A stretch of 64,000 nt of DNA from Blastococcus aurantiacus (GTDB taxonomy: Bacteria > Actinomycetota > Actinomycetes > Mycobacteriales > Geodermatophilaceae): the NCBI RefSeq assembly GCF_900102425.1, contig NZ_FNBT01000008.1:62001-126000 (forward strand), read 5' to 3'. Position 1 is the first letter of the stretch; the number at the start of each line of letters is the position of its first letter. Under the pieces are notes generated by a model that was given only the letters and a program-made list of their open reading frames with translations, was not told the origin of the DNA and made no database searches. The position numbers were made by a program, and so were the translations under genes. Of this stretch, positions 1 through 64,000 are shown piece by piece.

Positions 1-82
1 CGACCAGCAGGGCGAAGATGCGGCGGGACCGCCACAGGGCGGAGGCACGCGAGGTCGCCGGCCTCAGCACGGCCGCGCTCAT
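1..82 (-). CDS. N-terminal fragment of a probable membrane protein (polysaccharide/teichoic acid exporter?)
   Basis: Only the first 27 codons are inside the window, read from an ATG at 82 to the left edge. The peptide starts MSAAVLRPATSRASALW and continues with basic residues (RSRR) and a hydrophobic start (IFALLV), as expected just before a first membrane helix. Its ATG overlaps the TGA of the upstream glycosyltransferase/glycerophosphotransferase gene in an ATGA arrangement, so the two are probably translationally coupled. Next to a TagF-like enzyme the obvious candidate is a TagG/Wzm-type ABC permease, but that is inferred from context only; the fragment is too short to assign. Confidence 0.5.
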   Translation of the reverse strand, partial: MSAAVLRPATSRASALWRSRRIFALLV

Positions 83-3000
83 GCATCCCCTCGCGGGCCC
101 ATGACGGCGTCCACCAGGCGAGCCGCCGCGTGGCCGTCCTCGAGCTCCATGTACTCCAGCCGGAACCGCTCCCGGGCCAGCTCGTACCGCGCCGTCGCCT
201 TCGGCAACCGGGCGAGGACGGAGAGGACCTCGGCGGTGGTGGAGACCAGCGGCCCCGGCGCGGTCGGCTCGTAGTCGAAGAGCCAGCCACGCGCCTTGTC
301 CTTGTAGACGTCGAGGTCCGGCACCAGGAAGATCATCGGCTTGCCCGTGACCGCGTAGTCGAACCGCAGCGAGGAGTAGTCCAGGATCGCCGCGTCCGAC
401 GCCAGCACCAGGTCGGAGATCTCGGGGTGGTCGGTGACGTCGATGACGTTGCCCCGCCGCTTCGTCCGGGTGTTCATCCGGGCGTTCATCGCGTGACCGC
501 GCACCAGGAGCACCGTCTCGGGCCCGACCGCCGTCGAGAACTGCTCCACGTCGAGGAAGTCGACCATGCGGGACCTGAACTCCGAGGTGGAGAGGTTGTC
601 CCGGTAGGTCGGGGCGTAGAGCACCACGCGCTGGGAGTCGCGCAGCCCCAGGGCCTCGCGGGTCCGGCGGCGGGTCGCGGCGGCGTGCTCGTCGACGAGC
701 ACGTCGTTGCGCGGGTAGCCGATCTCGAGCATCTCGCCCTCGATCCGGAAGGCGTCCCGGAGCAGCGGCGTGGCGTAGCGGGCCGGGGACACCACGTAGT
801 CCCAGTCGCGCATCCGGCGGTCGAAGGACTCGATGCGGTGCCGGGCGTACCCCGACTTCTCCCAGTACGGGTGCCCCATCAACTTGAAGGGGTAGCCGTG
901 GAAGGTCTGCACGTAGACCTGTCCCGGACGCTTGTGGGCCCAGTCGGGCTGGTGCACGTTGTCGAACACGTAGCGGGCCGACGCCATCAGCTCGTAGTGC
1001 TCGCGGCTGTTCGCGACCACGGGGATCCCACCGGAGGGCACTCGCACCGAGTGGTCCCGGACGACCCAGTAGAGGCTCAGGTCGCTGCCCCGTCGCTGCA
1101 GCTCGCGGTGCACGGCCAGCCCGTCGGAGGTGTTCTCGCCGTAGAAGGAGCGGAAGAGCACGGCGTCGGGACGCGGCGTGAGCTCGTCGTCCAGGTGCAG
1201 GGCGCGCAGCCGCCGCTGGTTGCGGGCGCCGACCTCGTCGGCGGCCAGCGGAGGCTCCACGATGAGCGTGACGACGCCCTGCGGCGAGCGCTCCAGCCGG
1301 CCGTGGAGGCCCGGCGTGACCACCTGGAGCGGGAAGCGGGCGATCGCGGTGTCGGCCGGTTCCAGCGCCACCGGCCAGGTCTTCCCGTCCGCGTCCACGG
1401 TGCGGGTCACGAGGGCGTAGCGGCCCACGGGCAGGGCTGCCGGGCCCCGGCCCCAGGGGTCCTCGGTGAGCGGCAGCCTGGCGGTGAAGGAGCGGCCGTC
1501 GCGCTGCACTGTGCCCAGGACCTCCCGGCCGGTGGCGCGCCAGCACAGCTCGAGCTGGTCGTCGGTGGTCGTCGAACCGGCGACCACCAGCTGCTCGTCC
1601 TCCACCCGCCAGTCGGTCACGTCGACGACCGTGCCGTTCTGCACGGCGGTGACGTTCCCGGCCGCGGTCCTCCGCAGCTGGACGCCGCCACCGGCGGCCA
1701 CCGTGGGGACGACGCCGCCGAAGCCGACCGGGCGGTCCCGCCCGTCCGCCCCGGAGGCCCGGACGGTCCAGTAGCGCGGACGGCGGGTGCCGCGCGGGAG
1801 GTGGAGGGTGGCCGACACCAGGCCGTCGTCCCCGGCGGGGACGGTGCGGGCGTGCACCACCTGGTGGGCACGCCGGAGCGACACTTGTTCCACCGGCGCA
1901 CCGGCGGTCACCCGGAGCTGCACCGACAGCTCCGGACCGGCGGAACGGGCGGAGGCCAGCACGACCTGCGGCCGGTGCGTGTGGAGGACGAAGTGCTCGG
2001 AGCCGTCGATCCGCTGGCTGACGCGGGTGCCGTCCGGGAGGTCCTGCGCAGGCAGCTGACCCGCCGAGCCCCAGCGGTTGACGCCGACGACCGGCGCCTC
2101 GCGCACGACGCCGGCGGTCTCCACGCGGGCGTGCAGCTGCCACGTCGCGGGCTCGCCGTCGGTCAGCACGGTCAGCGCGGCGACGTCCACGGAGGCCGAC
2201 CAGCCGCCGCGCGAGTAGTCGCACCAGTGCTGCTTGGGCACACGGGCCAGGTCGGGGTGCGTCCAGGGCCCCACCGACAGGGCCACCTCGTCGTCGCCGC
2301 CCTGCCGCCTCAGGACCAGCGTGACGGCGGTGTCGTTCTCGGCGAGGTCGACGTTGGCGATGTAGGCCCAGCCCTGCAGCTCCAGCACGCCCGCGGCGGA
2401 CCAGCGCCCCGCGCGCACCGCGGTCTTCAGCAGCGTCTGGGACTCGCCCAGCTCGTTCCAGCCGGAGGGCCACTCGATGTCCGGGTCGTCGTGCAGGGGC
2501 AGCAGCGAGTACACGCGTCCGTCGCGGACCTCGGTCGGGAAGCTGTCGATGGCCAGGCCGTCCTGCGCGAGGAAGGCCTCGGCGTGCGCCCGGTCGTCGA
2601 CCAGGACCAGGTGGTACAGGGCACGGGCCTGCGCGAAGATGTCCGGCCACACGTCCTCGGGGGCCAGCTCGAACAGCTGGCGCACCCCCTCGACCAGGAT
2701 CTTCCAGTACTCGTCGCCGGCCACGGAGATCTGCGCCAGGGACAGCCGGAAGTCGTTGACCAGGAGCTGCCGCGAGCGGGCGCGCAGCACGTCCTCGGTG
2801 CTGAACTCCCGCAGTGCCTGCAGGCTCGCCGTGGCGGCGCCGAGCCGCTCGCGCAGGTCGTTCTCGGTGGCCACCTGCTGGGAGATGGAGGACTTGTCCT
2901 CGCGCACCCGCCAGTCGTAGAGGACGTCGGGGAGGACGTCGAACGACGACGCCTTGGCGTAGGCCTCGGCCGACACGGCCTGGTCCTCGTAGAGCACGCC

Positions 3001-3642
3001 CACCTGGAACCGCAGGCCTGCGGCGTCCCAGAACGCCCGCCGGTAGACCTTGCTCCAGGCGACGGCGTTCACCAGTACCTCGGGGTACTCGCTCAGCGTC
3101 ACCCCGAGGCGCGGCTCCGCGTGCACCTGCCGGATCCACTCCCCGGCGGGCCAGGTCCGCTCGCTGTTCATGCGCCGGTAGCTCATCACGGCGAAGTCGG
3201 AGCCGGTGGTGCGCAGCGTCCGCATGACGGTGGCCAGCGTCCGCCGGGCGATGCGGTCGTCGGAGTCGACGAAGGCCAGGTACTCACCCGTGGCCGCCGC
3301 GATGCCCGTGTTCCGGGCCGCGCTCAGCCCACCGTTGGCCTGGCGGACGATCCGGATGCGTCGGTCACGCCGCCGGGCGCGCTCCGCGACGGCCAGGCTG
3401 CCGTCCGTCGAGCCGTCGTCCACCACGACGATCTCGATGTTCAGGTACGTCTGGTGCGAGATGCTGTGCAGGCACGACGCCAGGTAGGGCTCGACGTTGT
3501 AGACCGGCACGACGACGCTGACCTTCGGGGACCGGGCGAGCGGAACCGCGCCGAGTCCCCGGACGCCGATCTCCACCGCACGCCGAGCGGACCGCTTCGC
3601 CCTCGGCGCGAGCGCGCGGACGGCATGGCGGATCTTGCTCAT
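79..3642 (-). CDS. GT2 glycosyltransferase fused to CDP-glycerol glycerophosphotransferase
   Basis: A 1187-residue two-enzyme protein. The N-terminal part (about residues 38-270) is a GT2 fold with PKVSVVVPVYN, the nucleotide-binding DDGSTDG stretch and a DSDD metal-binding motif. About residues 380-830 are beta-rich with no motif I recognise. The C-terminal part (about 850-1180) is TagB/TagF-like (Glyphos_transf), with QTFHGYPFK, YAPTYRD, an RGH motif and SDAAILDYSS. Such proteins add sugars and polyol-phosphate units to wall teichoic-acid-like polymers at the inner face of the membrane. The ATG at 3642 has GGGGAG 7 nt upstream. It lies 58 nt after another GT2 gene and overlaps the next gene by 4 nt, so it is probably cotranscribed. 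The exact polymer is not predictable. Confidence 0.9.
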   Translation of the reverse strand: MSKIRHAVRALAPRAKRSARRAVEIGVRGLGAVPLARSPKVSVVVPVYNVEPYLASCLHSISHQTYLNIEIVVVDDGSTDGSLAVAERARRRDRRIRIVRQANGGLSAARNTGIAAATGEYLAFVDSDDRIARRTLATVMRTLRTTGSDFAVMSYRRMNSERTWPAGEWIRQVHAEPRLGVTLSEYPEVLVNAVAWSKVYRRAFWDAAGLRFQVGVLYEDQAVSAEAYAKASSFDVLPDVLYDWRVREDKSSISQQVATENDLRERLGAATASLQALREFSTEDVLRARSRQLLVNDFRLSLAQISVAGDEYWKILVEGVRQLFELAPEDVWPDIFAQARALYHLVLVDDRAHAEAFLAQDGLAIDSFPTEVRDGRVYSLLPLHDDPDIEWPSGWNELGESQTLLKTAVRAGRWSAAGVLELQGWAYIANVDLAENDTAVTLVLRRQGGDDEVALSVGPWTHPDLARVPKQHWCDYSRGGWSASVDVAALTVLTDGEPATWQLHARVETAGVVREAPVVGVNRWGSAGQLPAQDLPDGTRVSQRIDGSEHFVLHTHRPQVVLASARSAGPELSVQLRVTAGAPVEQVSLRRAHQVVHARTVPAGDDGLVSATLHLPRGTRRPRYWTVRASGADGRDRPVGFGGVVPTVAAGGGVQLRRTAAGNVTAVQNGTVVDVTDWRVEDEQLVVAGSTTTDDQLELCWRATGREVLGTVQRDGRSFTARLPLTEDPWGRGPAALPVGRYALVTRTVDADGKTWPVALEPADTAIARFPLQVVTPGLHGRLERSPQGVVTLIVEPPLAADEVGARNQRRLRALHLDDELTPRPDAVLFRSFYGENTSDGLAVHRELQRRGSDLSLYWVVRDHSVRVPSGGIPVVANSREHYELMASARYVFDNVHQPDWAHKRPGQVYVQTFHGYPFKLMGHPYWEKSGYARHRIESFDRRMRDWDYVVSPARYATPLLRDAFRIEGEMLEIGYPRNDVLVDEHAAATRRRTREALGLRDSQRVVLYAPTYRDNLSTSEFRSRMVDFLDVEQFSTAVGPETVLLVRGHAMNARMNTRTKRRGNVIDVTDHPEISDLVLASDAAILDYSSLRFDYAVTGKPMIFLVPDLDVYKDKARGWLFDYEPTAPGPLVSTTAEVLSVLARLPKATARYELARERFRLEYMELEDGHAAARLVDAVMGPRGDA

Positions 3643-3700
3643 GGTCGAACTCCCCGTTCACCTGCTGGTCGTCGGCCGGCGTCGGATGCGCGCAGGGCCA

Positions 3701-4816
3701 TCAACGCGAGACGTCACCGTTCGGCCGACGTCCGAAGAGAAATCCGGCGCCCCAGCTGAGGTGCATGCTGGCCAGGACTGCGGGCAGGACTGCCTGAGCT
3801 CGCCAGGGCAGGCCGCGACCCTCGCGGAAGGACGCGAGGAGGACACCGAGCACGTACATCACCGGAGCCAGCCATCCGTGGCGGAGCAGGGGCACTCCGG
3901 CGACGGTACCTGCGGCACCGGCCACCGCGCCCGCCAGGATGGCGCCGGTGACGACCGGCGGGGCCAGGTACCGCGCCGACACCGTGTCGGGGTACTGGCG
4001 GATCACCTCGCGCCGCCACCGGCCCGTGTGGAAGAACTGGCGGACCAGCTCCGGCCACGACGAGCGCGGCCGGTAGGTCACCGCGAGGTCCGGCGAGAAC
4101 CAGACCAGCTCACCGGCCTGGCGGATGCGGAAGTTCAGCTCCCAGTCCTGGGCGCGGTGGTAGTGGTCGTTGAAGCCGCCGAGGCGCTCGAGCACCTCCC
4201 GGCGGAAGACGCCGAGGTACACCGACTCCGCCGGCCCCTCGATGCCGCCGACGTGGAAGCTGCCGCCGCCCAGCCCGACCTTGGAGCCGTACGCCCGCGC
4301 CACGGCCTGCTCGAAGGGGGTCTCCCCCACCGCCAGCATCAGGCCGCCGACGTTCGCGGCGCCGGTCTCCTCCAGCAGCCGGACGGCCTTCTCCATGTAC
4401 CCGGGCAGCAGGACGCCGTGTCCGTCGACCCGGGCGATGATGTCGTGGCTCGCGGCCAGGACCGCGGCGTTCAGACCCGCGGGCGTGCGGCCGCTCGGGT
4501 TGCTGACGAGCTTGATGCGGGCGTCGCTGAAGGCGAGCTTGCGGGCGATGCGGTCGGTGGCGTCCTTGGACGGGCCCAGGGCGATCACCAGCTCCAGCTC
4601 GCCGCCGTACTCCTGCCCGAGGATCTGCCCCACGCTGGCGGCCAGGTGCTTCTGCTCGTTCAGCACCGGCATGACGACCGACACGGCCGGCCACTCGCGA
4701 CGCGCGGGTGGCGGGACGTCGTCCGGGACCGGCCGCGGCACCGGCAGGCGCAGGGCCGTGCCGTCCAGGCGCGAGTCGGCATTCCCGGGGAGAGGCAGTG
4801 CCTGGGCTTCTGTCAT
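3701..4816 (-). CDS. GT2 family glycosyltransferase, succinoglycan ExoA-like, membrane anchored
   Basis: 371 residues from the ATG at 4816. An in-frame extension to 4891 reads like non-coding sequence and was not used. The GT2 domain starts near residue 43 (AVSVVMPVLNE), has a DGHG acceptor/metal motif in place of DxD, and later HRAQDWELNFRIR. The last ~100 residues hold three or four hydrophobic segments, as in ExoA-type enzymes that build exopolysaccharide on lipid carriers. A -10-like TACAGT lies 9 nt upstream of the ATG, so the 5' leader would be very short. The 284 bp before it (4817-5100) holds no gene I can support. It precedes the GT2/TagF fusion in the same direction and probably acts in the same surface polymer pathway. 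Confidence 0.85.
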   Translation of the reverse strand: MTEAQALPLPGNADSRLDGTALRLPVPRPVPDDVPPPARREWPAVSVVMPVLNEQKHLAASVGQILGQEYGGELELVIALGPSKDATDRIARKLAFSDARIKLVSNPSGRTPAGLNAAVLAASHDIIARVDGHGVLLPGYMEKAVRLLEETGAANVGGLMLAVGETPFEQAVARAYGSKVGLGGGSFHVGGIEGPAESVYLGVFRREVLERLGGFNDHYHRAQDWELNFRIRQAGELVWFSPDLAVTYRPRSSWPELVRQFFHTGRWRREVIRQYPDTVSARYLAPPVVTGAILAGAVAGAAGTVAGVPLLRHGWLAPVMYVLGVLLASFREGRGLPWRAQAVLPAVLASMHLSWGAGFLFGRRPNGDVSR

Positions 4817-5100
4817 GGCTTCGTCACTGTACGTTCGCCGACCCTCGCAGCCCGCGACGCGCGAAACCGTTTCGTCTCGCAGCTGAACCACCAGTCACAG
4901 CCGCCACCACCAGCCACGGACGTCGCACGCGGAGCGCGACGGACCGGTCCGCTCCCCCGGGTGGGATGGCGCAGCTCGTCCTACGCCCAGGGGTCACGGG
5001 GACGAACACTAGGGCCTGTCCGGATGAAGGTGCAGCGACGTCCGGTCGACGCCGGCGTGAACGCGTCGCGCCTCCGGTGGCCGCGGCCTCGGAGGGGCGG

Positions 5101-6077
5101 TCAGCCCTCGCCGTCGAGGAGCGCGAGGTCGTGCCGCACCATCCGGGCCACGACCTCCTCGAACCCCACCTCCGGCTGCCAGCCGAGCAGCTCCCGGGCG
5201 CGGGTGGCGTCCCCCACGAGCTCCGGAGCGTCGTTGGGACGGACGAAGCGCGCATCGAGGGTGACGTGGCGCTCCCAGTCGTCGATCCCGGCGGCGCGGA
5301 ACGCCGCCTCGACGAAGTCCCGCACGCTGTGCGAGACGCCCGTGGCGACGACGTAGTCGCGGCCCCGGTCGGCGCGGGCGGCCAGGACCATCGCCCGCAC
5401 GTAGTCCGGTGCCCAGCCCCAGTCCCGCCGGGCGTCGAGGTTGCCCATGGCCAACCCGTCCTGGAGTCCGCGGGCGATGCGCGCGACGCCCGCGGTGATC
5501 TTGCGCGTCACGAACGTCTCGGGACGGCGCGGCGACTCGTGGTTGTAGAGCACGCAGCTGGACGCCCGCAGGCCCTGCGCGCGGTAGACACCCACGAGGT
5601 GGTGCGCGTAGGCCTTGGCCGCGCCGTACGGGGACAGCGGGCGCAGCGGCGTCGTCTCGTCCTGCGGGATGCGGGAGGTGCGGGCGAAGATCTCGGCGCT
5701 GGATGCCTGCACGAAGCTCACCGGCCGCCCGCTGCGCTCCTGCAGGTCGTGAGCGGCCTGGAGCAGGTGCCCGACGGCCAGCCCGCTGATCTGGGCGGTC
5801 AGCGCAGGTTCCTGCCACGACAGCGCGACCGAGCTCAGCCCACCGAGGTTGTAGAGCTCGGTCGGGGCGACCTCGGCCACCAGCGCCTCGAGGGCCGCAC
5901 CGTCGCGCAGGTCGCCCTCGTGCTGGTGCACCTCGACCGGCAGCGGGTGGACGCCGGCGCCCGGCTCCTCACCCTGACGCACGAGGGCGTGGATCTCGGC
6001 CCCCTCGGCCAGCAACCGCTCCACCAGGTAGCTGCCGTCCTGGCCGCTGGCGCCGGTCACGAGGACGCGCACGGTGC

Positions 6078-6081
<4 letters not shown>
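5101..6081 (-). CDS. NAD-dependent epimerase/dehydratase, GDP-mannose 4,6-dehydratase paralogue
   Basis: 326 residues, an extended short-chain dehydrogenase with a Rossmann [11 protein letters not shown] nucleotide-binding loop, QASSAEIF and an active-site YGAAK (YxxxK). It resembles the neighbouring Gmd along its whole length, including NHESPRR, FVTRKIT and the NLDARRDWG block that recognises GDP-mannose in this family. The GTG start at 6081 overlaps the gmd TGA (GTGA), so the pair is coupled. It may be a second GDP-mannose 4,6-dehydratase, or may have shifted to a related GDP-sugar or to the 4-reductase step (Rmd). Catalytic residues look intact, so it is not a decayed copy. Confidence 0.85.
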
Positions 6082-7064
<983 letters not shown>

Positions 7065-7162
7065 GTGTCCTTCAATCGCCGAGGCGGAACTCCGGTCACC
7101 CTAATCAGACGCCCGCCTGTCAGCGTGGCGGCGGCAAGGCGGTCCTGCCTACGCTACCGACC

Positions 7163-7897
7163 GTGTCCGTCACGTCGGTTCGATCGCAGATCGAGGAGAG
7201 GCCGGGGAACAACCGGATCGTCGGCCAGTCCGACCTGTCCGCCCGGCTGACCGTCACGTTCGAGAAGCGTGCGGAGAACTGCGTCCTGGAGCTCGCCGAG
7301 GGCGTGGCCTACACCGGGACCGTCCGCTTCCGCGCGCCGAACTCGACGATCCGGATCGGCGCGCGGACCGCCGTCACCGGACACATCGGGCTCGGCCGGG
7401 ACTGCACGGTCACGATCGGCGAGGGCGGCTGGATCGGCCGCGGGTTCGAGATCACCGCCGCCGAGGGGCAGCAGGTGGTCATCGGCGACGACTGCCTGAT
7501 CGCCCCGCTGACGAACATCCGCGCCGACGACTCCCACCCGCTCTACGACGGGCTGACCGGTCGACGGATCAACCCCTCGCGCTCGGTGCACATCGGTGAC
7601 CACGTGTGGATCGGGCGCGACAGCGTCGTCCTGCCCGGCAGCCGGATCGGCAACGGTGCGGTCATCGGGTTCCGCGGCATGGTCACCAGCTCCCGTCCGG
7701 TGCCCGACCGCGCCCTGGCGGTGGGCTCGCCGGTGCAGGTGGTGCGCCGCAACATCCTGTGGTCGCGCAAGCACCTCCAGCGGAGCGAGATCCCGGAGTC
7801 GATGGATCCGGACCCGGCTGCCCTCGCCGAGGCCGAAGCCGAAGCCGTGGTCGTCGAGGCTCCGCCCGGGCTGCTGCGCCGGTTCCTGCGCCGCTGA
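7163..7897 (+). CDS. Hexapeptide-repeat (left-handed beta-helix) acyltransferase
   Basis: 244 residues. The middle shows the imperfect [LIV]-G-x4 repeat pattern of left-handed beta-helix acyltransferases (for example IGDHVWIGRDSVVLPGSRIG) and a catalytic His in the DDSHPLYD segment, like CysE/WbbJ-type O-acetyltransferases. It probably acetylates a sugar or lipid-linked glycan. The substrate is not evident, but it is divergent from GDP-sugar genes. The start is taken at GTG 7163 because a -10 box TACGCT (7150-7155) ends 7 nt before it, predicting a leaderless mRNA; an upstream in-frame start at 7052 would place non-coding-like sequence in the protein. The tail has an Ala/Glu-rich stretch. Confidence 0.82.
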   Translation: MSVTSVRSQIEERPGNNRIVGQSDLSARLTVTFEKRAENCVLELAEGVAYTGTVRFRAPNSTIRIGARTAVTGHIGLGRDCTVTIGEGGWIGRGFEITAAEGQQVVIGDDCLIAPLTNIRADDSHPLYDGLTGRRINPSRSVHIGDHVWIGRDSVVLPGSRIGNGAVIGFRGMVTSSRPVPDRALAVGSPVQVVRRNILWSRKHLQRSEIPESMDPDPAALAEAEAEAVVVEAPPGLLRRFLRR

Positions 7898-7927
7898 CCC
7901 GACGGGCTGCTCCGTAGGCTCCCGCAG

Positions 7928-8668
7928 GTGACCGCTCCGCTGCCCCCGGGCCCCGCCGACCACGTCGAGCGCGTCCTCTGCGTCCTGGCCCACCCCGACG
8001 ACGTCGACTTCGGCTCCGCGGGGACGGTCGCGACGTGGACCGCCGCCGGCACGGAGGTCACCTACTGCATCGTGACCGACGGCGACGCCGGCGGCTTCGA
8101 CGAGACCCCGCGCGACCGCATGGGCCCGCTCCGCCGGGAGGAGCAGCGCGCCGCCGCCGCGGAGGTCGGCGTCAGCGACGTCCACTTCCTCGGCCATCCC
8201 GACGGCCGGCTGGAGCCCACCCTCGACCTGCGCCGTGACATCAGCCGGGTCATCCGCCAGGTGCGGCCGCAGCGGGTGCTCACCAGCTCGCCGGAGCGCT
8301 TCTGGGAGCGCATCGGGGCCAGCCACCCCGATCACATGACCGTCGGCGAGTCGACGCTGCGGGCGGTCTACCCAGACGCCCGCAACCCGTTCGCCTTCCC
8401 CGAGCTGCTCGCCGACGAGGGCCTGGAGGCGTGGACCGTGCCGGAGGTGTGGCTGGGCGCCAGCCCCCGCCCCGACCACGCCGTCGACGTCACCGACGTC
8501 GTCGACCGGAAGTTCGCCGCGCTGCACCGCCACGTGACGCAGGTGGGCCACCAGCCCGAGGGACAGCTCGAGCAGTTCGTCACCGCCTGGATGCGGGAGA
8601 CGGCCCAGCGTTTCGGACTGGGCGAGGGACGGCTCGCGGAGGCCTTCCACGTCGTGCACACCGCGTGA
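7928..8668 (+). CDS. PIG-L family LmbE-type deacetylase
   Basis: 246 residues of the PIG-L/LmbE zinc-dependent N-acetylglucosaminyl deacetylase family, which includes MshB (mycothiol) and Mca. The metal-binding AHPDD motif is near residue 22 and a second His appears in ASHPDHMTVG near residue 140. Conserved GDAGGFD lies between them. The substrate cannot be told from sequence; mycothiol-related or glycan deacetylation are both possible. The GTG at 7928 follows a TAGGCT -10 (7915-7920) by 7 nt, again a leaderless arrangement with its own promoter, 30 bp after the acyltransferase stop. Confidence 0.88.
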   Translation: MTAPLPPGPADHVERVLCVLAHPDDVDFGSAGTVATWTAAGTEVTYCIVTDGDAGGFDETPRDRMGPLRREEQRAAAAEVGVSDVHFLGHPDGRLEPTLDLRRDISRVIRQVRPQRVLTSSPERFWERIGASHPDHMTVGESTLRAVYPDARNPFAFPELLADEGLEAWTVPEVWLGASPRPDHAVDVTDVVDRKFAALHRHVTQVGHQPEGQLEQFVTAWMRETAQRFGLGEGRLAEAFHVVHTA

Positions 8669-8681
8669 TCCCCTGGGTGCC

Positions 8682-8984
8682 GTGAACGACGAGAGCTGGG
8701 CAGACCTGGTCGACCGGTTCGTCGACGGGGACGTCACGCCCGGGCACATGTTCGGCTGCGCCGGGCTCCGGGCGGGCCGGAGGTTCTTCGCGATCCGGTG
8801 GCACGAGCAGCTCGTGGTCAAGCTGCCGCCCGCCCGCCTCGCGCAGCTGGTCGACGGCGGGGACGGGCGCCCGTTCGAGCCGATGGAGGGCCGCCGCATG
8901 AACGGCTGGATCGTCCTGGGCGGTCCGGCCGACCGAGCGGACGTGGTCGAGGAGGCACGCGCGTACGTCGCCGCGCTGGCGTGA
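8682..8984 (+). CDS. TfoX N-terminal domain-like small protein
   Basis: 100 residues with the order HMFGCAGLRAGRRFFAI, LVVKLP, GRPFEPMEGRRMNGWI, which fits the small TfoX/Sxy N-terminal or YjbR-like alpha/beta fold (MFG followed by F-A-I and a later P-F-x-P-M). The function of stand-alone versions is unknown; they are not shown to control competence in actinobacteria. It starts at GTG 8682, 13 nt after the deacetylase stop, so is probably cotranscribed, and converges with a response regulator gene ending at 8995. Confidence 0.7.
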   Translation: MNDESWADLVDRFVDGDVTPGHMFGCAGLRAGRRFFAIRWHEQLVVKLPPARLAQLVDGGDGRPFEPMEGRRMNGWIVLGGPADRADVVEEARAYVAALA

Positions 8985-8994
8985 CCCCGACCGT

Positions 8995-9648
8995 TCAGAG
9001 CAGCCGGTTGGTGGCCGCCCACCGGGTGAGCTCGTTGCGGTTGGACAGCTGGAGCTTGCGGAGCACGTTCGAGGCGTGGGACTCCACCGTCTTCACCGAG
9101 ATGAACAGCCGCGAGCCGATCTCCCGGTAGGTGTAGCCGCGCGCCAGCAACTGCATGACCTCGCGCTCGCGGGCGCTCAGCAGGTCCAGGCCTGGATCCG
9201 TCGCCTCCTCGACCGGCGCGGCCGGCGCGGCACCCGCGGCCGAGAAGGCGTCGAGCACGAAGCCGGCCAGCCGGGGGCTGAACACGACGTCGCCGTCGGC
9301 GACCCGGCGGACGGCGTCCAGCAGGTCGGGCCCGGAGATGGTCTTGGTGACGTAGCCGCGCGCCCCGGCCCGGATGACGGCGATGACGTCTTCTGCGGCG
9401 TCGGACACCGAGAGCGCCAGCCACTTCACGTCCGGCAGCTCCGCGCGCAGCGCCTCCAGCACGCCGAGGCCACCGCCCCCGGGCAGGTGGACGTCGAGCA
9501 GGACGACGTCGGGACGCGTGGCCCGGATGCCCTCCACGGCGGTGGGGACGTCGGGGGCCTCCCCCACGACGTCGACCGCGTCGCCCAGCTCGGCGCGCAC
9601 GCCGGCCCGCACCATCGCGTGGTCGTCGACCACGAACACGCGGATCAC
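8995..9648 (-). CDS. NarL/LuxR-family response regulator
   Basis: 217 residues. The receiver domain is complete: acidic pair D8/D9, phospho-acceptor D52 in VVLLDVHLPG, switch residue in LALS, and K102 in GYVTKT. A C-terminal LuxR-type helix-turn-helix (about 153-215) has LSAREREVMQLLARG and SVKTVESHASNVLRKL. Its ATG overlaps the stop of the upstream sensor kinase (ATGA), so the two form a two-component pair. Next to PspC-domain proteins it probably controls a cell-envelope stress response. A 22-bp inverted repeat in the divergent promoter region (10879-10900) is a candidate binding site. Confidence 0.93.
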   Translation of the reverse strand: MIRVFVVDDHAMVRAGVRAELGDAVDVVGEAPDVPTAVEGIRATRPDVVLLDVHLPGGGGLGVLEALRAELPDVKWLALSVSDAAEDVIAVIRAGARGYVTKTISGPDLLDAVRRVADGDVVFSPRLAGFVLDAFSAAGAAPAAPVEEATDPGLDLLSAREREVMQLLARGYTYREIGSRLFISVKTVESHASNVLRKLQLSNRNELTRWAATNRLL

Positions 9649-10832
9649 GAGGACGCCGCCCTGGGCAGTGCGAGTTCCACTTCAGTCCCCTCTCCGGGGG
9701 CGGAACGGATCAGCGCCGTCCCGCCGAGTCGTGTGATGCGGCCGGTGACCGAGTCGCGCAGGCCGCGGCGGTCCGACGGCACGAGGTCGGCGTCGAAGCC
9801 GGCGCCGCGGTCGCGCACGAAGACCGAGACGCGGTCCGGCGTCACCTCGGTGTACAGGTCCGCGGCGGTGACGCCGGAGTGCTTGGCCACGTTGACCAGC
9901 GCCTCGCGGGTCGCCGCTCCCAGCGCCGCCAGCCCCTCGTCGACGGGCGCGTCGCCGACGACGACGTGGTCGACCACGAGGGCGTGGTCGCCCTCGACCT
10001 CGGCGACCATGCCGGCCACCAGCCCCGCCCAGGTCCCGCCCTCGCGGACGACCTTGGGGTCGTAGAGCCAGGCGCGCAGCTCGCGCTCCTGGCTGCGGGC
10101 CAGCCGGCCGACCGACTGCTGGTCGTCGGCGTGCCGCTGGATGAGCGCCAGCGTCTGGAGCACGGAGTCGTGCAGGTGGGCGGCCACGGCGGCGCGCTCC
10201 TCCGAGCGGATGCGGGCGGCGCGCTCCTCGTCGCGGGAGTCCAGCAGCCGCCGCCACAGGGGTGCCGTGGCCAGCACGAGGCCGGTGAGCAGGACCAGCG
10301 TGGCCCCGAAGCCGTTGCGGGCGTTGGCCAGCTGGCCCGTCGTCGCCAGGAGGATCACCAGCCCCGCGCCGGCGAGCACCACGCCGCCGGCGAGCGTCCA
10401 GCGGGTGCCGGCGACGGCGAGGGTGCGGTCGGTGTCCAGTTGCCGCCAGATCACCGTGAGCCCGGCCGCCACCAGCACCAGCGGCAGGGTGACGACGCTG
10501 TTGTTCCACTGCGAGAGCCCGCTGAGCAGGCTGACCGCCACCAGACCGAGCACCACGGTGGCGATCCACTGCTTGGCGCCCCGGGGCCGCCAGCCCGGCA
10601 GCGGGTCGACGGGCTCGTCGCCGGGCGCGGCCACCGGCATGGTCAGCCACAGCAGCCCGTAGGCCACGATGCCGATCCCCGTCGTCGCGAGCAGGGCGAA
10701 GGCCACCCGGACCACCAGCGGGTCCTGCCGCAGGTGCACGGCCGTCCCCACCGCGACGCCGGCGATGGCGCGCCCGGATCGCGGGCGCACCAGCGGCGGG
10801 CGCGGCGGTGCCGCGGGCACGGTGGTGGTCAC
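9645..10832 (-). CDS. PspC-domain-fused sensor histidine kinase
   Basis: 395 residues from GTG 10832. An N-terminal PspC-like segment (about 15-70, RSGRAIAGVAVGTAVHL then a helix) is followed by about four more membrane helices (to ~190), then a HisKA_3 dimerisation domain with the phospho-acceptor His near 221 (AAHLHDSVLQTL) and an HATPase_c domain with REALVNVAKHS and DRGAGFD. This is the actinobacterial class of membrane-stress kinases partnered with a NarL regulator, here encoded with a 4-nt overlap. In-frame GTG 10880 is an alternative start, but it lies inside an inverted repeat that looks regulatory. The signal sensed is not visible; there is no extracellular domain of any size. Confidence 0.88.
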   Translation of the reverse strand: MTTTVPAAPPRPPLVRPRSGRAIAGVAVGTAVHLRQDPLVVRVAFALLATTGIGIVAYGLLWLTMPVAAPGDEPVDPLPGWRPRGAKQWIATVVLGLVAVSLLSGLSQWNNSVVTLPLVLVAAGLTVIWRQLDTDRTLAVAGTRWTLAGGVVLAGAGLVILLATTGQLANARNGFGATLVLLTGLVLATAPLWRRLLDSRDEERAARIRSEERAAVAAHLHDSVLQTLALIQRHADDQQSVGRLARSQERELRAWLYDPKVVREGGTWAGLVAGMVAEVEGDHALVVDHVVVGDAPVDEGLAALGAATREALVNVAKHSGVTAADLYTEVTPDRVSVFVRDRGAGFDADLVPSDRRGLRDSVTGRITRLGGTALIRSAPGEGTEVELALPRAASS

Positions 10833-10878
10833 GATGACGATCGTCGCACCGCGCGGACCGGGGCCGGTACCGGTGATC

Positions 10879-10900
10879 ACCCTGGAAGAGGAACCAGGGT
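10879..10900. promoter_or_regulatory. 22-bp inverted repeat in the divergent kinase/PspC promoter region
   Basis: ACCCTGG, 8 nt spacer, CCAGGGT: 7-bp perfect arms in the 124 bp between the histidine kinase (start 10832) and the PspC protein (start 10957). Position and symmetry suit a dimeric NarL-family regulator controlling both sides. This is inference; no known site consensus was matched. Confidence 0.45.
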
Positions 10901-10956
10901 CGGTTGGGGGCCTTCCCTGATGGTCCGCGAGCCCGGCGCTGGGCAGGCTGGTCGCC

Positions 10957-11889
10957 ATGACATCGGCATTCCCTCCTCCGCCGCCGGCACCGCCGCTCGA
11001 GCCGCCGGCCTGGCAGCCCCCTCCGCCGCCCCCCGGCGCCTGGGCCCGCCCGCAGCTGCGCCGCAGCCGCAGCGACAAGGTGATCGGCGGCGTGGGGGGC
11101 GGCCTCGCCGAGTACAGCGGCGTCGACGCCCTGCTCTGGCGGGTCGGCTTCGTCGCCCTGGCGCTGGCCGGCGGCACCGGCGTCCTCGTCTACCTCCTGC
11201 TCTGGCTGCTCATGCCGGCAGCCACCTCCGTCGGCGAGCAGCCGACCGGTCCCCGTCGGCCGGCCGGGCCCCGCTCCCCCGTCCCGGGCATCACCCTCGC
11301 CGGGTTGCTGATCGTGGTCGGCGCCCTCGCGCTGGTCGGCCGCTTCACCGACTGGGACCTGGACGCCACCGTCGTCCTGGGTGGCGCGCTGCTCGTCGTG
11401 GGCGCCGGGCTCGTCGTCGCCTCGTTCACCGGCGGCCGCACGGCCCGGGGCGCGCTCATCACCCTCGGGGCGGTGCTGTCGCTGGCGCTCATCGCGGCCG
11501 AGTCGGTGCCGTGGGACGACGTGGACGGTGGCCTCGGTGACCGCACGTTCGTTCCCACCAGCGCCGCGGAGGTGCGGTCCTCCTACGAGGGGGGCGTGGG
11601 CGACATGACCATCGACCTGTCCCGGGTCGACGTGGGCGACCTGGACGAGCCGATCCGCACCAAGGTCGACCACGGCCTGGGCGACGTGCAGATCATCCTC
11701 CCCCGGGACGCCGACGTGCAGGTGGACGTCGACTCGGGGATGGGCGAGGTCAGCATCTTCGGCCGCGACGGGCTCACCGAGGGCTCCTTCGACGGCACCG
11801 GGCCCGGCTCGTGGATCGGCGACGACGAGATCGAGATCTACCTGGACGTCGACGCCGGCGTCGGGAACGTGGAGGTGGACCGTGGCTGA
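10957..11889 (+). CDS. PspC domain protein with LiaF-like C-terminal region
   Basis: 310 residues. A Pro-rich cytoplasmic N-terminus (about 1-30) precedes a PspC domain (RSRSDKVIGGVGGGLAEYSGVD, with a helix to ~70), then three further hydrophobic segments (~95-185) and a soluble C-terminal beta-rich domain (about 195-310) with alternating acidic residues, resembling the DUF2154/LiaF C-terminal region. Such proteins sense or buffer membrane stress and can restrain a cognate kinase. The ATG at 10957 has CAGGCT (10944-10949) 7 nt upstream, so it may be leaderless. It overlaps the following small membrane protein by 8 nt and is divergent from the PspC-fused kinase, a likely functional partner. 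Confidence 0.85.
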   Translation: MTSAFPPPPPAPPLEPPAWQPPPPPPGAWARPQLRRSRSDKVIGGVGGGLAEYSGVDALLWRVGFVALALAGGTGVLVYLLLWLLMPAATSVGEQPTGPRRPAGPRSPVPGITLAGLLIVVGALALVGRFTDWDLDATVVLGGALLVVGAGLVVASFTGGRTARGALITLGAVLSLALIAAESVPWDDVDGGLGDRTFVPTSAAEVRSSYEGGVGDMTIDLSRVDVGDLDEPIRTKVDHGLGDVQIILPRDADVQVDVDSGMGEVSIFGRDGLTEGSFDGTGPGSWIGDDEIEIYLDVDAGVGNVEVDRG

Positions 11890-12124
11890 CTGGCAGGCAG
11901 TGACCCCGCTGGAGACCGAGGACGGCACGCCCCCGCGCCGCCGTCCCGACCTCGGCGCCCTGATCCCCGGGCTGCTCTTCATCGCCCTGGCGATCGTGCT
12001 CATGTCCCCGGTGGACCTGCCGGAGGAGCTGTTCGACGGCGTCCTGGTGTGGATCGCGGTGATCGTCGCCGGTGTGAGCCTGCTGGTCAGCGAGCTGCGC
12101 CGGTCCCGGCGCCGCCGCCGCTGA
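11882..12124 (+). CDS. Small two-helix membrane protein
   Basis: 80 residues from GTG 11882, overlapping the end of the PspC gene by 8 nt, so translation is coupled. Two hydrophobic stretches (about 26-42 and 52-69) are separated by a short acidic loop, and the C-terminus is a run of Arg (RRSRRRRR) that would sit in the cytoplasm. No family recognised. By position it is an accessory part of the PspC/kinase module. Confidence 0.7.
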   Translation: MADWQAVTPLETEDGTPPRRRPDLGALIPGLLFIALAIVLMSPVDLPEELFDGVLVWIAVIVAGVSLLVSELRRSRRRRR

Positions 12125-12130
12125 CGGTCC

Positions 12131-12202
12131 GCCTTTCCGCGGAAAGGCAGCCCGCTATTCCGCGGAAAGACAGCCCGCTTTTCCGCGGAAAGGCAGAGGC
12201 CC
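12131..12202. repeat. Three tandem 23-bp repeats with a palindromic TTTCCGCGGAAA core
   Basis: Cores lie at 12134-12145, 12157-12168 and 12180-12191, an exact 23-bp period. Units 1 and 3 carry the full 12-bp palindrome TTTCCGCGGAAA; unit 2 has ATTCCGCGGAAA. In unit 1 the symmetry extends to 18 bp (12131-12148). Spacers are nearly identical (GGCAGCCCGCT). The array starts 7 nt after the small membrane protein stop and ends at a terminator-like hairpin. It could be an array of protein-binding sites or a structural repeat. Confidence 0.85.
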
Positions 12203-12226
12203 GGGGAGCGTTGAGCTCCCCGGGCC
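12198..12226 (+). terminator. Hairpin terminator after the PspC operon
   Basis: A perfect 12-bp GC-rich stem (12198-12209 with 12215-12226) and a 5-nt loop GTTGA, followed by CTTCC. No U-run, as is common for actinobacterial terminators. It would end transcription of 10957-12124 and lies directly after the 23-bp repeats. Confidence 0.75.
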
Positions 12227-12272
12227 CTTCCGCGTGCGGGAACCGACCGCTGCTGCCGGGCGTCGTGCAGGC

Positions 12273-13037
12273 ATGCGCCGTCTCGTGCTGCTCCTGCTCG
12301 GTGTGCTGGCGATCGCCGCCTGCGGCACGGAGGCGGACGCGGGCGGAGGGACGGCCGACGTCGAGGGCGAGTGGCATCTCACCGGCGGGACGGCGGACGG
12401 CGCCGACCTCCCGGCACCTCCGGGAGCGCAGGCGACCCTCGAGCTGGCCGGGGACGACGCGCGAGGCACCGCCTTCTGCAACTCCTGGTTCGCCACCGCC
12501 CGGCTCGACGGGTCTGCGCTCACCTTCGACGGGATCGGGCAGACCGAAATGGGTTGCCCGCCGGAGGTGATGGCCGCCGAGAGCGCCTACCTCGCCGCGC
12601 TGGGCGGCGTGCGGACCTCGGCCGTCCGCGGGGACGAGCTGGTGCTCAGCGGGGACGCCGTCGAGCTCCGCTTCTCCCGGGTCGCGCCTCTGCCCGACAG
12701 CCCGCTGGCCGGCACCCGCTGGGTGCTCGACACCCTGGTCGACGGCGCGACGGCGTCCTCGACGCTCGGCGAACCCGCCGTCCTCGAGCTGGGGCAGGAC
12801 GGCGCCCTGACGGCGTCGACCGGCTGCCGGTCGATTGGCGGCTCGTGGCGCTCCGAGGGCGAGTCACTCGTCGTCGACGCGCCGTACGACGCGTTCGGTT
12901 GCCCGCCGCCGGCGGACCGCCAGGACGTGCACGTGCTCGGGGTGCTCGCCGCCCGTCCCGTCGCCACGATCGACGCCGACCGGCTCACCCTCACCGCCGA
13001 CGACGGCCGGGGGCTCGTCTACCGGGCCGCGAGCTGA
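12273..13037 (+). CDS. META-domain lipoprotein
   Basis: 254 residues beginning with a lipoprotein signal: MRRLVLLLLGVLAIAACG, with lipobox IAAC and lipidation Cys near residue 18. The mature part carries two META/HslJ-like repeats (about 30-140 and 145-254), each with a small beta fold, a Cys pair region (AFCNSW / MGCPP; TGCRS / FGCPP) and a W-x-L start. It is probably anchored on the outer face of the membrane; META proteins are linked to stress or antibiotic tolerance in other bacteria. An in-frame start at 12234 would precede the signal peptide and was rejected. Its 3' end overlaps the convergent hydrolase gene by 19 nt. Confidence 0.85.
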   Translation: MRRLVLLLLGVLAIAACGTEADAGGGTADVEGEWHLTGGTADGADLPAPPGAQATLELAGDDARGTAFCNSWFATARLDGSALTFDGIGQTEMGCPPEVMAAESAYLAALGGVRTSAVRGDELVLSGDAVELRFSRVAPLPDSPLAGTRWVLDTLVDGATASSTLGEPAVLELGQDGALTASTGCRSIGGSWRSEGESLVVDAPYDAFGCPPPADRQDVHVLGVLAARPVATIDADRLTLTADDGRGLVYRAAS

Positions 13038-13618
13038 GCGTCGACCCCGGCGCAGAACGCCAGCGCCCGGGTCCACAGCAGTTCCGTGGCCGGCGCGTCG
13101 AACTCCGCGGGGAGGCTCGGGTCGGTGAACAGGTGCCCGCTCACCGGGTAGTCGAACACCTCGACCGGGGCCCCCGACGCTCGTGCGACGGCCAGGAACT
13201 CCTCGTCCCACTCCCGATGGCGCATCGGGTCGCCCTCCGCCGAATGCAGCTGCACCCGGACGCCGGGCGGCCACGCGGACGCGCCCAGCATCGCCGGCGG
13301 CAGCGCGCCCGAGACCATCAGGACGCCGGCGCAGCGACCCTGGAGGGCCACGTGCTCTGCCATGCCGGCGCCGTTCGAGAAGCCGGCGGCCACGAAGCCG
13401 TCGGGGAGGTCGGCCACGCCCTCGAGAGCAGCGGCCATGAGCGCAGGGAAGCCGACGCGCTCCACGTGTGCGCCGGCCTGCTCGTAGTCGTCGAAGACCT
13501 GCCCGTCGTACTGGTCGACCACGCGGACCTGGTGACCGCCGGCGCGCAGCCGATCGGCGGCGTCGCGGACGCCGGGACGGACGCCGAGGACGGAGTGGAA
13601 GAGCGCGATCTGAGTCAT
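13019..13618 (-). CDS. Dienelactone hydrolase-family alpha/beta hydrolase
   Basis: 199 residues with an alpha/beta-hydrolase core: strand IALFHSVLG, nucleophile elbow GFSNGAG near residue 80 (Ser in place of the Cys of true dienelactone hydrolase), an Asp/Glu region near 130, and the catalytic His in VSGHLFTD near 160. Substrate unknown. The ATG at 13618 was chosen over an in-frame upstream start (13783) that would overlap the divergent regulator. It faces away from a WYL regulator across 62 bp containing a 7-bp-arm inverted repeat, so it is probably that regulator's target. Confidence 0.8.
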   Translation of the reverse strand: MTQIALFHSVLGVRPGVRDAADRLRAGGHQVRVVDQYDGQVFDDYEQAGAHVERVGFPALMAAALEGVADLPDGFVAAGFSNGAGMAEHVALQGRCAGVLMVSGALPPAMLGASAWPPGVRVQLHSAEGDPMRHREWDEEFLAVARASGAPVEVFDYPVSGHLFTDPSLPAEFDAPATELLWTRALAFCAGVDAQLAAR

Positions 13619-13640
13619 GGAGGGACTGTGACCCGCCTCT

Positions 13641-13660
13641 GGTGACACCGTCCTGTCACC
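13641..13660. promoter_or_regulatory. Candidate operator between hydrolase and WYL regulator
   Basis: GGTGACA, 6 nt, TGTCACC: a perfect 7-bp-arm inverted repeat centred in the 62-bp divergent region. The regulator's GTG at 13681 is preceded by CACGAT (13669-13674) 6 nt upstream, so the repeat would lie at about -20 to -40 of that promoter, a usual repressor position. Binding is inferred. Confidence 0.55.
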
Positions 13661-13680
13661 GTCTCTGCCACGATGTCGCG

Positions 13681-14367
13681 GTGAATCGCACCGACCGGCT
13701 GCACGCCGTCTCCGAGGAGTTGCGTCGGGCCGGTCGGCGCGGCCGGACTGCGCAGCGGCTGGCGGAATGGCTCGAGGTGTCACCCCGGACGATCAAGCGT
13801 GACGTCGCCGCGCTGCAGCGGGCCGGCGTCCCGATCTGGGCGTCCGCCGGGCCTGGCGGCGGTTACGTCCTGGATGCGGCGGCGTCACTGCCCCCGGTGA
13901 ACCTGACCCCGGCCCAGGCCGTCGCCGTCGCCGTCGCCCTCGCCGGGGCACCGGACGCGCCGTTCGCCGTCGACGCGCGAGCCGGGCTGGAGAAGATCCT
14001 CGACGTGCTCGGACCCGGGGCGCGGGCCGACGCGGAGCGGCTCGGCGCCCGGGTGTGGGTGCGCGAGCCGGAGCACCAGCGGCCGCCCGCAGCCGCCGCC
14101 GTCGAGGAGGCGGTGCTGCGCCGGCGCGTCCTGGCCATCCGGTACCGCAGCGGCTCCGGCGAGGTGACCCGGCGTCGGGTGGAGCCGGTGTTCCTCGCCC
14201 GGCCCGGGGCTCACTGGATGCTGGCCGCCTGGTGCCGCGAGCGGCAGGCGCCGCGCTGGTTCCGGTGGGACCGGATCGAGGCGGCGAACCTCACGACCGA
14301 AGCGGCACCGGACCACGACCCGGCCATCTTCGGCACACCCCCCGAGGACGCCCGCACCGTCAGGTGA
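13681..14367 (+). CDS. HTH-11/WYL-domain transcriptional regulator (YafY-like)
   Basis: 228 residues. An N-terminal winged helix-turn-helix (about 5-60, LAEWLEVSPRTIKRDVAALQRAGVPI) is followed by a WYL domain (about 130-210) with IRYRSGSGEVTRRRVEP, HWMLAAWCRERQAPRWFRWDRI. WYL domains bind small ligands or nucleic acid and control the attached HTH. The start at GTG 13681 fits a 6-nt gap after a -10-like CACGAT; the longer frame to 13468 runs through the hydrolase gene. It probably regulates the divergent hydrolase and itself. The last codons form part of a hairpin shared with the convergent guaA end. Confidence 0.88.
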   Translation: MNRTDRLHAVSEELRRAGRRGRTAQRLAEWLEVSPRTIKRDVAALQRAGVPIWASAGPGGGYVLDAAASLPPVNLTPAQAVAVAVALAGAPDAPFAVDARAGLEKILDVLGPGARADAERLGARVWVREPEHQRPPAAAAVEEAVLRRRVLAIRYRSGSGEVTRRRVEPVFLARPGAHWMLAAWCRERQAPRWFRWDRIEAANLTTEAAPDHDPAIFGTPPEDARTVR

Positions 14368-14383
14368 CGCTGGAGCGGGGTCC
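14346..14383. terminator. Hairpin spanning the WYL stop codon, between convergent WYL and guaA
   Basis: GGAC(G)CCCGC at 14346-14355 pairs with GCGGGGTCC at 14375-14383, with CGTC/GACG pairing inside. On the plus strand it is followed by TTCTACT. The left arm is WYL coding sequence; the right flank (GGGGTCCTTCT, next to the guaA TAG) matches the end of the dispersed nested-hairpin family described elsewhere in this window. It probably terminates WYL transcription and blocks read-through into guaA. Confidence 0.55.
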
Positions 14384-14385
14384 TT

Positions 14386-15947
<1,562 letters not shown>

Positions 15948-15948
<1 letters not shown>

Positions 15949-17095
15949 CAGCGGGTCTCGTCCCCGATCGCTCCACCGATGACCAGGTCCACCCGCTGGA
16001 ACTCCTTGAGGTCGCGGTAGCCGGTCTTGGCCATCGTGCGGGCCAGGGCACCGAAGAGGTTGGTGCGGCCGTCGGCGGACTCCGCCGCCCCGTGCAGCAC
16101 GTCGTGCAGCGAGCCGGCCGGCTCGACCGGGGCCGACGTCGCCCCGCGGGGCAGGCGGGGGTGCGCCGCCACGGAGTCCCACCAGATGCCGCCCCCGGGT
16201 GCCTCGGCCGCGATCCGCAGCGGTTCCCCCAGCTGGACGGCGTCAGCGCCGCAGGCCAGCGCCCGGGCGATGGCGCCGCTGGTCTCGATCCGGCCGTTGG
16301 CGATGACGTGCACGTAGCGGCCGCCGGTCTCGTCCAGGTAGTCGCGGCGTGCGGCGGCGGCGTCGGCGATCGCGCTGGCCAGCGGCACCCGGATGCCCAT
16401 GACGGCGTCGGTCGTGGAGTAGGTGTCGGCGCCCACGCCCACGATCACGCCGGCCGCGCCGGTGCGCATGAGGTGCAGCGCCGTCGTGTAGTTCGCCGCC
16501 CCACCCACGATCACCGGGACGTCGAGGTCGGCGATGAACTCCTTGAGGTTGAGCGCGTCTCCCCCGGTGGTCACGTGCTCGGCGGAGACGATCGTGCCCT
16601 GGATCACCAGCAGGTCCACGCCCGCCTTGAGGATCGTCGGCGCGAGCTGCACGGTGTGCTGCGGCGAGACCCGGACGGCGGTGGTGACGCCGGCGTCGCG
16701 CATCTCGCGGATGCGGTCGGCGATCAGCTCGGGCTTGACCGGCTCGGCGTAGACCTCCTGCAGCAGCGCCACCGGCGGCGCCTCGGCGCCCGCGGCCTCG
16801 CGCAGCTTCCGGTAGACCGGCAGCGGGTCCTCGTAGCGCCCCCACAGGCCCTCGGCGTTGAGCACGCCGAGGCCGCCGGCCTCGCCGACCGCGATCGCGG
16901 TGGCCGGGCTGACCACGGCGTCCGACGGGCTGGTGACCAGCGGGATGCCGAACCGGAAGGCGTCGATCTGCCAGGCGGTGGAGACGTCGTCGACATCGCG
17001 GGTGCGCCGGGAGGGGACGATCGAGACCTCGTCGAGGTCGTAGCCGCGCCGGGCGAAGCGGTTGAGCCCGATCTCGACGGTGTCGCGCGCGCTCA

Positions 17096-17096
<1 letters not shown>
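15948..17096 (-). CDS. guaB3: GuaB3 family IMP dehydrogenase-related protein
   Basis: 382 residues of TIM-barrel IMPDH/GMP reductase type, with conserved [20 protein letters not shown] and [14 protein letters not shown] as in actinobacterial GuaB3. No CBS domains. The IMPDH catalytic loop (GSICTT in GuaB) is replaced by GADTYSTTD, so no catalytic Cys is seen at that position, as I recall for mycobacterial GuaB3; its true activity in purine metabolism is uncertain. ATG 17096 overlaps the guaB TGA by one base; TTG 17099 is a possible alternative. Confidence 0.92.
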
Positions 17097-19273
<2,177 letters not shown>

Positions 19274-19320
19274 TCACGCGGTGCCACCGAGAGGTCGCTG
19301 ACACCGAGGGCGGTACCCGC

Positions 19321-20658
19321 GTGCTGAGCTGTGACCGGAGGAGCCGCGCCGTCCTCCCCCTGGTGGTCGCTCTTCTCGCCGCCACGCTCGTCCTCGCCCC
19401 TGCCGCCTCGGCCGGCCACCGGTTCGACGACGTCCCCGCCGGCGCCCCGTTCGCCACCGACATCGACTGGTTGGTCACCAACGGCATCACCAGCGGCTAC
19501 TCCGACGGCACGTACCGGCCGGCAGCGCCGGTGACCCGCCAGGCGATGGCACTGTTCCTCTACCGGTTCGCCCACCCCGGCAGTGGCAGCGCGCCGGCGT
19601 GCAGCCGGCCGCCGTTCCCCGACGTCGCAGTCGACGCACCCGCGTGTGGCTCGATCTCCTGGCTGGTCGCCCTGGGAGTGACCGGCGGCTATCCCGACGG
19701 CACGTTCAAGCCGGCCGCTCCGGTGACCCGGCAGGCGATGGCGCTGTTCCTCTACCGGCTCGCCCACGGCCAGGCCGCCGCGCCACGTTGCGCGAGCCGA
19801 CCCTTCCCCGACGTCGCCACGTCGAGCGTGTCCTGCGGCGCCGTCCGCTGGCTCGGCGAGCAGAACATCACCACCGGTTACTCCGACGGCGGCTTCCATC
19901 CGCTGACCTCGGTGACCCGCGGGGCCATGGCGGCCTTCCTCCACCGGTACCACGCGGTCTTGTGGACCGGTGTCGGCGTCGACGTCTCCCACGACAAGTG
20001 CGGCACGGCCCTGCCGGTGGGCCAGTCGTTCGCGATCGTCGGCGTCAACCGCGGCATCGCGAACCAGACGAACCCGTGCCTGGCCGACGAGCTGGCCTGG
20101 GCCGCCGGATCGACAGGAGACACCGCGCAGCCGCGGGTGCAGCTGTACGTCAACACGGCCAACCCCGGCAAGGCCCTCGCCAGCGTGTGGCCGACGAGCG
20201 GAGAAAACCGCTACGGCACGTGCAGCGGCGAGCCGAGCACCGCCTGCGCCTACGAGTACGGCCGCGCACTCGCGGTGGCCGACGCCACGGCCCGAGGCGT
20301 GAGCCGCCCGCAGGACTACCGCTGGTGGCTGGACGTCGAGACGGAGAACAGCTGGGAGAGCTCCGCCGCCGGCCAGCAGCGCAACGTGGCTGCGCTCGAG
20401 GGGATGGTGGAGTACTTCACCGAGATCGGTGTGGCCGGGGTCGGGCTGTACTCCACTGGGTACCAGTGGAACGTCATCACCGGATCGGCGGTGCGCTCCG
20501 ACAGCCCGTTGCGAGGTCTGCCCAGCTGGCTGGCCACCGGCGCCGATGCCACCGCGGCCTGGCGAGCCTGCACCCTGCCTCCGCTGACGCCCGGCGGTCA
20601 GGTGGTCATGACGCAGTGGATCGCCGGCGGGTTCGACCGCAACCACTCCTGCATCTGA
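19321..20658 (+). CDS. Secreted protein: three SLH-like repeats plus DUF1906/GH25-like domain
   Basis: 445 residues from GTG 19321, with an N-terminal Sec signal (RAVLPLVVALLAATLVLAPAASA, cleavage near residue 32). Three S-layer-homology repeats (about 34-90, 98-155, 160-215) share FxDV, GxxxGYxDGTFxP and VTRQAMALFLYR. The C-terminal ~225 residues begin VGVDVSH and contain WWLDVETENSW, YVNTANPGK and VGLYSTGYQW, the pattern of the DUF1906/GH25-like hydrolase fold (Asp and Glu likely catalytic). It is probably attached to the cell wall through SLH and acts on peptidoglycan or another glycan. The 155 bp upstream shows no gene. Confidence 0.85.
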   Translation: MLSCDRRSRAVLPLVVALLAATLVLAPAASAGHRFDDVPAGAPFATDIDWLVTNGITSGYSDGTYRPAAPVTRQAMALFLYRFAHPGSGSAPACSRPPFPDVAVDAPACGSISWLVALGVTGGYPDGTFKPAAPVTRQAMALFLYRLAHGQAAAPRCASRPFPDVATSSVSCGAVRWLGEQNITTGYSDGGFHPLTSVTRGAMAAFLHRYHAVLWTGVGVDVSHDKCGTALPVGQSFAIVGVNRGIANQTNPCLADELAWAAGSTGDTAQPRVQLYVNTANPGKALASVWPTSGENRYGTCSGEPSTACAYEYGRALAVADATARGVSRPQDYRWWLDVETENSWESSAAGQQRNVAALEGMVEYFTEIGVAGVGLYSTGYQWNVITGSAVRSDSPLRGLPSWLATGADATAAWRACTLPPLTPGGQVVMTQWIAGGFDRNHSCI

Positions 20659-20664
20659 ACGCAG

Positions 20665-20701
20665 CTCGCCCGGACACCCGCGGAAGCGGGGTCCGGGCGA
20701 G
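20665..20701. terminator. Bidirectional hairpin between convergent SLH gene and bldM
   Basis: CTCGCCCGGA (20665-20674) pairs perfectly with TCCGGGCGAG (20692-20701); an inner CCCGC/GCGGG stem closes on GGAA or similar. It lies 6 nt after the SLH gene stop and 24 nt from the bldM stop and can serve both. Confidence 0.8.
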
Positions 20702-20724
20702 GACGTGCGGGGTGGAGCGGGTGG

Positions 20725-21453
20725 TCAGCTCATGACGCCCCGGCGGAAACCGATGGCGACGGCCTCCGCGCGGTCCTTCGCGCCCAGCTTGCGGAACAGC
20801 CGCCGGGCGTGGGTCTTGATGGTGTCCTCGGACAGGTAGAGCTCGCGGCCGATCTGGGCGTTGCTCTTGCCCTGGCTCATGCCGGTGAGCACCTGCATCT
20901 CGCGCATCGACAGGGCGGCGGCGGGCGCGGCCTCCCGGACCGTCGAGCGCACCGTGGTCGGGGCGGAGCCGGCCAGCGGGGTGGCCCCGCTCCACGACGA
21001 CGCACCGGCCAGCTGCGGGCTCGAGTGCTGCTGCGGGATGCGGGCGCCCTCGGGACGCAGGCCGACGCGGGACAGACCCAGGCCCATCTCGATCGGGCTG
21101 GCGTCCCAGCGCAGGTAGCCGCGGGCGCCGAACGCGACGGCCGCCCGGACGCTCTCGGCGTCGTCGGGGGCACCGAGCACCAGGACCGGCAGGCCGGGAT
21201 GGGCGCGCAGCGCCTGGGTGGCGGCGGTGAGGCCGGTGTCGACCGCGCGCTGGGTGCCGACGATGAGGACGTCGGGGGCCCGGGTGTCCAGCCGCGACAT
21301 CAGGGACGCGGGGTCACCCACCACCTCCACCCGGCCGACGAAGGACAGCGCGACCAGTCGCGAGGCGACGTCGTCCCGGACCCGCCGGCGCTCGTCGTAC
21401 ACCCACACGGTCGCACCGGGGTTCCCGGTCGCGCGCATCCTGTCGTCGATCAC
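20725..21453 (-). CDS. bldM: BldM-like LuxR-family regulator with degenerate receiver
   Basis: 242 residues from GTG 21453 (GAGGAG 5-6 nt upstream). The C-terminal HTH (about 180-242) matches my memory of Streptomyces BldM almost residue for residue: LSMREMQVLTGMSQGKSNA, LYLSEDTIKTHARRLFRKLG and a GFRRGV ending. The N-terminal receiver-like domain (about 13-120) has lost the phosphorylation machinery: the Asp position is G66 (DVLIVG), the Thr/Ser position is G94, and the Lys is replaced by R115/W116. A linker (~135-178) is Ser/Ala-rich. BldM in Streptomyces controls development, sits near guaB and can pair with WhiI. Location beside guaB and a WhiB gene supports the call; here it may act without phosphorylation. 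Confidence 0.85.
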   Translation of the reverse strand: MIDDRMRATGNPGATVWVYDERRRVRDDVASRLVALSFVGRVEVVGDPASLMSRLDTRAPDVLIVGTQRAVDTGLTAATQALRAHPGLPVLVLGAPDDAESVRAAVAFGARGYLRWDASPIEMGLGLSRVGLRPEGARIPQQHSSPQLAGASSWSGATPLAGSAPTTVRSTVREAAPAAALSMREMQVLTGMSQGKSNAQIGRELYLSEDTIKTHARRLFRKLGAKDRAEAVAIGFRRGVMS

Positions 21454-21801
21454 GCCAGCTCCTCGCTCAGCCCGGCGGTCGTACCGGGTCCGTACCGGCC
21501 GGGGCTGACCCCGGCCGGGTGGTCGCTTCGGCGGGGGCTCCCCACCAGGGGGAGCCCCGCGCCTCCGCGCTCGTCGTGCGCGGATCCGGGTCTCTCCCCC
21601 TCCCGGATTCGGCACGGCGCTGTTCCACCTTGATCGACTCCGGGGGTGGGCAACAGCGGCCCTCACCCCCGCGGGTGAGGGCCACGGACGGGTGGTCGGA
21701 GCGAAAAGTTGCGATCACGACGTGTTTGACCATGCGGGGCGTCGGGCACCGCCGCCTTGAAGCCGGAAGGTCCTCCGGCTCGATCGAAGCCTGGAGGAGA
21801 C
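21454..21801. promoter_or_regulatory. Structured 348-bp divergent region between bldM and whiB
   Basis: No gene is seen. It holds three strong hairpins: 21495-21504/21509-21518 (10 bp, loop CTGA), 21534-21543/21549-21558 (10 bp, loop ACCAG) and 21658-21668/21673-21683 (11 bp, loop CCGC), all perfect. The first two would lie in a bldM leader RNA if that promoter is upstream of about 21560; the third would separate the two promoters. A relatively A/T-rich patch at 21701-21735, just upstream of whiB, may contain its promoter. Confidence 0.6.
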
Positions 21802-22101
21802 ATGGCCGACATCCGCAGACTCCCGACGCCCGTCGCCGAGGTCTGGGACTGGCAGCTCCACGGTTCCTGCCGTGGCGAGAACACGTCCCTCTTCTTCCAC
21901 CCCGACGGTGAGCGCGGGCCCGCCCGGGCGCGGCGCCAGGCCGCGGCGAAGGCCGTCTGCGGGCGTTGCCCGGTCGTCGACGCCTGCCTCAAGCACGCAC
22001 TGTCGGTGCGCGAGCCGTACGGGGTCTGGGGCGGGATGAGCGAGGAGGAGCGGGCCCGGCTGATCGCCGCCGAGCCGGCCGCCGTCGCAGCCGGGGTCTG
22101 A
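21802..22101 (+). CDS. whiB3: WhiB-family iron-sulfur regulator, WhiB3-like
   Basis: 99 residues. Four cluster-binding Cys at 23, 53, 56 and 62 (SCRGE, VCGRCPVVDAC) and the sigma-factor-contacting GVWGG turn at 74-78, followed by a short basic-poor tail. The WDWQLHGSCRGENTSLFFHP region closely resembles M. tuberculosis WhiB3 as I remember it, and that gene also lies near groEL1. These proteins carry a redox- or NO-sensitive 4Fe-4S cluster and work with the primary sigma factor. ATG 21802 has GGAGGAG 4-5 nt upstream; an in-frame start at 21757 is less likely. A 17-bp terminator follows. Confidence 0.9.
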   Translation: MADIRRLPTPVAEVWDWQLHGSCRGENTSLFFHPDGERGPARARRQAAAKAVCGRCPVVDACLKHALSVREPYGVWGGMSEEERARLIAAEPAAVAAGV

Positions 22102-22119
22102 CACCCCACCACGAACGCC

Positions 22120-22157
22120 GAGAGGGCCCGGTCCAGAAATCTGGACCGGGCCCTCTC
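22120..22157. terminator. Strong bidirectional terminator between whiB and groEL
   Basis: Perfect 17-bp stem, 22120-22136 with 22141-22157, loop AAAT. It starts 19 nt after the whiB stop and is immediately followed on the groEL side by a copy of the nested-hairpin family. Confidence 0.9.
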
Positions 22158-22164
22158 AGTTCAT

Positions 22165-22225
22165 CCCGGCCCCGTTCAGAGGCTCACGCCGAGCGTGCGA
22201 GGCGTGAGGGGAACGGGGTCCTCTT
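22165..22225. repeat. Nested-hairpin element, copy at groEL 3' end
   Basis: Outer stem GGCCCCGTTC (22168-22177) with GAACGGGG-T-CC (22211-22221, T bulged); inner perfect stem CTCACGCC/GGCGTGAG (22183-22190, 22201-22208) with loop GAGCGTGCGA. The TCCTCTT end touches the groEL TGA. Inner and outer arm sequences differ from other copies but keep pairing. Confidence 0.75.
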
Positions 22226-23965
<1,740 letters not shown>

Positions 23966-23979
23966 CTAGTGACCTGCGG

Positions 23980-24288
23980 TCACTTCTCCACGACGGCGAG
24001 CAGGTCGCGGGCGGAGAGCACGAGGTACTCCTCGCCGGCGTACTTGACCTCGGTGCCGCCGTACTTCGAGTAGATGACCACGTCGCCCACGTTCACGTCG
24101 AGCGGGACGCGGTTGCCGTTGTCGTCGATGCGGCCGGGGCCGACGGCGACGACGGTGCCCTCCTGGGGCTTCTCCTTGGCGGTGTCCGGGATGACCAGAC
24201 CGGAGGCGGTGGTGGTCTCGGCCTCGTTGGCCTGGACCACCACACGGTCCTCCAGCGGCTTGATGCTGACCTTGGTAGCGGTCGTCAC
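23980..24288 (-). CDS. groES: Co-chaperonin GroES
   Basis: 102 residues, normal length. It forms the heptameric lid of GroEL. Conserved features are [11 protein letters not shown], the mobile loop [28 protein letters not shown] and [16 protein letters not shown] 24288 was chosen ([10 protein letters not shown] follows closely; GAAGGGGG about 11 nt upstream) over an in-frame start at 24423, which lies within the CIRCE element. The upstream CIRCE box indicates HrcA control. First gene of the groES-groEL1 operon. Confidence 0.95.
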
Positions 24289-24407
24289 GAGGTGACGCCC
24301 CCTTCGGTGGTAGGACGGCAGGTGGCAGGTACTGCTGGTGGTGCTGATGCTGTGGCACGGGATCCGGGCACCCGCCGTCGCGGGGGTCGGGCGCCAGCCC
24401 GTGTCGG

Positions 24408-24434
24408 TTGGCACTCTACCCACGAGAGTGCCAG
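24408..24434 (-). promoter_or_regulatory. CIRCE element (HrcA operator) upstream of groES
   Basis: TTGGCACTC, 9-nt spacer, GAGTGCCAG, close to the CIRCE consensus TTAGCACTC-N9-GAGTGCTAA. It lies 119-146 bp upstream of the groES start and indicates HrcA heat-shock repression. Confidence 0.93.
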
Positions 24435-24500
24435 CCGCTCAACCCGGTCCCCGTGGTGGGTGAGCGCCGGGCGGATCGACACGTGCGCCACGCTGTGCCG

Positions 24501-25736
24501 GTGGATCCGGACACCGACGTGCAGGCCGCCGAGACGGTGCGCCAGCTGCGCGCCCTGGCCACGCCGGAGGGCGCCGCGGCGCTGACCAGGGCGGGAGCCC
24601 TGCTGGACGCCGGGGCCGATCCGGTCGCCGGGCTGACCCGGCTGCGGGCGGAGGTCGGCGCCGACCTGGCCGGGCCGGCGTGGGGCATCGCCCGCCAGCG
24701 GCAGAAGGCGCGGCCGGCGTTCGGCCCGGACGCCGACCGGATGCTGTTCACCTCCGACGCCCTCGAGCAGGCCGGCCGACCCGAGCTGGCCGCCCGTCGC
24801 GCGGGCCGGCTGCTGGCCGGCGGCGCCGACTCGGTGGCCGACCTCGGCTGCGCGGCGGGTACGGACACGATCGCGCTCGCCCGGGCGGGTGCGCGCGTGC
24901 TGGCCGTGGACCTCGATCCGGTCGCCCGCGAGCTGACCGCCGCCAACGTCGAGGCGCTCGGCCTCGCCGACGACGTCTGGGTGGTGGCCGGCGACGCGGT
25001 GGAGCTGGTCGCCGCGGCCCGTGGTGGCGAGGTGGCCGGCTGCTCGGCCGCCGTCCTCGACCCCGCCCGGCGGGCCGGCGGGCGCCGGCAGCTCGACCCG
25101 GACCGCTGGTCGCCCCCCTGGTCGACAGTCGCCGCGCTGCTGGAGAAGGTGCCGACGTCGGTGGTCAAGGTGGCCCCCGGGCTCGACCACGACCGGGTGC
25201 CCGCGGGCATCGAGGCGGAGTGGGTCTCGGCCGGTGGCTCGATCGTCGAGGCACTGCTCTGGGGCCCGGCGGTGTCGGCCACCTGGCGGCGGGCGACGCT
25301 CGTGCGCGACGGCGCCGTCCACGAGCTGACGGCGGACGCCGACCCCGGGCACGCGCCCGTCGGCCCCGTCCGCGGGTGGCTGCACGAGCCGGACCCGGCG
25401 CTGATCCGGTCGGGGCTGATGTCGATGGTGGCCGCCGACCTCGGCGCGACCCTGGTCGACGACACGATCGCCTACCTGACCTCCGGCACGGCCGCGGAGT
25501 CCCCGTGGGTCAGCTCCTACCGGGTCGACGAGGTGCTGCCGTTCAACCTCAAGAAGCTCCGGGCGCTGCTGCGGACGCGCGGGGTGGGCCGGGTCGTGGT
25601 CAAGAAGCGCGGTTCCCCCATCGAGCCCGAGGCGCTCGCCCGGCAGCTGCGCACCGACGCCGGCGGGACCGCGACCGTCGTCGTCACCCGCGTGGCCGGC
25701 GCGCCCACGGTGCTCGTCTGCGACGTCAGCGGCTGA
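24501..25736 (+). CDS. Class I SAM-dependent methyltransferase with THUMP-like C-terminal domain
   Basis: About 411 residues. The Rossmann methyltransferase core starts near residue 105 with VADLGCAAGTDTIALARAG (SAM-binding GxG loop), then AVDLDP and VLDPARRAGGRRQ; an N-terminal helical region precedes it. The C-terminal ~90 residues (VLPFNLKKLRALLRTRGVGRVVVKKRG) match the THUMP-like domain usually found on this family, suggesting an RNA substrate. GTG 24501 is the proposed start because CACGCT lies 6 nt before it; GTG 24495 or 24483 are possible. It is divergent from groES and shares the CIRCE-containing region. Confidence 0.8.
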   Translation: MDPDTDVQAAETVRQLRALATPEGAAALTRAGALLDAGADPVAGLTRLRAEVGADLAGPAWGIARQRQKARPAFGPDADRMLFTSDALEQAGRPELAARRAGRLLAGGADSVADLGCAAGTDTIALARAGARVLAVDLDPVARELTAANVEALGLADDVWVVAGDAVELVAAARGGEVAGCSAAVLDPARRAGGRRQLDPDRWSPPWSTVAALLEKVPTSVVKVAPGLDHDRVPAGIEAEWVSAGGSIVEALLWGPAVSATWRRATLVRDGAVHELTADADPGHAPVGPVRGWLHEPDPALIRSGLMSMVAADLGATLVDDTIAYLTSGTAAESPWVSSYRVDEVLPFNLKKLRALLRTRGVGRVVVKKRGSPIEPEALARQLRTDAGGTATVVVTRVAGAPTVLVCDVSG

Positions 25737-25756
25737 CGGGCCGCTAGCGTGCGTGC

Positions 25757-26134
25757 GTGATCATGGTCGTCGCGGTGCTGGGCGTGGTCCTCCTCGGCTG
25801 CCTGGCCGTCTTCCAGGCACTGCTCGCCTCCGGGGCACCCCTGGGGCGATTCGCGTGGGGCGGCCGGCACGACGTCCTGCCCGCGCGACTGCGCATCGGC
25901 AGCGGCGTGTCGATCGCCCTCTACGCGTTCTTCGCCCTGCTCCTGCTGCAGTCCGCCGGAGCCGTCGAGGTCCTCGCCGCCGGCGTGGCCGACGTCGGCA
26001 TCTGGGTGCTGACGGCGTACCTCGCGATCGGCGTGGTCATGAACGCCGTCTCGCGCAGCCGGCCGGAGCGCCTGGTCATGACGCCGGTCGCCCTGGTCCT
26101 GGCCTCCATCTGCGTGGTGCTCGCCCTGCGGTGA
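25757..26134 (+). CDS. Conserved four-helix membrane protein of unknown function
   Basis: 125 residues, almost entirely four hydrophobic helices (about 3-25, 48-66, 75-97, 105-124) with short polar loops; one loop reads GGRHDVLPARLRIGS. I do not recognise a named family. GTG 25757 follows a TAGCGT -10 (25745-25750) by 6 nt, so it appears to have its own leaderless promoter inside the gap after the methyltransferase. It converges with the GNAT gene ending at 26184. Confidence 0.75.
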   Translation: MIMVVAVLGVVLLGCLAVFQALLASGAPLGRFAWGGRHDVLPARLRIGSGVSIALYAFFALLLLQSAGAVEVLAAGVADVGIWVLTAYLAIGVVMNAVSRSRPERLVMTPVALVLASICVVLALR

Positions 26135-26183
26135 CCGTCCCCGCGCCCTGCCACGGAACGCCTCCTCAGCAGCCGGCGGCCCG

Positions 26184-26702
26184 CTACAGATCCCGGCGCA
26201 TGCAGACCCGGGGCCACCGGTCCAGGCCGTGCGCCGCCTCCCGCTCGCGGATCGCCCGCAGCCCGGGCGTCCACTCGCGCTCCTCCAGCACGCGGAACCC
26301 GCATCGGCGGTAGTAGGGCGCGTTCCAGGGCACGTCCGCGAAGGTGGTCAGGGTCAGCGCCGTGCGGCCGGCCGCCGCGGCGTGCGTGGCGGCGTGCTCG
26401 AGCAGCGCCCGCCCCACTCCCCGGCGTGCGGCCCGGGGGTGCACCGAGACCTGCTCGACGTGCAGCGCCCCGTCCACCGGCTCGGCGAGGAGGTAGCCGA
26501 CCGGCCCGTCGTCCCCGTCGACCGCCACCCAGGCGAGGCCGGCCCGCCGGTACCGGTCGAGCTCGGCGGCCGGCAGCGGGTCGTCGGCGGCGATCTCCGG
26601 CATCCCCACGTCGGCGAAGACCCGCCCCGCGGCGCGCTCGATCCCCTGCGCCGTCGCGAGCTCGTCCGGCGCGAGCGGACGGATCACCGGCGGCAGAGGC
26701 AC
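26184..26702 (-). CDS. GNAT-family N-acetyltransferase
   Basis: 172 residues. GNAT fold: motif A HVEQVSVHPRAARRGVGRALL (acetyl-CoA pyrophosphate loop R-G-V-G-R-A), an upstream strand WVAVDGDDGPVGYLL, and C-terminal PYYRRCGFRVLEE. The substrate is unknown. GTG 26702 is two bases after the tsaD TGA, so it is the last gene of the tsaB-rimI-tsaD run; GTG 26687 is an alternative. The reading frame continues open upstream only as a shadow of tsaD. Confidence 0.85.
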   Translation of the reverse strand: MPLPPVIRPLAPDELATAQGIERAAGRVFADVGMPEIAADDPLPAAELDRYRRAGLAWVAVDGDDGPVGYLLAEPVDGALHVEQVSVHPRAARRGVGRALLEHAATHAAAAGRTALTLTTFADVPWNAPYYRRCGFRVLEEREWTPGLRAIREREAAHGLDRWPRVCMRRDL

Positions 26703-26703
26703 G

Positions 26704-27738
26704 TCAGCGGCTGACGACGTCGACGGGCAGGGCGCTGTCGGCCCCGAGATCGGGTGCCGACGGCGCCACGCCCGCCGCGACCAGGCGCGAGCCGAGCGCC
26801 GCGACCATCGCACCGTTGTCGGTGCACAGCTTGGGGCTCGGGACCCGCAGCACGATGCCGGCCTTCTCGCAGCGCTCCTCGGCCAACGCACGCAGCCTCG
26901 AGTTGGCCGCCACCCCCCCGCCGAGCACGAGGTGGTCGACGCCGTGGTCGCGGCAGGCCCGCACGGCCTTGGCGGTGAGCACGTCGGCCACCGCCTCCTG
27001 GAAGGACGCGGCGACGTCCGCCAGCGGCACCGGCTCACCGGCGCGCTCCCGGGCCTCCACCCACCGGGCGACGGCGGTCTTCAGCCCGGAGAAGGAGAAG
27101 TCGTACGGGGCGTCGCGGGGTCCGGTCAGCCCGCGGGGGAACGCGATCGCCGACGGGTCGCCGTCCCGCGCCGCCTTGTCGATCGGCGGGCCACCGGGGA
27201 AGGGCATGCCCAGCACGCGGGCGACCTTGTCGAAGGCCTCCCCCGCGGCGTCGTCGATCGTGCGCCCGAGCGGCTGCACGTCCTGGGCGAGGTCCGGCAC
27301 GAGCAGCAGCGAGCTGTGCCCGCCGGAGACCAGCATCGCGATCGACGGCTCGGCGAGCGGCCCGTGCTGCAGCTCGTCGACGGCGACGTGCGCGGCGAGG
27401 TGGTTGACGCCGTAGAGCGGCTTGTCCAGCGCCAGCGCGTAGGCCTTCGCCGCCGCGACGCCGACGAGCAGCGCACCGGTCAGCCCCGGCCCGCTGGTGA
27501 CCGCGACCGCATCGATGTCGGAGGCGGCGATACCGGCGTCGGCGAGGGCGCGGTGCACCGTCGGCACCATCGCCTCCAGGTGCGCCCGCGAGGCGATCTC
27601 GGGCACCACCCCCCCGAACCGCTCGTGCTCGGCCATGGAGGTCGCCAGGGCATCGGCCAGCAAGGTGTGCCCGCGCACGATCCCGACCCCCGTCTCGTCG
27701 CAGGAGGTCTCGAACCCGAGCACCAGCGGCTCGCTCAC
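26704..27738 (-). CDS. tsaD: tRNA N6-adenosine threonylcarbamoyltransferase
   Basis: 344 residues of the Kae1/TsaD ASKHA family. It transfers threonylcarbamoyl to A37 of ANN-decoding tRNAs, with TsaB and TsaE. Motifs: [12 protein letters not shown] at the N-terminus, metal-binding HLAAH near residue 110, [18 protein letters not shown] and [17 protein letters not shown] 27738 overlaps the rimI TGA (GTGA), giving a coupled tsaB-rimI-tsaD-GNAT unit. Confidence 0.96.
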
Positions 27739-28178
27739 GGCTTTGTCCTCCTCATCACGACGGCGTCGGTGCCACTCGGTTGGTAGTAGCCGCGGCGGCG
27801 GCCGATCTCGGTGAAGCCGCGGCGGCGGTAGAGCTCCTGCGCGTGCTCGTTGTCCGCCCGCACCTCCAGCAGCACCACCGGGCTGCGGCGGTCGGCCTCG
27901 GCGAGCAGCGCGTCCAGGAGCAGGGCTCCGGTGCCCTCGCCCTGCCGGGAACCGGTGACGCCGATGGTGGCGACGTGCGCCTCGTCGTCGTAGGCGATCA
28001 GGCCGGCGTACCCGACCACCGTGCCGCCGTCCTCGGCGACCAGGTAGTGCCGGGTGTCGGTCAGCGCCAGCTCCTCGCGGTACATCGCCGCGGTCCACGT
28101 GTCGGGCGCGAAGAGCTCCTCCTCGAGCTCCATGACCGCGGCGAGGTCGGCCGGCCGCATCGGCCGCAGCTCGATCAC
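27735..28178 (-). CDS. rimI: Ribosomal protein S18-alanine N-acetyltransferase
   Basis: 147 residues, a single GNAT domain: start [18 protein letters not shown], motif [22 protein letters not shown], then [30 protein letters not shown], typical of RimI. It acetylates the N-terminus of S18 and possibly other proteins. GTG 28178 overlaps the tsaB stop, and its own stop overlaps tsaD. The tsaB-rimI-tsaD order is common in bacteria and supports the call over a generic GNAT. Confidence 0.93.
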
Positions 28179-28807
28179 TGCGTGACCGTCTTGATGGCGG
28201 TCGGCGGCACGGCGTCGGGGCGGCGCAGGTACAGCGGCACCAGCGGCGCCGCGGACGACGGGTCCGCGAGCTGGGGAGCCGCGGCACGCAGCAGCCCCGC
28301 CGTCGTCACCTCGGCGCGCTCGACCGCGGCGCCGAGCCGCTCGGCGAACGCCGGGTCGCCGACGAAGGGCCCGGGCCGGCCGAGCTCGTCCGGGCGCACC
28401 ACGCCCGGCCCGTCGACGCGGGCACCGGCGGCGTCGTAGACGGCCCAGTAGACCTCCTTGCGGCGGGCGTCGGTGACCACCGTGCGGGCACCCGCGCCGA
28501 CGGCGTCCAGCGAGCAGACGCCGATCACGGGGAGCCCCCGGGCGTCGGCCAGCGCCGCCGCGGTCACGATGCCGACCCGCAGCCCGGTGAACGGGCCGGG
28601 ACCCAGTCCGGTGACCAGCGCCCCGAGATCGGCCAGCGCCACCCCGGCGTCGTCGAGCGCCGCCCGGATCGCCGGGGTGAGGAGCTCTGCGTGCTTCGTG
28701 CCCGACGGCACGGCCCGCTCGGCCAGCACCGCGGTGCCCTCCGGCGTCCACCGGGCCACACCTGCGACGAGGGTCGGGGTGGCGGTGTCGAGCGCGAGGA
28801 CGAGCAC
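28175..28807 (-). CDS. tsaB: tRNA threonylcarbamoyladenosine biosynthesis protein TsaB
   Basis: 210 residues, an inactive ASKHA paralogue that dimerises with Tsa[10 protein letters not shown] at the N-terminus, [21 protein letters not shown] and [15 protein letters not shown] are family hallmarks. GTG 28807 is the first start and the 5' end of the tsaB-rimI-tsaD-GNAT run. In M. tuberculosis tsaE lies directly upstream; here a small ORF and a gtrA gene on the other strand intervene. Confidence 0.94.
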
Positions 28808-28851
28808 GAGAGGCGAGGGTAGTGCGCGCGCCGGCGACCCCGGTCCGCCCG

Positions 28852-29013
28852 CTACTCCAGGATGGTCTGCCGCTCCGCCTCGATCCGGACGATGATCCGC
28901 TCGGACTCGATGTTCCCGTCGGGCAGCAGCGTGCTGATGACCGTGTAGTCGGGCCCTTCGGCCAGTTCGCGGGTGACCGGATGGAGCTCGGGACCGTCCT
29001 GGGTGGCTGCCAC
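28852..29013 (-). CDS. Small 53-residue conserved-looking protein, function unknown
   Basis: A short gene below common length cut-offs. GTG 29013 to TAG 28852 encodes 53 residues: starts MAATQDGPELHPVTREL, contains DYTVISTLLPDGN, ends IRIEAERQTILE. Third positions are strongly G/C, the composition is balanced, and TAGGGC lies 6 nt upstream of the GTG like other leaderless starts here. It lies 44 bp upstream of tsaB on the same strand. Predicted: two beta strands and a helix, soluble. No family recognised. Confidence 0.68.
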   Translation of the reverse strand: MAATQDGPELHPVTRELAEGPDYTVISTLLPDGNIESERIIVRIEAERQTILE

Positions 29014-29152
29014 GGCGCCGCCCTACCCGGTGCCGTCCGGCGTCATCCGGGCGCCGTCACCGGCCGGGGACCGGGCAGGAGAGAATGCCCGGGACCGGCA
29101 CCCAGCCGGAGCCGGGACGCGTTCCGGTGCGGCTCACCGGGAGGACGTCGAC

Positions 29153-29563
29153 GTGGTCCAGGACGACGCCGCAGCGGCCCGCTCCGGGCTGCTGGGCCAG
29201 CTCGTGCGCTTCGCGATCGTCGGCGGCTTCAGCGCGATCGTCGACCTGTCGGTGTACTCGCTCGGCCTGCACCTGGGACTGTCCACCTACGTCGCGCGGG
29301 CGCTGAGCTTCGTCGCCGGCACCACCACCGCGTACGCGCTCAACCGGCGGTGGGCCTTCCAGGTGGAGGGCGGCGCGAGACGGGCAGGCGGCTTCGCGCT
29401 GCTCTACGGGACGACGTTCTTCCTGATCCTGGGCGTCAACGCGCTCGCCCTCGCCGTGCTGCCGGAGTCCTCGTGGCGGATCACGCTGGCCTGGGCGATC
29501 TCGCAGGGGCTGGGCACCGCCTGGAACTTCGTGATGCTGCGGCTGGTCGTCTTCCGCAACTGA
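29153..29563 (+). CDS. GtrA-family membrane protein
   Basis: 136 residues with four hydrophobic helices and the GtrA signature: QLVRFAIVGGFSAIVDLSVY, then ALSFVAGTTTAYALNRRWAFQ. GtrA-like proteins act with lipid-linked sugar transferases, probably moving or modifying polyprenyl-phosphate sugars in cell-wall glycan synthesis. GTG 29153 has GGGAGG 8 nt upstream, one of the clearer ribosome sites here; the frame to 28973 is not used. It lies on the plus strand between tsaB and tsaE, interrupting an otherwise leftward block. Confidence 0.86.
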   Translation: MVQDDAAAARSGLLGQLVRFAIVGGFSAIVDLSVYSLGLHLGLSTYVARALSFVAGTTTAYALNRRWAFQVEGGARRAGGFALLYGTTFFLILGVNALALAVLPESSWRITLAWAISQGLGTAWNFVMLRLVVFRN

Positions 29564-29570
29564 GCCCGGT

Positions 29571-30017
29571 TCAGCCGACGCGCCGCTCCCAGCCGGGGCC
29601 GTGCGGCACGAGCAGGGCGGTGCGGACGTCGTCGTCGCGGCGGTCCAACCGCACCTCGAGGTGCTCGTCGGTCAGCTGCTCGACCAGCCCCTGCCCCCAC
29701 TCGACGACGGTCACCGAGTCCGCCACGGTGACGTCGAGGTCCAGGTCGTCGACGTCGGCCGCACCGCCCAGGCGGTAGGCGTCCACGTGCACCAGCGGCA
29801 GCCGTCCCCCGGTGTGCACGCGGGCGATGACGAAGGTGGGCGAGGTGACCGGCTCGCTCACGCCCAGCCCGCGGCCCAGGCCCCGGGTCAGCGCGGTCTT
29901 CCCGGCGCCCAGCGGCCCGACCAGGATCACCAGGTCACCGGGGACGACGACGTCGGCGAGCGCCGCACCCAGCTGCTCGGTGTCCTCGACGGTGGGGAGC
30001 AGGTGCTCGGCCTTCAC
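29571..30017 (-). CDS. tsaE: tRNA threonylcarbamoyladenosine biosynthesis ATPase TsaE
   Basis: 148 residues. P-loop GPLGAGKTALTRGL near residue 42, SPTFVIA, HVDAYRL and VVEWGQGL are diagnostic of TsaE, the ATPase that drives turnover of TsaBD in t6A synthesis. GTG 30017 overlaps the stop of the uracil-DNA glycosylase gene (GTGA). It belongs to the leftward run nnrD-alr-hydrolase-udg-tsaE, separated from tsaB by gtrA. Confidence 0.94.
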   Translation of the reverse strand: MKAEHLLPTVEDTEQLGAALADVVVPGDLVILVGPLGAGKTALTRGLGRGLGVSEPVTSPTFVIARVHTGGRLPLVHVDAYRLGGAADVDDLDLDVTVADSVTVVEWGQGLVEQLTDEHLEVRLDRRDDDVRTALLVPHGPGWERRVG

Positions 30018-30649
30018 GCGGTTCCTCCCAGCGAGCCGGCGACGGCGGTGAGGTCGGCCAGCAGCCCGGCCCGGGGGGCGCCCTTCGGCCCGAACCGGAT
30101 CGCGGCCGACGGGTGGTAGGTGGCCCAGACGGCCCGCCCGTCCACCTCGTGCGGGCGGCCGCGGACGGCGGCGAGCACGGTGCGGGGCCCGAGGAACCAC
30201 TTCGCGGACGAGAGCCCCAGCGCGACCACGACGGGTGCGTCGAGGAGCTCGAGCTGACGGTGCAGCCACCCGCTGCACCGCGCCACCTCCGGGGCCTTCG
30301 GCGTCCGGTTGCCGGGCGGGCGGCACTTCACGATGTTGAGGACCGCCGCCTGCGCGCGGTCCAGTCCCGCCTCGGCCAGCAGCTGGTCCAGCAGCTGGCC
30401 GGACTTCCCGACGAACGGCCGGCCGGTCTCGTCCTCGGTGGCGCCCGGCGCCTCGCCGACCAGGACCAGTCGCGGACGTCCCGACGCCGGCACGTCGCCG
30501 ACCACGACGTGCTGTCGGGTGGACGCCAGCTCGGGGCAGGCGACGCAGTCGCGGGCCACGGCGGCCAACTCGTCCCAGCCGGGGGCAGCAGCCGCGGTCC
30601 GCGCCACCTCCCCGGCGGTCGCGTCCAGCCGCGGCGGTCGCGGAGCCAT
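30014..30649 (-). CDS. Family 4-type uracil-DNA glycosylase (Fe-S)
   Basis: 211 residues. Motif A GEAPGATEDETGRPFVGKSG and motif B YHPSAAI match thermostable family-4 UDGs, which remove uracil from DNA. Cysteines that could hold the 4Fe-4S cluster occur at DCVACPEL (two), IVKCRPPGNRTP and VARCSGW. ATG 30649 lies two bases after the hydrolase gene stop. Unrelated in function to its tsaE and alr neighbours but in the same overlapping operon. Confidence 0.9.
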   Translation of the reverse strand: MAPRPPRLDATAGEVARTAAAAPGWDELAAVARDCVACPELASTRQHVVVGDVPASGRPRLVLVGEAPGATEDETGRPFVGKSGQLLDQLLAEAGLDRAQAAVLNIVKCRPPGNRTPKAPEVARCSGWLHRQLELLDAPVVVALGLSSAKWFLGPRTVLAAVRGRPHEVDGRAVWATYHPSAAIRFGPKGAPRAGLLADLTAVAGSLGGTA

Positions 30650-30651
30650 CG

Positions 30652-31812
30652 TCAGCGCACCGCCGGCTGGGCGGCCGCGACCCGGCGCAGCAGCCCGGTG
30701 AGCGCCTCGTCGACCACGTCCGGCTTCTCCAGCAGGACCATGTGCCCCGCCTCCGGAACGACGACGAACTCGGCGTCCGGGAGCCGCTCCACGATCAGCT
30801 CGCTGTGCTCCTTGGGGATCATCCGGTCGGCGTCGCCGGTGAGCACCAGCGTCGGCACGCGGCGCAGCGGTTCCAGCGCCCCCGTCTCGTCCAGCCCCGC
30901 CAGCGCCGGGTAGAACTCCGCGATCACGTCGACCGGCGTCCCCGCGATCATGGCGTCGACGTAGTGGACCAGCGCCGGATCGACGTCGGGCGAGGCGAAC
31001 GACAGCGAGCGGGTGACGACCGAGATGAGGTCCGCGGCCGCGCGCCGGGTGCCCTCGGCGATGGCCGGCCGGCGGCGCATCGTCCAGGCCGCGATCGGCA
31101 GCACCGCCGCCCGCACCCGCGTCAGGAACTCGGGGAGACCGAACGTGAGGTCCGCCAGGTTGCCGCTCGAGGTCGAGAGCAGGGCCGCCCCGACCACCCG
31201 GGTGCCGAACAGCTCGGGCCGCTCCGCGGCCAGCCCCATGACGGTCATCCCGCCCATGGAGTGGCCCACGAGCACGATCGGGCCGCGCGGCACCCGGGCC
31301 TCCAGCACCGCTGCCAGGTCGCACGCCAGCTGCTCGATGGTCGAGTGCTCGCTGGGCCCGCGCCCCGAGCCACCGTGCCCGCGCTGGTCGTAGAAGACCA
31401 GCCGGGCGGCGGGCCGGTGCCCGTTGGCGGTCGCCAGCTGCGCTCCCAGCGTGCGGCGCTGGAAGGCCCACGAGCCCATCGACAGGGTGTAACCGTGCAC
31501 GAAGACGACGGTCAGGGGCGCGTCCGGCGGTCCGACCTCCTCCACGTTGAGCAGCACTCCGTCGTCGGCCCGCACCACGGCCGTGCGGTCGGCACGCCGC
31601 GCCTCCGCGCCGAGCGGGTCGTTGGCGCGCAGCTCGGCGTCGGGCACGGCGGCCAGGTCGGCCGGACGGAGGCCGCCGACGTCCAGCCGGCGCCGGGCGA
31701 TGCGGGTGAGTGCCACCCCGGCGGCCGTCCCGGCGGCGGCCAGGCCGACCAGGGCGCCGACGACGCCGACGGTGTGCGCGCTGGGGTGCGGGAGCTGCGG
31801 TGCGCGGGCCAT
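30652..31812 (-). CDS. Alpha/beta hydrolase, membrane-anchored
   Basis: 386 residues. An N-terminal hydrophobic helix (about 15-35) is followed by a classic alpha/beta-hydrolase: oxyanion FVHGYTLS, DQRGHGGSG, nucleophile elbow VGHSMGGM near 190, acid in LTGDADRMIP and catalytic His in EAGHMVLLE. Substrate unknown. ATG 31812 overlaps the alr stop by one base (TGATG). I recall a similar hydrolase after alr in mycobacteria, suggesting a conserved pair. Confidence 0.88.
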   Translation of the reverse strand: MARAPQLPHPSAHTVGVVGALVGLAAAGTAAGVALTRIARRRLDVGGLRPADLAAVPDAELRANDPLGAEARRADRTAVVRADDGVLLNVEEVGPPDAPLTVVFVHGYTLSMGSWAFQRRTLGAQLATANGHRPAARLVFYDQRGHGGSGRGPSEHSTIEQLACDLAAVLEARVPRGPIVLVGHSMGGMTVMGLAAERPELFGTRVVGAALLSTSSGNLADLTFGLPEFLTRVRAAVLPIAAWTMRRRPAIAEGTRRAAADLISVVTRSLSFASPDVDPALVHYVDAMIAGTPVDVIAEFYPALAGLDETGALEPLRRVPTLVLTGDADRMIPKEHSELIVERLPDAEFVVVPEAGHMVLLEKPDVVDEALTGLLRRVAAAQPAVR

Positions 31813-32957
31813 CAGACCGAACCGGCCGTGCCGACGTAGCGGCGGGTGAACCGGCCACCGACGCGGGTGACCAGCTCGTAGTGGATCGTGTCCGCGGCGT
31901 CGGCCCACTGCTGCGCCGTCGGCTCGCCGTCCTCGCCCGGGCCCCACAGCACCACGTCGTCGCCCGCGGCGACGGCGTCGTCCCCGAGGTCGAGAACGAA
32001 TTGGTCCATGCACACGCGGCCGGCGATCCGCCGCTGCGCGCCCGCGGCCCACACCGGCGCCCGGTTGCCCACCGCGCGCGGGATGCCATCGGCGTAGCCG
32101 ACCGGCACGAGGGCCAGCGTCGTCTCCCGATCCGTGGCGTAGGTGTGGCCGTAGGAGACGCCGGCACCGGCCGGCACCCGCTTGGTGTGCGCCACCTGGG
32201 CCCGCACCGTCATCGCGGGGCGCAGGCCGTACTGGCGGGGGTCGCCGCCCAGCGGGTCCAGCCCGTACAGGGCGATGCCGGGGCGCACCATGTCGAACCA
32301 GGTCTCCGGCAGCGCGATCGTCGCCGCCGAGTTGGCCAGGTGCCGCCGGGCGTCGGTCAGCCCCGCGTCCCGGGCGACGGCGACGGCCTCCTCGAAAGCC
32401 CGCACCTGGGCGCCGATCGTCGGGTGGGTGGGCGCGTCCGCGTAGGCCAGGTGGCTCCACAGCCCCACCACGGCGACGTCGCCGTCTCCCTGGGCGCGCG
32501 CCGCGGCGGCGACCAGGTCGGGCCAGACGTCCGGGGTGGCGCCCTCGCGGGAGAGCCCGGTGTCGGCGGCCAGGTGCACGCGGGCGGTCCGGCCCGCGGC
32601 GCGCGCGGCGGCGACCACCTCGTCCAGCCCCCAGCCGGCGTTGACCGACAGCTCGACGTCGGCGGCCAGCGCCGCGCCGACGTCGGCTCCCGGGCCGTTC
32701 AGCCAGGCGAGGACCGGCGCTGTGACGCCGGCCGCGCGCAGGGCGAGCGCCTCGTCGACGACGGCGACGCCGAGGGCGTCCGCCCCGCCGGCGAGGACGG
32801 CGCGGGCGGCGGGCACCAGGCCGTGGCCGTAGCCGTCGGCCTTGACCACGGCCATGAGCGGGCGGCCGACCCGCTCGCGCAGAACGGCGGTGTTCGCGGC
32901 GATCGCGTCGAGATCGACGACCACCTCGGCGCGGCCGGCTCCGGGTGTTGTCGTCAC
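31812..32957 (-). CDS. alr: Alanine racemase
   Basis: 381 residues. A PLP enzyme making D-alanine for peptidoglycan. The PLP Lys is at 39 (AVVKADGYGHG), the second catalytic Tyr in AGVSYGHTY, and substrate loop RVCMDQFVLD. GTG 32957 overlaps the nnrD TGA. Part of the acpS-nnrD-alr-hydrolase-udg-tsaE overlapping operon. Confidence 0.96.
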   Translation of the reverse strand: MTTTPGAGRAEVVVDLDAIAANTAVLRERVGRPLMAVVKADGYGHGLVPAARAVLAGGADALGVAVVDEALALRAAGVTAPVLAWLNGPGADVGAALAADVELSVNAGWGLDEVVAAARAAGRTARVHLAADTGLSREGATPDVWPDLVAAAARAQGDGDVAVVGLWSHLAYADAPTHPTIGAQVRAFEEAVAVARDAGLTDARRHLANSAATIALPETWFDMVRPGIALYGLDPLGGDPRQYGLRPAMTVRAQVAHTKRVPAGAGVSYGHTYATDRETTLALVPVGYADGIPRAVGNRAPVWAAGAQRRIAGRVCMDQFVLDLGDDAVAAGDDVVLWGPGEDGEPTAQQWADAADTIHYELVTRVGGRFTRRYVGTAGSV

Positions 32958-34438
32958 GCCGGTGAGTCTCCCAGGACGGCCGGCCCGACCCCGCGGACAC
33001 GGCCGACGGCCTCGGGGAGCCGCCGGACGAGATCGCCGGCGACCAGGGGTCCCCGCTGCGCCGCGAGCTGCCCGGTGCGGCCGTGCAGGTGGGCGGCGAC
33101 CGCGGCCGCCTCGACCGCCGGCAGGCCGGTGGCGGCGGAGGTGGCCAGGACCGCCCCGGCGATCCCGCTGAGGACGTCGCCGGTGCCCGCGGTGGCCAGG
33201 TCCGCCGTCCCGGTGCCGTTGACGAACGTCGTCCCGTCCGGGTCGGCCACGACGGTGGCGTCGCCCTTGAGCAGGACGACGGCGCCCAGGTCGGCGGCCA
33301 GCCGACGGGCCGCGCCGATCCGGTCGGTGCCGACCTCCGTCCCGAAGCGGGCGAACTCGCGGTCGTGCGGGGTGAGGACCGTCGGTGCGCTGCGCCGTCG
33401 CACCAGGTCGGGCTCCCGGGCCAGCAGCGTCAGGGCGTCGGCGTCGACCAGGACCGGGACGTCGGTGGCGAGCACCTCGGCCAGCACGGTGCGCGCGGCG
33501 TCGTCGGTCCCCGCACCCGGCCCGACGACCCACGCCTGCACGCGGCCGGCGCCCCCCGGTCCGCCCTCGGTCACGATCGCCTCCGGCCAGGCCGCCCGCA
33601 CGCCGTCGGCCGCGCCGCCGGCGTAGCGGACCAGCCCCGGACGGGTGCGCAGCGCGGCGCCGGCGCACAGCACCCCGGCACCCGGGTAGGCCGCCGATCC
33701 GGCGAGGACGCCGACGACACCCTGCGAGTACTTGTCGTCCCCGGCGGACGGCGGCTCCAGGCGGGCGGCGACGTCGGCGTCGGTGAGCTGCCAGGCGGTC
33801 GGGGTGGGCAGGTGCGGGTCCAGCCCGAGGTCCACCAGGTGCACCTGCCCGGCGTGACCGCGCCCCTCCCCCACGACCAGCCCGCGCTTCACCGCGCCGA
33901 AGGTGACCGTGTGCATGGCGGGGAACGCGACGCCGTCCACCTCGCCGGTGGAGGCGTCGATGCCGCTGGGGACGTCGACGGCGACGGTGATGCCCGCTCC
34001 TGCTGCCGCCGCACGGGCGAGCACGGCCGCGTCCTGGCGCAGCCCGCCGCGACCGCCGATGCCCAGCATCCCGTCCAGCACGAGGTCGGCCCGCGCGACG
34101 ACCGCCTCCGCTCCGGGGTTCCGTGCCGGCACGACGCGACCGCCGGACCGGCGCAGTGCCGTGAGACCCGCCCCGTGCGCCCGGTCAGGGGTCAGCAGGA
34201 CGGCGGTGACGCGGGCGCCGCGTCCGGCCAGCCGCGCCCCGGCGAACAGCGCGTCGCCTCCGTTGTTGCCACTGCCCACCAGCAGCGCGACGCGCCGGCC
34301 GTAGACGGGGCCGAGCAGCCGGCCGCACACCGCGGCCAGACCGGCCGCGGCGCGCTGCATGAGCGCCCCCTCGGGCGTCGCGGCCAGCAGCGGCTCCTCG
34401 GCCGCCCGGACCTCCTCGGCGGTGAACAGCCCGATCAC
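32954..34438 (-). CDS. nnrD: Bifunctional NAD(P)H-hydrate epimerase / ADP-dependent dehydratase
   Basis: 494 residues, both domains fused. N-terminal YjeF_N epimerase (about 1-210) with [17 protein letters not shown] and [14 protein letters not shown]-terminal ribokinase-like dehydratase (about 220-490) with [25 protein letters not shown] and nucleotide-binding [19 protein letters not shown]. It repairs hydrated NAD(P)H. GTG 34438 overlaps the acpS stop; gene order acpS-nnrD-alr is a common actinobacterial arrangement. Confidence 0.95.
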
Positions 34439-34824
34439 TCGGCGTCCCCGCGGACCACGCCCTCGGCCACGACCACCGCCGAGGCGATGCCGCCGTCGTG
34501 GCTGAGCGAGACGTGCCAGCCGCTCACCCCGAGCTGGGCGGCGCGGCCGGCGACGCTCCCCCGCACCTCCAGGTGCGGCCGGCCGCGGTCGCCGACGATG
34601 ACCTCCGCGTCGTGCCACCGCAGGTCGCCGGGGGCGCCGAGCGCCTTGGCCAGCGCCTCCTTGGCGGCGAACCGCGCGGCCAGGGACTCGGCGGTGCGAG
34701 GCGCGCCCGAGGGCGTGTGCTGCTCGGCGGAGGTGAACAACCGGTCGCGCAGACCCGGCGTGCGGACGAGCGACGCCGCGAACCGCTCGACCGGCACGAC
34801 GTCGATCCCGATCCCGATGATCAC
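34435..34824 (-). CDS. acpS: Holo-[acyl-carrier-protein] synthase
   Basis: 129 residues. It transfers phosphopantetheine from CoA to ACP. Metal-binding Asp in [12 protein letters not shown] and Glu in [14 protein letters not shown], plus [13 protein letters not shown] 34824 lies 6 nt after CAGACT, compatible with a leaderless mRNA, and is the first gene of a six-gene overlapping run leftward. Preceded by a nested-hairpin element at the glmS 3' end. Confidence 0.94.
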
Positions 34825-34849
34825 CGGGTCAGTCTGCCTGGTGACGGGA

Positions 34850-34915
34850 TGAAACGGCCCCTCGGCCGGGTCCCGCCGCGGGCGTGCGGGCGGTGGGGGC
34901 CGAGGGGTCCTTCTG
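34850..34915. repeat. Nested-hairpin element, copy at glmS 3' end
   Basis: Outer stem GGCCCCTCGGCC (34856-34867) with GGCCGAGGGG-T-CC (34898-34910, T bulged). Inner CCCGCCGC (34872-34879) with GCGGTGGG (34890-34897), one G-T pair. Ends GATGAAACGGCC and GGTCCTTCTG; the latter lies 1-2 nt from the glmS TAG. Confidence 0.75.
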
Positions 34916-36793
34916 CTATTCGACGGTGACGCTCTTGGCGAGGTTGCGGGGCTGGTCGACGTCGTAGCCGCGGGTGTCGGCGATCTCGCAGGCCAGCACC
35001 TGCAGCGGCACCGTGGTGACCACCGGCGCGAGCAGCGTCGGGGTGCGCGGCACGCGGATGAGGTGGTCGGCGTAGGGCACGACGTCCTCGTCGCCCTCCT
35101 CGGCGATCACGATGGTCCGGGCGCCGCGGGCGCGGACCTCCTGGATGTTGGACACCACCTTCCCGTGCACCGACTCGCGGCTCCGCGGGGAGGGCACGAT
35201 TACGACGACCGGCGTCCCCTGGTCGATGACGGCGATGGGCCCGTGCTTGAGCTCGCCGGCCGCGAAGCCCTCGGCGTGGATGTAGGCGAGCTCCTTGAGC
35301 TTGAGGGCACCCTCCAGCGCCACCGGGAACCCGACGTGCCGACCGAGGAACAGGACGGTGTCCGCGTCGGCGAGCGAGCGGCCCAGGGCGCGGACCTCCT
35401 CCATGCTCGCCAGGACCGTCGCGACGGCGTCGGGCAGCTTGCGCAGATCGTCGACGATGGCGGCGATCTCGTCCTCGTACTTCATGCCGCGCACCTGGGC
35501 CAGGAAGAGCCCCACCAGGTAGCAGGCGACGATCTGGCTGAGGAAGGCCTTCGTCGAGGCGACCGCGATCTCAGGACCGGCGTGCGTGTAGAGGACGGCG
35601 TCGGACTCGCGCGGGATGGTGGACCCGTTGGCGTTGCAGATGGCCAGCACGCGGGCCTTCTGCTCCTTGGCGTGCCGCAGCGCCATCAGCGTGTCCATGG
35701 TCTCGCCCGACTGGCTGATGACGATGACCAGCGTGGAGCGGTCGAGCACCGGGTCGCGGTAGCGGAACTCGCTCGCCACCTCGACCTCGACCGGGATGCG
35801 CGTCCAGTGCTCGATCGCGTACTTGGCGATGAGGCCGGCGTGGTACGACGTGCCGCACGAGACGACGAAGATCTTGTCGATGTCGCGCAGTTCCTGGTCC
35901 GACAGCCGCACCTCGTCGAGCACCAGCTGGCCCTGCTCGCCCAGCCGGCCCAGCAGGGTGTCGGCGATGGCCTTGGGCTGCTCGGCGATCTCCTTGAGCA
36001 TGAACCAGTCGTAGCCGTCCTTCTCGGCGGCGGCGGCGTCCCAGTCGACCGTGTAGGCGGTCGGCTCGACAGCGGCCCCGGCGAAGTCGGTGACGGTCAC
36101 CCCGCGGGCGCGGTCGATCTCGACGACCTGGTCCTGGCCGAGCTCCAGGGCGTTGCGGGTGTGGCCGATGAACGCCGCGACGTCGGAGCCCAGGAAATAC
36201 TCCGCAGTACCGTCGGCTGTCTCTCCGATGCCGACCACCAGCGGGCTGCTGCGCCGCGCGGCGACGAGGGTGTCCGGCTCGGCGGCGTGGGTGGCGACGA
36301 GGGTGAAGGCGCCCTCGAGCCGGCGGCAGACCGCCCGCATCGCCTCGGCCAGCCGGCCCGCGCCCTCGGGGGCGTCGGCGTACGCGGCGGCCAGCAGGTG
36401 CCCCGCCACCTCGGTGTCGGTCTCCGAGGTGAACTCGATGCCGGTGCGTTCGCACTCGGCACGCAGCGAGGCGAAGTTCTCGATGATGCCGTTGTGGACG
36501 ACGGCGACTCGGCCGTCGGCGGAGACGTGGGGGTGCGCGTTGCGGTCGGTCGGGCCGCCGTGGGTGGCCCACCGGGTGTGCCCGATGGCCGTGGTGGCCG
36601 CGGGCAGCGGCCGCTCGGCCAGGACCTTCTCCAGGTTGGCGAGCTTCCCGGCCTTCTTCGCCGTCGTCAGCTCACCGTCGGCCAGCACCGCGATCCCGGC
36701 GGAGTCGTACCCCCGGTACTCGAGCCGGCGCAGGCCCTCCAGGACGACGTCCCGGGCATCCTGCGGGCCGACGTATCCCACGATTCCGCACAT
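34916..36793 (-). CDS. glmS: Glutamine-fructose-6-phosphate aminotransferase (isomerising)
   Basis: 625 residues. It makes glucosamine-6-phosphate for peptidoglycan. N-terminal Ntn-hydrolase glutaminase with nucleophile Cys2 (MCGIVGYVG), [15 protein letters not shown]; two SIS domains with SCGTSYHAG and [11 protein letters not shown]-terminal [16 protein letters not shown] 36793 must be the start because Cys2 is catalytic; TACCCT lies 7 nt upstream, a predicted leaderless start. An in-frame extension to 36856 is rejected. No glmS ribozyme is seen. glmM is 90 bp upstream. Confidence 0.97.
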
Positions 36794-36883
36794 TCGCACG
36801 AGGGTACCGGGGGCCGGCACCCGATCGGGGCATCCGCGGACCGGCCCACCCCGCACGGGGCAGCAGCCGGGCTGCCGCGGGCC

Positions 36884-38230
36884 TCAGCCGGCGCGGGCGA
36901 CGACGTCCGCGAGCCGGCCGGCCACGGCGTCTGCCTGGTCCTGCGTGGGCGCCTCGACCATCACGCGGACCAGCTGCTCGGTCCCGGAGGGACGCAGCAG
37001 CACCCTGCCGTTGTCGCCGAGCTCGTCCTCGACGGCGCGCACGGCCTCGGCGACCTCGGCGCTGCCCGCGACCGCGGCCCGGTCGACGACCGGCACGTTG
37101 ATCAGGATCTGCGGCAGCTTCTGCACCACGGCGGCCAGCTCGGCCAGCGAGGCGCCGGTCCCTGCCATGCGCGCCATGAGCGCGAGGCCGGTGAGCAGCC
37201 CGTCGCCGGTGGTGGCGTGGTCGAGGAACACCAGGTGACCGCTCTGCTCGCCGCCCAGGCTCAGGTTGCCCGCGCGGAGCGCCTCGAGCACGTAGCGGTC
37301 GCCGACGGCGGTGGTCTGCACCGCGATGCCGGCGTCGCGCATCGCGTGGTGGAAGCCGAGGTTGCTCATGACCGTGGCCACGACCGTGGCGTCGGTGAGG
37401 GCGCCTCGCTCCTGGAGCGCCAGGGCGCAGACGGCCAGGATCTCGTCGCCGTCGACGACGTCACCCGCCGCCGTCACCGCCAGGCAGCGGTCGGCGTCGC
37501 CGTCGTGGGCCAGGCCCAGGTCGGCACCCTGCGCACGGACCGCCTCGATCAGCGGTTCCAGGTGGGTCGAGCCGATCCCGTCGTTGATGTTCCAGCCGTC
37601 CGGCGCGCAGCCGATGGCGTGCACCGTGGCGCCCGCGCGGCGGTACACCTCGGGCGCGACGGCCGCGGCCGCGCCGTGCGCGCCGTCCACGACGACGGAG
37701 ATGCCGCGCAGCGGCTGGTCGACCGCCGCCAGCAGGTGGGCCTCGTAGTCGTCGACCGCGTTCGTGAGCGCGCGCACGCGGCCGATGCCCGCCCCGGTCG
37801 GCCGGAAGCCGGCCGGGTGGCCGTCGGCCACGGACTCCTCGATCGCCGCCTCGACGGCGTCGGGGAGCTTGTGCCCGCCACGGCTGAACAGCTTGATGCC
37901 GTTGTCGGGCATGGGGTTGTGGCTCGCCGAGATCATCACGCCGAGGTCGGCGCCGGTCGACCCGGTCAGGTGGGCCAGGGCCGGCGTGGGGACCACACCG
38001 GCGAGGAGCACCTCGGCCCCCGCGCTCGCCAGCCCCGCCACGACGGCGGCCTCGAGCATCTCCCCGCTGGCCCGGGGGTCACGGCCGACGACCGCGACGG
38101 GACGCGAGGTCCCGTCGCGGTCGGCGAGCACGCCTGCGGCGGCCCGGGCCACCGAGAGCGCCAGCTCCGGCGTGAGGTCGGCGTTCGCACGACCCCGGAC
38201 GCCGTCGGTCCCGAAGAGTCTCCCCCCCAT
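36884..38230 (-). CDS. glmM: Phosphoglucosamine mutase
   Basis: 448 residues. It converts glucosamine-6-P to glucosamine-1-P, the step after GlmS. Active-site Ser103 in [11 protein letters not shown], metal-binding DGDADRC, sugar-binding GGEQSGH and phosphate-binding [12 protein letters not shown]. It lies between rpsI (20 bp upstream) and glmS, probably cotranscribed with rplM-rpsI, an order also found in mycobacteria. Confidence 0.97.
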
Positions 38231-38250
38231 GGCCGACGCAGCCGTGCCGG

Positions 38251-38670
38251 TCAGCGCTTGGAGTACTGGGGCGCCTTGCGGGCCTTCTTCAGCCCGTACT
38301 TCTTGCGCTCCGTGACCCGCGGGTCGCGGGTGAGGAAGCCGGCCTTCTTGAGGGCCGGACGGTCGTCCGCCTCGATCTCGATCAGCGCGCGGGCGATGGC
38401 CAGGCGCAGCGCACCGGCCTGCCCGGACACGCCGCCGCCGTGGAGGAGACCGATGACGTCGTACTGCTCCGCCTTCTCGAGGATGACGAACGGCTCACGG
38501 ATGAGCTGCTGGTGCACCTTGTTCGGGAAGTAGTCCTCGATGGTGCGGCCGTTGAGCTTGAACTGACCGGTGCCGGGCACGAGGCGCACGCGGACGATGG
38601 CCTCCTTGCGGCGGCCGACGGTTTGGATCGGACGCCCGTCGGCGTCGGTCACGGTCGGAGCGCTGGTCAC
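38251..38670 (-). CDS. rpsI: 30S ribosomal protein S9
   Basis: 139 residues. An N-terminal extension of about 17 residues precedes the conserved [17 protein letters not shown]; then [22 protein letters not shown] and the basic tail [20 protein letters not shown] that reaches the P-site tRNA. GTG 38670 overlaps the rplM stop (GTGA), so L13 and S9 are coupled. Confidence 0.97.
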
Positions 38671-39110
38671 TGGGCCACCTGCTTGATCTCGTAGTTCTGG
38701 GGCTGCTGCGCAGCGTGGGGGTGCTCGGGGCCCGCGTAGACCTTGAGCTTCTTGAGCATCTGACGGCCCAGGCTGTTGTGCGGCAGCATGCCCTTGATCG
38801 CGCGCTCGATGACGCGGTCGGGGTGGGTGCGCAGCTGGTCGCCGACGTTGATGGTCTTCAGACCACCCGGGTGGCCGGAGTGCCGGTAGGCCACCTTGTC
38901 GTCCCGCTTGCTGCCCGTGAGGGCGACCTTCCCGGCGTTGACGATGACGACGAAGTCACCGACGTCGACGTGCGGGGCGTACTGCGGCTTGTGCTTGCCG
39001 CGCAGGAGCTGCGCGGTCTGGCTGGCCAGTCGGCCGAGCACCACATCGGTGGCGTCGATGACGAGCCAGGCCCGGTCGATCTCGCCGGGCTTGGGGGTGT
39101 ACGTGCGCAC
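38667..39110 (-). CDS. rplM: 50S ribosomal protein L13
   Basis: 147 residues, normal length: [62 protein letters not shown] 39110 has GGAGG about 11 nt upstream. First gene of rplM-rpsI-glmM, with a leader of about 100 nt that can fold (see separate entry). Confidence 0.96.
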
Positions 39111-39224
39111 GGCGCTCGTGTCCTCCGTCGTTGTCGGGAAGGCTGGTGGGATCGCCTCACCGAGCACGGGAGACGTAGCTGCACGCGCGGCACCAGCCGG
39201 CACACGCGCCAACCGAGCACGATA
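39111..39224 (-). promoter_or_regulatory. rplM promoter (extended -10) and structured leader
   Basis: On the minus strand TGGTATCGT (an extended -10, hexamer at 39219-39224) has no good -35. Transcription from about 39212 would give a ~100-nt leader in which GGCTGGTG and CACCAGCC (plus coordinates 39141-39148 and 39191-39198) can pair over a 42-nt interval. This may be a ribosomal-protein leader for L13/S9 autoregulation. Confidence 0.45.
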
Positions 39225-39233
39225 CCAGCCGTG

Positions 39234-39299
39234 AGAGGCCCCCCTTCCCCCCGCACCTCGCACGCTCGGCGCGGAACCCTGGAGGGGGGGCGTTCCATC
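39234..39299. repeat. Nested-hairpin element, inverted copy after carbonic anhydrase
   Basis: This copy has the opposite orientation to the others. On the minus strand it begins inside the carbonic anhydrase stop (TGATGGAACG), runs through a C-rich arm, CCGCGCC/GGTGCGG inner stem with loop GAGCGTGCGA, and ends GGGGGGCCTCT. The shared loop and ends identify it as a family member. Confidence 0.65.
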
Positions 39300-39783
39300 A
39301 GCTCACTTCGCGCAGCCGTCCCGTCGTGACGTCGTAGACCGTCCCCCGGACCTCGTGCGACAGCAGGTACGGGCTCTCCCGGATCAGGCGGATCGACTCG
39401 CGCACGTCCTGGTCCACGTCGGTGAACGCCCGGGCCGCCCATGGCGGGCGCCGGCCCGTCGCCTGCTCCACGGTGTCGGCGAAGGAGACGTCGTCGGTGG
39501 TCTGCAGCCCGCACTCGGTGTGGTGCACCAGCACGATCTCGCGGGTGCCCAGGGCGTGCTGGCTGATCGTCAGCGACCGGATGACGTCCTCGGTGATGAC
39601 GCCGCCGGCGTTGCGGATGACGTGGGCGTCGCCGACCTCCAGGCCGAGCACGCCGAACAGCGGGATGCGCGCGTCCATGCACGCCACAACGGCCACCTTG
39701 CGGGCCGGGCGCACCGGCTTGCTGCCGGGGAACTCCTTCGCCCACTGCTGGTTCGCCTCGAGCATCCGGTCGATCTCGGCCAC
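39298..39783 (-). CDS. Small beta-class carbonic anhydrase
   Basis: 161 residues. Zinc ligands C35 and D37/R39 dyad in ACMDARI, with H88 and C91 in [21 protein letters not shown] between. It resembles the short mycobacterial Rv1284-type enzyme. It interconverts CO2 and bicarbonate in the cytoplasm. GTG 39783 has AAGGAGG 4 nt upstream, a near-consensus site. It is divergent from moeA and its stop overlaps a nested-hairpin element. Confidence 0.92.
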
Positions 39784-39933
39784 GCGTCCTCCTTGCCGTC
39801 CTGGTCGCTGGGAGGTTAACCGGGGCGCCGGGCATCCGCTCCCGGACCGCCGGCCCCGGGCCGTGATCCCCTCGGACGGGCGACGGTCCCGGCCCCGGCG
39901 GCCCCGGCCCGGACCATCGGCGAGGATGGGCCG

Positions 39934-41136
39934 GTGCGGACGGTCGAGGAACACCAGGCTGCGGTCGCCGCCCTGCTGCCGCGGCTGCCCGAGGAGCGGG
40001 TGCCGCTGGCCGAGGCGCACGGCCGGGTGCTGGCGCGCGACGTGACCGCCGCCGTCGCGCTGCCCGGCTTCGACAACTCCGCGATGGACGGCTACGCCGC
40101 GCGGTGGGACGAGGTGGGCGGCGCGACGGAGCGACCGGTCCGGCTGCCCGTGGCCGAGGACATCCCCGCCGGACGCAGCGACGTCGTCCCCCTCGCGCCG
40201 GGCACGGTGCACCGGATCATGACCGGCGCCCCGCTGCCCCCCGGCGCTGACGTCGTCGTCCCGGTGGAGCTCACCGACGGCGGCACCGGGCAGGTGGAGA
40301 TCCGCGACTCCCCCGCCGCCGGCACGCACCTCCGGCGGGCGGGCGAGGACATCGCCGCCGGCGCCGTCGCGCTGTCGGCCGGCTCGGCGCTGGGGGCCGC
40401 CCAGCTGGGGCTGGCCGCCGCGGTCGGCCTGACCGACGTGCCGGTCCGTCGCCGGCCGCGGGTGCTGGTCCTGTCGACCGGGAGCGAGCTGGTGGCCCCC
40501 GGCGAGCCGCTGGCACCCGGCCAGATCTACGAGTCCAACTCGCTGTTGCTCGCCGCGGCGGTCGAGGAGGCCGGGGGGCTGCCCCGGCGGCTGCACTTCG
40601 TGCCCGACGACGTCGACCAGTTCCTCGCCACGGTGCGCGCGGAACTGGCGACGGCGGACCTGCTGATCACCAGCGGCGGTGTCAGCGCCGGCGCCTACGA
40701 GGTCGTCAAGGACGCCTTCCGCGGACTGGGCACCGTCGAGTTCGGCAAGGTCGCGATGCAGCCGGGCGGACCGCAGGGCGCGGGCACCGTCGACGGCGTC
40801 CCGGTCGTCACCCTGCCCGGGAACCCGGTGAGCGCCTTCGTGTCCTTCGAGGTGTTCGTCCGGCCGGCGCTCCGCCGGGCCCTGGGGCACGCCTCCCCGG
40901 ACCGGCTGCGCGCCCCCGCCCGGCTGACCGGACCGCTGCGCTCGCCCGCGGGCCGCCGGCAGTTCCTGCGCGGGTACGTGGAGGGTGGCGAGGTGTCGCA
41001 GGTCGGCGGGCCGGGCTCGCACCTGGTCGCGCACCTGGCGCGGGCGAATTGCCTGGTCGTCGTCCCCGAGGACGTCACCGAACTGACCGCCGGCGCCGAG
41101 GTCGACGTCGTGCTGATCGAAGGAGCGCTGCGATGA
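39934..41136 (+). CDS. moeA: Molybdopterin molybdotransferase
   Basis: 400 residues. It inserts molybdate into adenylylated molybdopterin. Motifs are NSAMDGYA, ITGAPLPPGAD-like MTGAPLPPGADVVV, LSTGSELVAPGE, TSGGVSAGAYE and LPGNPVSAFVSFEVFV. GTG 39934 follows GAGGAT by 6 nt. It overlaps moaC (ATGA) to form moeA-moaC-mog. I saw no Moco riboswitch in the 150 bp upstream. Confidence 0.95.
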   Translation: MRTVEEHQAAVAALLPRLPEERVPLAEAHGRVLARDVTAAVALPGFDNSAMDGYAARWDEVGGATERPVRLPVAEDIPAGRSDVVPLAPGTVHRIMTGAPLPPGADVVVPVELTDGGTGQVEIRDSPAAGTHLRRAGEDIAAGAVALSAGSALGAAQLGLAAAVGLTDVPVRRRPRVLVLSTGSELVAPGEPLAPGQIYESNSLLLAAAVEEAGGLPRRLHFVPDDVDQFLATVRAELATADLLITSGGVSAGAYEVVKDAFRGLGTVEFGKVAMQPGGPQGAGTVDGVPVVTLPGNPVSAFVSFEVFVRPALRRALGHASPDRLRAPARLTGPLRSPAGRRQFLRGYVEGGEVSQVGGPGSHLVAHLARANCLVVVPEDVTELTAGAEVDVVLIEGALR

Positions 41137-41606
41137 CCGGACCCCGGCTCACCCACGTCGACGAGGCCGGTGCCGCGCGCATGGTCGACGTCAGCGCCAA
41201 GGAGGTGACCGCGCGCGAGGCGACCGCTGCCGGACGGGTGCTGGTGAGCTCCGAGGTGGTGGCCCTGCTCCGCGGCACGGGCGTGCCGAAGGGCGACGCC
41301 GTCGCAGTGGCGCGGATCGCGGGGATCGCCGGGGCCAAGCGGACGCCGGACCTCGTGCCGCTGTGCCACCCGATCGCGCTGCACGGGGTCACCGTCGACA
41401 TCGAGGTGGCCGACGACGCCGTCGAGATCACCGCGACCGCACGCACCGCGGACCGCACCGGGGTGGAGATGGAGGCGCTCACCGCGGTCACCGTCACCGG
41501 GCTCACGATGATCGACATGGTGAAGGCCGTCGACCCGCGCGCCTCGATCACCGACGTCCGGTTGCTGCGGAAGTCCGGCGGCAAGAGCGGGCTGTGGACG
41601 AGGTGA
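41133..41606 (+). CDS. moaC: Cyclic pyranopterin monophosphate synthase
   Basis: 157 residues. It completes ring formation to cPMP with MoaA (not in this window). THVDEAGAARMVDVSAKEVT, LVPLCHPIALHGV (catalytic Lys/His region), GVEMEALTAVTVTGLT and MVKAVDP are conserved. ATG 41133 overlaps the moeA TGA; its own TGA overlaps the next start (GTGA). Confidence 0.96.
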   Translation: MTGPRLTHVDEAGAARMVDVSAKEVTAREATAAGRVLVSSEVVALLRGTGVPKGDAVAVARIAGIAGAKRTPDLVPLCHPIALHGVTVDIEVADDAVEITATARTADRTGVEMEALTAVTVTGLTMIDMVKAVDPRASITDVRLLRKSGGKSGLWTR

Positions 41607-42103
41607 GCCAGCTGCCGGGGGGCGCGCGTGCACTGGTGGTCACCGCGTCGAACAGGGCCGCCGCCGGGGTCTACGAGGACCGCAGCGGACGGGTGCTGGC
41701 CGCCGGCCTCGCCGAGCTCGGGTTCGGGGTGGAGGGCCCGAAGGTCCTCCCCGACGACGCCGTCGAGATCGAGGACGTGCTGCGCGCGGCGGTGGACGCC
41801 GGCATCGAGGTCGTGCTCACCACCGGCGGCACCGGGCTCTCCCCCACCGACGTCACCCCGGAGGCCACCCGCCGGGTGCTGGAGCGCGAGGCGCCGGGCA
41901 TCGCCGAGGCCGTCCGCCGCTACGGCGCGGACAACGGGGTGCCGACGGCGGTGCTGTCCCGTGGGCTGGCCGGGACAGCGGGTCGCACCCTGATCATCAA
42001 CCTGCCCGGCTCCACCGGCGGCGTGACGGACGCCCTGGCGGTGCTCGGGCCCCTGCTCCCCCACGTCGTCAGCCAGCTGCGCGGCGGGGACCACCCCGCC
42101 TAG
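41603..42103 (+). CDS. mog: MogA/MoaB-family molybdopterin adenylyltransferase
   Basis: 166 residues. It activates molybdopterin with ATP before metal insertion by MoeA. Substrate-binding LTTGGTGLSPTDVTPEAT, PGIAEAVRRYG, and LPGSTGGVTDAL are typical. GTG 41603 overlaps the moaC stop; GTG 41594 is an alternative three codons upstream. Last gene of the rightward cofactor run, converging with a small membrane protein. Confidence 0.93.
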   Translation: MSQLPGGARALVVTASNRAAAGVYEDRSGRVLAAGLAELGFGVEGPKVLPDDAVEIEDVLRAAVDAGIEVVLTTGGTGLSPTDVTPEATRRVLEREAPGIAEAVRRYGADNGVPTAVLSRGLAGTAGRTLIINLPGSTGGVTDALAVLGPLLPHVVSQLRGGDHPA

Positions 42104-42122
42104 CGCGCCCCCCGCCGCGGGC

Positions 42123-42302
42123 TCAGGACCGGTGGCTCCGCCACCCGATCAGTCCGGCGGTGACCACAACCAGCGCTCCGCCGGTCGCGATGCCGTACCC
42201 GGAGGCGTCCTGGTCGGAGAGGGCGACCTGCAGCAGGCCGAGGACGGCGAAGGCACCCCCGGCCCCGACCAGGCCCCGCAGCCGGCTGCCGCGCACGGTC
42301 AT
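42123..42302 (-). CDS. Small two-helix membrane protein, unknown function
   Basis: 59 residues: basic start MTVRGSRLRGL, hydrophobic helix to about 28, short SDQDASGYG turn, second helix about 37-52, basic end WRSHRS. ATG 42302 has GGGAGAGG about 6 nt upstream. It lies downstream of fdhD on the same strand, 59 bp away. No family recognised. Confidence 0.65.
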   Translation of the reverse strand: MTVRGSRLRGLVGAGGAFAVLGLLQVALSDQDASGYGIATGGALVVVTAGLIGWRSHRS

Positions 42303-42361
42303 CCCCACCTCTCCCGGTCGCGCCACCCCGACCTCGCGGCCACCGTAGCGCCGGAGGACGC

Positions 42362-43192
42362 CTACGCGGGGAGGACGATCCGCTCCGTGCGGGTGTAGAC
42401 GTTGCAGCCGTCGCCACGCAGGAAGCCCACCAGCGTGATGCCCACCTCGCGGGCCAGCTCCACCGCCAGGGACGACGGCGCGGAGACGGCCGCGAGCACC
42501 GGGATGCCGGCCATCGCCGCCTTCTGCGTCAGCTCGAAGCTGGCCCGCCCGCTCACCATCAGCACCTGACCGGCCAGGGGCAGTCGGCCCGCGCGGACGC
42601 CGTCCCCGATGACCTTGTCCACCGCGTTGTGCCGGCCGACGTCCTCCCGCAGGGCGACCAGCCCGCCGTCCCCGGTGAACAGCCCGGCGGCGTGCAGCCC
42701 CCCGGTCTTGTCGAAGACCTCCTGCTCCGCGCGCAGCCGGTCGGGCAGCGCCAGCAGAGTGCCCAGCGGCAACCGGAGCGCGTCCGCCGCGACGTCGTGC
42801 ACCGTCTTCGTGCGGATGGCGTCGATGCTGGCCTTGCCGCAGACGCCGCAGGAGCTGGACGTGTAGAAGTTCCGTTCCAGGCCGGTGTCCGGGATGGGGA
42901 CGCCGGGCGCGAGGTCGACGTCCACCACGTTGTAGGTGTTCCGTCCGTCGGCGTCGACGGAGTCGCAGTAGCGGAGTCCGGCGATGTCGTCGGGGCCGCC
43001 GATGACGCCCTCGGTGGCCAGGAAGCCGTGCACCAGGTCGAAGTCGTCCCCCGGCGTGCGCATGGTGACCGCCAGCGGAGTCCCGGCCAGCCGGATCTCC
43101 AGCGGCTCCTCGGCCGCCACCGTGTCGGGTCGGGTGTTGCGCTGCGCGCCGCGGATGCGCAGCACCGGCGTCCGGCTGGTGACTCGTCCCAC
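42362..43192 (-). CDS. fdhD: Formate dehydrogenase accessory sulfurtransferase FdhD
   Basis: 276 residues. It delivers sulfur to the Mo/W-bisPGD cofactor of formate dehydrogenase. The active CxxC is in SSSCGVCGKASI near 118; EEPLEIRL near the start, HAAGLF, REDVGRHNAVDK and SGRASFELTQKA are conserved. GTG 43192 follows a TACCGT -10 (43205-43200 on the minus strand) by 7 nt, a leaderless layout; GTG 43210 is possible. Divergent from mobA within the molybdenum cluster, so a molybdo-formate dehydrogenase is expected elsewhere. Confidence 0.94.
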   Translation of the reverse strand: MGRVTSRTPVLRIRGAQRNTRPDTVAAEEPLEIRLAGTPLAVTMRTPGDDFDLVHGFLATEGVIGGPDDIAGLRYCDSVDADGRNTYNVVDVDLAPGVPIPDTGLERNFYTSSSCGVCGKASIDAIRTKTVHDVAADALRLPLGTLLALPDRLRAEQEVFDKTGGLHAAGLFTGDGGLVALREDVGRHNAVDKVIGDGVRAGRLPLAGQVLMVSGRASFELTQKAAMAGIPVLAAVSAPSSLAVELAREVGITLVGFLRGDGCNVYTRTERIVLPA

Positions 43193-43228
43193 GGCAGCGA
43201 CGGTACCCACGACCCCTACGGTGACGCC
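43193..43228. promoter_or_regulatory. Compact divergent promoter, fdhD / mobA
   Basis: Only 36 bp separate the two starts. A minus-strand -10 TACCGT (43200-43205) ends 7 nt before the fdhD GTG and a plus-strand -10 TACGGT (43217-43222) ends 6 nt before the mobA GTG. Both mRNAs would be leaderless and their promoters must overlap, so expression is probably linked or mutually exclusive. Confidence 0.6.
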
Positions 43229-43819
43229 GTGGACCAGCTGCCCCCGTACACCGCCCTGGTGCTGGCCGGTGGTCGCGCGGCCCGGCTGGGCGGGCAGGCC
43301 AAGCCGCAGCTCGAGGTCGGCGGGCGCACCATGCTCGCCGCCGTGCTCGGCGCGGTCGCCGACGCCGAGCGGCGCGTCGTGGTGGGTCCGCCGCAGCCGG
43401 TGCCCGAGGACGTCGTCGTCGTCCGCGAGCAGCCGCCCGGCGGTGGACCCGTGGCGGCACTGAGTGCGGGACTGCCGGCGGTGGACAGCGACGTGGTCGC
43501 CCTGCTGGCCGGGGATCTGCCCTTCCTCTCCGCCGGGCTGGTCGCCCAGCTGCGTGACCGGCTGGCCGGCGACGGCGTCCTGGTCGTCGACGACGGCGGC
43601 CGGGACCAGTTCCTGCTGGGTGTGTGGCGGACGGCGTCCCTGCGGGCAGCCCTGCCCGGCGCCGAGGGGCCGACGTCGCTGCGGCGGGTGCTGGCCCCGC
43701 TCTCCGTGGACCGGCTCCGCCCGACGGTCCCCCCGGGCACGCCGCCGCCGTGGCTGGACTGCGACACCCCTGCCGATCTCGCCCGGGCCCGCGCGGTAGC
43801 CGCCGACCTCGACGGGTAG
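43229..43819 (+). CDS. mobA: Molybdenum cofactor guanylyltransferase
   Basis: 196 residues. A GTP-binding nucleotidyltransferase that forms molybdopterin guanine dinucleotide. Start VLAGGRAARLGGQAKPQLEVGG (LAGG-x2-R-x-G-x2-K), then LLAGDLPFLS with the metal Asp and WLDCDTPADLARA at the end. GTG 43229, leaderless as described for the fdhD/mobA region. MGD use fits FdhD and formate dehydrogenase. Confidence 0.92.
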   Translation: MDQLPPYTALVLAGGRAARLGGQAKPQLEVGGRTMLAAVLGAVADAERRVVVGPPQPVPEDVVVVREQPPGGGPVAALSAGLPAVDSDVVALLAGDLPFLSAGLVAQLRDRLAGDGVLVVDDGGRDQFLLGVWRTASLRAALPGAEGPTSLRRVLAPLSVDRLRPTVPPGTPPPWLDCDTPADLARARAVAADLDG

Positions 43820-43828
43820 GGGCCGGTC

Positions 43829-44491
43829 ATGCGCATCGTCATCGCCGGCGCCCACGGCCAGGTCGCCCGTCGGCTCGGCCGCCTGCTGTCCGGCCGCGGG
43901 GACACCGTCGTGGGCATCATCCGGAACCCCGACCACGCCGCGGACCTGGAGAGCGACGGCGTCCGGCCCGCGGTCCTCGACCTCGAGTCCACCACCGTGG
44001 AGGAGCTCGCGGACGTGGTGCGCGACGCCGACGCCGTCGTGTTCGCCGCCGGTGCGGGCCCGGGCAGCGGAGAGGCCCGCAAGCACACCGTCGACCACGG
44101 CGCCGCCGTCCTGCTGGCCGACGCCGCGGAGCGAGCCGGCGTGCGCCCCTACGTGCTCGTCTCGTCCATGGGCGTCGAGCAGGCCCGCGAGGGGACGCCG
44201 CAAGGGGTGGACCCGGTGATGGCCGTATACCTGCAGGCCAAGCTGCGCGCCGAGGACGCGGTGCTCCCGCGGGAGGCGCTGTCCACCACGGTTCTGCGAC
44301 CGGGAGGGCTCACCGACGACCCCGGCACCGGCCGGGTGACCCTGGGCCACGGCATCGGTTACGGCAGCGTGCCCCGGGACGACGTCGCCGCCGTGCTCGT
44401 GGCGCTGCTCGACGCCCGGCGCGACGGCGCCGTGGTCGAGCTCGTCGGCGGCGACACCCCGATCGCCGAGGCGGTCCGCGACGCGACGTGA
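43829..44491 (+). CDS. NAD(P)-binding SDR-like protein (NmrA/YwnB type)
   Basis: 220 residues, atypical SDR. Rossmann loop AGAHGQVARRLGRLL at residue 6, D59-like LDLESTTVEEL, VVFAAGAGPGS, VSSMGVEQA and YLQAKLRAEDA (a YxxxK in a variant position). Family members bind NAD(P) and often act as flavin reductases or redox-sensing regulators; the role here is unknown. It starts 9 nt after mobA and is probably cotranscribed. Its stop TGA overlaps the first base of a nested-hairpin element, which would be its terminator. Confidence 0.83.
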   Translation: MRIVIAGAHGQVARRLGRLLSGRGDTVVGIIRNPDHAADLESDGVRPAVLDLESTTVEELADVVRDADAVVFAAGAGPGSGEARKHTVDHGAAVLLADAAERAGVRPYVLVSSMGVEQAREGTPQGVDPVMAVYLQAKLRAEDAVLPREALSTTVLRPGGLTDDPGTGRVTLGHGIGYGSVPRDDVAAVLVALLDARRDGAVVELVGGDTPIAEAVRDAT

Positions 44492-44556
44492 TGGAACGGC
44501 CAGCTGCAGGGTCCCGCCGCGAGTCTGCGAGCGGTGGGGGGCAGCGGGTCCTTCTT
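44490..44556. repeat. Nested-hairpin element between convergent SDR gene and truA
   Basis: Fills the whole gap: GATGGAACGGCC starts inside the SDR TGA and GGGTCCTTCTT runs to the truA TAG. Outer stem GCTGC/GCAGC plus GGCC/GG-T-CC; inner CCCGCCGC/GCGGTGGG with one G-T pair; loop GAGTCTGCGA. This copy shows both ends of the element touching stop codons. Confidence 0.8.
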
Positions 44557-45513
44557 CTAGGAGCGGCGGGCGCGGGTGAGCAGGGCGCGGTCGGCCAGCA
44601 TGTCGTCGGGCGGGTAGTCGACGCGGACCAGCGTCAGCCCGCCGGCCGGGGCCACCGGTACCTCGCTGGCCCGCTCGTCGCGGGAGAGCAGCCCGGCGGG
44701 CCAGTCGGGGGTGCGCCGCCCCTCGCCCACCGCCGTCAGCGCACCCACGAGGCTGCGCACCATCGAGTGGCAGAAGGCGTCGGCCGAGGCGGAGATCGTC
44801 ACCAGCTCACCGGTGCGGACGACGTCCAGGGCGAGCAGGGTGCGGATGGTCGTGGCGCCCTCGCGGCGGCGGCAGTAGGCGGCGAAGTCGTGCTCGCCCA
44901 GCAGCAGCGCCGCCGCCGCTGCCATTGCGCCGGCGTCGAGCGTGCGCGGCCAGGCGACGGTGTCGGCCCGCCGCAGCGGCGGTGGACCCCAGACGGCGTC
45001 GGTCAGCCGGTAGACGTAGTGCCGGCCCAGGGCGGCGAACCGGGCGTCGAAGTCCGGATGCGCCTCCACCACTGCGGGGACCGCGATGTCCGGCGGCAGG
45101 ACCCCCCGGAGCCGCCGCACCAGTCGGTCCCGGTGCTCGTCCCACACCGCGCCCGGGACGTCGCAGTGAGAGACCTGGCCGGTGGCGTGGACGCCCGCGT
45201 CGGTGCGCCCGGCGACGGTCAGCTCGACCGGGGTCCGGAGCACGGTCCCGAGGGCCTGCTCGAGGTCTCCCTGGACCGTGCGCTGCGCCGGCTGGCGGGC
45301 CCAGCCGTGCAGCGCGGTGCCGTCGTAGCTGACCGACAGACGAAGACGGACGAGCCCGCCACCGGTGTCGGTGACGGGCTCGCCCGGGTGTTCGGTGTTC
45401 AGCGTTGTCGCAGCGTCAGCGCGGGTCGGGAGCCGACTCGCCGCCGGGGGCGTGCAGGCTCGCGGTGGCCGCGTCGCCCTGCTCCGCGGCGTTGACCTCG
45501 GCCGCGGCCGCAT
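44557..45513 (-). CDS. truA: tRNA pseudouridine(38-40) synthase
   Basis: Isomerises U38-U40 in tRNA anticodon arms. The TruA fold starts with [19 protein letters not shown]; catalytic Asp in [20 protein letters not shown] and [13 protein letters not shown] follow. The start is uncertain. The only ATG/GTG/TTG in frame is ATG 45513 (GGAG 8 nt upstream), giving 318 residues and a 98-nt overlap with the preceding acidic ORF, but those first ~40 codons read like a shadow frame. A CTG at 45399 would give a normal 280-residue TruA. It follows rplQ as in many actinobacteria. Confidence 0.9.
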
Positions 45514-45799
45514 CGGCGAGCTCCGGCGAGATGTTGTCGCCCTCGACGACGACGCCGTTCTCCGCGGTGGGCTGCCGGTCGACGGCGCCGTCGTCCTGGC
45601 GCTCGCCGTCGGGGTTGAAGACGTCGGTGACGACCTGCTGGGCCTCGTCGGTGACGCTGCCGTCGGTCACCGCCGGGGAGGTGTCCCCGCCGGGTCCGGT
45701 GGTCTCGCCCTCGAAGGTCGCGCCCTGGTCGCCGCCGCCGGCGTTCACACCCGCAGCGCCGGCACCGGGCTCAGGCCCGGTACCCGTGGAGCTGGTCAC
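45416..45799 (-). CDS. Acidic low-complexity protein between rplQ and truA, unknown function
   Basis: 127 residues, strongly acidic and rich in Gly, Ala, Asp and Thr, with no hydrophobic core: predicted disordered. Segments include [18 protein letters not shown] and [18 protein letters not shown] 45799 overlaps the rplQ TGA (GTGA), the usual sign of a real coupled gene in this region, and third positions are G/C-rich. It overlaps the putative 5' end of truA in another frame. No family recognised; it could be a lineage-specific ribosome-operon protein. Confidence 0.6.
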
Positions 45800-46413
45800 T
45801 TGGCGTCCGTCTCGGGCTCGGCCTCCGCGACGGCCTCGGCCTCGTCGGCGACGACCGCGTCGGCCTCGTCGGGGGCGGCGACCGCGTCGGCCTCGTCCGG
45901 AGTGGCGACTGCGTCCGCGTCCGCGGAGTCGTCGGCCAGGGCCGGCTCGACGGCGTCGGCGGTGACCTCACCGGAGGCGGCGGCAGCACCGGCGCCGGTG
46001 GCGAACTGCGTGCCACGGGCGCGCTCGGCCTCGCCGACGGCCTGCTGCCCGACGGTCAGCGCCTCGACCAGCTCGATGACGGCCATCGGGGCGTTGTCGC
46101 CCTTGCGCGGGCCGACCTTGGTGATGCGGGTGTAGCCGCCCGGCCGGTTCGCGAAGCGCGGACCGATCTCGGCGAAGAGCGTGTGGACGACGTCCTTGTC
46201 CCGGATGACGGTCATCACCTGGCGACGGGAGTGCAGGTCACCACGCTTCGCGAAGCTGACCAGCTTCTCGGCGTAGGGGCGCAGCCGCTTGGCCTTGGCC
46301 TCGGTGGTCGTGATCCGCCCGTGCTCGAACAGCGACGTGGCCAGGTTGGCCAGCATCAGCCGCTGGTGCGCGGGGGATCCGCCGAGACGGGGACCCTTGG
46401 TGGGGGTGGGCAT
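45796..46413 (-). CDS. rplQ: 50S ribosomal protein L17 with long acidic tail
   Basis: 205 residues; the conserved L17 core ([20 protein letters not shown] to [15 protein letters not shown]) takes about 118. The remaining ~85 residues are an Ala/Asp/Glu low-complexity tail with near-repeats of PDEADAV(A/V)A. Long L17 tails are known in actinobacteria, but this one is highly repetitive. It follows rpoA after 126 bp containing a nested-hairpin element and overlaps the next gene. Confidence 0.96.
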
Positions 46414-46469
46414 GTCGGTCCTTCCTCAGGCTGCCGGCCGGTGCGAGGGGCGGCTGCGTTCATGGTGAC

Positions 46470-46539
46470 GTGCTGGAGTGGCCCCCTCGCAGGGCCCCGC
46501 CGCGAGCGTGCGAGCGGTGGGGGGCGAGGGGGCCCTTCC
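46470..46539. repeat. Nested-hairpin element between rpoA and rplQ
   Basis: Outer perfect 11-bp stem GGCCCCCTCGC (46480-46490) with GCGAGGGGGCC (46524-46534); inner CCCCGCCGC/GCGGTGGGG with one G-T pair; loop GAGCGTGCGA. The GGCCCTTCC end abuts the rpoA TGA (46540-46542). It lies inside the alpha operon. Confidence 0.8.
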
Positions 46540-47619
46540 TCAGAGCTGCTCGGTCTCCTGGTAGGAGCCCTCGTCGTACTGGGGCTGCTGCTCGTAGCCG
46601 GGGGCGAACTCGCCGGTGCCCTGGTAGGCGTCGGTCTCGTAGCCCTCGTCGTAGCTCTCGATGGAGGTCGGGATGAATCCGGGCGGGCTGTCCTTGAGGG
46701 CCAGGCCCATGGCCGCGAGCTTCATCTTGACCTCGTCGATCGACTTCGCACCGAAGTTGCGGATGTCGAGCAGGTCGGCCTCGGAGCGGGTGACGAGCTC
46801 ACCGACGGTGTGCACGCCCTCGCGCTTGAGGCAGTTGTAGGACCGGACGGTGAGGTCCATGTCCTCGATCGGCATCGAGAAGTTCGCGATGTCGGCGGCC
46901 TCGGCCGGGCTCGGCCCGACCTCGATGCCCTCGGCGTCGACGTTCAGCTCGCGCAGCAGACCGAACAGCTCGACCAGCGTCGACCCGGCCGACGCGATGG
47001 CGTCGCGGGGGGCGATGGAGGGCTTGGTCTCGACGTCGACCACGAGGCGGTCGAAGTCGGTGCGCTGCTCGACACGGGTCGCCTCGACGGCGTAGGTGAC
47101 CTTGAGGACCGGCGAGTAGATCGAGTCGACGGGGATGCGACCGATCTCCTGGCCGGGCTGCTTGTTCTGCGGCGCGGGGACGTAGCCGCGACCGCGCTCG
47201 ACGACGAGCTCCACCTCGAGGCGGCCCTTGCCGTTGAGCGTGGCGATGTGCAGGTCGGGGTTGTGCACCTCGACACCGGCCGGCGGCGCGATGTCCGCGG
47301 CAGTGACCTCACCGGGGCCCTGCTTGCGCAGGTACATGGTCACCGGCTCGTCGGAGTCGGAGCTGACGACCAGGCCTTTGAGGTTGAGGATGAGCTCGGT
47401 GACGTCCTCCTTGACGCCCGGCACGGTGGTGAACTCGTGCAGGGTGCCCTCGATGCGGATGCTGGTGACAGCAGCGCCGGGGATCGAGGACAGCAGCGTG
47501 CGCCGCAGGGAGTTGCCGAGGGTGTAGCCGAAGCCAGGCTCGAGCGGCTCGATGACGAACCGCGAGCGCATCTCCGAGATGGTCTCCTCGGTGAGCGTGG
47601 GGCGCTGTGCGATGAGCAT
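46540..47619 (-). CDS. rpoA: RNA polymerase alpha subunit
   Basis: 359 residues. N-terminal domain: [35 protein letters not shown] (dimer interface), KGRGYVPA-like [13 protein letters not shown]-terminal domain (about 245-315) with [20 protein letters not shown] and [13 protein letters not shown]. The last ~40 residues are a Tyr/Gln/Glu-rich tail beyond the usual fold. ATG 47619 has AAGGAG 6 nt upstream. Confidence 0.98.
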
Positions 47620-47673
47620 GAGATCTCCTTCAGGTCCTCCGGCGACCGCCATATGACGCCGTGAGGGGTGGTG

Positions 47674-47708
47674 CCGGCGGGGCGGACATCTGTCCGCCCG
47701 CCCCGCCG
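47674..47708. promoter_or_regulatory. Hairpin in the rpsD-rpoA intergenic region
   Basis: CGGCGGGGC-GGAC pairs with GTCC and GCCCCGCCG around loop ATCT, with a 3-4 nt bulge on one side. It starts about 10 nt after the rpsD stop. Being inside the alpha operon, it may attenuate or process the transcript between S4 and alpha. Confidence 0.6.
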
Positions 47709-47717
47709 TCGAACTGC

Positions 47718-48344
47718 TTACTTGGAGTAGAGCTCCACGATCAGCTGCTCCTGGACCGGGGTGTCGATCACCTGACGGGCCGGGATGTTGTGCACGAGCA
47801 CGCGCAGCTGGCTGCTGATGACCTCGAGCCACGGGGGCACGGGACGCTCGCCGGCGCGGGCCTGGGCGATCTCGAACGGCAGCATCGTGCGCGACTTCTC
47901 GGCCACCTCGACGATGTCGTTCTCGGTCACCCGGTAGGACGGGATGTCGACCTTGCGGCCGTTCACCCGGATGTGGCCGTGGCGCACCAGCTGGCGGGCC
48001 ATGTCGCGGGACTCGGCGAAGCCGGCCCGGTAGACCACGTTGTCGAGGCGGGACTCCAGGATCTGGAGCAGGACCTCACCGGTCTTGCCGCTCTTGCGGT
48101 TGGCCTCTTCGTAGTAACCGCGGAACTGCTTCTCCAGCACGCCGTAGATGCGGCGGGCCTTCTGCTTCTCACGGAGCTGGAGCAGGTACTCGCTGTCCTT
48201 GGTGCGGCCGCGGCCGTGCTCGCCCGGCGGGTAGGGCCGGATCTCGATCGGGCACTTCGCGGACTCGCACTTGCTGCCCTTGAGGAACAGCTTCATCTTC
48301 TCGCGCCGGCACAGGCGGCAGTCGGCTCCGGTGTAACGGGCCAC
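47718..48344 (-). CDS. rpsD: 30S ribosomal protein S4
   Basis: 208 residues. The N-terminal zinc site is intact (C9, C12, C26, C31 in CRLCRREK and KCESAKC), so this is the zinc-binding form. S4 RNA-binding domain: [43 protein letters not shown]. Order rpsM-rpsK-rpsD-rpoA-rplQ is the standard alpha operon. Confidence 0.98.
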
Positions 48345-48379
48345 GTCAAATACTCCTAGATCGTCTCGTCAAGAACCGG

Positions 48380-48787
48380 TCAGACCCGGCGGCGCTTCTT
48401 GGGGCGGCAGCCGTTGTGCGGCTGCGGCGTCACGTCCTGGATCTGCCCGACCTCGAGGCCCGTGGCCTGCAGGGAGCGGATGGCCGTCTCGCGACCGGAG
48501 CCAGGGCCCTTCACGAAGACGTCGACCTTGCGCATGCCGTGCTCCTGTGCCTTGCGCGCGGCGTTCTCGGCAGCCATCTGCGCCGCGAACGGCGTGGACT
48601 TGCGCGAGCCCTTGAAGCCGACGTGGCCGGCGGAAGCCCAGCTGATCACATTCCCGGCCGGGTCGGTGATCGACACGATCGTGTTGTTGAACGTGCTCTT
48701 GATGTGCGCGGCGCCGTGGGCGACGTTCTTCTTCTCCTTGCGGCGGACCTTCTTGGCACCAGCCGCGGTGCGAGCCCTGGGAGGCAT
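48380..48787 (-). CDS. rpsK: 30S ribosomal protein S11
   Basis: 135 residues: [66 protein letters not shown]. Full length, 118 bp after rpsM in the alpha operon; that gap shows no gene. Confidence 0.98.
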
Positions 48788-48905
48788 GTCTCTCCGGTTC
48801 CTTCAGTTGCTGTGGCCTGGGGGTGCTGCCGCGAGGCAGCGCACGCCGGGTGCTGTCACTCCCGCCCTCACGGGTCGCTGTGACGGCACGTCGACGTGCT
48901 GTGGA

Positions 48906-49280
48906 TCAGCGAGCCTTCTTCTTGCCCGCGATGGTCTTGCGCGGGCCCTTGCTCGAGCGCGCGTTGGTCTTGGTGCGCTGGCCGTGGACGGGGAGCCCAC
49001 GACGGTGACGCAGCCCCTGGTAGCAGCCGATCTCCACCTTGCGGCGGATGTCGGCGGCCACCTCGCGGCGCAGGTCACCCTCGACGCGGAAGTGCTCGTC
49101 GATGTAGTCACGGAGCTTCAGCAGGTCCTCGTCGCCGAGGTCCTTGACGCGCAGGTCCGGGCTGACGCCCGTCGCGGCCAGGGTCTCCTTGGCGTGGGTC
49201 TTGCCGATGCCGTAGATGTAGGTGAGCGCGACCTCCAACCGCTTCTCGCGGGGAAGGTCGACGCCTGCCAGTCGTGCCAT
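48906..49280 (-). CDS. rpsM: 30S ribosomal protein S13
   Basis: 124 residues: [57 protein letters not shown] and a basic tail ending GKKKAR. ATG 49280; the longer frame to 49370 overlaps rpmJ and was rejected. It starts 14 nt after rpmJ. Confidence 0.97.
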
Positions 49281-49294
49281 GTTCAGGTACTCCC

Positions 49295-49408
49295 TCAGCC
49301 CTGGCGCTGCTTGTGCCGGGCGTTGTCGCAGATGACCATGACCCGGCCGTGCCGGCGGATCACCTTGCACTTGTCACAGATCTTCTTCACCGACGGCTGG
49401 ACCTTCAC
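49295..49408 (-). CDS. rpmJ: 50S ribosomal protein L36
   Basis: 37 residues, too short for many ORF lists. GTG 49408: [20 protein letters not shown] then [17 protein letters not shown]. The zinc ligands CxxC, C and H are all present ([13 protein letters not shown]). It sits between infA (71 bp upstream) and rpsM as in other actinobacteria. Confidence 0.96.
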
Positions 49409-49479
49409 CGGTGCCGCCCCTCATTCCTCGATCGTGTGCCGGCCGCGTCTCTGCCGGTGGGCAGTCGCTGGCCGAGCGG

Positions 49480-49701
49480 TTACTTGTAGCGGTAGACGAT
49501 GCGACCGCGCGTCAGGTCGTAGGGCGAGAGCTCCACGACCACGCGGTCCTCGGGCAGGATGCGGATGTAGTGCTGACGCATCTTGCCGCTGATGTGGGCG
49601 AGCACCCGGTGCCCGTTCTGCAGTTCGACCCGGAACATCGCGTTGGGCAGCGGCTCGACGACGCGACCCTCGACCTCGATGGCCCCGTCTTTCTTCGCCA
49701 T
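49480..49701 (-). CDS. infA: Translation initiation factor IF-1
   Basis: 73 residues, a single S1-like OB fold: [54 protein letters not shown]. First gene of the infA-rpmJ-rpsM-rpsK-rpsD-rpoA-rplQ operon, with its own clear promoter about 175 bp upstream. Confidence 0.97.
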
Positions 49702-49857
49702 GCCCTACACGCACTCCTTGACTCGGTGGTACTCGTACCTCGCTCCTGCGCCCACGGGTGGACCCGGGGCGACGAGCTCGGTGATTGCAGAACAGGTGGT
49801 GCAGGCGCTGTCGCAGAGGGCGTTCCCCGTCACGCGGCCACAGCACGACGAAAGAAC

Positions 49858-49905
49858 GGCGCTAGCGCCACAGGGAATCGTACCTGACGACACACCAGCC
49901 ACCAA
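49858..49905 (-). promoter_or_regulatory. infA operon promoter with a 12-bp palindrome at the start site
   Basis: Minus strand: -35 TTGGTG (49900-49905), 17-nt spacer, -10 TACGAT (49877-49882), the best sigma-70-type promoter seen in the window. Transcription should start near 49870. A perfect palindrome GGCGCTAGCGCC (49858-49869) covers about +1 to +12. The leader to infA is about 170 nt. Confidence 0.65.
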
Positions 49906-49906
49906 C

Positions 49907-49941
49907 CGGCCCCCGTGAGGGGTGGGACACCCCGGCCGGGG
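49907..49941. terminator. Hairpin after map
   Basis: Inner GGGGTG/CACCCC (49919-49924 with 49928-49933, loop GGA), flanked by C-rich and G-rich arms that extend pairing imperfectly. It lies just after the map TAG and ends next to the infA promoter, separating the secY-adk-map unit from the alpha operon. Confidence 0.6.
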
Positions 49942-49945
49942 AGGC

Positions 49946-50815
49946 CTAGCTGCGGGCGGTGACGCCGAAGGGCGCCAGTCCCGCGACGCCACCGTCCTCG
50001 GCCGTCAGGACCCAGGGACCCTCGGGCGTGATGGCGACGGTGTGCTCGAAGTGGGCGGCCCGGGAGCCGTCCTTGGTGACGACGGTCCAGCCGTCGTCCA
50101 GCTCGACGGTGGACGGGTCCCCCACCGTCACCATCGGCTCGATCGCCAGCGCGAGCCCGGGCACCAGCTTGGGCCCGCGGCCTGCACGCCCGTAGTTCAG
50201 GATGTGCGGGTCCTGGTGCATCTCGGTGCCGATGCCGTGCCCGCCGTAGTTGTCGACGATCCCGTAGGGGTGCGCGTGCGCCCGGATCGACTCCTCGACC
50301 GCCGCACTGATGTCGGTGAGCCGGCCGCCCGCGACGGCGCGCGCGAGCCCGGCCCACATCGAGCGCTCGGTGACCTCCAGCAGCGCGGCGTCCTCCGGTG
50401 AGGGCTCCCCCACCGTCACGGTGACCGCGGAGTCACTGTGCCACCCCTGCAGGACCGCGCCGCAGTCGATGGAGATGTTGTCCCCCTCGGCCAGCGTGCG
50501 GCCGGGGTCGGGGATGCCGTGGACGACCTCGTCGTTGATGGACGCGCAGATCGTCCCGGTGAAGCCGTGGTAGCCCAGGAAGTTCGACACGGCGCCCCGG
50601 GACCGGATGTGGTCGGCCGCGATGGCGTCGAGCTCACCGGTGGTGACACCGGGCCGGACGGCGGCCTTGACCGCGGCCAGCGCACCGGCCGTCACGAGCC
50701 CGGAGGCGCGCATGAGCTCGAGCTCCTGCGCCGTCTTGATCTGGATCATCCGTCCACTCCACTTCGCCAGCAGCGGCACCCGGGCCAGCAGCGCCTCGCG
50801 ACGGTCGCCGTGCAC
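49946..50815 (-). CDS. map: Type I methionine aminopeptidase
   Basis: Removes the initiator Met from nascent proteins. The pita-bread fold metal ligands are visible: D in SIDCGAVLQGWHSDSAVTV (two Asp), His in YGGHGIGTEMH, Glu in LAIEPM and Glu in FEHTVAI. GTG 50815 is proposed (GGGAGG 6 nt upstream and G/C-rich third positions in the extra 22 codons), giving 289 residues; ATG 50749 (267 residues, GGAG upstream) is the alternative. It follows adk by 12 nt. Confidence 0.95.
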   Translation of the reverse strand: MHGDRREALLARVPLLAKWSGRMIQIKTAQELELMRASGLVTAGALAAVKAAVRPGVTTGELDAIAADHIRSRGAVSNFLGYHGFTGTICASINDEVVHGIPDPGRTLAEGDNISIDCGAVLQGWHSDSAVTVTVGEPSPEDAALLEVTERSMWAGLARAVAGGRLTDISAAVEESIRAHAHPYGIVDNYGGHGIGTEMHQDPHILNYGRAGRGPKLVPGLALAIEPMVTVGDPSTVELDDGWTVVTKDGSRAAHFEHTVAITPEGPWVLTAEDGGVAGLAPFGVTARS

Positions 50816-50827
50816 TGCCGGCCTCCC

Positions 50828-51442
50828 TCAGGCGCCGGCCGGCGCCGCGCTCGGGTCCTCGGGGTCGACACCGAGCGCCCGCAGCGCCCGGGCCGTGACC
50901 TCTTCCACGGAGCCGATCGCGTCGATCCGGGAGAGCAGCCCCACGGTCTCGTAGAACCCCGAGAGCGGCGCGGTCTGTTCCCGGTAGACCTCCAGGCGGT
51001 GCCGGACGGTCTCGGGCTTGTCGTCGTCGCGCTGGACCATCTGCCCGTCGACGAGCATGCGCCGGCCGGAGAGGCGCCGGACCAGCTCCTCCTCCTCGAC
51101 GACCAGCTCGAGCACCCGGTCCAGGCCGTGGCCGAGGTCGGCGAGGGACTCGGCCAGCTGCTCGGCCTGCGCGATGGTGCGCGGGAAGCCGTCGAGCAGG
51201 AAGCCGGCCTTGGCGTCGGGCTCGGCCAGCCGGTCCTTGACCATGGCGACGGTGATCTCGTCGGGGACGAGATCACCCGCGTCCATGAAGACCTTGGCCT
51301 TGAGGCCGAGCTCGGTCTGCCCGCTGACGTTCGCCCGGAAGATGTCCCCGGTGGAGATCGCCGGGACGGCGAGGCGGCCTGCGATGAACTGCGCCTGGGT
51401 GCCCTTGCCCGCTCCGGGGGGCCCCAGCAGGACGATGCGCAC
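50828..51442 (-). CDS. adk: Adenylate kinase
   Basis: 204 residues. P-loop [10 protein letters not shown] at residue 7, [16 protein letters not shown] and a [17 protein letters not shown] region. The LID is short, without the four-Cys zinc insertion, as in mycobacterial Adk. It balances ATP, ADP and AMP. GTG 51442 overlaps the secY TAG by one base (TAGTG). Confidence 0.97.
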
Positions 51443-52752
51443 TACTTCAGGAACCCTTCGTAGTTGCGCTGGTTCAACTGCGTCTCGATCTGCTTCACCG
51501 TCTCCAACCCCACTCCGACCATGATCAGCACTGCGGTCCCGCCGAACGGGAAGTTCTGGTTCTGGCCCTCCTGCGTCACCGCGAGGAAGAAGTTCGGCAG
51601 CACGGCGACGATCCCGAGGTAGAGCGCACCCGGGAGCGTGATGCGGGACAGCACGTACTGCAGGTACTCGGCCGTCGGACGGCCCGGGCGGATGCCCGGG
51701 ATGAAGCCGCCGTAGCGCTTCATGTCGTCCGCGCGCTCCTCGGGGTTGAACGTGATCGACACGTAGAAGTACGTGAAGAAGACGATCAGCGCGAAGTAGA
51801 GCGCGACGTGCACGGGGCTGCTCTGGTCGATGATGTAGTTCTCGAAGAACTGGCGGACCGAGCCCGTCTCGTCACCCTGCAGCTGGCTGATCAGCTGCGG
51901 CAGGTACAGCAGCGACGACGCGAAGATGACCGGGATGACGCCGGCCTGGTTGACCTTCAGCGGCAGGTAGGTCGACGTCCCGCCGTACATGCGGCGGCCG
52001 ACCATCCGCTTGGCGTATTGGACGGGGATGCGCCGCTGCGCCTGTTCGACGTAGACGACCGCGCCGATGATGAGGACCGCGAAGGCGCACACCACCGTGA
52101 AGACGAGGACGCCGCGGGTCTGCAGGATCGAGCCGCCCTCGGCCGGGATGCGGGCCGCGATCGAGGTGAAGATCAGCACGGACATGCCGTTGCCGATCCC
52201 CTTCTCGGTCAGCAGCTCGCCGAGCCACATGATCAGCGCCGTGCCGGCCGTCAGAGCGACGACCAGGACGATCGTCGTCCACACGGAGTCCGAGGGGATG
52301 ATCGGCTCGGAGCAGCCCGGGAACAGCTGGCCGCTGCGGGCCAGGGCGATGATGCCGGTGCTCTGCAGGACCGCCAGGGCGATCGTCAGGTAGCGCGTGT
52401 ACTGGGTCAGCTTGGCCTGACCCGACTGGCCTTCCTTCTTCAACTGCTCGAAGCGCGGGATGACCACGACCAGCAGCTGCACGATGATGCTCGCGGTGAT
52501 GTACGGCATGATGCCGAGCGCGAACACCGACAGGCGCAGGAGCGCGCCGCCGGAGAAGAGGTTGACCAGCGAGTAGATGTCGCGCTGGGAGCCGGCCTCG
52601 GCGAGCTCGAGGCAGTTGTTGATCGCCTCGACCGACACCCCTGGTCCCGGCACCTGGGCACCCAGCCGGTAGACGGCGATGATCGCCAGGGAGAACAGCA
52701 GCTTGCGCCGGAGATCTGGCGTCCGGAACGCCGCGGCGAACGCCTGCAGCAC
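51442..52752 (-). CDS. secY: Preprotein translocase subunit SecY
   Basis: 436 residues with ten membrane helices, the channel of the Sec translocon. [21 protein letters not shown] in helix 1, plug region near [19 protein letters not shown], the cytoplasmic loop [21 protein letters not shown], and [25 protein letters not shown]. It closes the spc operon before adk-map. The 133 bp between rplO and secY contain a nested-hairpin element. Confidence 0.98.
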
Positions 52753-52816
52753 GAGCCCTCCCCTTATCGGTCGAGTGAGGTTAGCAACCCGTCCGCCAGC
52801 GGTCGCGCAGGGCGGA

Positions 52817-52885
52817 CAGGAGAAGGCCCCCCTGCGATCCCCGCCGCGGGCGTGGCGCGCGGCGGGAGCAGGGGGGCCCTCCTGA
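52817..52885. repeat. Nested-hairpin element between rplO and secY
   Basis: Outer perfect 11-bp stem GGCCCCCCTGC (52825-52835) with GCAGGGGGGCC (52868-52878); inner perfect 8-bp CCCGCCGC (52840-52847) with GCGGCGGG (52859-52866). The GGGCCCTCC end lies 3-4 nt from the rplO TGA. Arms differ from the rpoA copy but pair fully. Confidence 0.8.
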
Positions 52886-53329
52886 TCAGATGCGGGTGGT
52901 GCTGCCCCCGGCCGCGCCGATCTTCTCGGCCGCGGCCGAGGAGAAGGCGTGGGCCGAGACGTCGACCTTGACGCCGCCGAGCTCGCCGGTGCCCAGCACC
53001 TTCACCGGCTGGTTGCGGCGGACCGCACCGGCCTCGGCGAGGGTGTCCGGGTTGACCGTCCCGCCCTGCGGGAAGAGCGCGGCGATCCGGTCGAGGTTGA
53101 CGACCTGGAAGACGATCTTGTTCGGGGGCTTGAAGCCCGAGAGCTTGGGCAGCCGCATGTGCAGCGGGGTCTGCCCACCCTCGAACCGGGCGTGCGTGTT
53201 GCCACGCGCGCCGGTGCCCTTGGTGCCGCGACCGGCGGTCTTGCCCTTGGAGCCCTCACCACGACCCACGCGGGTCTTGGCGGTGTGGGCGCCCGGGGCG
53301 GGACGCAGGTGGTGGACCTTCAGTGTCAT
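52886..53329 (-). CDS. rplO: 50S ribosomal protein L15
   Basis: 147 residues: [58 protein letters not shown], and a C-terminal beta domain ending ADKIGAAGG-like [14 protein letters not shown]. Starts 13 nt after rpmD. Confidence 0.97.
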
Positions 53330-53342
53330 AGCGAGTCGTTCC

Positions 53343-53522
53343 TCAGACTTCTTCGACGGTGACCAGGTGCGGCACCGTCGCGACCATCCCGCGGATCTCG
53401 GGACGGTCCTCCTGGACGACCGAGTCGTGGATCCGCTTGAGGCCCAGCGAACGCAGCGTCTGGCGCTGGTTGGGCTTCGTGCCGATACCGGACTTGATCT
53501 GGGTGACCTTCAGCTGCGCCAT
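53343..53522 (-). CDS. rpmD: 50S ribosomal protein L30
   Basis: 59 residues, the compact bacterial form: [30 protein letters not shown] with the following [22 protein letters not shown] 53522, one base after the rpsE stop; the frame to 53549 lies in rpsE. Confidence 0.96.
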
Positions 53523-53523
53523 C

Positions 53524-54165
53524 TCAGACTCCCTGGCCCGCACGGGCACGGAGCATGGCCGCCGGGGCGACGTCCTCCAGGGGCAGACCGCGGCGGGCCG
53601 CGATCTCCTCGGGACGGACGAGGTCCTTCAGGGCCTGCATCGTGGCGTGCACGATGTTGATCGGGTTCGAGGACCCGAGGCTCTTCGAGAGCACGTCGTG
53701 GATGCCGGCGCACTCGAGGACGGCGCGCACCGGACCACCGGCGATGACACCGGTACCGGGGCTGGCCGGCTTGAGCAGCACGACTCCGGCCGCCGCCTCA
53801 CCCTGCACCGGGTGCGGGATGGTGCTGGCGATGCGCGGCACGTTGTAGAAGTGCTTCTTGGCCTCCTCGACGCCCTTGGCGATCGCCGCGGGCACCTCCT
53901 TGGCCTTGCCGTAGCCGACGCCGACCTTGCCGTCACCGTCGCCCACGATCACCAGGGCGGTGAAGCTGAAGCGACGACCACCCTTGACGACCTTGGACAC
54001 GCGGTTGATGGCGACCACGCGCTCGATGTAGTTGCTCTTCTCGGCGGGTGCGCCGCCGGGGCCACGCCCGCCGTCACGACGGTCGCGGCGGTCGTTGCCG
54101 CCACCGGCACCGCCCGCGCCACCGGCACCGCCGGCGCCGCCGCCGCGTCGCTGTGGTCCTGGCAT
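53524..54165 (-). CDS. rpsE: 30S ribosomal protein S5 with Gly-rich N-terminus
   Basis: 213 residues. S5 core from about residue 48: [83 protein letters not shown]. The first ~45 residues are a Gly-Gly-Ala repeat and RRD-rich extension, longer than usual. ATG 54165 follows rplR by 49 nt. Confidence 0.97.
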
Positions 54166-54214
54166 CAGAGGTCCCTCTCGATCTGCTGGTTCGTGCTGCT
54201 GGTGGGGGTGGTCA

Positions 54215-54622
54215 TCAGAAGTCCAGCCCACCCTCGCGGGCACCGTCGGCCAGGGCGGCGATGCGCCCGGCGTACCGGTTGCCACCGCGGTCGAAGACGA
54301 CCGCGGAGATGCCGGCGGCCTTCGCCCGCTCCGCCACCAGGGCACCCACCTGACGGGCCAGGGCGGACTTGTCGCCCTCGGCACCCTTCAGGCTCGCGTC
54401 CATCGTGGAGGCACTGACCACGGTGCGGCCGAGGGTGTCGTCGACGACCTGCACGTGGATGTGGCGCGAGCTGCGCTTGACCACCAGGCGCGGACGCTCG
54501 GCGGTACCGGAGACCCGCTTGCGCAGCCTGTTGTGGCGACGCAGCCGCGATACGCGGCGCGCCGTGCTGATGTCGGTTCCGACGGGCTTGTGGACCCGAG
54601 CGGCCTTCTCTGCCTGAGCCAT
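54215..54622 (-). CDS. rplR: 50S ribosomal protein L18
   Basis: 135 residues: [94 protein letters not shown]. The start overlaps the rplF TGA: ATG 54622 by one base, or GTG 54625 by four. Confidence 0.97.
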
Positions 54623-55161
54623 CACTTACCCGTCTTCCCGACCTTGCGCTTGACGACCTCGCCCTGATACCGCACGCCCTTGCCCTTGTACGGGTCGGGC
54701 TTGCGGATCTTGCGGATCTTGGCTGCGACCTCACCCACGAGCTGCTTGTCGATGCCCGTGACCCGCAGACGGGTCGGCGCCTCGACGGCGAAGGTGATGC
54801 CGTCCGGTGCCTTGACCGGCACCGGGTGGCTGAAGCCCAGGGCGAACTCGAGGTCCGAGCCGCGCGCCTGGACGCGGTAGCCGACGCCGACGATCTCGAG
54901 GGTCTTGGTGTACCCCTCGGTGACGCCGGTGATCATGTTGGCGATCAGCGTCCGCGAGAGCCCGTGGAGGGCGCGGTTCTGTCGCTCGTCGTTGGGGCGC
55001 TGCACCCGCAGCGTGCCGTCCTCGTCGCGCTCGACGGTGATCGGCGAGGCGACCGTGTGGCTGAGTTCGCCCTTGGGTCCCTTCACGCTGACCGTCTGGC
55101 CGTCGATCGTGACGTCCACGCCACCGGGCACGGCGATCGGGAGTCGTCCGATCCGTGACAT
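54622..55161 (-). CDS. rplF: 50S ribosomal protein L6
   Basis: 179 residues: [54 protein letters not shown], and [27 protein letters not shown]. Starts 14 nt after rpsH. Confidence 0.97.
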
Positions 55162-55175
55162 CTTCGCTCGCTCCC

Positions 55176-55586
55176 TTACCAGACGTAGGCGAGGACTTCC
55201 CCACCCACGCCCTTCTTGTTCGCCTGCTTGTCGGTGAGCAGCCCGGTGGACGTGGAGATGATCGCCACGCCCAGGCCGCCGAGCACCTTGGGCAGTCCGG
55301 TGGACTTCGCGTAGACCCGGAGACCGGGCTTGGACACGCGCTTGACGCCGGCGATGCTGCGCTCGCGGTTGGGGCCGTACTTCAGGTCGACCACCAGCTG
55401 CTTGAAGGTGCTGCCGTCCTTCTCCACCTCGTCGACGCGCCAGCCGGCGATGTAGCCCTCCTGCTGGAGGATCTCGGCGATGTGCGTCTTGAGCTTGGAG
55501 GACGGCATGACCGCGGCGTCGTGGTACGCCTGGTTGGCGTTCCGCAGACGCGTCAGCATGTCCGCGATCGGGTCGGTCATCGTCAT
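55176..55586 (-). CDS. rpsH: 30S ribosomal protein S8
   Basis: 136 residues: [39 protein letters not shown], and [37 protein letters not shown] 55586, or 55580 three... two codons later. The 161-bp gap to rpsZ holds a nested-hairpin element. Confidence 0.97.
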
Positions 55587-55677
55587 GTCGGGTGTTGCCT
55601 CTCTCGCCGCGGTTCCTCATGCGCCGGGTCTCGGGGACTTGGCGCTGGGCCTCTCGGCGATCAGTGGTGCTTGGTGG

Positions 55678-55747
55678 GATGGAACGGCCTGGCTGCCGGA
55701 ACCCGCGGCGCGCGGAGCGTGTCGTGGGGAGCAGCCTGGTCCTTCTG
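55678..55747. repeat. Nested-hairpin element between rpsZ and rpsH
   Basis: GATGGAACGGCC end at 55678 and GGTCCTTCTG end abutting the rpsZ TAA (55748-55750). Outer arms GGCTGC/GCAGCC with flanking GGCC and GG-T-CC; the inner part (CCCGCGGCGCGC to GTGGGGA) is the most diverged copy. It lies in the middle of the spc operon. Confidence 0.7.
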
Positions 55748-55933
55748 TTACCAGGAGCTCTTCTTCACGCCCGGGAGCTCCCCGGCGTGCGCCATCTCCC
55801 GCAGGCAGATCCGGCACAGGCCGAACTTGCGGAACACCGAGTGCGGACGTCCGCACCGCTGGCAGCGGGTGTAGCCACGGACCGCGAACTTCGGCTTGCG
55901 GGCCGCCTTGTTGACTAGCGCCTTCTTGGCCAT
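55748..55933 (-). CDS. rpsZ: 30S ribosomal protein S14 type Z
   Basis: 61 residues, the short zinc-binding S14: [15 protein letters not shown], then [33 protein letters not shown] with two CxxC pairs. A zinc-free paralogue (rpsN) may exist elsewhere, as in other actinobacteria. Confidence 0.97.
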
Positions 55934-55952
55934 TGCTTCTCTCCTGCCCGAC

Positions 55953-56537
55953 TCAGCGGACGGTCTGGACGACGGGCTGGCCGGCGAAGGGGAAGCCGAG
56001 CTGGCGGAGCAGCTCGCGACCCTCCTCGTCGGTGGTGGCGGTGGTGACCAGCGTGATGTCCATGCCGCGCTGCCGGTCGATCTTGTCGACGTCGATCTCG
56101 CGGAACATCGACTGCTCGTTCAGCCCGAACGTGTAGTTGCCGTGGCCGTCGAACTGCTTGGCGTTCAGGCCGCGGAAGTCACGGATGCGGGGCAGGGCCA
56201 GCGACAGCAGGCGGTCGAGGAACTCCCACATGCGGTCGCCGCGGAGGGTGACCTTGGCGCCGATCGGCATGCCCTCGCGCAGCTTGAACTGCGCGATGGA
56301 CTTGCGCGCCCGGACGACGGCCGGCTTCTGGCCGGTGATGGCGGTGAGGTCGCGGACCGCGCCGTCCATCAGCTTGGCGTCACGGGTGGCCTCGCCGACG
56401 CCCATGTTGACCACGATCTTGGTCAGGCGCGGGATCTGCATGACGTTCTCGTAGCCGAACTCCGACTGCAGCGTCGGGGCGATGTTCTCGCGGTAGTTGG
56501 CGAGCATGCGGGGCAGCTCGCGGGAGGGTGCGCTCAT
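55953..56537 (-). CDS. rplE: 50S ribosomal protein L5
   Basis: 194 residues: [103 protein letters not shown]. Binds 5S rRNA. Two bases after rplX. Confidence 0.98.
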
Positions 56538-56539
56538 GA

Positions 56540-56887
56540 TCAGAGGTCCTTACCGGTGCGCCGCGAGACCCGGATGTTGCGGCCTTCCTCGTCCTTGCGG
56601 TAGCCGACCCGGGTCGGCTTGTCCTCGGAGTCGACCACCATCACGTTGCTCACGTGGATGGGAGCCTCCTGCGTGACGATCCCGCCCTGCTGGGCGCCGC
56701 GCTGGTTCGAGCTGATGCGGGTGTGCTTCTTGACCCGCCCGACGCCCTCGACCAGGACCTTCTGGAGCTTGGGGTAGGCAGCGATGACGCGGCCCTTGGC
56801 GCCCTTGTCCTTGCCCGCGAGCACGAGGACGGTGTCGCCCTTCTTGACCTTCATGGACGGCGTCTTGCCGTTGCTGGTGGCAGCCAT
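56540..56887 (-). CDS. rplX: 50S ribosomal protein L24
   Basis: About 115 residues: [23 protein letters not shown] (KOW motif), [36 protein letters not shown] 56887 has GGAGG 10 nt upstream; GTG 56893, which overlaps the rplN stop (GTGA), is an equally possible start. Confidence 0.96.
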
Positions 56888-56889
56888 GT

Positions 56890-57258
56890 TCACAGCACCT
56901 CCGGGGCGAGCGAGATGATCCGCATGAAGCGCTTGTCGCGCAGTTCCCGGCCGACGGGCCCGAAGATGCGGGTCCCGCGCGGGTCGCCGCTGTCGCGGAT
57001 GATGACCGCGGCGTTCTCGTCGAAGCGGATGTAGGACCCGTCCGGACGGCGGCGCTCCTTGACGGTGCGGACGATGACGGCCTTGACGACGTCACCCTTC
57101 TTCACACCGGCACCGGGCAGCGCGTCCTTCACGGTGGCGACGATGATGTCGCCGATGCCCGCGTAGCGTCGCCCCGAGCCACCGAGCACCCGGATGCAGA
57201 GGATCTCCTTCGCACCGGTGTTGTCGGCGACACGCAGTCGCGACTCCTGCTGGATCAC
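56890..57258 (-). CDS. rplN: 50S ribosomal protein L14
   Basis: 122 residues: [76 protein letters not shown]. First gene of the spc operon, after a 206-bp gap from rpsQ with strong hairpins. Confidence 0.98.
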
Positions 57259-57464
57259 GTGCTACTCCCAAATACTTGTGGTGACAGCCGGGCCGGAACG
57301 GTGAACCGGCTGTCCGGCACTCGTGCGGGCGCACCGGCGGCTGAGCCGCCGGTGCGCACCGTCGCACGGGTACCGGGATGTGGCGCGCCGCCCTCGGGAC
57401 AGCGGTGAGGTGCGCGCCAGTGGTCCAGGGTACTCCTACCCCCACGGCCCCGGAGGGCCGCCTC
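57259..57464 (-). promoter_or_regulatory. S10/spc operon boundary: terminator hairpin and rplN leader
   Basis: No gene. A perfect 13-bp stem (57329-57341 with 57345-57357, loop TGA) is a strong terminator for the S10 operon about 110 nt after rpsQ. Nearer rplN, ACAGCCGG (57284-57291) and CCGGCTGT (57306-57313) form an 8-bp stem that would lie in an rplN leader. No confident promoter hexamers were found. Confidence 0.7.
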
Positions 57465-57755
57465 TTACTTGGCCTTCTCGACGACCGAGACGAGCCGCCA
57501 CCGCTTGGTGGCCGACATCGGCCGGGTCTCCATGATCTGCACGCGGTCGCCGATGCCGGCTTCCCCCTGCTCGTCGTGGACCTTGAGCTTGGTCGTGCGC
57601 CGGATGACCTTGCCGTAGAGCGCGTGCTTCACGCGGTCCTCGACCTCGACGACGATGGTCTTCTCCATCTTGTCGCTGACCACGAGGCCCTCGCGGACCT
57701 TGCGGTACCCGCGACCGGCCAGGCCGGGGCCCGACGCTTCCTGGGTCTCGCTCAT
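57465..57755 (-). CDS. rpsQ: 30S ribosomal protein S17
   Basis: 96 residues: an N-terminal extension of ~20 then [71 protein letters not shown] 57755 overlaps the rpmC stop (ATGA). Last gene of the S10 operon. Confidence 0.97.
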
Positions 57756-57985
57756 GCCACACCCTCGTTCGGGGCGACCGAGAGACCCAGCTCGCGCTCG
57801 CGCATGATCGTGTAGATCCGGGCGATGTCGCGGCGGACGGTCTGCAGTCGCCGGTTGTTGTCCAGCTGGCCGGTGGCCACCTGGAAGCGCAGGTTGAACA
57901 GTTCTTCCTTGTGCTCACGCAGCCGCGAGGCGAGCTCGTCGACGGAGAGCTCGCGCAGCTCGGGAGCGGTCAGACCTGCGGCCAT
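57752..57985 (-). CDS. rpmC: 50S ribosomal protein L29
   Basis: 77 residues: [63 protein letters not shown] 57985 overlaps the rplP TGA by one base; GTG 57988 overlaps it by four. Confidence 0.96.
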
Positions 57986-58401
57986 CACACTTCTCCTTCT
58001 CGCGTGATGAAGCGGCACTTCATCGGCAGCTTGTGGATCGCGCGGCGCATGGCCTCGCGGGCCACGGGCTCGGCGACACCGGACAGCTCGAACAGCACGC
58101 GGCCGGGCTTGACGTTGGCCACCCACCACTCGGGCGAGCCCTTGCCGGAACCCATGCGGGTCTCGGCCGGCTTCTTGGTCAGCGGACGGTCCGGGTAGAT
58201 CGAGATCCACACCTTTCCGCCACGCTTGATGTGCCGGGTCATCGCGATACGAGCGGACTCGATCTGACGGTTGGTCACGTAGGCGGGCTCGAGGGCCTGG
58301 ATCGCGAACTCACCGAAGTTGATCTCGGTCCCGCCCTTGGCCTTGCCCGACCGGCTCGGGTGGTGCTGCTTGCGGTGCTTGACGCGCCGTGGGATGAGCA
58401 T
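57985..58401 (-). CDS. rplP: 50S ribosomal protein L16
   Basis: 138 residues: [89 protein letters not shown]. Three bases after rpsC. Confidence 0.98.
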
Positions 58402-58404
58402 GGC

Positions 58405-59340
58405 TCAGCTCTCCGTGTTCTCGGTCGTCTCGGCCGCGACGGTCTCGGCGGCAGCGGTGGCCTCCGGGCCGGCGACCTCGGCGACGGTCGTCTCCGGAGC
58501 GACGTCGCCGGAGGTGACGGCGACGGTGCTCTCGGCGGTGTCTGCGGTGCTGGTCCCCGGCCCACCCGTCGAGGACTCCACCGCAGCGCGGCCGGCCTCG
58601 GTGCCACCGGCGGTCGTGCCGGAGGAGCCCGAACGACGGGGGCGCTGGGGGCGCTCGCGGCGCTGGCCCTGACGCTCGGCGAGCGCCTCGAGGGCGGCAC
58701 GCTCGGCGCGCGAACCGCTCACGTCACCCTTGTAGATCCACACCTTGACGCCGATGCGGCCGAAGGTGGTGCGGGCCTCGTAGATGCCGTAGTCGATGTT
58801 GGCCCGCAGCGTGTGCAGCGGGACGCGACCCTCGCGGTAGAACTCCGAGCGGCTCATCTCGGTGCCGCCGAGGCGACCCGAGCACTGCACGCGGATCCCC
58901 TTGACCTGCGGGCTGCGCTGCGCCGACTGCATGGCCTTGCGCATGGCACGGCGGAAGCTGACGCGGGAGGACAGCTGCTCCGCCACGCCCTGGGCGACCA
59001 GCTGCGCGTCGGACTCGGGGTTCTTGACCTCGAGGATGTTCAGCTGCACCTGCTTGCCGGTGAGCTTCTCCAGCTCGCCGCGGATGCGGTCGGCCTCGGC
59101 GCCGCGGCGGCCGATGACGATGCCCGGACGCGCGGTGTGGATGTCGACGCGAACCCGGTCACGGGTGCGCTCGATCTCCACCTTGGAGATGCCGGCCCGC
59201 TCCATGCCCTTGGACATGAGCTTGCGGATCGCGACGTCTTCCTTGACGTAGTCCTTGTACAGCTTGTCCGCGTACCACCGGGACTTGTAGTCGGTGGTGA
59301 TCCCGAGTCGGAACCCGTGCGGGTTGACCTTCTGACCCAC
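58405..59340 (-). CDS. rpsC: 30S ribosomal protein S3 with long C-terminal tail
   Basis: 311 residues; the S3 core is about 215. [23 protein letters not shown] domain with GRPGIVIG-like [39 protein letters not shown]. The last ~90 residues are a Thr/Ala/Glu/Ser-rich low-complexity tail ([19 protein letters not shown] and onward). GTG 59340 overlaps the rplV TAG by one base. Confidence 0.97.
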
Positions 59341-59801
59341 TAGCGGGTCCCTCCCCTCGTGTTGTTCTGCTGGGTGGCCGGGCCGGTCATGCCGGTCTCC
59401 CGGCGCGCCTTGCGCGACTTCTGCGCGAGGACGTCGCTGGTGGCGACCTCGCTCACCTCGATGGTGATGTGGCTGGTCCGCTTGTTGATGCGGAACGCCC
59501 GGCCCTGCGCACGCGGACGGATCCGCTTGAGCGTCGGGCCCTCGTCGACGTAGGCAGCGCTGACGACCAGGGCGGCCGGGTCGAGCTGCAGGTTGTGCTC
59601 GGCGTTGGCGACCGCGCTGGCGACCACCTTCGCCACCGGCTCGCTGGCGCTCTGCGGGGCGTAGCGCAGCAGCGCCAGCGCCTCGTCGGTCGGCAGGTAG
59701 CGGACCAGGTCCACCACCCGGCGCGCCTTCATGGGGGTCACGCGGACGAACCGGGCGGTAGCCCGGGCGACCGGTGCCTCCTGTCCCAACTGGGAAGTCA
59801 T
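59340..59801 (-). CDS. rplV: 50S ribosomal protein L22
   Basis: 153 residues: [75 protein letters not shown], with a tail ending [10 protein letters not shown] that is longer than in E. coli. Confidence 0.97.
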
Positions 59802-59821
59802 CGAAATCTCTCTCTACCTGG

Positions 59822-60103
59822 TCAGCCCCGCCGCGAGCGGCGGTCGTCCTTGATGTGCCCACGGAACGTGCGCGTGGGAGCGAACTCGCCGAGCTTGTGC
59901 CCGACCATCGCCTCGGTCACGAACACCGGGACGTGCTTGCGGCCGTCGTGCACCGCGAGGGTGTGACCCAGCATGTCCGGGATGATCGTCGAACGACGTG
60001 ACCAGGTGCGGATCACGTTCTTGGTGCCCTTCTCGTTCTGGGCGTCCACCTTCTTGAGCAGGTGGTCGTCGACGAACGGGCCCTTCTTCAGGCTGCGTGG
60101 CAT
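59822..60103 (-). CDS. rpsS: 30S ribosomal protein S19
   Basis: 93 residues: [69 protein letters not shown]. Normal length, 21 nt after rplB. Confidence 0.98.
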
Positions 60104-60124
60104 GTCTGTCGGCTCCTATCCCGC

Positions 60125-60958
60125 TCAGCGCTTCTTGTTGGCGCGCCGGCGGCGCACGATCAGGGCGTCACTGGCCTTCCGCTTGCGCGTCCGGCCTTCC
60201 GGCTTGCCCTTGGGGTTCACCGGGTGGCGTCCACCGGAGGTCTTTCCCTCACCACCACCGTGCGGGTGGTCGACCGGGTTCATGGCGACACCGCGGACGG
60301 TCGGGCGCTTGCCCTTCCACCGCATGCGGCCGGCCTTGCCCCAGTTGATGTTCGACTGCTCGGCGTTGCCCACCTCGCCGACGGTGGCGCGGCAGCGCAC
60401 GTCGACGTTGCGGATCTCGCCCGACGGCATGCGCAGCTGGGCGAACCGGCCCTCGCGGGCGACCAGCTGGACGCTGGTGCCTGCAGACCGGGCGATCTTC
60501 GCGCCGCCACCGGGGCGGAGCTCGATGGCGTGAACCACCGTGCCGACCGGGATGTTCCGCAGCGGCAGGTTGTTGCCCGGCTTGATGTCGGCCGCGGGGC
60601 CGCACTCGACCGTGTCGCCCTGCTTCAGGCGGGCCGGGGCGATGATGTACCGCTTCTCCCCGTCGGCGAAGTGCAGCAGCGCGATGCGCGACGTGCGGTT
60701 CGGGTCGTACTCGATGTGCGCGACCTTGGCCGGAACGCCGTCCTTGTCCGCCCGGCGGAAGTCGATCAGCCGGTAGGCACGCTTGTGACCGCCGCCCTGG
60801 TGGCGAGCGGTGACCTTGCCGTGGACGTTGCGTCCACCGCGGCCGTGCAGCGGCCGGACCAGCGACTTCTCGGGATGGTCGCGGGTGACCTCGGCGAAGT
60901 CGGCGACGCTGGAGCCGCGGCGGCCCGGCGTCGTCGGCTTGTACTTACGGATAGCCAT
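60125..60958 (-). CDS. rplB: 50S ribosomal protein L2
   Basis: 277 residues: [46 protein letters not shown], and the peptidyl-transferase-proximal [29 protein letters not shown]. It follows rplW after 51 bp. Confidence 0.98.
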
Positions 60959-61009
60959 TGCTGACTCAGTCCCTGTCTATATCTCTGGTCCGTGTAGGTC
61001 CGGGTGCCG

Positions 61010-61312
61010 TCAGGCGCCCGGGCCCCCGAAGATCTCGATGCGGTCGCCGGGAGCGACGGAGACGATGGCGCGCTTGGTGTCCTTGCGCTTGCCCATCTGC
61101 GTGCCCCGGCTGCGCTTGCGCTTGCCCTGGCGGTTGATCGTGTTCACGCCGAGGACCTTCACGTTGAAGATCTGCTCGACCGCGATCTTGATCTGCGTCT
61201 TGTTGGCCTCGGGCAGCACGATGAACGTGTACTGGTTGCTGTCGAGCAGCCCGTAGCTCTTCTCGGAGATGACCGGGGAGAGCAGGACGTCCCGGGGGTC
61301 GCGGACGCTCAT
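61010..61312 (-). CDS. rplW: 50S ribosomal protein L23
   Basis: 100 residues: [78 protein letters not shown] 61312 overlaps the rplD TGA (ATGA). Exit-tunnel protein and docking site for SRP and trigger factor. Confidence 0.97.
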
Positions 61313-62100
61313 GCCTTCTCCTCGGTGGTCTCTTCGACGGTGCCCTCGCCTGCGGCGGGAGCGATGGACGGGATGCCACCCGGGATCTCGCGGGTGGCGA
61401 GGTCGGGCAGGTCGGCGCCGGAGCGCTTGCCCTTGGCCGGCCCGGCCACGTACTCGGCGAGCGCCGCCTCGGTGAAGACGACCTCGTCGGACACCAGCAC
61501 GTCGTACGTGTTGAGCTGGCCGGCCTCGATCAGGTGCACCTGCGGCAGGTTGCGCAGGCTCACCCAGTTGAGGACGTCGTCGTGGTCGAGGACCACGAGG
61601 ACCCGCTTCGCGGAGGTGATCGCGTTCAGCGTCGCCAGCGCGGACTTGGTCCGGGGGGCGTCGCCGTCGACGAACGCCGACACGACGTGGACCCGGCCCT
61701 CGCGCGCCCGGTCGGAGAGGGCACCGCGCAGGGCGGCAGCCTTCATCTTCTTGGGCGTCTTCTTGGTGTAGTCGCGCGGCACCGGGCCGTGGGCGACGCC
61801 ACCACCGGAGAACTGCGGCGAGCGCAGGGAGCCCTGGCGGGCACGACCGGTGCCCTTCTGGCGGTACGGCTTGGCGCCGGTACCGCTGACCTGGGCACGC
61901 GTCTTGGTCGAGTGCGTGCCCTGGCGGGCCGCGGCCAGCTGGGCCACGACGACCTGGTGCATCAGCGAGACGTTCGCGTCGGCGTCGAAGAGCGCACCGG
62001 GCAGCGTCACGCTGCCGGTGGTCTCCCCCGCCGGGGTGCGCACGTCGACCTGGCGGTCGGTGCGCGTCTCGGTCGACCCTGCCGTTGTAGATGCGGTCAC
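61309..62100 (-). CDS. rplD: 50S ribosomal protein L4 with acidic C-terminal tail
   Basis: 263 residues. Core: [48 protein letters not shown] with [13 protein letters not shown] (each shown in conserved order), LLDHDD-like [10 protein letters not shown]. The last ~45 residues, ending [13 protein letters not shown], extend beyond the usual length. GTG 62100 overlaps rplC. Confidence 0.96.
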
Positions 62101-62762
62101 TTGGAGTCACTCCCCACGGGGCCGCCCTTGACGGCCGAACGGACGAGCAGGAGCCCGCCCTTCGGACCGGGGATGGCGCCCTTGATCAGCAGCAGTCCGC
62201 GCTCGGCGTCCACCTTGTGGACGACCAGGGACAGCGTCGTCGTCTTCACGTGGCCCATGCGGCCGGCCATCTTGAGGCCCTTGAACACGCGACCGGGGGT
62301 CGACGCGCCACCGATGGATCCGGGGTGGCGGTGCTTGCGCTTCACGCCGTGTCCGGCGCCGAGGCCCTTGAAGCCGTGACGCTTCATGACACCGGCGGTG
62401 CCCTTGCCCTTGCTGGTGCCGATGACGTCGACCTTGGCCACGCCGTCGAAGACGTCCGTGGTCAGCTCCTGGCCGACCGTGTACTGGCCGGCGTCCGAGG
62501 TGCGGAGTTCCACCAGGTGCCGCCGCGGCGTCACGCCCGCCTTGGTGAAGTGCCCGCCCTCGGGACGGTTCACCTTGCGCGGGTCGATCTCACCGAAGCC
62601 GAGCTGGACGGCCGAGTAGCCGTCGACCTCGGGGGTGCGCACCTGGGTCACCACACACGGGCCCGCCTTGACGACGGTCACCGGCACGAGGCGGTTGTTC
62701 TCGTCGAAAACCTGGGTCATCCCCAGCTTCTCGCCGAGGAGACCGCGAAATGTGCTCGCCAT
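62097..62762 (-). CDS. rplC: 50S ribosomal protein L3
   Basis: 221 residues: [81 protein letters not shown]. Starts 15 nt after rpsJ. Confidence 0.98.
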
Positions 62763-62777
62763 GTCTGCTGACTGCCC

Positions 62778-63083
62778 TTACTGAATGTTGACGTCGACCG
62801 AGGCCGGCAGGTCGATGCGCATGAGCGCGTCCACCGTCTTCGGCGTCGGGTCGAGGATGTCGATGAGCCGCTTGTGCGTGCGCATCTCGAAGTGCTCGAA
62901 CGAGTCCTTGTACTTGTGCGGCGAGCGGATCACCGCGTACACGTTCTTCTCCGTCGGCAGCGGCACCGGGCCGACCACTCGTGCTCCGGTCTTCGTGACC
63001 GTCTCCACGATGCGTCGCGCCGAGGCATCGATCGCCTCGTGGTCGTAGGCCTTCAACCGGATGCGGATCTTCTGTCCCGCCAT
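62778..63083 (-). CDS. rpsJ: 30S ribosomal protein S10
   Basis: 101 residues: [78 protein letters not shown]. First gene of the S10 operon; CAGGAG lies about 11 nt upstream of ATG 63083. Also a transcription factor (NusE). Confidence 0.98.
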
Positions 63084-63144
63084 CGCTGTCTTCTGCTCCT
63101 GCCGATCGGTTGTGAAAGTTCGAGTGGGTCTGCTGACCCGGGGT

Positions 63145-63176
63145 GGGTCCGGGGACCCGTCGGGTCCGGGGACCCG
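63145..63176. repeat. Two tandem 17-bp palindromic units upstream of rpsJ
   Basis: GGGTCCGGGGACCCG occurs at 63145-63159 and 63162-63176, separated by TC. Each unit is itself an inverted repeat GGGTCC-GG-GGACCC. It lies between the tuf terminator and the S10 promoter region (63084-63144), where no confident promoter hexamers were found. Confidence 0.75.
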
Positions 63177-63177
63177 G

Positions 63178-63214
63178 TGGTGGGCGGCGGCCGGCTCGCG
63201 GCCACCGCCCACCA
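63178..63214 (-). terminator. tuf terminator
   Basis: 15-bp stem (63178-63192 with 63200-63214) with a single C-A mismatch in the plus-strand reading and loop GGCTCGC, 7 nt after the tuf stop. In the tuf transcript the mismatch becomes a G-U pair. Confidence 0.8.
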
Positions 63215-63220
63215 GGGGTA

Positions 63221-64000
63221 CTACTTGTTGATCTTGACGACCCGGCCGGCACCCACGGTGCGTCCACCCTCACGGATGGCGAACTTGAGGCCCTCCTCCA
63301 TGGCGATGGGCTGGATGAGCTCCACCGTCATCTCGGTGTTGTCGCCGGGCATGACCATCTCGGTGCCCGAGGGCAGGGTCACGACACCGGTGACGTCCGT
63401 CGTCCGGAAGTAGAACTGGGGACGGTAGTTGTTGAAGAACGGCGTGTGACGGCCACCCTCGTCCTTCGAGAGGATGTAGACCGAACCCTCGAAGTTGGTG
63501 TGCGGGGTGATCGAGCCGGGCTTCACGACGACCTGGCCGCGCTCCACGTCCTCGCGCTTGATGCCGCGGAGGAGCAGACCGACGTTGTCACCGGCCTGGC
63601 CCTGGTCGAGCAGCTTGCGGAACATCTCGACGCCGGTGACCGTGGTCTTCGTCGAGTTCTCGCGGATACCGACGATCTCGATCTCCTCGGAGACCTTGAC
63701 GATGCCACGCTCGACGCGGCCGGTGACGACCGTGCCACGACCGGTGATGGTGAAGACGTCCTCGACGGGCATGAGGAACGGCTTGTCGATGTCGCGCTCC
63801 GGCTCCGGGATCGCGGTGTCGACGGCGTTCATCAGCTCCATGAGCTTGTCGCCCCACTCCGCGTCGCCCTCGAGGGCCTTGAGCGCGGACACGCGGACCA
63901 CGGGGACGTCGTCGCCCGGGAACTCGTACTCGCTGAGGAGCTCGCGGACCTCGAGCTCGACGAGCTCCAGGATCTCCTCGTCGTCCACCATGTCGGCCTT
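63221..64000 (-). CDS. tuf: Elongation factor Tu, C-terminal part (cut by window edge)
   Basis: The last ~259 codons of EF-Tu. The reading frame stays open to the window edge ([22 protein letters not shown]), so the start and the G1-G3 GTP-binding motifs lie outside. Visible are [18 protein letters not shown], domain 2 [35 protein letters not shown] and the C-terminal [20 protein letters not shown]. It carries aminoacyl-tRNA to the ribosome. tuf before the S10 operon is the classic str-S10 order. Confidence 0.97.

Follow-up and report, generated by a model that had tools for sequence, protein, structure and literature searches.

What are the short fold-back sequences that recur at stop codons along this locus, and what might they do there? 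The original prediction had described seven copies of one element in the window (the whole 64-kb stretch of DNA analysed here), all in one orientation and with common ends, together with a convergent form at 14346-14383. All seven copies were present where they had been placed. The shared orientation applies to six of them; relative to these, the copy at 39234-39299 is on the minus strand. Not all copies have the quoted ends: only those at 44490 and 55678 match GATGGAACGGCC exactly, the one at 22165 is without its left end, and both ends have diverged in the one at 52817. The sequence taken for a convergent form proved to be a hairpin-less remnant, in which GGTGACGCTGGAGCGG is fused to GGTCCTTCTA at the stop codon of guaA, whose product is GMP synthase (Pfam). 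The features, with their covariance-model scores, are listed below.

14363..14388, + strand: hairpin-less remnant with the two ends joined; TGA of the left gene at 14365-14367, guaA stop codon CTA at 14386-14388 (sequence, gene calls)
22167..22229, + strand: element copy 1, left end lost; adjoins the stop codon TCA of the chaperonin gene 22226-23869 (-); 62.1 bits, gene from Pfam
34841..34918, + strand: element copy 2; adjoins the stop codon CTA of glmS, 34916-36820 (-); 75.3 bits, gene from Pfam
39229..39306, - strand: element copy 3; likely stop codon TCA at 39298-39300 inside the left end; 79.5 bits
44483..44559, + strand: element copy 4, between convergent genes; TGA of the left gene at 44489-44491 within the left end, CTA of truA (pseudouridine synthase) at 44557-44559 at the right end; 85.4 bits, gene from Pfam
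46465..46542, + strand: element copy 5, between rpoA and rplQ; adjoins the stop codon TCA of rpoA, 46540-47619 (-); 91.3 bits, gene from Pfam
52809..52886, + strand: element copy 6, diverged, between rplO and secY; adjoins the stop codon of rplO, 52886-53329 (-); 38.7 bits, gene from Pfam
55671..55749, + strand: element copy 7; adjoins the stop codon TTA of the gene 55748-55933 (-), probably rpsN by its C-terminus; 70.9 bits

Copy 6 also scores on the opposite strand, weakly (E=0.117). The same sites differ among related genomes. The chaperonin gene has the same protein end in G022, where the site is without an element; at the glmS site, different hairpins stand in G001, G010, G019 and G022; and the rpsN site yielded an alignment of element copies from ten genomes, while G019 and G004 have remnants there similar to the one at guaA. 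At rpoA, a near-identical copy is present in G019, and the element is found in both outgroups, G019 and G001, and in neither G010 nor G022. Because the rpoA outgroups have the element, its absence from G022 is not proof of a recent gain, and losses occur too. We claim remnants only at named sites, since a loose search for hairpin-less remnants gave 25 matches against 43 for the reversed control (G000).

To follow the element beyond the window, we built a covariance model from the seven window copies and ten more of the same genome. That the model relists these seven is inevitable, since it was trained on them; independent evidence comes from the remainder of the genome. There were at least 135 matches in the genome at E<=1 and at least 121 at E<=1e-4, which are lower bounds, as 150 of 8517 first-look candidates were scored. 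The predicted dispersed family thus amounts to about 120 copies of a fold-back element of 60-80 bases, and the copy number is far above chance; the two ends occur 20-50 bases apart 12 times in the genome and never in the reversed pattern. Of 112 Geodermatophilaceae genomes, 101 have the family, and the 295 other genomes sampled from the class yielded none, with few candidates scored per genome. Within the genus, copies per genome range from 0 to at least 118, and some genomes have 0, 2 or 4. Membership in an Rfam family was rejected: the curated covariance models gave no match in the window at the gathering score, and around copies 4 and 5 (44400-46620) there was none up to E=1. In literature that was mostly open-access, we found no paper describing such an element in Geodermatophilaceae.

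The fold was compared with shuffled and slid controls. The percentage of paired positions, the two-sided cells and the covariation score of the structure exceeded those of all 500 shuffles and of every slid control, both in this genome and at the named loci; two-sided cells numbered 209 against 58 when shuffled (this genome) and 346 against 100 (named loci). The alignments behind these figures were fitted to the model, and related copies in them do not count as independent. In the number of pairs changed on both sides, the structure was above 499 of 500 shuffles in this genome, but above only 330 of 500 at the named loci. Two-sided changes recur among copies at one orthologous gene end, where they affect 5 of 20 pairs. 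These results bear out the claim that the arms change in step. The original prediction had named a lack of covariation beyond phylogeny, a lack of further copies and an Rfam match as outcomes that count against it, and none of these was obtained.

The claimed anchoring at stop codons also held. In 864 kb, the GGTCCTTC end was flush with the stop codon of an opposite-strand gene in 70 of 86 copies, against 0.8% expected by area; the other 16, like copy 3 in the window, are exceptions to the rule. At the named loci (100 loci, 140 matches in total), 105 of the 119 distances measured to the stop were 1, 2, 4 or 5 bases, although tail and phasing counts of these loci are biased, the GGTCCTTC end having served to retrieve most of the copies. 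The spacing keeps phase with the stop codon, at a near-fixed distance from the gene's stop whatever the stop type, and it is tight at one end of the element only. In all 15 ends compared, and in all 14 of a stricter comparison, the protein and its G022 counterpart terminate at the same codon, and on this ground we rejected a supply of stop codons by random insertion. Taken together, the phasing and the switching of stop type suggest a junction inside the stop codon itself. Copies show no enrichment in convergent contexts: of the 73 whose right-hand neighbour is a minus gene, 27 are convergent, compared with roughly one third of gene 3' ends.

Three features had escaped the original prediction: the anchored gene lies on the opposite strand, the foldable strand is antisense to that gene, and a T-rich tail is present on the antisense strand alone. 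Wobble pairs indicate that the antisense strand is the one kept foldable, with 145 G-U against 12 A-C. RNA energy is lower on this strand in 83 of 86 copies, and the loop carries a tandem G-A/A-G, which can pair only there, in 76 of 86. In a control of 118 copies picked by their ends and loop, with pairing disregarded, G-U outnumbered A-C by 38 to 10 outside one wobble column (itself 90 to 0); the inner stem gave 20 to 1 and the outer arms 18 to 9, so that the strand signal is weak in the outer arms. Tails above the random 95th percentile were found on the antisense strand in 93% and on the sense strand in 7% of cases (72 of 86 copies measurable). A recount that leaves out copies matching the exact-end pattern gave 92.5% of 67 antisense and 7.6% of 66 sense tails in this genome, and 80% of 30 and 7.7% of 26 at the named loci. 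At least 4 T in 8 were present at 50% of 48 element ends, at 3.3% of 180 other ends in this genome and at 0% of 126 in G022. A terminator grammar shared by all gene ends was rejected, as the stems at other gene ends are without the T-rich tail. With a mean of 3.5 T in 8, the tail is weak, and a consensus terminator scan (5 T in 8) picked up no hairpin of copies 3-7; of the five sites that it gave, one only overlaps the right end of copy 7.

The observed family, with its position, covariation, strand preference, one-sided tail and stop phasing, is terminator-like and appears to face the gene 3' end. From these sequence features, we put at about even the chance that the element is a one-way intrinsic terminator against antisense transcription. 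As antisense transcription approaches the 3' end of a gene, the strong nested hairpin would form; the polymerase would then meet the T-rich tail overlapping the stop codon and stop at the gene edge. In the sense direction there would be no such tail, and a ribosome at the stop codon may cover or unwind the flush hairpin, so that the operon should be read through. Such read-through would explain the copies inside rpoA-rplQ, rplO-secY and rpsN-rpsH, which are probable operons. In E. coli, a terminator that lies a few bases beyond a translated gene is repressed almost entirely (PMC4824070), which argues against a sense terminator at the element's spacing. Selection for the fold would keep the copies while their arm sequences drift by paired changes, and copies may be lost through deletion of the hairpin. 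Against the one-way terminator stand the weak tail, the sense strand, which folds well too, the 16 copies outside the anchoring rule, the lack of convergent enrichment, the weak strand signal in the outer arms, and the genomes of the genus that do with 0, 2 or 4 copies.

The strong fold of the sense strand and the near-fixed distance to the stop whatever its type would also suit a sense-strand 3' UTR element, a hairpin at the stop codon that slows ribosomes, shields the mRNA from 3' decay or ends the gene's transcription. Such roles have been proposed for those E. coli REPs that lie no more than 15 bases from a stop codon, and REPs at this distance are reported to stall ribosomes (PMC12306157). 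However, the wobble pairs, the tandem G-A and the T-rich tail all favour the other strand, and the sense tail is near background; we regard a sense-strand role as improbable. Ordinary bidirectional terminators of convergent genes, with a shared origin, would fit the 27 of 86 copies that lie between convergent genes and the 9 of 25 flush convergent copies in which the left gene's stop falls within the left end. Yet codirectional genes flank 44 of the flush copies, 21 of which are less than 40 bases from the next start, and both the tight spacing and the tail are confined to one side, which makes this explanation very unlikely.

A selfish, REP- or MITE-like mobile palindrome is only slightly less doubtful than a sense-strand role. 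A trans-acting enzyme would recognise its single-stranded DNA hairpin, the fold and strand preference would serve transposition, and stop codons would be safe landing sites. The high and patchy copy number within one genus, the strand-asymmetric fold and the conserved loop are in line with mobility. In addition, 20 of 90 copies have both flanks in the fetched parts of G022, where the element is absent; at one such site G022 has GTGATCAG, and the element lies between GTGA and TCAG without target duplication. Against mobility, the Y1 transposase (PF01797, IS200-like) was found in none of 23 genomes of the genus at E<=0.001, with 5 of 14 control genomes positive, and reverse transcriptase (PF00078) in 4 of the 23 and not in this genome (97% complete), for which reason a retro-element driven from this genome was rejected. 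No paralogous pair reached 95% identity among 86 copies, and therefore there was no recent burst in the part examined. The exact end pattern had no match in viral contigs, nor did one element copy in plasmids, and carriage by phage or plasmid is less likely on these results. Nor would mobility lead one to expect a T-rich tail and stop phasing.

The one-way terminator can be extended, more tentatively, to the whole family, which might fence gene 3' ends with one-way valves: sense transcription would pass through operons, antisense polymerase would be stopped at the stop codon, and copies would have spread via a junction in the stop codon that re-creates the stop. If this is true, a dedicated cis element in many copies, and not only Rho or chance terminators, would stop antisense transcription at gene borders. 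The effect would be measurable at more than 100 sites per genome, and G022, close on the tree and with no detectable copy, would be the natural comparison. The stop phasing further raises the question of what process places a 70-base element at any stop type with the protein end unchanged.

Among known systems, MIRUs and other mycobacterial interspersed repeats are, like the element, associated with stop codons; MIRUs are tandem direct repeats, whereas the elements are single nested hairpins, and on this description of MIRUs the analogy is loose. REPs of the GTAG and CGTC families resemble the element as dispersed palindromes that are patchy between relatives; in E. coli, 446 of 4,072 REPs are no more than 15 bases from a stop codon (PMC12306157). 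REPs are described as 20-40 bp long (PMC3733652). The element differs in being a nested hairpin of 60-80 bases whose loop and ends are conserved, with a single orientation to the gene and a T-rich tail. Membership in the REP/RAYT system was rejected because the genus is without Y1 transposase and the common ends are, by inspection, GGTGACGTGCTGGAACGG and GGTCCTTC and not the GTAG/CGTC tag; the only place where CGTC appears is within the left end, as read from the other strand. With intrinsic (Rho-independent) terminators the element shares a GC-rich hairpin, stable on one strand; right after the hairpin the antisense strand alone is enriched in T, but below the usual 5-of-8 consensus. It differs from them in facing the 3' end of the adjoining gene, flush with its stop codon, and in being a sequence family with conserved loop and ends.

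All seven copies listed by the original prediction were found in their places in the window. Its eighth item, described as a related form, turned out to be a remnant in which both ends are joined without a hairpin. In one orientation the fold comprises an outer stem and an 8-pair inner stem, separated by an asymmetric internal loop (as a rule 5′ AGGGN, with two bases on the 3′ side); in most copies the inner stem carries the loop GAGCNNGCGA. The left end is longer in several copies of the window's genome (G000), reading GGTGACGTGCTGGAACGGCC or nearly so. One copy on contig C12 (L160:16889-16979) has a repeated loop, GAGCGTGCGAGCGTGCGAGCGTGCGA, which apparently arose by slippage in the loop. 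Rfam gave no match in the window, the gap 55587-55670 included.

Features of the window and of the relatives compared:
22119-22157: an almost perfect hairpin, some 17 pairs long (GAGAGGGCCCGGTCCAG-AAAT-CTGGACCGGGCCCTCTC), directly to the left of copy 1 (22167-22229); the element's loop is missing
39234-39299, minus strand: element copy
52809-52886: rplO copy, with a weak score on the other strand also
55587-55670: gap to the left of copy 7 (55671-55749), well conserved in 23 genomes; it could be a ribosomal-protein leader
L202, L203, L205, L209, L212, L218: rplO site in relatives, several with composite forms (an AAGGACC-type arm at one end, GGTCC at the other) that look like the outcome of inverted copying of one arm
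L229, L230, L245: second hairpin motif, GGGATCAGGTGACCTGATCCC with GTCCTCCCTCACCG...GTGAGGGAGGAC, after both the glmS and the chaperonin genes in relatives that lack the element at these gene ends (G022, G010, G001, G019)

A pattern of both ends had 12 matches across the genome's 4.16 Mb (reversed control, 0), and a covariance model built from 17 copies gave at least 135 matches at E≤1 and at least 121 at E≤1e-4 (150 of 8517 candidates scored). At the latter threshold, 23 of 40 genomes (G000 and 39 relatives) had matches, all 23 within the Geodermatophilaceae, and 16 genomes from other families of the order had none. Within the family, 101 of 112 genomes were positive, G000 included; in a class-wide sample of 296 genomes, with only about 16 candidates scored per genome, G000 was the sole positive. 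The exact pattern occurred in at least 115 stretches of named genomes, and the titles among the matches listed were Geodermatophilus, Blastococcus, Modestobacter or Geodermatophilaceae, except for 'UNVERIFIED_ORG: Bacillus sp. AZ43'.

Covariation in the stems is strong. In a model-fitted alignment of 86 G000 copies, 96.4% of cells were paired, falling to 45-62% when the partner was slid along. Two-sided changes occurred in 12 of 18 pairs (reached by 1 of 500 shuffles) and in 209 cells, compared with 58 in shuffles (0/500). The named set, 140 matches in 100 of 115 named loci and likewise model-fitted, was 97.6% paired, with 346 two-sided cells versus 100 in shuffles (0/500); two-sided changes fell in 10 of 18 pairs, a number also reached by 170 of 500 shuffles. 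At the rpsN site, ten copies from ten genomes, picked from 23 genomes as clear copies there, were aligned by MAFFT alone, and 5 of 20 pairs showed two-sided changes. Two types of loop occur among these copies, and the site may therefore have undergone insertion or conversion more than once. In the G000 alignment, where 84 of 86 copies were scored, base 4 of the 5′ linker varies together with the central pair of the inner stem (A/U-A 17, G/C-G 62, A/C-G 1, G/U-A 0; p=2e-16). Because 10 of the 17 A/U-A copies share one outer arm, this association may mark a subfamily instead of reflecting an alternative pairing.

Most copies are anchored at stop codons. With genes called by a custom script, the GGTCC end lay at the stop codon of an opposite-strand gene in 70 of 86 copies; 44 flush copies lie between codirectional and 25 between convergent genes. 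The 74 right-hand minus genes end in TGA (56), TAG (11) or TAA (7), compared with 670, 120 and 28 for all genes. Among 201 pooled copies, in which a few sites may count double and many of which were retrieved by GGTCCTTC, which rules out some distances, the distance from stop to GGACC was 1 or 4 bases for 119 of 146 TGA codons and 2 or 5 bases for 42 of 45 TAG codons; the 10 TAA cases had no one spacing. G000 copies off the exact-end pattern kept the TGA phase in 31 of 43 cases and the TAG phase in 7 of 9. In the commonest junctions, in gene sense, TGAAGGACC (21 of 201), TGANGAAGGACC (72), TAGAAGGACC (23) and TAGNAGAAGGACC (15), the element's first bases are part of the stop codon or begin exactly one codon after it. 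The protein ended at the same codon position as in G022, a genus-mate, at all 15 gene ends alignable to the parts of G022 compared; the stop type differed at 6 of 14 occupied ends versus 27 of 222 others (p=0.006; small numbers).

Further properties distinguish the strands. In the 86 copies, cells in the orientation described comprised 1342 Watson-Crick, 145 G-U, 12 A-C and 44 other, and the named set had 236 G-U and 19 A-C; an A-C cell here is a G-U as seen from the gene's strand. Because the model could favour G-U, we also used 118 copies found by ends and loop alone. Outside one wobble column these gave 38 G-U versus 10 A-C (p=6e-5), 20 to 1 in the inner stem and 18 to 9 in the outer arms; the single wobble column gave 90 versus 0. 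Furthermore, the tandem G-A/A-G of the loop, present in 76 of 86 copies, can pair solely in this orientation. The strand favoured by the G-U pairs runs antisense to the gene at whose stop codon the element lies, and it also bears the T-rich tail: the bases past the hairpin are TTCT, TCTT, TTCC or TTTC in 53 of 74 copies, and the tail continues into the stop-codon complement. The T score exceeded the random 95th percentile on the antisense side in 93% of 72 measurable copies and on the other side in 7%. Without exact-end copies the values were 92.5% of 67 versus 7.6% of 66 in G000, and 80% of 30 versus 7.7% of 26 at named loci. Most of 15 listed copies without a called gene at the GGTCC end kept the tail. 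Other stem-bearing gene ends in G000 and G022 had no comparable tail, and a standard terminator scan did not call the hairpins of copies 3-7.

Within the genus G022 has no copies, G010 has 2, and counts at the upper end are at least 118; sister genomes in a tree of a 3-kb region differ widely (11 vs 97, 31 vs 110). Of 90 copies, 20 have both of their flanks in the parts of G022 compared. In these places G022 has a short gap or a hairpin unrelated to the element; in one case its GTGATCAG is the counterpart of GTGA-element-TCAG in G000, with no duplication. We regard a mobile palindrome as somewhat unlikely: no pair among the 86 G000 copies reached 95% identity, no Y1 transposase was found in the genus genomes searched and no reverse transcriptase in G000. 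Losses occur alongside gains, since at rpoA the G000 and G019 copies are 97.4% identical over 76 bases, whereas G010 and G022, although more closely related, show another hairpin; G001 has a diverged copy. Hairpin-less remnants are found at guaA in G000 and at rpsN in G019 and G004.

The position behind stop codons could also reflect an element acting in the sense 3′ UTR, which we consider unlikely; the G-U preference, the loop pairing and the tail all mark the antisense strand. Work in E. coli describes terminators a few bases past a translated gene as almost fully repressed (PMC4824070), and a flush position would therefore be poor for sense termination and harmless to sense passage. Sense transcription would thus pass the element, and antisense transcription, presumably untranslated, would form the full hairpin. 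Because sense termination would be poor there and the terminator anatomy faces the gene's 3′ end, we infer, with about evenly balanced confidence, that the most likely function is that of a putative one-way antisense terminator. An intrinsic terminator consists of a stable hairpin and a T-rich tail on one strand. The element shows a stable hairpin with a T-enriched tail on its antisense strand, and this terminator-like unit is aimed at the 3′ end of the adjoining gene.
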